Part shown: positions 1-64,000 of the stretch, in pieces
Numbering within the stretch: position 1 is the stretch's first letter
Layout of the letters: each line of letters begins with the position of its first letter
Made by a program: the position numbers and the translations under genes
Notes under the pieces: model-generated
What the model was told of the DNA's origin: nothing
Databases searched by the model: none
What the model saw: only the letters and a program-made list of their open reading frames with translations
NCBI RefSeq assembly: GCF_037975245.1
Contig: NC_092564.1
Span: forward strand, 2,505,984 to 2,569,983
From: Apostichopus japonicus
Taxonomy: Eukaryota > Echinodermata > Holothuroidea > Aspidochirotida > Stichopodidae
Reading direction: 5' to 3'
DNA length: 64,000 nt

Positions 1-13095
<13,095 letters not shown>

Positions 13096-13098
<3 letters not shown>

Positions 13099-13419
13099 GT
13101 ACATCGACTTAATCAATTGTTTCTACAGAATGATTTTAAGTATTTTACGAGAAGATACTTTTCTCATGAAGGAAAATGCATGTAGTCAGTACGGGATCGT
13201 TTTACTACTAAAAACAAGTTTTAGCAACTACAAAAAGATTTTCGAAATAATGAAGAAACTTTTCCACATTACGAGCAGATTTTTTACAGTGTCCAGCTGC
13301 TTAATTGCTTAAGTTCATCGACTTGGTCAATTCTTTATACAGAATGATTTTAAGTATTTTACTAAAGATACTTTCTCATGAAGGAAAATGCCTGCAGTCA
13401 GTACGGAAGCGTTTTACTA
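13096..13419. repeat. Local direct duplication at the 3' end of esterase copy 1
   Basis: About 110 bp starting at the stop codon (13096-13206) recurs at 13309-13419 in the same orientation with roughly 10-15% differences. Both contain CAGAATGATTTTAAGTATTT and CTCATGAAGGAAAATGC. It is probably within the 3' untranslated region. Confidence 0.75.
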
Positions 13420-15787
13420 CGGAAGCGTATTGCTGTCACACACTTTTGTTTTGAATATGATTAGTATATATACAGATGCGGGATGCATTCATCTGTGGTA
13501 TAAATATGTTGGTTTTTCTTATTGTATGGGATCACCAAGGAGGCTCTTCGCCTATTGAATTAATCTTCCCAATGCATGATCACATGGGTGGGTATATGGA
13601 TAAAGATGAAGGGAAGGATGGTTAGAAGAAGGGATGCACCACTAAGAAGTGCATAATAACCCAGACTTTAGTCCTCTGAGGGGCGAGAGTCTGGTTTCTT
13701 ATGTTCCCTTTGAGGTTTCATTTTGTTTCAGATGAAAATTAGTTCTTCTACCGCCGTCACCACCATCACCCCTCCCACCCCCTCCCCTCCTGCCCCTCTT
13801 CCATTCGTCGATTTTATTTACAAGTGTACAAGAGAAGAGTAACACGAAAACATCGAGTGATATGTTAAGATCTATAGAAAACAGATTTTGCATTTAAGCG
13901 ATGGTTTATTCATCTAACAATGTGTTACTCAACCACCTTACCATTGCTTCTCCATACTTTCATTTCTCTTCAACCTTCACGGAGATTGATGAGAGGAAGG
14001 GGCGGAGTGGGGAAGGGGGGGGGGGCTAAGGCATAAATTGCTACCGATGCTGTGATCTAATCGGCGGCGCTAGGCCTTGATCCAAGCGACGAAGTGCAAA
14101 ATGGCGCTTGAGCCCTCAACTTGGCGACGGCGGCCTTGGAACCAGAGGTGCACCGGTAAACCGGTGGCCATTTCGGCCCTAGGTGGAGGGGGGGGGGGGG
14201 TTGGTGGTGAACCGACGCGCCGGTTCACTGTGCTGAAACTCGACATATTTTTCAGAAACACTTTTTTAAGAGAACTTAAAACCATAGACTTTTGCAATTT
14301 AGCTAATCAAAGCCATCGAGTAAAAGAAATGGATGGCAATTGATCCGTCACGTGACCTCCAATGACCAATCCTAATATATCTCAGAATTAATCATTGTGT
14401 TCTCTGGTAACTCTGTTCGTCGGCCATGTCACCTTTTATTATGAAGTATTTATGAAAGCTATAACGGAAATTTCCTTAATGATAATATTATGCTTCATTT
14501 TCTTTATAAACAAGGAACATGATTATGACAATGACTTCTATTGTTAATATAGATAACGAAACCTTTATGAGTCTATGAAATAAGTAAACCAAGATTGACC
14601 CACCAAGTTGATTGTAAGGATTTGATAGGATTTTAATATTGAATATTGATGAGAATCTCAGAATATCGTGGAACTAATTATACGTTCTTCTATAATATGA
14701 TCATATCTTCGGGATAACCTTAATAATATAACGATGCAACCTCCAACGTCAAGGACTTTGGATAGGTTACCGGCTTTTCCTGTTAAAGAAACGACACGAT
14801 TTTGTCTCTGTTTATCAACAAATAAATTGTTATCTTTGATCAACTGTATATCTTTCTTGCAGCTTATTTGTTATAGGGTTCAGGTGTTTTTTTTTGTTGA
14901 TTTTCTCTGATATATAATGTAATCTTTTAAGTAGGTTTATAAATAGTTCGAATAACATACCTGGCACAATCACGCAAGTAATGAACTGTCATCGATATAT
15001 GGGTCGATCTACTTATACTGTTACATGTTTAACAGAAACAATACGTTATAGGAAGGATTCATACGACAGGTATATAAAAGGCGATTCATACCAACCTATT
15101 TGAATTCGTGGTAATTGTTTTCAAAAATGGAAATAACAATAACCCCGATATACAGTCAGCGAGGACCTGCTTACTTCTGCAGTATTCTTATAGTAGTCGG
15201 CTGCCATTGCATTCCACTAAAGTATTTCCTTCCCATGTTTTGTTTTAAATTATAGACTACAAACGCCTTCAGTAGGACTCATAGATCTTGAGAAATCTAT
15301 AAAATTCTGAAAATATTCACGTTGCTTCAAAGGGTTATTACTTATTATATATAAAGGTAAAATGTTAATTGTAATAGCCTATACCTATCTAACTGTCCTC
15401 TCCAAATATTTCTACTAGGTTAAGGTCAGTATCTTTCTTAGTTTTTTTGGAAGAAAAGATTTATTTAGAATAAATGAAGTTCATCAACTTAACTGACTGC
15501 AGTCCCCTATAAGCTAAAACGTGCAGAGACATATAACGTTAGCTATATACAACACAGCAACACAACATTCAAAATATAACGTTTCTGTGATCAAAAGAGG
15601 ATATGTTTTCAATACATCAGACTGTCAGAAAATTACACTTGACCGGGAGAACTTATGTTGGATGTGAGTGACTTGTTACTTACACAAAGAACGTAATTTT
15701 TTTCTATATCTTTTTTATAATACTAACAAAGAAGAATATAATTAAACATTAGGACTAAAGGGACGAGAGCTGAAATCCAAAATATCT
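13420..15787. other. Intergenic sequence between the two esterase copies
   Basis: I find no gene. It has short G and C runs (about 13765-13800, 14011-14026 and 14188-14201), a GC-rich patch at 14060-14230, and AT-rich sequence. The open frames there have no splice signals or family resemblance. Confidence 0.45.
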
Positions 15788-16185
15788 CTTAAGGTGGATA
15801 TCGAGGGCGCAGTAGACAAATAGCTAAGGCAATGGATTTTCTATTCAAAGATTTCCGGTTCGAGTCCTGGCCAGATGGCTATATTGTATCCGTGGGCAAG
15901 GCACTTACTGTTCATCGCCTCACTTCACCCAGGTGTGTAAATTGGTACCTATACGAGGTACCTTGTAGATATATTTGTGGGCGCTGCTTTGTGGCTGCGC
16001 CCTATGGGAATTCCTCCATGGGACACGTCGATGTGGCGCACTATAGTGCCCCAGGAGGGACTGTATGTGCGTGTGTATGGGTGTGACAAGTTACCACTGG
16101 CCAGTGGTTAAATTGATGTGGTCTTGTGAGAAGGACCTACCTTGATACCAGACTGTAAACCTTCAATTCTTTTTTAAAACTTTAT
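15788..16185 (+). mobile_element. tRNA-derived SINE
   Basis: An A-box-like TAGCTAAGGCAATGG (15821-15835) and a B box GGTTCGAGTCC (15857-15867) are 36 bp apart, as in a tRNA-type polymerase III promoter. They are followed by a non-tRNA body with GGGCAAGGCACTTA and TTCACCCAGGTGTGTAAAT, wording typical of invertebrate SINEs. It ends in an A/T-rich tail near 16180. The open frame over it is chance. Confidence 0.7.
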
Positions 16186-16719
16186 CATTAATAAAGGACA
16201 TCCAATGATTGTCTATATTTTGCTAGATCATAACATACATCAAAGTTATAAGAGTCTGTTTACCTTACACAGACTTTGATTACACTGTGTAAGTTCATTT
16301 GACAGGGGTTCGTTAGTATATACAGAGATAACCACTGATATAAGCCATGAACCATCGATGGTGGAATAGAGGTGTCGATAACAACCGTGTGGATTACTCA
16401 TTAAGGTCATGCAATTAATTAGCGTGTTTGATTTAAGGAAAAAAAAACTACGATTCAAATAGGGATAAGGTATAACAGAAGAAAACGAGATTGTATGTAT
16501 ACACGTATGGCAACAAGCGAATTTATTTATATCCAATCTCTTAACCTTTGAATTGAATATAATCTTGGTATCATTCTGATCAATAAAGGGCAAATGTCAA
16601 TGAGATATTTTTCATATCTTGGACAACCTTGATTGATTCCCTGAGTAGGATTTTAACTACATCTGGATCCAGAACTGTTCGATTTGAGTTGCACAAAATT
16701 GAGTCTATCGTATTATACC

Positions 16720-16727
16720 TATATAAG
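16720..16727 (+). promoter_or_regulatory. Candidate TATA box of esterase copy 2
   Basis: TATATAAG lies 75 bp upstream of the ATG at 16803, which would place transcription start near 16750 and leave a short leader. The sequence match is good, but no other promoter element was identified. Confidence 0.45.
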
Positions 16728-16802
16728 CTAGTATAGATAGCATATACCTCTGGTTTGTTGGCAGTATTTTGTTCTTCAAGAGAGACAGAAAGAGATACCA
16801 AC

Positions 16803-25865
<9,063 letters not shown>

Positions 25866-27990
25866 CCGTAATCCCACTCATTGAAGTTTCAGATCAGCGG
25901 TGATTGTGGAGGGGATGGGGTGGGGGAGGGAGGGAGGTTTGGTCATGAGGGTTCTCAAGTTAAAGAATTAAGTAATGACAAGCAGTAATCCAATCGTCAC
26001 ACATACCGAGAACAAGAGAATGGACAAATAAGAGAAAGGTGGATTTCTACATCAAGTAAAGAATAGTATTTGTAATCATCTGTTTTATATTACAGTTTTC
26101 TACCATGATGATGTGAAAGAATGATATGCCCGTGTGTAATATTATGCATAATCATTCCTTTACATGATAATAATAATAATTGTTTGCCTACATGAAAACA
26201 TAATCTTGTCGCAATTTCACATCGAGTGCAATTTATTGCTGTATACCGTCTTGGAAGCGGAATGTATTGAAAGACACTTCTCGGGAGGTGGGGCGCGGAT
26301 AGGGTTAGTTTGTGTTCTCGAAAGTGAGGCGGGGTGGTGTGGGATTGGGTGCTTTTAGAAGGAACGGGGTTGAGCTGGGTAGTGTTGCATTGAATTCGCT
26401 GAGGTGGAGCCGGATGGGATGGGGTTGGGTTTTCTCAGATGGGACGGGGTTGGGGTATTGTTTGGTTTGCTGAGCCTGCATGGGCGGGTTGCATGTATCT
26501 TGAGTTTGCTGAGTTGACCGAGGTTGGGGTGGATTTGAGTTCTCTGAGGAGGAACTTGCGGGGTTGAGGGTAGTGTTGAGTTCGGTGAAGGGGCGGTTTG
26601 GGCGTTGGCATGCATCAGTGTTCTGCAGCTGAGACGGAATTAATGGTAACGGTTGCATGAGGACATTCTCTTAGTATGTATAATAGTTTTAAACCTTTGG
26701 AATATTTTGCCTACACTAAACTTTCAATTCCCTTCTATAGTACTCCGCCCCCCCCCCTCCCGCCCTGCTCATACATCTACGTGGTGCCTATAACTCCCCC
26801 GGCTTTTGTATGTGTGCGTGTGTATATGGCACAGACAACTTTAACTGGCTACAAATGTTTGAAATGAAACACATGGCGATCGTTCTTGTATTTTGTATTT
26901 GCATTGTGGATGTATTACTTCCGTAACATGTCCAATTTTCTCCTGAATGATGGATTAAAGGAACTTGCTCGTGTAACGATAGATTATGTAAAACATGTGT
27001 AACAAGATGTCGTTTCTGGCTGTACAGGTAAAAGATCGCTGATTATGATGTCAAAGTTCATTGATATTTTGCTTCTGGTCGGAGTAAACATGCCTTCTTG
27101 CTTGCGATTTGATCCAACCTGTAGGGTTCTATTTTTCTCCATATAGAATAAGTGCACACATGCAGCATTGGCTATATCTACAGGGGTCCAGACCTTGGGG
27201 CGCAGTAATACTTTTTAAGGTAAATAGCGTATACATTACGGTGGCGACGTGGACAGAATTCATAGGTGGTGGAGGGGTTCAAACTCGACATTTCTGCAGA
27301 TAGATTAAGCCTGGGACACGAACCAATACGGAAGGGCCGGGTGTGGCCCTGGGTAGTTGAAACCGTCTCTTACATATGGAGGTCTGAAGATCCTACTCTT
27401 GAAATAAAATAGCAATTTATACGTCAAATGGTGCATTCTGAGGCATATTTAGGCTATGAAGTAGGTCTATAATGAGCTAGGCTAAACGCAAGACTGTGTG
27501 TGTGTTTGTGTGAGGTGGTGTACACCGATAGCACCTGTGGTCTAATTCTTTCCCGGATGCATGTAAAACCGTTTTCCCCGTGCCAACTGACGATATGAGG
27601 TGTGAGGCATGTCCCCCTGTCCCTCTCTTTTGAGCACCGCCACGAGACACTATTCTTGCATTCTTTGGCTCTATACCCACCGACTAAAACATTCCACCGA
27701 AGGGCACGGCATACCTTTATGCGAATCCAACATGTTAGCCCAACAAACAGACAGTCACTTCGATGTTGACTTTAGTCATTAAACCATGCAGGATTTTCCC
27801 AGGCTGACTCGAGTCCGGTTCCTTGGGTTATTCGATTCACCCGAGTCACTGTTCCATCTGTATAGGGAAAGATTTCTTTTATAATGGAACAAAAGCATTC
27901 TAAGCATACCAACCGGTTGAACTGGTGAACGTAGCGTTAAAGCAACGTTTGCAGTTTAGTTTGATAACTTTGTTGATGCTATTCGATGCT
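25866..27990. other. Intergenic sequence after esterase copy 2
   Basis: No gene found. Bases 26285-26625 are a degenerate G-rich repeat with GGGGTTGGG and GGGACGGGGTTG words at irregular 30-40 bp spacing, which could form G-quadruplexes on the plus strand. The remainder is unremarkable. Confidence 0.45.
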
Positions 27991-27995
27991 TTCTT

Positions 27996-28450
27996 CAAAT
28001 GTATGTATGTATGTATGTGTGTATGTATGTATGTATGTATGTATGTATGTATGTATGTATGTATGTATGTATGTATGTATGTATGTATGTATGTATGTAT
28101 GTATGTATGTATGTATGTATGTATGTATGTATGTATGTATGTATGTATGTATGTATGTATGTATGTATGTATGTATGTATGTATGTATGTATGTATGTAT
28201 GTATGTATGTATGTATGTATGTATGTATGTATGTGTGATCTTCCCGCAAGCAGGAACTCGCGAAAGAAGCCATGGAGGCTTGTAGACTCGCAAGCTGACC
28301 GAAGCCAATCTCTCGACACACATCCATTTAACGTCCATGTCGGGAAGTTGTTATTGAACAACACCCTTGCCAGACGACACACATTGCTGTCGGCGGGGAA
28401 TCGAACCGGGGATCTCATGACTGGGAGACGTATAGCTCTTTTAGATTGAT
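27996..28450 (-). mobile_element. tRNA-derived SINE with a long (CATA)n tail
   Basis: On the minus strand a tRNA-like segment includes CTCCCAGTCATGAGATC and the B box GGTTCGATTCC (plus-strand 28397-28407). A 150-bp body follows, then a (CATA)n tail that reads as (GTAT)n at 28000-28235. The A box is not clear, so the 5' end of the SINE may be truncated near 28450. Confidence 0.6.
28000..28235. repeat. (GTAT)n tetranucleotide microsatellite
   Basis: About 235 bp of nearly perfect GTAT repeat. It lies at the 3' end of the minus-strand SINE and is probably its expanded tail. Confidence 0.95.
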
Positions 28451-28577
28451 TTTAGATTTAGATTTAGACTATACAGTCTGAAATTTCACTTCAAGAAATT
28501 TAGAGAAATATTTCTTAAAGTTTTCCAATGTACGTGTTTCTTTATGACACCAGTATTGGTATGAAACACTTTGTTGG

Positions 28578-28585
28578 GGTGACGG
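28578..28585. repeat. Target-site duplication, left copy
   Basis: GGTGACGG directly abuts the CAGTGGCG start of the large element and is identical to 59521-59528. Confidence 0.9.
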
Positions 28586-28709
28586 CAGTGGCGGAGCGTC
28601 CATGCAGTCAGAGGGGTGGATGCCCCCCCCCCCCCCCCCGCTGACGGACTCAAATGGACTGCTGGCGCCCTTTCAGCTTTTTACCACTATAAGAGACTAG
28701 GAAACATTT
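28586..28709. repeat. Left terminus of the giant transposon
   Basis: Starts CAGTGGCGGAGC, contains a long C run at about 28623-28639, then GCTGACGGACTCAAATGGAC (also in the deletion derivative). It ends with the 22-bp block shared in reverse with the right end. Confidence 0.85.
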
Positions 28710-29319
28710 GGGTAATTAAGGAAATATGACTTTTCACTTTTTCTCCAAGTAAAAGCTGAAAAATGAAAGATGTACGAGTGAATTCAACCATTTTACGTTG
28801 AAATGTGGTCTGTTAACCAAGGCCTGGTTTTTGCATTGTATAAGTACATGAAAAATATGACATTTGAAATATGTTGCGTATTTTCTCATTTATTTGCATG
28901 TAACATTTCTTATTTGTAAAATTCTCTAAATAAACATTTATTCAAAAACGCAGGATAAATAGCCATTTAAATGGAATAATTTTACACAACAGTGTTACCT
29001 TGTTAATTCATAGTAAAACGAGCAGACATAAACCTTTTATCTCAATTCTGGTGGATTAGATGTCTTAAAAGAGTTTGCTGTTACAGATACTAACAAATTA
29101 AGCAATTTAGCCATAACATTCACTGAATTTTGAATAAACCATCACTTACTAACAAAAGCAAAGATTTTTATCAATCAAGTTGACAAAATATAGCAAAAAT
29201 TTAATATATGATTATTTTTGGTATGATTTTCCCAAAGCGAACATAAAATGCAAGTATTTTTTGATAAATAGTCATTTTGGGGCAAAATGGATATATTGTA
29301 CAATATTTTTTGTATCTTT
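28710..29319. other. Subterminal sequence left of satellite array A
   Basis: AT-rich and non-coding. No open frame or repeat recognised. Confidence 0.5.
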
Positions 29320-30615
29320 GGGGCGTTCCAATACACCCCAACTAGTTAAGTGTAGCAATACACCACTATGATAAATTGTATATATCTTTGGGACGTACCA
29401 GTACGCCTCAACCAGTTAAGTGTAGAAATGCACCTCTATGATAAATTGTATTTATCTTTGGGGCGTACCAGTACGCCCCAACCAGTTAAGTGTAGCAATA
29501 CACCACTATGATTAATTATATATATCTTTGGGGCGTACCAGTACGCCCCAACCAGTTAAGTGTAGAAATATACCTTATATCTTTGGGGCGTACCAGTACG
29601 CCCCAACCAGTTAAGTGTAGCAATAGACCACTATGCTAAATTGTATAAATCTTTGGGGCGTACCAGTACGCCCCAACCAGTTTAGTGTAGAAATGCACCT
29701 CTATGATATATTGTATTTATCTTTGGGGCGTACCAGTACGCCCCAACCAGTTAAATGTTGAAATATACCACTATGATAAATTGTATATATCTTTGGGGCG
29801 TACCAGTACGCCCCAACCAGTTAAGTGTAGAAATATACCTCTATGATAAATTGTATATATCTTTGGGGCATACCAGTACGCCCCAACCAGTTAAAGTGTA
29901 GCAATAGACCACTATGATAAATTGTATATATCTTTGGGGCGTACCAGTACGCCCCAACCAGTTAAGTGTAGAAATATACCTCTATGATAAATTGTATATA
30001 TCTTTGGGGCGTACCAGTACGCCCCAACCAGTTAAAGTGTAGCAATAGACCACTATGATAAATTGTATATATCTTTGGGGCGTACCAGTACGCCCCAACC
30101 AGTTAAGTGTAGAAATATACCTCTATGATAAATTGTATATATCTTTGGGGCGTACCAGTACGCCCCAACCAGTTAAAGTGTAGCAATAGACCACTATGAT
30201 AAATTGTATATATCTTTGGGGCGTACCAGTACGCCCCAACCAGTTAAGTGTAGCAATACACCACTATGATTAATTATATATATCTTTGGGGCGTACCAGT
30301 ACGCCCCAACCAGTTAAATGTTGAAATATACCACTATGATAAATTGTATATATCTTTGGGGCGTACCAGTACGCCCCAACCAGTTAAGTGTAGAAATATA
30401 CCTCTATGATAAATTGTATATATCTTTGGGGCGTACCAGTACGCCCCAACCAGTTAAGTGTAGCAATAGACCACTATGATAAATTGTATATATCTTTGGG
30501 GCGTACCAGTACGCCCCAACCAGTTTAGAGTAGAAATACACCCCTATGATAAATTGTATATATCTTTGGGGCGTACCAGTACGCCCCAACCAGTTAAGTG
30601 TAGCAATACACCAAG
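29320..30615. repeat. Satellite array A (about 19 units of ~70 bp with a palindromic core)
   Basis: Each unit contains the near-perfect palindrome GGGGCGTACCAGTACGCCCC, followed by AACCAGTTAAGTGTAG and an AT-rich linker with TATGATAAATTGTATATA. I count 19 cores; the first two are degenerate. Linkers alternate between a TAGCAATA..CCACTA and a TAGAAATATACCTCTA form, giving a ~140-bp higher-order period. The core can form a 9-bp stem with a 2-nt loop, or be a twofold-symmetric protein site. Confidence 0.95.
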
Positions 30616-31341
30616 AAAATTGTGTGTGTTTCTCAAAACTACATATCTTCTTTTACACAAGTTGTTGCAAGAAAATAAGAGTACACACTGCCCAATCAAT
30701 AGTATGTGTAAAACATAAGGTTTCCTAGTTATTCAGCTCAAATTCTTTATCTATAGCTGCATATCTTTCTTTCAAGTCACAGACTTCCCTCTTTGGAAGG
30801 CGATTTTTATGGGTTAAATTTAAGTCCCAGAACATTAAGGAATGGAAAGAAACTGATGGTGTGTATGGCTGCATATTTCTTCCTTGGCCACAGTCTAGCA
30901 GTTTCCAGTCTCCAGTCCAGGATCCCCTCATCCAATGTAAAATAACCTCATCCTTTTCAATTTTAGTGACTTCTCCAAAGTATGGTCGTGTGCTTGAATC
31001 AATGAGGTTTACGGCTGCTATATTCCCAACTTTAATATAGTCAGATACTTCAATAACTTCTTTCGCAAAGTTATAACATTTATATATATCACCACTCTGA
31101 AGATCTTCAACTCTAAAAGCAAGGAGCAGAAGGGCAGAAGGACAGAAGATAGCAGTTCTTATTCTCCCTGTAACAATTATCCATTTGCAAAAACAGATCC
31201 TTCCCAAGAGTATCCTTGTGCTTCACTAGTGTCCACAAATTGCATGTAATGGTCATGTTTGAATCATGTTGGATATGCTTCAGATCAGTCATAACATATA
31301 TGCAAACTTGTCACATGGACCTTTAGTGTGAATTAGACCAC

Positions 31342-32190
31342 CTGAAAAGAAAGAGAAGAATGAATATATATATACTACTTCATTGACATGTATGATAAAG
31401 AGGTTGTTATTACTTGTTTTCTGCTGTTAAATAAAGTTTGATAATTAACCTACTATGTGCTTTAACAAAACAAAACAGTCACATAATATTTGATGGATAC
31501 TAAGGCCATTATCTTTATGACAACAACAAATAAAGAACAGAATTGATTTGACCTCAACCAAAACAATAGGAACACTAGACTTCTTGTAACCTTAGGTGTC
31601 CATCCTTATACTATTTATGAAGATAATCAAACTTCCCCTCTTGAGACATTGTGTTGTAAAACAAGGCATCATACAAACAAACACCCTGTATAAACACCCA
31701 CACACACATGCTGCTCACGCACATACATACTGTACTATACACCAACATGACATTACAATTTCATACTGTAGGATTACAATTTCTCGGAAACCAGAAAACA
31801 TGATGGTTACACTTATAATGACATAAACACTTTCCGTCTTGTGCACTCTTAGGTCACTTCACAATACCATGGAGGTAAAACAGACCTCCATGATAATACT
31901 GACCTGTTATGTGGATGTGGATGTTTTACATCCTTATCACTCTGGACAAAATGTGGCAGATCAGTCTTTGATTGGTCCATTCCATCGACTATAAGGGTAT
32001 TCAGTTCCAAAGAAACCTGGCACGCCTTAGTGCGGGCAAGATGTTACTGCTCTCCTTTTGACCTAGTAAAAATAGAACATATAATGATACAAAATAAACT
32101 CTTAACTGATACAGGGTTTACGATATCAGATAAGAAATATTGATTTGAGTTTTGATCCAATATCATTTGAGAAATAATGTAAATGATATA
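31342..32190. other. Spacer within the decayed transposase
   Basis: No exon or repeat recognised. A short palindromic word CCATGGAGGTAAAA...ACCTCCATG lies at 31868-31891 and recurs in similar form at 45811-45902. Confidence 0.4.
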
Positions 32191-33310
32191 TGGGTCAATC
32201 CATGTCAAATCAACAGATTTTTGGGTCGATTCCACGTCGACCCTCTTAGAATCGCCTGGAACTGATATGGTGTCCTGCCATATGTCTCAAAGGATGAAAT
32301 TGGGCAAAAAAAAGATTTGAAAACTTTTTCGTTGCTAGGTTACGACCCCGCCTAGCAACCAACTTAAAGTGGCGAAAATGAGAGTTACATCAGCCATGCT
32401 AACAACATTAAAACCTATTGAAATGTATTAAAAGGGTTCTGTCTAATACTCTTTGACTCCAACCCCCCCCCCACACCCTCCCCATAGTGCACTATGCATA
32501 TTTGTATACATGCATACAGTATGTGACTGACTTTTACTGCAAAGAGACTGCATAAACATGCATTCAAGGTATACTGAATTATTGGTATGGTCCACAGTGT
32601 GCACTATATATGTGTGTACATGTTCAGTACAGTGTTATTTTACACCAAGTACTATTAAATACACACTGTCCAAAATAATGAACAGTATACACACTGTACA
32701 TGTATTTACTGGTTAAACATTCCTTTTAAATTATTGAAAGTCTTTTAATTTACTGAATTAGCAAACGAATTATACACTACATTGCAAATATTTAAAAAGA
32801 CATTGAAATATGCACTATGCACTATATATGTGTGTACATGTTCAGTACAGTGTTATTCTACACCAATTACTATTAAATAAACACTGTCCAAAAACATGTA
32901 CAGTACACACTGCACATTTATGTACTGGTTAAACATTCCTTTTAAATTATTGAAAGTCTTTTAATTATTGAATTAGCAAAAGCATACACTAAATTGCAAA
33001 TATTTAAAATGATATTGAAATATGCACAGTATTGAATGGAATGACCAGTACACAGTGTGTACTGTACATGATTGTGGACAGTGTGTATTTATTTAGTGCT
33101 TGGTGTAAAAATAACACTGTACTGAACATTTACACACGTATGGGTCAATCCATGCCAAATCAACAGTGGCCTCCACGTCGACCCTCTCAGAATCGCCTGA
33201 AATTGATATGGTGTCTTGCCATATGTCTCAAAGGATGAAATTGGGCAAAAATTTTTTTTTTTAAATTTTCCTTGCTAGGATACGGCCCCGCCTAGCAACC
33301 AAATCCAGAT
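32191..33310. repeat. Direct repeat pair plus small palindrome
   Basis: About 160 bp starting GGGTCAATCCATG (32191) recurs at 33141 in the same orientation, both ending in CCCGCCTAGCAACCAA. Between them lie copies of GTACATGTTCAGTACAGTG in both orientations (about 32618, 32837 and, reversed, 33116), so this region is itself partly palindromic. Confidence 0.8.
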
Positions 33311-33450
33311 TGCATTTTAAGAGCCCTTAATTTGTGTCAAGTTTGGAGGCATTTTTTGCATAAATGTTAAGTATTTTATGTCTGATATTGCAGATATTGT
33401 GGAAGACATGTGGCCAGTTTTCGAATTTAGCTAATTTTGAGGAAAATTTA

Positions 33451-36337
33451 CGGTCTCATTTTTTCGTAGCAAGTATTTAAAATGGCAGAAAATGAGATAG
33501 GGTCTTTTCTGGCCCTACTTTGAGTGTGCTCTATATTCACAAGCAGAGGCATGTTTGAGTTTTAATTTCCATAGGATCCTTGTCCAGTGGTAGTTGTACG
33601 GGAAAAGTGCAAAAAAAAAGTCAAGCGGGTCGTACGTTTTACGAACAGCGCCCTCAAACTTAAGAAATCTCACTTCTGGCCCTAATTGGGGGTCCATTTT
33701 GGGCCTGTGGGTATTTTTTAATTTTTTTTTAAATAGCATTTTTCAGGAGCGTATTGACCCTATTTTTAAAAACTCAAGTCAAAAAGCTGTGTATTTTGTG
33801 TTATCTACTTAAATTTACGACTCGAAAATTGCGAAAATCACTTCGTTCATATGTATGAAAATGCTTGCACAAGCCGATTTGAGTACTTCAAATGACAACA
33901 ACTTCTTAGCATTAGCATACAGGTGCTTAACAATTAGGAGGGTGGTCCACTAGCATAAGGACTACAAATAAACTGCATTTTCAGGGTCATATGCCCAACG
34001 ATGCCTGTGAACAGCGCCCTCAAACATCACATTTTACCAATATTTTGGGCTATTTTGGCATTTCAAGGTCAAATTTGGTCACAATTAAAAGTTTTATTTT
34101 CGGTTTTTAATACAAAATTAGTAAGATATGTATAGGTATGATGCACAGAATGAGCTAAAACATCTTTTATATTAGTTATTAATGCTCTGATGAGCAGCTT
34201 AAAGTGGCGTATATGAGAGTTACATCAGCTCTACAGAAACATGCTTGCGAGGGCAAACAGTGGTAACATTGTATCTTCATTCAAAGAGATGTTAAACAAT
34301 ATTAGAAATTATTGAAATGTATTTATTAAAAGTATTCTGTCTAATACTCTTTGACTCCCTCTCACCCCCACCCCCCCCCCCCAACACCCTCCCCATAGTG
34401 CACTATGCAGATTTGTATGCATACAGTATGTGACTGACTTTTACTGCATAGAGACTGCATAAACATGCATATACTGAATGTTTTGGTATGGTAATCTTCT
34501 GCTTAAAATTGTCTGTATGCATGTAACCCACCCCTCCCACCCACATCCTCTACCCAACCCTATATCAGAATAGAAAATGAATGTGAACCAGTGCGTACAG
34601 TGTGCACTATATACTGTATGTGTGTACATGTATGTTCTGTACAGTGTTATTTTACACCAAGTACTATTTAAATACACACTGTCCAAAATCATGTACAGTA
34701 CTGTATACACACTGTACATATATGTATGTACTGGTTAAAAATTCCTTTTAAAATATTAAAAGTCTTTTAATTTAGTGAATTAGAAAATGCATACACTTCA
34801 TTGCAAATATTTAAAAAGACATTGAAATATGCACAGTATGCACTATGCAGTGTGCACTATATATGTGTGTACATGTTCAGTACAGTGTTATTTTTCACCA
34901 AGCACTTGAAAATAAACACTGTACAAAATCATGTACAGTATACACACTGCACATTTATGTACTGGTTAAACATTCCTTATAAATTATTGAAAGTCTTTTA
35001 ATTTATTGAATTAGCAAAAGCATACACTACATTTCAAATATTTAAAATGACATTGATATATGCACAGTATTGAATGGAATGACCAGTACACAGTGTGTAC
35101 TGTACATGATTGTGGACAGTGTGTATTTTATTTGCTTGGTGTAAAATAACACACATACTGAACATGTACACACATATATAGTGCACACTGTACGCACTGG
35201 TTCACAATTTTCTATTCTGATATAGGGTTGGGTAGAGGATGTGGGTGGGAGGGGTGGGTTACATGCATACAGACAATTTGAAGCAGAAGATTACCATACC
35301 AAAACATTCAGTATACCTTGAATGCATGTTTATGCAGTCTCTATGCAGTAAAAGTCAGTCACATACTGTGTGTATACAAATCTGCTTAGTGCACTATGGG
35401 GAGGGTGCTGGGGGTGGGGGTGAGAGGGAGTCAAAGAGTATTAGACAGAACACTTTTAATAAATACATTTCAATAGTTTCTAATGTTGTTTAACATCTCC
35501 TTGAATGAAGATACAATGTTACCACTGTTTGCCCTCGCAAGCATGTTTCTGTAGAGCTGATGTAACTCTCATACGCCACTTTAAGCTGCTCATCAGAGCA
35601 TTAATAACTAATATAAAAGATGTTTTAGCTCATTCTTTGCATCATAACTATACATATATCTTACTAGTTTTGTATTAAAAACCAAAAAAAAAATTTTTAA
35701 TTGTGACCAAATTTGACCTTGAAATGCCCAAAATAGCCCAACATATTGGTAAAATGTGATGTTTAAGGGTGCTGTTCACAGACATCGTTCAACATATGAC
35801 CCTGGAAATGCAGTTTATTTGTGGTCCTTATGCTAGTAGACCACCCTCTTAATTGTTAAGCACCTGTATGCTAATGCTAAGAAGTTGTTGTCATTTGAAT
35901 TACTCAAATCGGCTTGTGCAAGCATTTTCATACATATGAACGAGGTGATTTTCGCAATTTTCGAGTCAGAAATTTGAGTAGATAACACAAAATACACAAC
36001 TTTCTTACTTGAGTTTCTAAAAATAGGGTCAATACGCTCCTGAAAAATGGTATTTAAAAAAAAAAATTGAAATATACCCACAGGCCCAAAATGGACCCCC
36101 AATTAGGGCCAGAAGTGAGATTTCTTAAGTTTGAGGGCGCTGTTCATAAAACGTACCACCCACTTGACTTTTTTTTGCACTTTTCCCGTACAACTACTAC
36201 TGGGCAAGGATCCCATGGAAATTAAAACTCAAACATGCCTTTGCTTGTGAATATAGAGCACACTCAGAGTAGGGCCAGAAAAGGCCCCTATCTCATTTTC
36301 TGCCATTTTAATTACTTGTTACGAAAAATTGAGACCG
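33451..36337. repeat. Long inverted repeat (2.9 kb, arms about 1.3 kb)
   Basis: The left arm starts CGGTCTCATTTTTTCGTAGC and the right arm ends with its reverse complement, slightly diverged (TTACGAAAAATTGAGACCG). Matching blocks run inward on both sides, for example TGGCCCTACTTTGAGTGTGC against its reverse near 36260, and AACCCTATATCAGAATAGAA against its reverse near 35220. The centre is near 34890. A transcript would fold into a long hairpin. It lies between two transposase pieces and has no coding capacity. Confidence 0.85.
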
Positions 36338-38999
36338 ATCCAATGACCTTTCTCTGAACTTTAGGGTTTATCATCTTAGTTAGGGCTACTATATCCAATT
36401 TGTAGTTCAAGCAAGTTTTTGAAAGAGATAAGTGTTAACTAGGAGCATCACTGACACACCCACACATATAGAGGACTTGAAGGAATAGATAGTCTTTCTA
36501 TTGCTTTTGACTTCTGCAAGGATTCAAAAAGGAAAGCAGACATCAACTTTTAATTCTAAATTAGTAAAATATTTTGACTCACTTAAGATGATTAAGATGA
36601 ACTTCTTGCAATTGTCGGCATTCTTCATTTTCCTTTCCACTCCTTGTTCTTTCCGCTACCTCTTTCAAGTACCACCCACAGTAAACTCAGTCGTCTAGAA
36701 AAATATAATGTTGAAATACTTTAATTAAGCATTTAAAGTATAAGTTTTACTTCACACAATGGTGTAAAATTGAACTGCTTAACCTAATCAAGAAAAAGTT
36801 ATGTAGTGATTAGTGATAGAGTTTTATTGTGTCAATTTGAACCATGTTGTTTTTATGAATACCCATAGAATAATGCAATGAGCATGTTGAAATTGTTTAC
36901 TAATTATAACTGAAGTTAAGCATTCTTTTAGGTACTTTAGAGAATTCCTTTAAAGGAGTATAGGGTGTTGAGAGTAGCTAATTGAGAAAAGAACAAGTAA
37001 AGCTGTACAACATCTTCTCATGTTATTTATTAGACCAATTGATAGGGATGTTTGGAAATAAGACCCTAATCATTTTCCCAGACAGTTGAGGTAAATGTCC
37101 TCAAAGGTGGAAATTAAAACAATTAAAGAAGTTTGACCAAAGGTAAGCATATTTCAATTTCTGGCATATTTGGGGGAACTTTCTGAAAATGTCACTATCT
37201 AAGGGAGTTGTTCATTGACATTTCAGCAGAAAGCACTTTTACTCCTGATTTGAGTGGAGGTTGCAATCAAACTTATGTCACATGTTCTTTAGAACTTCTT
37301 TAAATCAAAATTTTTGACAATAATTCTAATGTTTTTAAGGAATGATAATGCAGCTTTAGTGGCACACTAGCTGTGAGGTGTATTCTCTCCAGTATGTACA
37401 GTACAGTCTTTGTGCTTGCTGAAGCTGAAGCTAACAATAGAGACACATGAATTTTTCTGAAGAAATGTTTAATGGACTGCACATGTAGTTAACTAAACAG
37501 ATTAAATGTCACTGGATTGTATGAAGTTAAAGCCTCCATAGTCAGCAAAGATAAAAGGATGCAATGCCTGTGGTTTTGACACCCCGGGCTATACAGTAAC
37601 CCACCAATTGTGATTGATCAGCAGACCATGTACAGTACTTGAAAGTTATCATTTGTAATGTACACAGCTATTGTTTGTGTGATAATTCTGGCAAAACAGT
37701 CTTACAACAACACTTTCGACCTCACAAGTTTCAGTTTACTTTATCAATGTCTTCATGCTAGTTAATCAATTTAAAGCTACTAGGCTAGCTATGAGGAATT
37801 TGAAATTTTATTCCCCTTTTCCCATGCAATGTATGCAACAATAACTGTCATAAATCCATGCACATTCACAAGATAAAATAATTAGGAATCTTGAACTCTT
37901 TTAAAGATTTCCATAAAGTATTCCTTGGAAATGATGCTTTGTTCACCAATGCCAATTTCTATCATTTCCTACTTCATGCGTGTGCATGGAGAGAAGTCTT
38001 TGTGTATGACACTGGAAGGTGCACTTCTGTTTTGTGGGGCATGTAATCTCCAATATGTTCAAATAAACACCTCATCCAAGCTAGTGCAAATGGAGTTTTT
38101 GTTCTCATCCTTTTCTTGCCTTTATTGCCATGAATTGCATTTTTCTTGCCAACTTGAAATTATTTCAGACAATCTTTGAATAACTTGCTACTAATACCAA
38201 AGAACATACAAAATGCTTTCTCACATACAATCTTCCCACCAATTACATAAATAGAACAAGATTTGTCTCAGGTGTGACATGATCTTTCCTGATGAATCCA
38301 AATCTTGTCCAGAGTGAATTGCTTTAGCTAAGTTTCCCTCACTTCACTAACCTCTAGAAAAGACTGTTCTAGGTCATCGTAAGAAAGCGATTTGATACAG
38401 CTACCATCACAGCAATCAGATTGGAACATAGGCAGTGGATCAAATGCTTGATTGGGTCTCCTTCGTTTTTTCTCACTCCTGGTAAAAAAAAAAGGTTTTG
38501 ATCACATGAAGAAATTGATGCAGAAAATTCTCTGGCAATACCAAAGCTACTGCTACTACTTCCATTTGAACTTATGTCAAGGTACAACCACAGCGAATCA
38601 TTTGTTGTATCTGGAGAAATACTGTAGTACTGATGTTGTGACTCACAGTGACTGCCCCATTCAAACGGCAGTGAAAGTTTTGTTTTAGTATGATTATTTA
38701 AAGTTGGTTCCTCTTCCAAATTTTCCATTTCATTATCCATGCTCACGTTCCTTTTAAGTGTATTAGGTAGGGATGTATTTCCCTTGCTTTTGTGTGGAGA
38801 TAAGAAAAGAGTTGGCTCAATGTCCAATTTGTCAGGATCATCCTCTTTACATTCTGACAGAAAACTGGTAATTTGTTAAAATTTGTAAGGGTTCCTTCAC
38901 ACATTTTGTTTCCCATGTAAGTGGAGCACAATGACAAATGAGCACAACTAAATCTTCATTTACTCAGCTGCACACCACAATAATATGAGCCATGAATGT

Positions 39000-40079
39000 G
39001 AAACAGTATCCAAAGGCATGCATTGAAAGAGTAAGTCCTCACAGCATGACCACTGCTCAACAGTTTTACTCCCTTTCTGTGGTTAACCCTGCTTTTGAAG
39101 ACTGTATATATTCACTGTTGGTTGCTGCAGTATAGACTGCCTTACACTGTGATATGAACTGGCTAGGTGTCATATGATCCTTTATTGACACACTGTTTGA
39201 CCACAACCAAAGAGGCAAAGTTTTCAGGTTTTATTTCCACAATGGAGTTGCAATCAGGCAAGACAATATTGTTGTGATTGATTGCTTCTGAGGTTAGTAC
39301 TTTATGCAGACTGTGTAGCCCTGTTATGAAATCTTGCACATCTGTGAGGTACTGTATGTGGATGTATGGAGGGAGAGGACTTCTCCAATGTCAGTATCAA
39401 TGCTGCAATGTTGAAAAGTGAATTTTTAGTTGACAATATTTTGTCGAAATGGTAGTGTTCTACCAAACTTCAGTACAACTTGTAAAAAAGGACAAAACTC
39501 ATTAACTTCAATAAAATAGCCTGACCTTCAATAATTTTCCTAGCCATTGGGACACAGTCCCTAGTTCCCACAATCACACATAGTGAGAGCAACAAATGTG
39601 AGTAAAAATCTGCACACTGGACCATGCAGGGACATATATATGCCAAAACTGTTATTTGTGTTTTGTTATTTTTTTCTTGGGGGGAGGGGCATGTTTGTAA
39701 CTGGAAAAGCCTGAAATAAATTATAGCAATATGCACTATGTACAGTATGCAATAATGAAGTATATGAGCATATTTGCTGCTATAAAGATTAAATTTGAAA
39801 ATTAGCACTTACCTAAGTTCTTAAATCTGTTCTTGGACTTGTGCTTTTATACAAGATCCAGATCAGATCCTCTGATTTTATCAGACGATCATCTCTCCAC
39901 GGGGTAAACTGATGCATTGATCAAGTCGCATTTGCACTCGAGCCGTACTATGGATCTGATCCTTGCCCGGGCCGGTAAAAAATTCGGATTGGAAATGTGT
40001 CACTCGCAGCCGGAAATCGCGTACTAGTAGTACATTTGGTCCAAAAATTTCGTTTTCAAGGTTCATGGCCTAGAGTGAC
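39000..40079. other. Spacer between the transposase and the Harbinger relic
   Basis: No exon recognised. Bases 39880-40080 are more GC-rich (CACTCGAGCCGTAC, CCCGGGCCGG) than the rest. They could be the promoter of the minus-strand transposase, but no core element is evident. Confidence 0.35.
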
Positions 40080-40390
40080 AATGCTACGTAAGATTCATAG
40101 GTCAGTTATGATTATTATGTTGTATTGTATCGACGATGGTCAGGAATTCAGGATGCAAGCTTTTTACGAAAAACACCCGATTTCGAAGAAGAGTTGACGA
40201 TAAAAATCGTGTCAGTATGGACGCTAGCAACAAGTGTAGAATTTAAAACGATAGGCTCAATATTCGGAGTTGCCCTGGGACAGGGAGTACAACGTATGTG
40301 TCATAACACACGATGTTTTTGTGCGATTACACTTACAGTATCTACTGTACTACCAGGGAGTTGTAATGGGTTGCGGCACAGCTGATCTGT
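40080..40390 (+). pseudogene. PIF/Harbinger transposase relic
   Basis: The frame at 40125-40385 contains TIKIVSVWTLATSVEFKTIG, SIFGVA and a following helix. This resembles the helix-turn-helix region before the DDE domain of PIF/Harbinger transposases (typical pattern LATxxEYRTIxxLFGVxxSTV). Just upstream, in another frame, EFRMQAF resembles the FRM motif of the same proteins. There is no catalytic domain and no terminal repeats found, so this is a broken fragment. Confidence 0.5.
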
Positions 40391-43373
40391 CAATCACTTA
40401 AAACTAGTACGGGGTGGCCAAAGGTCATTTACGGTTAGCATAATAATAATCAGGGTTACCAGCGACAAGTAACAAAAAAACGTTAGATTTGCCAAAATAA
40501 AACCCCAGAAAACGCTAGATAATCAGTTTCACTCACTTGTTATGTGTTGTTTTCAATAATTCGTTGACTGTTCGTTGCACTGATTCATATCATAGGCAGT
40601 CTAGTGATTATTTTAACAAGTTAAAACGGTTAATAACAATCAGGAAATAATACAAGAAAATTAACTGTGGATTTTAAACCCAAGAATGAAAAACCCATTA
40701 ATATTAAAGCAGTTCACGCGGTATTATAGTGTAAAAGCCACGGAAGCCTATAAATATATTTTATTGGGTTGCCAAGTGGTAATTTGGTCTCAAAGTTTCA
40801 GAAAACAAAGTAATTATTTTGTGAATTACCGATTTGGTGCGATTTTTGATAAAACGTATGCTGGAACCCTAGAAAGGTGAAAAAAAATACGCTAGATCTA
40901 TTGTGTGAAAAGGCTAACTCTGGTAACCTTTATAATAGTACTGTAGTAGACTTGTTTAGTTGTACTGCGTAAAAATATGCACTATGCGGAGTTCTCATCA
41001 GTATTACTTGTCAAACACACATGCATATAGTCTTATTTGTGTTAGGTTAGCCTTTCTGTAGAAGTATTCATTTGTGGTTTACATGGATACATTTGGAAAA
41101 TGTCGCTTTCACTTGTGTAAACAGTAGCACGGTGGGGTATGGGGGCAGGGGCATGGAGATCTGCCCCACATCGATGCTAACCCCAGCTCCCAACGACTTT
41201 GCTGATGCTATATAAACAACGGTCGACCTGACCACCTCCCCTCCCCCTCCCCACCCCAAAAAAAATAGCTGCATGCTTGTAAGATAAATTATGGTATATT
41301 TTTTCAGCCAGCTTGTGATCATAACATTAAAATCACTTGCTATAAAGAATATCATTATATCCCCACCCCCCCCCGCCTCACCTATACACATACACATACA
41401 CATTTCTGTTGCGACAAGTCCATTACAATACAGTCCTAGCCGACGGCGCTCAACCCTCCGATTTTCTACAGCCATAGCTATTTTCACTTAATTAATCGCA
41501 CTAACATTGACAATACATTTAAAGCCTCCTAATGTAGCAAAATACATCAAACTTCCATGATAATTTTGGAAAACAGTAAAATGCTTGTGTCTAATTGATA
41601 GGGTTATTTTAATTTTGTTTGGAGTATAATTATACAAATTAACCAATTTACTCTGTGCATTGTGATCAACTCCTAGCTGAATAATGTTACTATATAAAGG
41701 AAAATACCTAGTCTCCAACAAAAGAGGGAAAAAACACATTTTAGCAACAAGATGGAATAGAGGGCGTACTTTTTTGCGACGTGGAAAACACACATATCTC
41801 TGGATCTAAAGGTGTTACAAAATCATCCTTTACATATGTCATTGTCATTAACACAATTAAAAAGATGGGTAAAATTCAAGGTCATATGTATCAATTTGAG
41901 AAAAATATCATGTATATATTTTACAACCAAAATTGTTTATTCGCCGACTCTAGGCATATACTCTCATTTAGGATTTGTTCACATTCAGCACTTCTTATTG
42001 ATTAATATTTTCGGAAATAAGATTGGAAACTGATATGCAGAAGTTATACACAAAATCTATCACATTTAGGGTTGAGGATCTCGCCACCACCTATAGTTAG
42101 TGATGTATTGAATTCGTATAGATTATGCCCGCACGTCATTGGGGTTTAAATTTTGTAATTTTTGTGAAATAATATGTGATACGGAAAAACAGATGTACTT
42201 CGGGTTCTTCATCCATCATTACTGTCCTCTTTCATGTAGTAAAGGGGGGGGGGGCACATCACTTACTTATGGAGGCACAATGTGTATTGTTAAATGCCGT
42301 CCAGGGGGAGGGGTGATAGGGGAGAGTTCTCCCTTCCACTTTGTGAATTTTGGATCAATTTTAAGGGTCCTCAGATGCAATCTGGTGCTATATTTAGCAA
42401 CTTGAAGTAATTTTCGGGCTTGCATCTGTCCAATATTGATGTTTTTAATTTAGGCAAATAAAGATTTTTGTCTGAGTATTTTTTTTTTAACACTACAACC
42501 GCATCTGAAGAGGAAGGGCACCTGGGGCACGATTTTTTTCAGGCCCCAGCCCCCCCCCCCCCTTCGGCGACGCCACTGATGGGTACGTCAATGGTACTTA
42601 ATGGTAACTGGTTTCTTACTATCATAGGAGGCACCCCATACTATAGCCCATCTATCAAAACGGGAAAAAGACATTACGATTAACATATATACATAGACAA
42701 CATATGTACTGCACGCAGCCGCGTACACTACACATATACATATTGGTTAACATGCATGTGTGCCCACGCTTTCTTGTGCCCACGCTTAGGCATTGTGCCC
42801 ACGCTTGAGAAAGTATGACTGAAATATAGTAGTCTTCACAGAAACTGTTTGAAAATTAAGCGATTTAGAAGGCATTAAAACCCAATACAAACGAGTAGAC
42901 CCTTTAGGAACTGCACTATTTAAGAAGCCTATATATTACAAACTTTCTTGAATCCTCTTTCCGACCCCCCCCCCCCCCGCGCCTCTTTATTTTTCAAAGG
43001 TGTTGCATACGGGGAAGTTTTGGTCTCCAGTTAGGTTCAAACCTTGTTATATGCAACTATACAATAGGTTATTTCGAAGGCTTAAAGTTATGATGTATTG
43101 GCCCCATATATGCTACATATTAAAATATGGTCACCTTTGGGTAAAATTCTTAAACCGTTTGATTACCATCTAGGAGGAATTTTACCTCACTGGGAAATTC
43201 AGTCATCTATAGGTGCCTATGACATACCGATCTTGAGAGACATTTACATATTGGTATACGTTGTCGTATGTATCCGTGTCGGTTTCTTGAAAAATATACG
43301 AACTCAGAAGTTCAATGGTAATGCAGGACACTGCGAGTTTCGCCCGTGTATTATTCGACGTGCCGTGTGTATA
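40391..43373. other. Unassigned interior of the giant transposon
   Basis: No gene supported. Several C or G runs occur (41219-41263, 41362-41373, 42243-42254, 42550-42562). The sequence GGCGACGCCACTG at 42566-42578 looks like the end of another CAGTGGCG-type element, but I found no matching start. Confidence 0.35.
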
Positions 43374-43381
43374 CGTACACT

Positions 43382-44702
43382 CAGGGACGTCGCTAGAGGG
43401 GTGGGGGTGTCTCACACCCACCCCCAATCTTTGTAAAACTGATGATAGTTGGAAAATTTGAGTGCGACAGTCCGAATTTCCGACTGTCTCACTCTAATTT
43501 TTCCGACTGTCGCACTCTAATTTCATATATTCTTGTAATTTGTGAGTGACCTACAATTTTCGATCAAAATTGACCTTTAATCAGTCATATTTACCACGTT
43601 TTCCTTGTCACATTTAGAAATTGTATCTCGCGTTCTTTATACTCCACCATACAAAACTTCGTGCGATTTTGAATACTGTACAAAGAAATGCCTAATAAAA
43701 TTACTGTACAACGTATACGATAAAAACGCTCAATGCTTATCTACGGAAGCTTTAAAGTGCCATCAACATGAGAAAAACTTTGCCCCATAGGGTGAAATTT
43801 TTCAGTAAATTGTTTAGATAACAAGATAAAATCTTATAAAAAAAAAAAAAAATGTTGGATTGCTTAGTTGCTTTAACTGAGCAATTGAACAATTTTCTAC
43901 AAAATGATTAATTGACAACTTATCATATCTCGTGAATTGGACATTTTGCTGCAAAATGTTCAGTTGTTCACTTCATTCCATCTGAGCAATGAAAAATTTT
44001 CTGCAAAATATTTAATTGACAACATATCTTATCTTGTCAATTGGACATGTTTTGGCAAAATGTTCAATTGTTCACTTCATTCCAATGGAGCAATTGAAAA
44101 ATTTCTGCAAAATGTTCAATTGATTAGTAACTTATCGTATCAGTCGTCAACTCAACATTTTTCTGCAAAATGTTTAAGTGTTCATTTCATTCCATAATGC
44201 TCAGTTGGAATGATGTGAACAATTGAAATTGTTTTCATGCAAGTGATAAATAGCCTCCCCCCCCCCCAAGAAAATAATATTAAGCGCGCTAGGAAAAAGC
44301 ACTGTATTTTGGGGTAATTCACTATGTCGTCGAATATAATTTGTTGAAAAATGGTTTTCCCCTTTGTTACATTAACATAGCTTTTGTAGTTAGTAGTCTA
44401 TGTAGCCTATCAAGCAGATAACTCAACTCAGTTGCTTACCCGCTTAACCAGAGTGATTAATAAGTTTGTGAAGTGAGGGCCAGTGCTACAAATGTACCGC
44501 AAAAAAATCGGAACAAAATTGCAGTCGCGAAAGATGGGATGTCTGACTAACACTCACCGTATCGTTCACGAGTAGTGCGGGTTTGGGGGGGGGGGATACA
44601 AGGCAGCAGTCGGAATTTTCTGGCTCCAAAACCCATCCAGTTGGAATTTCAGCCACTGCATTCCCCCCCCCCCCACAACTTCAGGCCTTAGCTACGTCCC
44701 TG
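43382..44702. mobile_element. hAT-like non-autonomous element with 8-bp duplication
   Basis: Begins CAGGGACGTCGCTA and ends with the reverse of CAGGGACGTAGCTA. CGTACACT stands immediately before (43374-43381) and after (44703-44710). An 8-bp duplication and CAGGG ends fit the hAT superfamily. It has no transposase and holds a ~100-bp minisatellite. It inserted into the giant element. Confidence 0.88.
43850..44225. repeat. ~100-bp minisatellite inside the hAT-like element
   Basis: Units with TTCTGCAAAATGTTCAATTG, TTCACTTCATTCCA and TTGACAACTTATC recur about four times with divergence. Confidence 0.7.
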
Positions 44703-45523
44703 CGTACACTCACTTTAAAATTGCAAGGGACAACCTAAATGTATACAACCCTGTTGAATACTAAAAATATCCTAGTGGGAATGTGTGATAGTGAGTAATG
44801 ATGTAAAATTTGTTGTACACATAGGTTAACGTTTCATTTATCTGTTCTTCAGGAATCACGCAATAACAGAAATTCAATGATATTTAACGGTAACGGGTCT
44901 AAGACTATAGTCAACTATCCCCATTCCCTCTTTTGTGGTATGTTATTTACATTTTCTATTGTGTACTTTGCAAAGAGGGCAATTATGTAGGTGAACAGGC
45001 TCCCGGTTCCGCTAACGTTTTAGTAATCACAAATAGTATATTTCGTGATAATTTGATCAGATTCCCCGTTTCCGAACATTTCAATCTTCATAGACATTCT
45101 CTCAAAAACTAAAAATGTATTTTAATTGCCTCGAACTTCAAATTCGCTACTGAACGTAAACGTAAAGAAATCGATTGGATCTTTCGTATTAAGTCACCGG
45201 CCTCGACAAAGACTTGGGACCCCTTAAGTGCCTTAACAACTATCAGTTCTACAAACATGTTATCCGTTCTTTGCTCATTCATCCGCTTCCTGTATAGTCA
45301 TGGTTTATTTGGTTTTTAATTCCATCAATGCAACTTACACTTATCTAGCGTCAAACTTTCATTGTGTTAGTATATTTTGTACTTTTCATTCGACTGCCAA
45401 GTATTGCTAACGAAGGCCCCAAGGGGACCGAAATTCTAATATATTTTCTAAAACTTTACTCCTTATTTGTCAATTATGAGTCATATCTTATTTCTCTGGT
45501 TTTCTATAATAATAATAATAATA

Positions 45524-45690
<167 letters not shown>

Positions 45691-46370
45691 TTATTTTCAA
45701 TGAAATGCATCATATATTTGTTTAATGCAGCTTCTTTGTTATTCCCATCCATCCATACCTATCCACGTACATGCATTGCATACATACACTCACGCATGCA
45801 CACATGCATACACCATGGAGGGAAAACTGTTTTTACCTCCATGGAGGTTAAACTGTTTTTACCTCCATTTTACCTGGTTTTTTTACCTGTTTTTGACCTC
45901 CATGCATACACATACTGGTAGGTATATAAATGATCCTATTCGCCAAACACACTGTTTTCATTATTTACAACTATAGTTCTAATTAAAGGCTAAGGCCATG
46001 GCATGTCGTCAACTTAAAAAACGTTAACCTTCATTTCCTGTGTGAGAGAACGCAACGTGATAGGAATGATTACGTAATATCATCTTTCATCGGCCCTCTC
46101 GATGTTGACCGCAAACGTGGAGATGTTCAACCAGACTTTGTTGTCTTTTTTCTACCACAAACATCCGCACTATTATTTGATATCGTTAATTTTCACTGTG
46201 GTAGTTGCATACACATACGTATACGTTTGTTAGACCAGGGAGTTGTTCAGACCGCCAACGTATTTATACACTGACAAGGTTAGACTGCTCATGCACGGAT
46301 GCACCAAACGCAAAATCGTAGAGCCGAAGTTGCGAAAAAGTTCGAAACGCCTAAATAATAATTTTATAAA

Positions 46371-46523
46371 ATGACGAGACCAAGAAATTGGTGTGTGGCA
46401 GAGGAAGACTCAAGATTTTTCTTTTTTTCGGACTTGTCCGGACTCTACTTTTGGAACCAAAGAGCCCTTGTCACCAATTACATGAAGATTCGAAATATAC
46501 CGCCGATCCCAAACAGCATTAAG
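46371..46523 (+). CDS. Candidate first coding exon, unknown protein
   Basis: An ATG opens 51 codons (MTRPRNWCVAEEDSRFFFFS and on) ending exactly at AAG followed by the good donor GTGAGG. It could be the first exon of the ParB/Srx-like gene downstream, but its phase (0) does not fit the next exon I recognise (48550, phase 2), so at least one exon between them would be needed. No family resemblance was seen. Confidence 0.3.
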
Positions 46524-48549
46524 GTGAGGAAAATTTTTGGACTTATTTCCGTATAATGAAATATATTTTGTGTTAAGAATAACCAAGTGGAGTTTTGGGT
46601 TCTTGCATGTATATGGGTATGCTTTTAAAATAAATTGAAAGTGCATAGCCAATCGCCCCAAATCATACCACGCTAAAATTGCTAGGCGTTTTCAAAGAGT
46701 ACTTTCCTGGAAGCATTCACTCTCCATTTGTTCTCAAATATTCTAAATGAACACCCAAAGCCTTTCTTACCAAGGAAGTGATACTTCCCATGTTCGTACA
46801 CTACTTGCAAGTACAACTTTCTCAGACAAATTATTCCATAACCCTCTGAGAATAAAAAGGAGTTTTGACAAATATATGGTACTTATAACTTCTGGAGTTT
46901 AAGACATTGATCTCTGGTAATTCTGCTTGGCAAACCTGAAAAGGTCAGTGAAGGATAAAATGTCTAAACCATACCATTCTTGAAAAACCGAATCAAGTCA
47001 CCGCGTAATTAACCGACCTATAACCTCCATTGTGGTGGGTTAACTGTCAGAATGCACATTATCAGTGTTTTTTATCTTCATACAGAACTGACATCAACAG
47101 TGAATACTATTGTTCTCTGACTCGAGTCAAAGGACGCTTGAACCGCAGTGTGCTAATGTAACTGCCAAGCGTAACTTATTTGTGATTGCAGGTGTCCAAC
47201 CGCAGTGTAGACAAGCATTTAACGTTATACCTTGAATTCGAACTTCTTCATGATCTGTCGTCATATTTTGTGTATTACTATTTTTAAGTTGTTGATGCAA
47301 GCACATAATGGACACCCTATACATTGCTCTAGACTGACTTTGACGAAAAAAACGTCCGTGTCATGTAGTGTGGCTTGTCTACAACCCAAACTGATTAGAA
47401 AAGATATTTCAATCAATTCTGACTTGATTGTGAGTGAAAAAATGCTACTTGAAGCAAGTGCAATAACAAGCAAAGCTGACAGCCATTTAACAAGTCAACG
47501 AGTGACACTCCTGACGGTTTCTACTACTACAATCTGTTTCTGTGATATTTTCCGACGAACAAGAAAACGGCGACCACAGTCGCGTAGTAACATACAAGTG
47601 CTACCTCCTTAAGCTTATATTATGTACGTACGTGAATTTGACATAAAACTTGAGGGTCAAAGGTGAACAAGTGAAGTACACTACATGATGTGAGTTAGTA
47701 TTAAACGTTAGGCCTACTTCAAGTTGATTCAATGACTAGGATATACCGGCATTTTACATTTATTAGTCCTCTCGACAATTTACGGTACAATTAAAGGCAG
47801 GAGCCCAGGAAGTTATTGACCATGCGATTTTGCCGATTTTTCTGACAAGTTCGGTTCGTTGTAATACGCCTCAAATAGAACTTAGAAGAAAAGGGGCCTC
47901 TACGGGCTCTAACTTAGGCCCTAGGTAGCGTGCACACTATTTCCAGATTGAAGTCTGTGTAGGCTAGGTCACAACATCAAAGGTGAGTCCTAATTTCGTG
48001 CAGCTATTTGATTAATTCGATTGATGCTTCACGTTCCTTAACCTTCAGCTTTCATTTAAAAAAAAAAACAACGTGTGTCTTTGTTGTTTGCACCTACAAA
48101 TCTGTTAAAATTTCGTAGAAAATAACATTGTCACGTCCAACTCCAACTTAGCAAGAGCTAGGCCCTAAGCCTATTTAATCAGTGAAGCCAGGATAGTGTT
48201 AACATATCAAAATTGTTAAAACGTGAAGTGCTCCTAAATCCTAATTTCGTTCCTGTTGTCGGCTACTCCAAAATCCTAAAATTTTATTGCAACTATATAA
48301 TTAGTTTTGAATCAATATGATATAGTAACAAGGAATATTATTGCTTCAGAGACTGACATGCACCAGTGCAGTAAAATGTTTACAGTCTTCAATTTCATGG
48401 TAGTGAAAGCCTCATGTGTACCCCTTCTCCCCTCTGGGTCAGACATTGGGCCAAGATTGGGGTTGAGATATTGGAGTCCAAGGAGTCAAAGGACACTAGC
48501 ATATTATCATATTCAGGTTTACTAACTGCTCTTTTCCACTTTAAAACAG
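46524..48549. other. Region upstream of the ParB/Srx-like exons
   Basis: No coding exon I can support. A donor CAAAGGTGAGT at 47978-47988 could close an untranslated exon. Frames at 47232-47612 lack splice logic and family resemblance. Confidence 0.35.
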
Positions 48550-50060
48550 ACCCTCAACATCAGGAAGTAAAGAGAAAAGAAAGGCTCAGCACAAGTTACC
48601 TGTGCTTCACAAAAAGAGGAAGAGTAATAAGGATCAGCCAGTTGTCAGCCCTTTAGAATTCATCAAGAAGGAAGTTAATGCAGCATTCTTAGGTGAGAAC
48701 CCTTAGAAGCTGTCAGGTACGGTAGCAGTACAATATACTGCCTCAGGAATTGGAACTGTTGTGGTTTTAGAACAGGGGGCCCCTACTAGCCAGATTGAGC
48801 ATGCCAGACAATCTAATCTGGCCCACCAAAAAACAAAGGGAAAAAAAAACCAAACCTTTTGGTTCACCAATTTACTGGACAAAAAGAAAAATTGAAGAGA
48901 ATTTGAATAAGCATTAATTTTCAACACGAAAAAACATTGGTAAAAGATTGTCCTAGATGCTAAAACAATCATCTTCCATTTTCAGCAAGCTATTTTTGGC
49001 CTTTTGTTAGTAAAAATTTCCTCCTGCACATGGCTACCATGGTGGGCCCGCATACTGTATGAGTAATATTCAGCAACCCACAACTAAAAGGACAGTAGGC
49101 AGCTGTTAAATTCATTTTACATCAGTTTCTGTGCAGTGTCCTTCATACTGAGCCATCTGTATGCCTCCTACTGCATGCCCATTAAGAACTGCCTCAACTG
49201 TTGACTTTTCACCAGAAATTTACAACATCAATAGAAGTATCAGTTTTTATTTGAGTGTTATCGTGGAGGGGTCAGAACCCCATTAATAATGTGTTCATTA
49301 ATTGAACATTGCTTTTCAACATACTTTAACAATCACTATAGTCACTGTGTTCATTTGGTTTGAATAGTATTTTTAGCTTTACAAAGTTTATGGAAAACCT
49401 TTTGCATACCTACAGTATGGCATTTCCCTGTCAGTTGATGTTAGCTTTGCAGAAATTTACTTTCCATCGTTTTTACTTCTCCACAGGTGTTGCAAATATT
49501 GACATAGAAAATCTAGAAGTTGGTCGGAAGTTGAGAGAAGTGAATGTGTAATTTCTCACCAAACTAAAAGAGGCTATGTTAGAATTTAACAACCACAATA
49601 TCAACCACTGACTGTTATAGCAACAACTTTGGAAAACTTGGAGAATTTTTCAGAACCCACGGTGAGTAATCAGCACTTGATTATAAAGTGATTTTTATAA
49701 TGGAGCTTCATAATTGTTTATCAAAAACCATGCAGCAGTGACTGCTTGTGTGTGCATATGTGAGAGAGAGATGCCTTAGCTCAAATTTTGAAAACTTTGA
49801 TAATTCAACAAGTGCAATATGCATGAAGTTCATACTTGGTAGAAAGCTACCCCTTAGCAAATTCTCAGCTGCAATTGTTATTTAATTGCCAGTGGTCAAC
49901 CGTTATAAACCCTATAAATGACCTTACTGAAGTAAAGGTTAAGTGAAATTAGTATGCTTATCCCTCAATCGAGTGCTTACCACTTGCTGTTACTTAGTAC
50001 GTCAAAAATTGTTTGAGGTCCACACCACCTAAAAATCTGAAACTTTGTTAACAGGTTATC

Positions 50061-50064
50061 TCAC
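50061..50064. repeat. Target duplication TCAC, left copy
   Basis: TCAC before the 5' LTR is repeated at 54777-54780 after the 3' LTR. Confidence 0.85.
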
Positions 50065-50699
50065 TGTGAAGCGTATTCTAGTTATTGTCATTGTGAAGCG
50101 TATTCTAGTTATTGTCATTATGACGTCACCCATGGCTCGCGCATTGGTGGTTTGCGCTGTGGTGTGGCGGGATATAAATCACGCACTATTAGAAGCGTAT
50201 CTTTTGTTTTAAATGATTCGGGGTTGGAAGACAGCCAAACTGGTTCAAATTGGTTGAGTGCCCATTTGCATATGCTCATCTGCATATCAGGTTGGCACTC
50301 AACCAATCAAGAGTTTGGTAAGGGGTGAGTTAAAAGTTTACACCAATCGGGTTCAAGGGCAGAGCGTGTGCCCTGTGCAACGCGTCTTAATTTGTTATTT
50401 TGGAATCAGGGGTTTAAGTGTTTCTTAAAGATTTATCGAGGAGTTGAAGTTTATCTCCCGAAGTCTACAGACGTAGAACAGTAGGCTCCGTAATTTATAT
50501 TTACGTCTGTGGACTTCGGGCTCTTTACATTTTAATTATCTCAAGTTCCAAAGTTATAGTTTTATCCTGAATCAATAAAAGAAGACATATATTATCCAGT
50601 ACCCGCTTTTCCTGATTATTTCACGTTTCACGCTCGGATCTACGGTATCAGTGTAAGGCCGGGTTTACCGTTCCCGAACTACCTAAAATAAGCCTTACA
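50065..50699 (+). repeat. 5' LTR
   Basis: TG...CA ends (TGTGAAGCG...CCTTACA). It opens with a 27-bp unit repeated twice in tandem (50066-50092 and 50093-50119). TGACGTCA (50121-50128) is a perfect CREB/ATF site, TATAAA lies near 50173, and AATAAA near 50574. Bases 50457-50475 and 50502-50520 pair as a 19-bp hairpin with one mismatch. Confidence 0.93.
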
Positions 50700-51597
50700 T
50701 ATTTGGTGGCAGCGGTGTTTAAGAACTCTAACACACCATCGAAAAATTATGGAACATTTTTGCAGCGGGAGAAAGATCATCGCAGGCAGACAGTAAACGA
50801 AGACGTTTTACTTATAATTCGCCTATTTTATGGTAAAACTTTTAACTTTTATAGCCCTACTAGTATTAAGGAACTTTTTGTATACCACCACCCATGTATA
50901 TCGTCACTGCTACGCATACGGAGGGAATTAGGAAAATCAACGGTTGCTCCAACGGCAGATTGTCTATCAAATGTCTGGTCACCTTTCCGCCGATCCCTAT
51001 CCAGGTCCGTAGACGTTGATGTCGGAGTGCAGTACTTCTACCAAGTTTTTGTTTGTAGTTTAGATTATACTTTAGAAATTTTTTTATGTGCTTAGGAACG
51101 AAGATCAACCCATAAAAGTGTATTAGAGAATTAAATTAGGATAGACACCAGATTTGGGAGTTAGCGACAAATTTAGGTGTAGGCCCGACGTTAACGAAGC
51201 CTAACCAACGAGCCCAACACAACGGCGCCTGTCCTAACCAGAACCAGTACCACTACTACCAGAACCAGTACCAGTTTATTAAAATACTGTATTATACGAT
51301 ATATTACTTGAGTAAGTTGAATTATTTAGATGATAAATAATATTCGTAATATTTTTAACCCTCGTTCCCACTTTTCACTCCCCTATGTTTGGTTATCTAC
51401 AAGAAATTTTGAATTGTTAGAAACAATTTTCTTTAAAAGGCCAAATAGCCTAGTGTGGTCACAGATTATCCATTCTGGTACACATGTTGTTGAGTATAGA
51501 CTGTTTACAGGCACCCCCAACTGGTATATAAATTTTTAGGATATTGTATTTATTTTAAACTGGTGACTGAATTTCATTGTTCTTCGCCAAAAACTTT

Positions 51598-51765
51598 ATG
51601 CCTAGACGTAGAGGCTCCAGTTCTCGTAACACTATAAGGTCCCCACTATTGGGTGATACTACCGAAATGATGGCACCACCTCATTATGATAATATTAGGG
51701 TTGAACTTCCCCCACCTTTTCTGGGTACAGGCAGTGAAGATTTTCACCTTTTCGTGCTCCTTTAG
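51598..51765 (+). pseudogene. Gag N-terminal stub
   Basis: Starting at ATG 51598 the frame reads MPRRRGSSSRN and continues to PPPFLGTGSEDF, then runs out of frame into integrase-type sequence and stops. The junction near 51740-51750 is where the gag-to-integrase deletion joins. No zinc knuckle remains. Confidence 0.6.
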
Positions 51766-51770
51766 AGCCA

Positions 51771-52889
51771 ATGATAGTCAACAAACCATTTGAGAGAGTT
51801 GCTGCTGATATAACTGAGTTACCCCTAACTACGAATGGCAATAGATATGTGTTGGTTGTAACTGATTACTTCACTAAATACATTAATATGTATGCCTTGC
51901 CAGATCAAACAGCAGAGACTGTTGCACAGTGTTTATTTGATAAGTATTTCTGCGAACATGGGATATCAGAAGTATTACACACTGACCAAGGTAAACAATT
52001 TGAATCCAAGTTGGTGCATAGATTGTGTAAACTAATGGGAATAGTGAAAACTCGTACTAGTCCTTATCACCCACAATCAGATGGTCAGGTAGAAAGATTC
52101 AATCGAACATTTAAGAGTGAATTGAGTAAGAGATTATTCTCAACTGGTAACCAATGGGATAAGATGCTCAATCATATCGCTTTTTCCTATAATACTAGTG
52201 TCCATTCTAGCATTGGTTACTCACCATTCTTTCTGGTGAATGGCAGAGAAGCTCGAATGCCCCTCGAGGTTATGTTTGGTGACACTCCAGTTGGTTACAG
52301 TTGTCATAGTAGCTATGGTGATTTTGTTGATGACATCACTAAACGTATGAAAGAAGCTAGTAAGATTGTTGGCCAAGAATTGGTGAAAGCTCAAGAAAAA
52401 CAGGCTGATTATGTAGAGTTGAAGACTCGATTTCTACCTTATGTTGTTGGAGATTTAGTGTGGGTAAACGATCCAGCTAAGCAACGTGATAAGTTAGCCG
52501 CTCGATGGAAAGGTCCTCATAGAGTAATTAGAGTTATGAACAATGGTGTAACTTATCAATTACAAGATTTGAGTAAATCTTCCATTCCATCTAAAGTCAT
52601 ACATTATAACCGACTTAAGCCTTATGTTTCTCCCTATAGTTTAGAGGATGTAAATGAAAAGCTTATTCAGCCAAATCCACCTAGTGTGGTTCAAGGGAAT
52701 TATTTGCCAAATTTGTCCTTGGATGAATTTTATAGAAATTTACCATTTCACTTTGAGAGTAATCTAGATACGTCTGGAATTTCTCCTGAGTTGCAAGGTG
52801 GAAAACGTTTAGATAATAAAAGACTTACACGTTTAGGTAGGGAGGTAAAGCTGCCTAACTATCTTAGTGATTATGAGTTGGATCGTTAG
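51771..52889 (+). CDS. Ty3/gypsy integrase (C-terminal part of Pol)
   Basis: The 372-residue open frame lacks the N-terminal zinc-binding HHCC region, lost or out of frame at the deletion joint. The catalytic core is complete: Asp13 (AADITELP), Asp72 (HTDQGKQF) and Glu108 (SDGQVERFN), spaced DD35E. A GPY/F-type module follows (RWKGPHRVIR...TYQL), with a C-terminal tail of about 90 residues. The ATG is internal to Pol, and in-frame Pol sequence (RAPLEP) stands just before it, so the true protein would be made as part of a polyprotein. Confidence 0.9.
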   Translation: MIVNKPFERVAADITELPLTTNGNRYVLVVTDYFTKYINMYALPDQTAETVAQCLFDKYFCEHGISEVLHTDQGKQFESKLVHRLCKLMGIVKTRTSPYHPQSDGQVERFNRTFKSELSKRLFSTGNQWDKMLNHIAFSYNTSVHSSIGYSPFFLVNGREARMPLEVMFGDTPVGYSCHSSYGDFVDDITKRMKEASKIVGQELVKAQEKQADYVELKTRFLPYVVGDLVWVNDPAKQRDKLAARWKGPHRVIRVMNNGVTYQLQDLSKSSIPSKVIHYNRLKPYVSPYSLEDVNEKLIQPNPPSVVQGNYLPNLSLDEFYRNLPFHFESNLDTSGISPELQGGKRLDNKRLTRLGREVKLPNYLSDYELDR

Positions 52890-54141
52890 GTCTGATGAGA
52901 TGGTTTAAGCCATAATTATTATCATTCTTTTCATAAGGATAAGTAGTTATGTATTTTTTTTTCTTCTTTCCTTCTTTTTAAGACTTACGCCTTTTATATT
53001 AGAAAGGGTAATTGTCTTTTCTCTGACAGGACTTTATGAGGTAACTTTTGAATTTCAAGTTATGAATTTGAATTTAAGATAATAAGTCATTGAGTATTAC
53101 CTTTCTCCATTCTTCCATCCCTTGTATTTGAATGTTTAGATAGTATCTGGTGTGACAGTTAGTTTTGCCCTGGTTCATTATGAATTAATGTGTATCTTGT
53201 TTTTGAGAAGCTGTCTTATAAATTGCATGCATGTTTGTAAATTGTATTTTGTTCATAATTCATTTTAAGTTGGGATTACTATGCTCCTGCCAATTGCCGC
53301 ATCTCAAAACGACGACAGGAGAGTAATTAGGGTTGTTCCACAAATTGATATTATTTTTTTAAATTTATGTATGAGGTAGATGTAACATTTGTTGACCGCG
53401 ATTAGCCATGAACCTCGATTAAGGAGCATGATGGTTATTTCCGGCAGAAACGAAGATATTGTACATGGCTTGATCACCCATCAGCAATTAGTTTAGACTT
53501 TTGTTCTCTTCTCAGTCCTTTGATGTTTAAGGGAGGCTAGAACGCGCCTTGTCCCCAGTCATTGGATTTTGTTTGTGGTTTTACATGTTTATTGGGTCGC
53601 CATTGAACCGGCGCATCATATTATTTTTATGTTTATATCTTATCTTATTTGACAGTTGATCTGAAGTGTGGTATATACTTACCTTATAATGGTTGTGGTA
53701 GAGTTGTCTGGTAACATCAGGTTCATCTGTGTTGGTTGAGCATGGTGGTGGAAGAATTGGGATATGGTTTTATGTCGGTGTTCTATTTACTTACCAATAT
53801 TTTAAACATAAACAGAAGTGCACGTTATTATTGCATTTTAAGCATTGTATATTTATATATATGTAATGTTTGTTAGCTGTGTGGTTGTGGGTTATAGAAT
53901 ATCCCCCTTATACTCTTAGAACTTCTAAAGGAAGGACCCAAATATTGGTCTTCCTATATTTATATATATATATATATTTTTTTTTCCACTCTTTTAATTT
54001 CAAAAGAAAAGACCTAGGTGTTGGTTTTGCTATTTCTTATTAAATATATTTGTTTTGAATTCTAGTTGGTGTTAACATATTGCTTACTTGTTTGAGTTTT
54101 AATTTGGAAATGAGGACATTTCCTATTATGGGTAAATCCTG
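52890..54141 (+). other. 3' untranslated interior of the gypsy element
   Basis: No open frame and no third gene of env type. A clear polypurine tract directly before the 3' LTR is not visible. Confidence 0.5.
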
Positions 54142-54776
54142 TGTGAAGCGTATTCTAGTTATTGTCATTGTGAAGCGTATTCTAGTTATTGTCATTATGA
54201 CGTCACCCATGGCTCGCGCATTGGTGGTTTGCGCTGTGGTGTGGCGGGATATAAATCACGCACTATTAGAAGCGTATCTTTTGTTTTAAATGATTCGGGG
54301 TTGGAAGACAGCCAAACTGGTTCAAATTGGTTGAGTGCCCATTTGCATATGCTCATCTGCATATCAGGTTGGCACTCAACCAATCAAGAGTTTGGTAAGG
54401 GGTGAGTTAAAAGTTTACACCAATCGGGTTCAAGGGCAGAGCGTGTGCCCTGTGCAACGCGTCTTAATTTGTTATTTTGGAATCAGGGGTTTAAGTGTTT
54501 CTTAAAGATTTATCGAGGAGTTGAAGTTTATCTCCCGAAGTCTACAGACGTAGAACAGTAGGCTCCGTAATTTATATTTACGTCTGTGGACTTCGGGCTC
54601 TTTACATTTTAATTATCTCAAGTTCCAAAGTTATAGTTTTATCCTGAATCAATAAAAGAAGACATATATTATCCAGTACCCGCTTTTCCTGATTATTTCA
54701 CGTTTCACGCTCGGATCTACGGTATCAGTGTAAGGCCGGGTTTACCGTTCCCGAACTACCTAAAATAAGCCTTACA
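54142..54776 (+). repeat. 3' LTR
   Basis: Same length and, by eye, same sequence as the 5' LTR, including the 27-bp tandem unit and the hairpin. Confidence 0.93.
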
Positions 54777-54780
54777 TCAC

Positions 54781-55728
54781 CATGTACAGCTTACATATAG
54801 TTCACACTTTGAACAATTAGAAGAATGTATTCGGTATCTACCACCTTAGTAAATTCTTCACTGTTATTGCTTTGGGAGGGGCCAAAGGTCATATGAGATA
54901 ACCAATGGTCTAAACCTGAAAACTTTGTGAATGAGCTAACTCAAAGAATAAAGCTACATAGAATGTCAAATTTGTTCCTCTGATTGAATACTTGCCATCT
55001 ATAATGTTAACTTTTTTGAGGTCAAATGTCATTTGAGGTAAATTTTAGTTAAATTCTGAAAACATATCTCACTAAGTACAGCTTGCATGAAGTTAATGCT
55101 CAGTATGAAGACACTCTTAGTAAATACTCAGCTGATAGTGTGTTGGGAGAAGTCAAGGTCATTTGAGGTCACTAGTGGTCAACAACTGACAACTTTTCTA
55201 GCTGAAGAAGTGAAGTTTTGGTAAATTTCAAATTTGATAGGAATTAAGCATTTGTCTTCTTTTTTTTTGGCTGTTTCGGTCAAGGTCAGTTAATTTCAGT
55301 CTGAAAAACTTCTTGAACATGGTACCTCACCATGCACATGGCAATATTAGCCCTAGACAAGAAGAACAACATGAACAGATCTTTACTTGACATGTGGATT
55401 CCTACATACATCATAATATTAAAAACCTTTGAAAACATGATAACTCAGGGTTGTCCACACCATATCTTTGAGTACACATTTAGTTCTCCTTTGCTAATAG
55501 TTGCAAGAGATTTTTTTTCCATTTCACTGTGGATCCCAAGTACTCAGTAGAACTCTCCCCTCCAATGCCCTACAATAACAATAGGCAAAGGAATCACTAA
55601 GCCCTGTGGCTTTCTGTTTGCATGTCAATTACACCTGATCTTTGAGGACAAAAGTCTGACATTACGCTACTTTGACTTAAGTTACTGATATATTCATTTT
55701 CACATTTTGTAACAAATTTTTCTTTCAG
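54781..55728 (+). other. Intron of the ParB/Srx-like gene after the gypsy insertion
   Basis: Non-coding. It has several diverged copies of a phrase built around GGTCAAAGGTCATTTGAGGT (about 54880, 55018 and 55152), also seen at about 56956, which looks like an old tandem repeat. Confidence 0.45.
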
Positions 55729-57174
55729 GCAAATGGATACCATTATGAAGTTATTGGTGGCATCCACAATCTGACAGCCTGTAAGGAGCTGAGAGAGAGA
55801 AATCCAGACAAGAATGTAAAGATACAAAACTTTGGTTAGCAAACAAGCACATCAAAATAGGGGAAACCAGGCATCATATGAGCATTGAGGTAAAGGTGAC
55901 TACTATGAATGTTGTTTTTATAGAAGAATTTTTGCCGAGCAGTTATTCATCTCATTCCTCCATATTGTATATTCAGGTTGCAATGACCTATGCATTAAGA
56001 CATTGAAAGTGTGTATGGAAAAGTCCTTGTCTACACATAACACATAACTTTGTGTTGTGCACACAGAATCGCTCTCTTACAGTATGTGAATTTTCAAATA
56101 ATTGTTATTTAATCACTCTGATAGGAAGGATTAGGTACAATATTGTAGTTCCTTTGCCAGTTGGACCATTAACAGTATTATGCAACAGTTGCCATGGTAG
56201 TGGTTAGTTTTCCCAATAGGGGTCATTCATTGTGGGGTATTGCATGGTCACTGGAAGTGTTTGACTGAGGGAGGGGTAAAAGTTGTCTGTGTCCAATTTT
56301 ATGTCAAACAGTCCTCTTCAATGACTGGCTTGATTTTCTTAAAACTTGGTATGAAGGTGTTTTAGGGTTAAAGTCTATGTCTAGCAGACCCCCCCCCCCC
56401 CCCCAGAAACAGGGGTCAAATGTCACATCAAATTAAATTCAATGTTTTAATTCAATATTACTCCAAGGGGACACATTACATTCAAATGGAATCTTCACTT
56501 GTATAATGGGAACAACATGTAGGCTACTAATACAGGCAGAAATGTGACCTCTGTCATAGTATTACTCAGATTGTAGAGGACAGCAGAGTGATAGCACTGC
56601 AATCATATGACAGTATAGTCCTGCTAACTTATCATATCAAAAAACATTTGCAGTCTTTGTTCATTTTTTTTTTTACTATCAATGCAACAGATAAAAAATA
56701 AATAAAATGGTTAGACTGTCAGTGTAGAATAAAGTTTTATTTCTCTCTTTTTTTCTGAAGATGACACAGAAATGCTCACACTGAGTCTGTTTGGTCTGGC
56801 CATTGCGTTCAAGAGGAAAACCATTGCAAGGAAACTTTGATGGGATGATGGCACAGAACTTAATGTGACTATTGTTGCTAGGGATGGTCCTAGATCACAG
56901 AGGATGAAAAAAATGTGTATAGCACTGATTAAAAGAAGTGTATTGATTTTGGTGAAGGTCAAAGGTCATTTGGGGACAACAGGGAGGTTAATTGTCTTGT
57001 AGGGTATATGTGTTCATGTTCAGAAAGTGGCAACACTGAAACAGCCACATGGTCTTCTACTCTGCAAATCCTAAAATGCTTGTTTTAAGTGTGTGTGAAA
57101 TAAAAAGGGGGGGGAGGGGGGGTAAGGTTACAGTGACTTTCTCTTATTATTGTATTTTTTTGGTGAAAAATTAT

Positions 57175-58780
57175 TAGTAGGGGTATCAGTATGCCCATTA
57201 GAGCAATCTGAGGGTCTGAATAGTACATCCTTCAGAACTGCATTGTAAGCCACTTATTGTTGTTATTAATGATGTAATTTCTTATTGCTAACTGACACTC
57301 CGAGCAGTAGGGGGTGTATCGGTCTTCAGAACTGCATTCTTAGCCACCTAATGGTGTTATTATGTTATTTCAGAACTAATGGTGTAACTTCTTGGTGCTA
57401 AATGACTCTCCAACCATTAGCGGGGCGTTTTGGTACACCTCTCAGAACTGTTTTGCAAGCCACTAAATTTTGTTACTTCTTGGTGCTAAATGACACTCCA
57501 ACCAGCAGCGGGGTGTATTGGTACGCCCCTTAATGGTGTTAGTTCTTGGTGCTAAATGACACTCCAACCATTAGCGGGGCGTATTGGTACGCCCCTTAGA
57601 ACTGTATTGCAAGCCACTAAATTTTGTTACTTCTTGGTGCTAAATGACACTCCAACCAGTAGCGGGGCGTATTGGTACGCCCCTTAATGGTGTTAGTTCT
57701 TGGTGCTAAATGACACTCCAACCATTAGCGGGGCGTATTGGTACGCCCCTTAGAACTGTATTGCAAGCCACTAAATTTTGTTACTTCTTGGTGCTAAATG
57801 ACACTCCAACCAGTAGCGGGGCGTATTGGTACGCCCCTTAATGGTGTTAGTTCTTGGTGCTAAATGACACTCCAACCATTAGTGGGGCGTATTGGTACGC
57901 CCCTTAGAACTGTATTGCAAGCCACTAAATTTTGTTACTTCTTGGTGCTAAATGACACTCCAACCAGTAGCGGGGCGTATTGGTACGCCCCTTAATGGTG
58001 TTAGTTCTTGGTGCTAAATGACACTCCAACCATTAGCGGGGCGTATTGGTACGCCCCTTAGAACTGTATTGCAAGCCACTAAATTTTGTTACTTCTTGGT
58101 GCTAAATGACACTCCAACCAGTAGCGGGGCGTATTGGTACGCCCCTTAATGGTGTTAGTTCTTGGTGCTAAATGACACTCCAACCATTAGCGGGGCGTAT
58201 TGGTACGCCCCTTAGAACTGTATTGCAAGCCACTAAATTTTGTTACTTCTTGGTGCTAAATGACACTCCAACCAGTAGCGGGCGTATTGGTACGCCCCTT
58301 AATGGTGTTAGTTCTTGGTGCTAAATGACACTCCAACCATTAGCGGGGCGTATTGGTACGCCCCTTAGAACTGTATTGCAAGCCACTAAATTTTGTAACT
58401 TCTTGTTGCTAAATGACACTCCAACCAGTAGTGGGGCGTATTGGTACGCCCCTCAGAACTGTATTGCAAGCCACTAAATGTTGTTACTTCTTGGTGCTAA
58501 ATGACACTCCAACCAGTAGTGGGGCATATTGGTACGCCCCTCAGAACTGTATTGTAAGCCATTAATGGTGTTTCTTCTTGGTGCTAAATGACACTCCAAC
58601 CAGTAGTGGGGCGTATTGGTACGCCCCTCAGAACTGTATTGCAAGCCACTAAATGTTGTTACTTCTTGGTGCTAAATGACACTCCAACCAGTAGCGGGGC
58701 GTATTGGTACGCCCCTCAGAACTGTATTGTAAGCCATTAATGGTGTTTCTTCTTGGTGCTAAATGACACTCCCTTGCAGT
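57175..58780. repeat. Satellite array B (alternating ~66- and ~88-bp units with palindromic core)
   Basis: About 18 cores, mostly GGGGCGTATTGGTACGCCCC, each followed within its unit by TTGGTGCTAAATGACACTCC. A short unit (CAGTAG core, then TTAATGGTGTTAG) alternates with a long unit (CATTAG core, then AGAACTGTATTGCAAGCC), giving a ~154-bp higher-order repeat. The core is the reverse complement of array A's core with one difference. Confidence 0.95.
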
Positions 58781-59229
58781 TGTGGGGTGTATTTGTTTCA
58801 CTGATTCACTTTTGTACAGGGACAAGAGGTATTTTTCTTCCTTTATTCATGTAAGAAATTAACCTACTAAATTTCAGTTTATGGTCATGTAGATAAAATA
58901 TAACATGAAATACATAAGTTGGTACAAACAAAGAATAATTTTCTCATTGTGTTATTTTTTGTCTCAAATTTATGTATCTGCAGTATGATTACAATGCATT
59001 TGCCTTTTTAACTCACATTTTGAAGGTTTAAAGACAATGACAGTCATAGCGTAGATTTTTCCCTTATATATACCATATTTTTATACCCGAGTGCAAACGT
59101 CAATAAAAGCAATATAATTTCTGGTAAATTTATCAATGTTGAACAAAAAGTTTTTTTTTTCTTGGATAAAAGTCAGGTTTAAATAGTTCCTAGAAACCCT
59201 AAATGTTTCCTAGCCTCTTATATTTACTT
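58781..59229. other. Subterminal sequence right of satellite array B
   Basis: AT-rich, non-coding. Includes the 22-bp block (59201-59222) shared in reverse with 28688-28709. Confidence 0.5.
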
Positions 59230-59520
59230 ATTCGCGATTATTGACTTTTTTATTGCGCTCTCAAATACCTATTGACATTTGTCACATTTTGTTGGTGTAA
59301 TTTTCTGACAAATTGGCGATGACACCTATTTATTCTTCGTTTATCTGCAAATTAGCAAGGCCCGGAAAGGGTCATTTCCGGCGATCTAGGGAGTATCTTT
59401 ACTGAAAAAAATTATGCACGCTCCGCGCCAACTTGTGGTGGTGCTCCGCTTAGATAGTGTCGAAAGCGCCACTACAGACCATTCTCGCCCCCCTGACCAA
59501 TACCCCTAGCTTCGCCACTG
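59230..59520. repeat. Right terminus of the giant transposon
   Basis: Ends GCTTCGCCACTG. About 260 bp are matched in reverse by the deletion derivative at 24573-24830, including CCGGAAAGGGTCATTTCCGG. Confidence 0.88.
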
Positions 59521-59528
59521 GGTGACGG
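59521..59528. repeat. Target-site duplication, right copy
   Basis: GGTGACGG, identical to 28578-28585. Confidence 0.9.
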
Positions 59529-61148
59529 AATGTTGAGAAGGGCTGGCTCATTAATATTCACTTTTCGGAAACATTTAGGAAGATTCCTTGATGTATATTA
59601 TCGTGTGCAATTGAAATATGTATGTGTTCTCAAACAGCTACCTTTAAAATTAAATTGAATTTTCCTAACGATTCGACAACATTTCCATCTTCTATACGTG
59701 TATTTCCGCGTCCCCAGATCTCTTACGTAATACCCCAAACCCTCAAAATTATTTCTCATAAATACGTAAGTGATTAATGTCTCAAGAAGGGATATGAAGT
59801 AATAATATAGGTTTGTAAGTGTTACATCTCGTGCACTGGACTATGCCCACAGATGTAATAGATTCTTGCTTCTATACTGGATATAATCTTAGCAATTTAC
59901 CGAAGAACGCTAAAGGAACACATCAAGCCACTCATGATGATGAAATTAGTGTAGGCCTACATGCTAATGTATATACTTTTTGCAGAAGTGTCCAATAGTC
60001 TATTTGCAAATTTGAACTATGCATCTGTAAACCCGGCAGAAAATCTGAGAATGACCAGTTTTGGTTAGGCTGTTGTCCATATCACTGATGATTCCACAAG
60101 CTATAGCTTTCCCGCTTCATGCGCTGCTAAACTTGCGCATAACCATTTAAAAAGCAACAACCACTGGCACAAATACTGCGTAATACACTAGAGATCATGC
60201 AACAATGCAGTATTCGTGACGTCACTGGTCTTGCTCTTCTCGGCAATTTCTACAAACACTCCAAATACAGGCCTTGAATAATATCGATATCATGCCGCAT
60301 CAAATCCTACGCAAATAATCCTTCCTCAATATCGGTCTAAAAACCGTATCAGGATTTGATTGGAATTGTACGGTGGTGGGAGAGGGGGTAGGGGAGGGGT
60401 AGTGCGAGGTGGGGAGGTCATGGGGTGGGAGGCTGGTGGAGAGAGCGAGAGTAAGGACGAAATATGGGTCGCGGTGGCCAAGGAGAAAATTATGATGGAC
60501 ACAAAGATGTAAACAAGAGATCAGGGGCCACATGCGTATTAGCTGCGATAGACTATATTATTGCAATACATGCCCTGAATAATCGTCTCTACAACGGATT
60601 CATGAGTCAACCCTCCTACCAGTGAAACCATACACTTGAATTGTCCCCCTTAAAGTCCTGTTCTTCGAACAAAAAAACAAAGAACTGGGGCTTTAGATAC
60701 CAAACAATATTTTCAAGCGGGTCATTGGTGTCAATTAGTGCAGGCTGTACTATTTATAGCCAGGCTAGCTGAGGAAACTCAGAAGTATCGTCATAGACGC
60801 GGATTCTTTCAACGCTTAGTATACCGTTAGCATAGCCTGCTGGTGATGGTGGGGTGGAGGTGAAGGATTGGTGGGGTGGGAGTGTTACACGACACGTATG
60901 TACGATTACGTTACTAATCGATTCTGCTAATTTGTTTGCAAATTGATCATAATTCATTACGAGGAGCTATATCTCCCTGTTATGCAGCTTTTATGTACTT
61001 AATTGATCTTTTACAAAAACTGCCACAGGATACACAGACAGCTTGTGTGTGTCTGTGTGTGTGTGTGTCTGTGTGTGGGGGGGGGACGGGGGGGGGGGGT
61101 CATTTTATGATATCTGCAGATACATTTAACGTAATATTCACTTAGCCT
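59529..61148. other. Intergenic sequence right of the giant transposon
   Basis: No gene supported. It holds G-rich patches (60370-60440 and 60848-60880) and a GT/G run at 61045-61099. Confidence 0.45.
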
Positions 61149-61836
61149 CAGTTAATGTTTGCAATTATTGGAACTTCAAGCTACCGTCATTTAATTTAAT
61201 TTAATTATTGCCAAATGTTGGTATGAGGACACATGTATGGGATGATCCACATGCATGGGATTATCCACATACATGGGATTATCCACATACATGGGATGAT
61301 CCACATGCATGGGATGATCCACATACATGGGATTATCCACATACATGGGATGATCCACATGCATGGGATGATCCACATGCATGGGATTATCCACATACAT
61401 GGGATGATCCACATGCATGGGATGATCCACATACATGGGATGATCCACATACATGAGATTATCCACATGCATGGGATGATCCACATGCATGGGATGATCA
61501 ACATACATGGGATGATACACATGCATGGGATGATCCACATGCATGGGATGATCCACATGCATGGGATGATCAACATACATGGGATGATACACATGCATGG
61601 GATGATCCACATGCATGGGATGATCCATATACATGGGATGATCCACATGCATGGGATGATCCACATACATGGGATTATCCACATACATGGGATGATCCAC
61701 ATGCATGGGATGATCCACATGCATGGGATGATCCACATACATGGGATATGTGCGTCAGTTAAAGTTTGCAATTATTGGAACTTCAAGCTACCGTCATTTA
61801 ATTTAATTTAATTATTTGCCAAATGTTGGTACGAGG
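61149..61836. repeat. 18-bp minisatellite between 80-bp direct repeats
   Basis: Bases 61232-61750 are about 29 copies of an 18-bp unit (CATGGGATGATCCACATR). On each side lies an ~80-bp sequence in the same orientation (61149-61228 and 61756-61836), both with GCAATTATTGGAACTTCAAG. Both strands stay open over the array only because the unit is a multiple of three. Confidence 0.93.
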
Positions 61837-63734
61837 CCTGCCGACAGGGGAGGGGCATTAGTGGGCTACAGACCCTGGGATTTGGGTGAATTAGGGCGAG
61901 GGGGAAATGTGCGGTGAAAATAATGTATGCTCATCTTTATGACTACTGCAGCAAAATGAAAAGGTAAAATAAAAGGGTGAGGGGGGGGGGGCGACCAGGC
62001 ATATGTAGCTTAATTAGATCGGTACGTACGATATTCTGAAATCCTGTTAGTGAGGGCGCTGTAACAAAAATAGACAGGCAATTCGGTATGTGATTCAAAC
62101 TCGAAGGGTTTTTTGGTGAAATGACAAAAGGGATGCATTTCTTTCGTGAAGTAATGGAAGGGGGTTCATAAATGGCCTTTACGCTGCACATGTTCCCTTT
62201 AACCATAGACGAACACTGGCTCGTCAGATAAGTGTGTTTTTTTTTATTTTGGCCATCATCGCACCCTTTAAAAGTTATTGACGGGGTGCATTTTGGTGCG
62301 TTACTTAATCAAATAATTTCAGTCAGCGGAATAGTTGAAAGATAGTTGAAAATATATGAAGCCGGAAAGTAAAATGTAAATTTCAAAAGGAATAACACCG
62401 ATGGTAAGGGTGACGCATAATCAAGTTGGACTACCCTGACAATATGACAGGAAGGGCGAAACTCGACATTGCACAGGTTTTCAATCCTTGAAACATAAAG
62501 AAAATTTCCTTTCATTGGAAGTCAGGAACGAATTCTACGAATTGGTCAATTTCAACGTGTATAGATGTAACAATCAAGGCTAAAGGAAGGCCCTATACTT
62601 GAATGACCGAAATGAACTTGATATAAATTCATAATGGAAGACTTATGCCATTATATATTTTACTGTTTTGGTGGGAAAGTCAAGCACCAAGTTACTTTGA
62701 ACCACTGATAAATTTCTACGACGGGGTTTGCCATTTTTGGAAATCTCGTTTATATTCTTTTACAAAATAGGAAAAGAAAATCTATACAAAAAGGTCTAAG
62801 TTACGACATGTGTTTTTTTTTATGTGGATCTAGGTAAATGGGTTTTTGCTTGAAAATTATAGACTGACGCCATCACCTCGCACTTTCAAATTTAAAATCA
62901 GACATTCAGGTTTGAAAAGGTATGCAAAATGAAACCTGAAGAGTTATTCATTGTCTCAATTTCTCGATTTTTCGCAAATTTCCCCAATTTTCAAGCTGGA
63001 TATTTCATGAGAAATAAATAAAGCTTTCATTGCGAGTCTTAACAAATCGTTGTCTTCAGAATCACATTAATATGCGAGGGCCAAGCGTGCCATCCCATAA
63101 TAGTCTCCCGCCAATCCTAACTTGGCTGTTATTTCTATAACCTCACCCCTACAATTTTAGCAATAGTTTCGTTCTTTTTATCTTGTATTGTTATAAAAAT
63201 AACCAAAATCTTTAAAATAAGTTCAAAATATGATAATATAATTGAAAAGTGGACAGTATTGTAAATTTATTTGCTTTGAGAAGCAAATAAAACAACTAGG
63301 AATTATTTCCAGGGGGTTTGTATTGCTCAGGTCGTATCCCTTCACCACACCCAAGGATGTAGGTCCCCTCTTGGTTTTTCTCGGCGCTTGCAAATTCGTG
63401 AACGGAAAATTAGGTCACATCGAAACGTGATCAGAAACAAAAGGGATTCATACCGGAAAATAAGGAGGTGCACTCTCCCGTCTAGAAAGGAGAAAGAATT
63501 TTACCCTTGGTATTACCGGTAGATTGGCGACGGCGGACCGCCATTACAGCGTTGTGTATGTTTTGTGTGTGTACGGTTCATCTCGGATGAGTGTGGTATG
63601 TATGCGCTGTGAGCACATGCACAACCACCGTGTGTGTACAAATGCCCATAACAGCTAGATTTTCGCCAATCCCTGCTTCCAACATCACTGAGGTTAGGTC
63701 ATATAGAACGAACGATAGCTTTTTGAAAGGAACT
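61837..63734. other. Upstream flank of the G-alpha-q gene
   Basis: No coding exon. A G run lies at 61981-61991. Bases 63500-63734 are probably promoter and 5' untranslated region; no TATA box is evident. Confidence 0.4.
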
Positions 63735-63852
63735 ATGGCGTGTTGTTTGAGTGAAGAGGCGAGAGAACAAAAAAGAATCAATCAGGAGATTGAGAAGCAG
63801 CTAAGAAAAGACAAACGAGATGCTCGAAGAGAGCTGAAACTTCTCCTACTCG
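63735..63852 (+). CDS. G protein alpha subunit, Gq class, first coding exon (partial)
   Basis: The exon codes [20 protein letters not shown] followed by [20 protein letters not shown] and ends with G before GTAAGT, the known exon-1 border of Gq genes. G-alpha-q couples receptors to phospholipase C-beta at the plasma membrane. Cys3 and Cys4 are the palmitoylation sites, and the basic helix contacts G-beta-gamma. LKLLLLG leads into the P-loop (GTGESGKS in the family), which must be in the next exon outside the window. The start chosen matches other invertebrate Gq proteins; the in-frame upstream ATGs give an unrelated extension. Confidence 0.95.
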
Positions 63853-64000
63853 GTAAGTATCTGCAGGGTAGGCTATACAACCTAACGCAAGGTTCGTGTA
63901 CGTATTTTGGTCAAGCCTATCCTACATTTTTCACAAAACTGCCGTTTAGAGGTTAATATTTTTACAACCAGATTCCTTGCATGACTGATTGTTGGTGGAT

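Follow-up and report, generated by a model that had tools for sequence, protein, structure and literature searches.

The window, the whole 64,000-nucleotide stretch of Apostichopus japonicus DNA that we analysed, carries an exact 8-bp repeat, GGTGACGG (28578–28585 and 59521–59528, unstranded), inside which CAGTGGCG begins at 28586 and CGCCACTG finishes at 59520, 30,935 bp apart; these coordinates agree with those given in an earlier note on this DNA. Between the two outer ends lie a broken DUF7869 gene, a candidate ParB/Srx-like exon, two palindrome arrays and a retrotransposon. The outer 12-bp ends match at 11 of 12 positions. With arrays left out and simple words removed, five pairs of 8-bp ends with 8-bp flanks were counted in the window, including the outer pair, versus 29 in 40 resampled windows (48 in 30 resampled windows in the unfiltered version), so the outer 8-bp end and flank, taken alone, do not exceed what chance can give. 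The outer ends are nevertheless credible because a second copy (24573–24898) has both end regions. A further CGCCACTG end, at 42571–42578, had no partner with a duplication within the 4.6 kb examined.

Sequence alignment within the window identified this second copy (minus strand) as an empty site, a MITE relative without any inner element, in which the flank outside 28690 runs gaplessly into the flank outside 59220 (325/352 identical); the copy's outer left ~41 bp are no longer recognisable. The left part of the disrupted MITE (28586–28689) starts with the CAGTGGCG end and has TA as its last two bases, and its inner portion (28627–28688) matches the reverse complement of 24836–24898 at 95%. 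The right part (59221–59520) consists of TA plus 298 bp, finishes with CGCCACTG and matches the reverse complement of 24573–24816 at 93%. By empty-site comparison the MITE measures 402 bp, short and without coding capacity. Its 8-bp duplication, its short inverted CAGTGGCG ends, which we take to be of hAT type, its size of ~400 bp and its noncoding nature all resemble hAT-type MITEs; the window yielded no hAT transposase. An 8-bp duplication is the rule given for hAT elements (PMC12730594).

The inner element has ends of its own. A 23-bp left terminal inverted repeat, TAAGAGACTAGGAAACATTTGGG (28690–28712, plus strand), matches the reverse complement of the right one (59198–59220, minus strand) at 21/23 positions, and an equally good match arose in 1 of 200,000 random pairs. 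The element thus delimited by the empty-site junction and the inner inverted repeats is unstranded, ends in TAAGAG..CTCTTA and spans 28690–59220 (30,531 bp) if its duplication is TA (28688–28689 and 59221–59222), or 28692–59218 if it is TATA; TATA flanks both inner ends, and TA fits the empty site without a gap.

Since the empty site runs gaplessly across both flanks, the 8-bp duplication and the CAGTGGCG ends belong to the MITE, and the outer and inner end pairs are those of two different elements. A large DNA transposon is present, as had been proposed, but it is not the 30.9-kb unit bounded by the 8-bp duplication that the earlier note described: the outer ends did arrive together, as a ~402-bp MITE, and a second unit makes up the interior of 30.5 kb; in the empty-site comparison the two MITE halves join gaplessly where its inverted repeats start. 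Alternatively, the whole might be a single transposon of 30.9 kb that owns both the CAGTGGCG ends and the 8-bp duplication, with the copy at 24573 as its internal-deletion derivative; the duplication is exact, the ends match and the short copy has both end regions, all of which would fit. We consider this very unlikely, as the junction in the short copy falls, gapless with the flanks, at the outer edge of the inner 21/23 inverted repeats, which an arbitrary deletion would not produce. Furthermore, the ends of L028, a relative in which both a DUF7869 gene and a ParB-like gene are present, are of quite another kind. Taken as a whole, the locus is very probably best explained as a nested pair, in which a MITE with an 8-bp duplication holds a DUF7869 transposon with palindrome arrays. 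A ~402-bp non-autonomous hAT-like MITE would have inserted first, generating the duplication GGTGACGG; a separate DUF7869-type DNA transposon would then have entered a TA-rich site within it, presumably by cut-and-paste movement. The DUF7869 copy, now dead, was afterwards invaded by a Gypsy element whose long repeats are identical. This corrects an attractive artefact: a tiny host element, and not the giant inside it, can be the owner of both the 8-bp duplication and the clean outer ends.

The Gypsy-type retrotransposon (50065–54777, plus strand) is a 4.7-kb insertion with identical 636-bp repeats (50065–50700 and 54142–54777), an integrase ORF (51738–52889) and TCAC on either side, and it is young. 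An unstranded inverted-repeat, foldback-like region (32189–36337) divides the transposase gene. Six-frame Pfam scans of 36401–51402 returned nothing of note, the sole row being Inv-AAD (E = 0.21); the window as a whole contained neither a tRNA nor any match to Rfam at gathering scores.

The broken DUF7869 gene, a predicted DDE transposase gene, occupies 30728–38875 on the minus strand (PF25273, E = 1.7e-14, partial domain). Searches by tblastn with the Apostichopus japonicus protein P0001 and relatives recovered it in pieces at 38441–37903, 36668–36582, 32064–31921, 31399–31295, 31298–31134, 31140–31087 and 31066–30728, the best of them 83–87% identical to P0001; a serine-rich ORF in another frame (38372–38875) was placed with the gene by eye. 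Codons 206–426 of P0001 are absent, along with the GHTHEDVD region, leaving the catalytic core not intact, and there are five in-frame stops as well as frameshifts. This copy of the inner element is dead, its coding capacity lost. In fold comparisons, the model of the homologue P0001 showed an RNase H-like fold with the three acidic residues of DDE transposases, and acidic positions are conserved (D93 in 59/60, D177 in 58/60, E216 in 57/60 and D219 in 60/60), so that DUF7869 is predicted from the model to be a DDE-type transposase. Foldseek alone gave no clear fold (best E = 6.8e-3, Argonaute). There was no match in the viral library at E ≤ 0.001, no KDZ model among P0001 matches at E up to 1, and no relative in viral contigs by DUF7869 or ParB-like searches. 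Among the matches listed, no literature on DUF7869/PF25273 ties a transposon name to the family. The present comparison links this unnamed, widespread domain with transposition and with palindrome arrays that recur beside it.

Both arrays lie within the inner element, near its ends, where satellite arrays had been noticed before. Tandem repeat analysis resolved an unstranded left array (29313–30613) with a ~70-bp period and 19 units, 16 of them carrying perfect GGGGCGTACCAGTACGCCCC, and an unstranded right array (57377–58772) with 66- and 88-bp periods and 17 units, 13 of them with perfect GGGGCGTATTGGTACGCCCC. A 20-bp palindrome, GGGGCGTA-nnnn-TACGCCCC, is common to both, with 16 exact occurrences on the left, 13 on the right and none elsewhere in the window. 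We compared 11 DUF7869 loci from misbinned contigs, scoring palindromes by strict count. Clustered palindromes accompany seven of the 11 by this count; L026 and L032 have degenerate ones, and L033 and L035 have none by the strict test. Matches to the palindrome pattern in 25 viral contigs, one site each, were taken as chance. No description of such arrays was found among the literature matches listed.

Most probably, each array is a cluster of dyad sites to which a dimeric protein of the element would bind. That they are instead ordinary satellites, spread by slippage or unequal exchange and with no part in transposition, is the less probable reading but a serious one: the window and the surroundings of L026 contain further satellites that are not palindromic, and some units are imperfect (3/19 left, 4/17 right). 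It accounts poorly for the same palindrome standing near both ends, for the recurrence of arrays beside DUF7869 genes, and for dyad symmetry that is preserved even though both arms differ (GATGC/GCATC vs GATAC/GTATC at L029–L030). If the arrays are binding sites, the protein reading them would be the transposase itself or, in the fashion of ParB on parS, the ParB-like protein, and they would help end pairing or mark the element for modification. The parS sites are palindromes, and ParB-parS partition systems likewise combine a ParB-like protein with palindromic sites; DUF7869 elements differ in having many tandem putative sites.

The ParB call in the window itself is suggestive only. A ParB-like motif lies on the plus strand at 55681–55836, and the candidate ParB/Srx-like exon (55729–55893, plus strand; ttctttcag ... 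gtaaag; motif YHYEVIGGIHNLTACKELRERNP) has an internal frame lesion. Among the 1643 ORF segments scored with a ParB-like profile it comes first, though its score does not rise above shuffles. This rank, its clean splice sites and its orientation, opposite to that of the DUF7869 gene as in five relatives, speak against a chance resemblance. Such a resemblance, in an exon that is not ParB-like, nonetheless keeps a sizeable minority share of the probability, given that Pfam, PHROGs and NCBIfam yielded no ParB match, that 8/30 shuffles reached the tblastn score and that 2/20 exceeded the profile score. An exon search of the protein collection gave no candidate, and the ParB-like region was without a match among phage and plasmid records; a profile search of PDB sequences was likewise empty, and a single-sequence search gave one weak row (E = 1.1). 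No convincing tblastn match to methyltransferase exons was obtained in the window.

A divergent ParB-like gene is present at 5/11 of the relatives. The opposed pair of transposase and ParB/Srx-like gene described in the earlier note thus recurs; in the window, the transposase is broken and its partner is the doubtful exon above. The L026 ParB-like protein matched PF20188 at E = 0.073, its best row being Pox_Ag35, below that model's own cut-off, and no ParB model matched the proteins of L028–L030 and L033. With a low-confidence model (pLDDT 43) of the relatives' protein, Foldseek ranks 1–3 were the ParB structures 7bnk/7bnr (E 0.15–0.23). At L028, N6/N4 methyltransferase exons follow the ParB-like gene; joined by hand they matched PF01555 (E = 2.4e-15) and CcrM (E = 1.5e-9), and single exons gave no PF01555 match.

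A pairing of this kind is already in print. Sola1-1_Ec32 of Ectocarpus is a 21.5-kb Sola1 DNA transposon with a ParB-like and N4/N6 methyltransferase gene opposite the transposase (PMC12477816), a published parallel for the size and gene content that the author of the earlier note could not match to a familiar element. The inner element is likewise a giant DNA transposon, with a candidate ParB-like exon opposite the transposase gene, and five relatives have a divergent ParB-like gene, followed at L028 by methyltransferase exons; going by published gene content, the inner element may therefore be Sola1-like. Sola1-1_Ec32 differs in having a brown alga as host, and the excerpted description mentions neither DUF7869 nor palindromes (PMC12477816). 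In Bacillus cereus Bce_0392 a ParB-like region is paired with an adenine methylase (PMC5512222); the pairing at L028 lies in a eukaryotic transposon and is split by introns. The inner element also shares a predicted DDD/E-type transposase and inverted ends with IS3EU (6-bp duplication) and Zisupton (8-bp duplication), as described in PMC12730594 and PMC9587614. It departs from IS3EU: in place of a 6-bp duplication and the TAYGG..CCRTA ends given there for rust fungi, the inner element has TAAGAG..CTCTTA with a 2–4 bp duplication, TA or TATA.

We tentatively propose, as a generalisation that is rather unlikely to hold, that DUF7869 transposons of animals and algae carry parS-like palindrome arrays read by a ParB-like, methyltransferase-linked element protein, with dyad symmetry under selection. 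In that case the palindromes would supply what the published ParB-methyltransferase accessory genes of eukaryotic transposons have so far lacked, a site array as partner. Were the arrays bound by such proteins, the idea in print that these proteins attach to their own transposon and mark it would acquire a definite target. Sola1 elements make a 4-bp target duplication. At L028, the flanking duplication reads AACA or, alternatively, TAACAA.

Comparison of the window with itself revealed that the right end of the element is matched by 24571–24816 (93%) and the left end by 24836–24898 (95%), both in reverse orientation. This short relative runs from right-end position 298 to left-end position 103, and just inside those points the giant carries an inner inverted repeat (TAAGAGACTAGGAAACATTTGGG vs TAAGAGGCTAGGAAACATTTAGG, 21/23). 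Joined with one TA, the flanks make 402 bp, with 325 of 352 aligned positions identical to the relative and no gap at the join (TTTTTACCACTATTTACTTATTCGCG in the joined flanks, TTTTTACCACTTTTTAATTATTCGCG in the relative); the relative is without ~31 bp of the right part, away from the join, and ~41 bp at its outer left can no longer be recognised. Because of the gapless join and the inner inverted repeats, we read the relative as the empty site for a 30,531-bp inner element (28690–59220). TATA stands on either side of this inner element, and its duplication is therefore TA or TATA; the TA reading leaves no gap against the relative, the TATA reading a 2-bp gap beside a T-run.

An earlier note had described a single 30.9-kb transposon. 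Its outer ends and 8-bp duplication are exactly as it gave them, and the arrays at both ends are real; the single-element idea and its boundaries fail, since the relative places the inner element inside a MITE, and the empty-site comparison which that note had called for joins the flanks of the inner element without a gap. Taken alone, the pairing of an 8-bp end with an 8-bp flank is within chance (5 filtered pairs in the window outside arrays vs 29 in 40 resampled windows). It is the ~402-bp MITE, not the giant, that owns the CAGTGGCG ends and GGTGACGG; its 8-bp duplication fits hAT, and we take CAGTGGCG to be a hAT-like end. A lone CGCCACTG end with a C-run at 42500–42578 resembles another hAT-type end, with no partner in the 4.6 kb examined.

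The minus strand of the inner element carries pieces of a gene for DUF7869 (PF25273, E = 1.7e-14), a predicted DDE transposase. The closest protein found, P0001 of Apostichopus japonicus, is 87% identical over the region searched, which makes a sea cucumber close to this species the probable host. Individual pieces match P0001 at 83–87%, except one, which reaches 46% and continues into unrelated sequence. Compared with P0001 and longer relatives, the window copy shows five in-frame stops and changes of frame near positions 31298 and 31140, and it is missing codons 206–426, among them the GHTH...D stretch that is invariant in the family. The gene is divided by a large inverted-repeat region. 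A ~4.7-kb Gypsy-type retrotransposon is nested at 50065–54777, where 636-bp repeats (50065–50700 and 54142–54777, 100% identical) flank a Gypsy-type integrase with an open ORF and mark it as a recent, very young insertion. Given this nested element and the inverted-repeat region, only part of the 30.5 kb is original. This copy of the inner DUF7869 transposon is dead. In Foldseek, the P0001 model matches BAH domains (5z8n, 7lmk, 5z8l; prob 0.98–1.00, E 0.075–0.13), and this BAH-like part, probably C-terminal, is a possible chromatin-reading module.

Both arrays share a 20-bp palindrome except for one central base (left GGGGCGTACCAGTACGCCCC; right, opposite strand, GGGGCGTACCAATACGCCCC). Exact copies number 16 on the left and 13 on the right, with none elsewhere in the window; allowing 4 mismatches gives 19 left and 17 right units plus 3 scattered sites. 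We consider these arrays the feature of the inner element most worth following; the titles and abstracts listed in the literature searches contain no description of such arrays. To the right of the element lies a separate 18-bp tandem repeat, CACATGCATGGGATGATC (~29 copies, 61230–61747).

DUF7869 homologues occur in echinoderms, hemichordates, lancelets, molluscs, corals, sponges, Chara and an alga labelled Tetstr1, presumably Tetraselmis (best 120 of 248 matches). Lancelet and oyster DUF7869 proteins (P0043, P0053, P0071) also have PF02902 or PF02338 domains, which we take to be Ulp1 and OTU. Eleven contig loci (L026–L036) encode relatives, eight from one MAG labelled Trichormus and three from three other MAGs, and so are not 11 independent cases; split exons and a Gypsy neighbour suggest that these bacterial records hold misbinned eukaryotic transposon DNA. 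Clustered same-core palindromes were found at 7/11 loci (L027–L031, L034, L036), in 0/2 window flanks, in 0/25 viral contigs chosen beforehand for holding one palindrome, and in none of 10 shuffles of each sequence; flanks, viral contigs and shuffles made up the controls. L029 has ten palindromes of 21–27 bp in ~51-bp steps, and L036 has 20-bp palindromes at 55–301, 1517–1536 and 2470–2558, around its DUF7869 match; those of L026 and L032 are degenerate, and L033 and L035 have no cluster. In L029 and L030 symmetry is kept though both arms vary between types, which favours symmetry itself being used.

The L028 element (~392–8113) interrupts a Gypsy reading frame, and its excision with one duplication copy kept restores ...LLFHNNLLYVPDGSSRL (by eye). 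Duplication readings vary across the group: TAACAA with ACACG...CGTGT ends or AACA with AACACG...CGTGTT ends in L028, none in L033 despite matching inverted ends, and at most TA in L026.

A minus-strand ORF divergent from the DUF7869 ORF is present in L026, L028, L029, L030 and L033, with a motif (VIGGSHSAEARRQL ... YVGLTVDEAKLLAWDHNN) reminiscent of ParB/Srx. The other six loci gave no match; L027, L031 and L032 start at or just before the array, and L034–L036 span 3.6–6.4 kb. In Pfam, the only row of interest for L026 was DUF6551 (E = 0.073); its remaining rows were unrelated, among them Pox_Ag35 at 7e-4, under its cut-off. The other four ORFs gave no ParB model. With a model of low confidence (pLDDT 43), Myxococcus ParB took Foldseek ranks 1–3 (E 0.15–0.23), which we take as no more than a hint. 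In L028, downstream exons joined by hand encode an N6/N4 DNA methyltransferase (PF01555 E = 2.4e-15; CcrM E = 1.5e-9), and L033 has the same frames by eye. The window yielded no methyltransferase exon; a candidate ParB-like exon at 55729–55893 has clean splice sites and scores best against the ParB-like profile among 1643 ORF segments, its profile score being exceeded by 2/20 shuffles and its tblastn score reached by 8/30.

By homology, the element probably moves by cut-and-paste, the DDE protein working on its ends. Palindromes stand close to each end of the window element and between genes in L028–L030; they resemble dyad sites that a dimer would bind, with the transposase or the ParB-like protein as candidate partner. 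A B. cereus ParB-methylase is described as nicking DNA (PMC5512222); by analogy, element DNA might be nicked as well as marked. The pairing of transposase and ParB-methyltransferase genes is not new, since it is already in print for the Ectocarpus Sola1 element (PMC12477816), whose main text does not contain the word palindrome; by analogy, DUF7869 may be the Sola1 transposase or near it, and the inner element is perhaps Sola1-like.

Left of the element, repeated carboxylesterase-like exons lie on the plus strand at 2477–3190, 16737–17195, 20885–21322 and 22935–23651, a call based on a GQSAGG motif; 2573–3192 and 23034–23653 are 79% identical.
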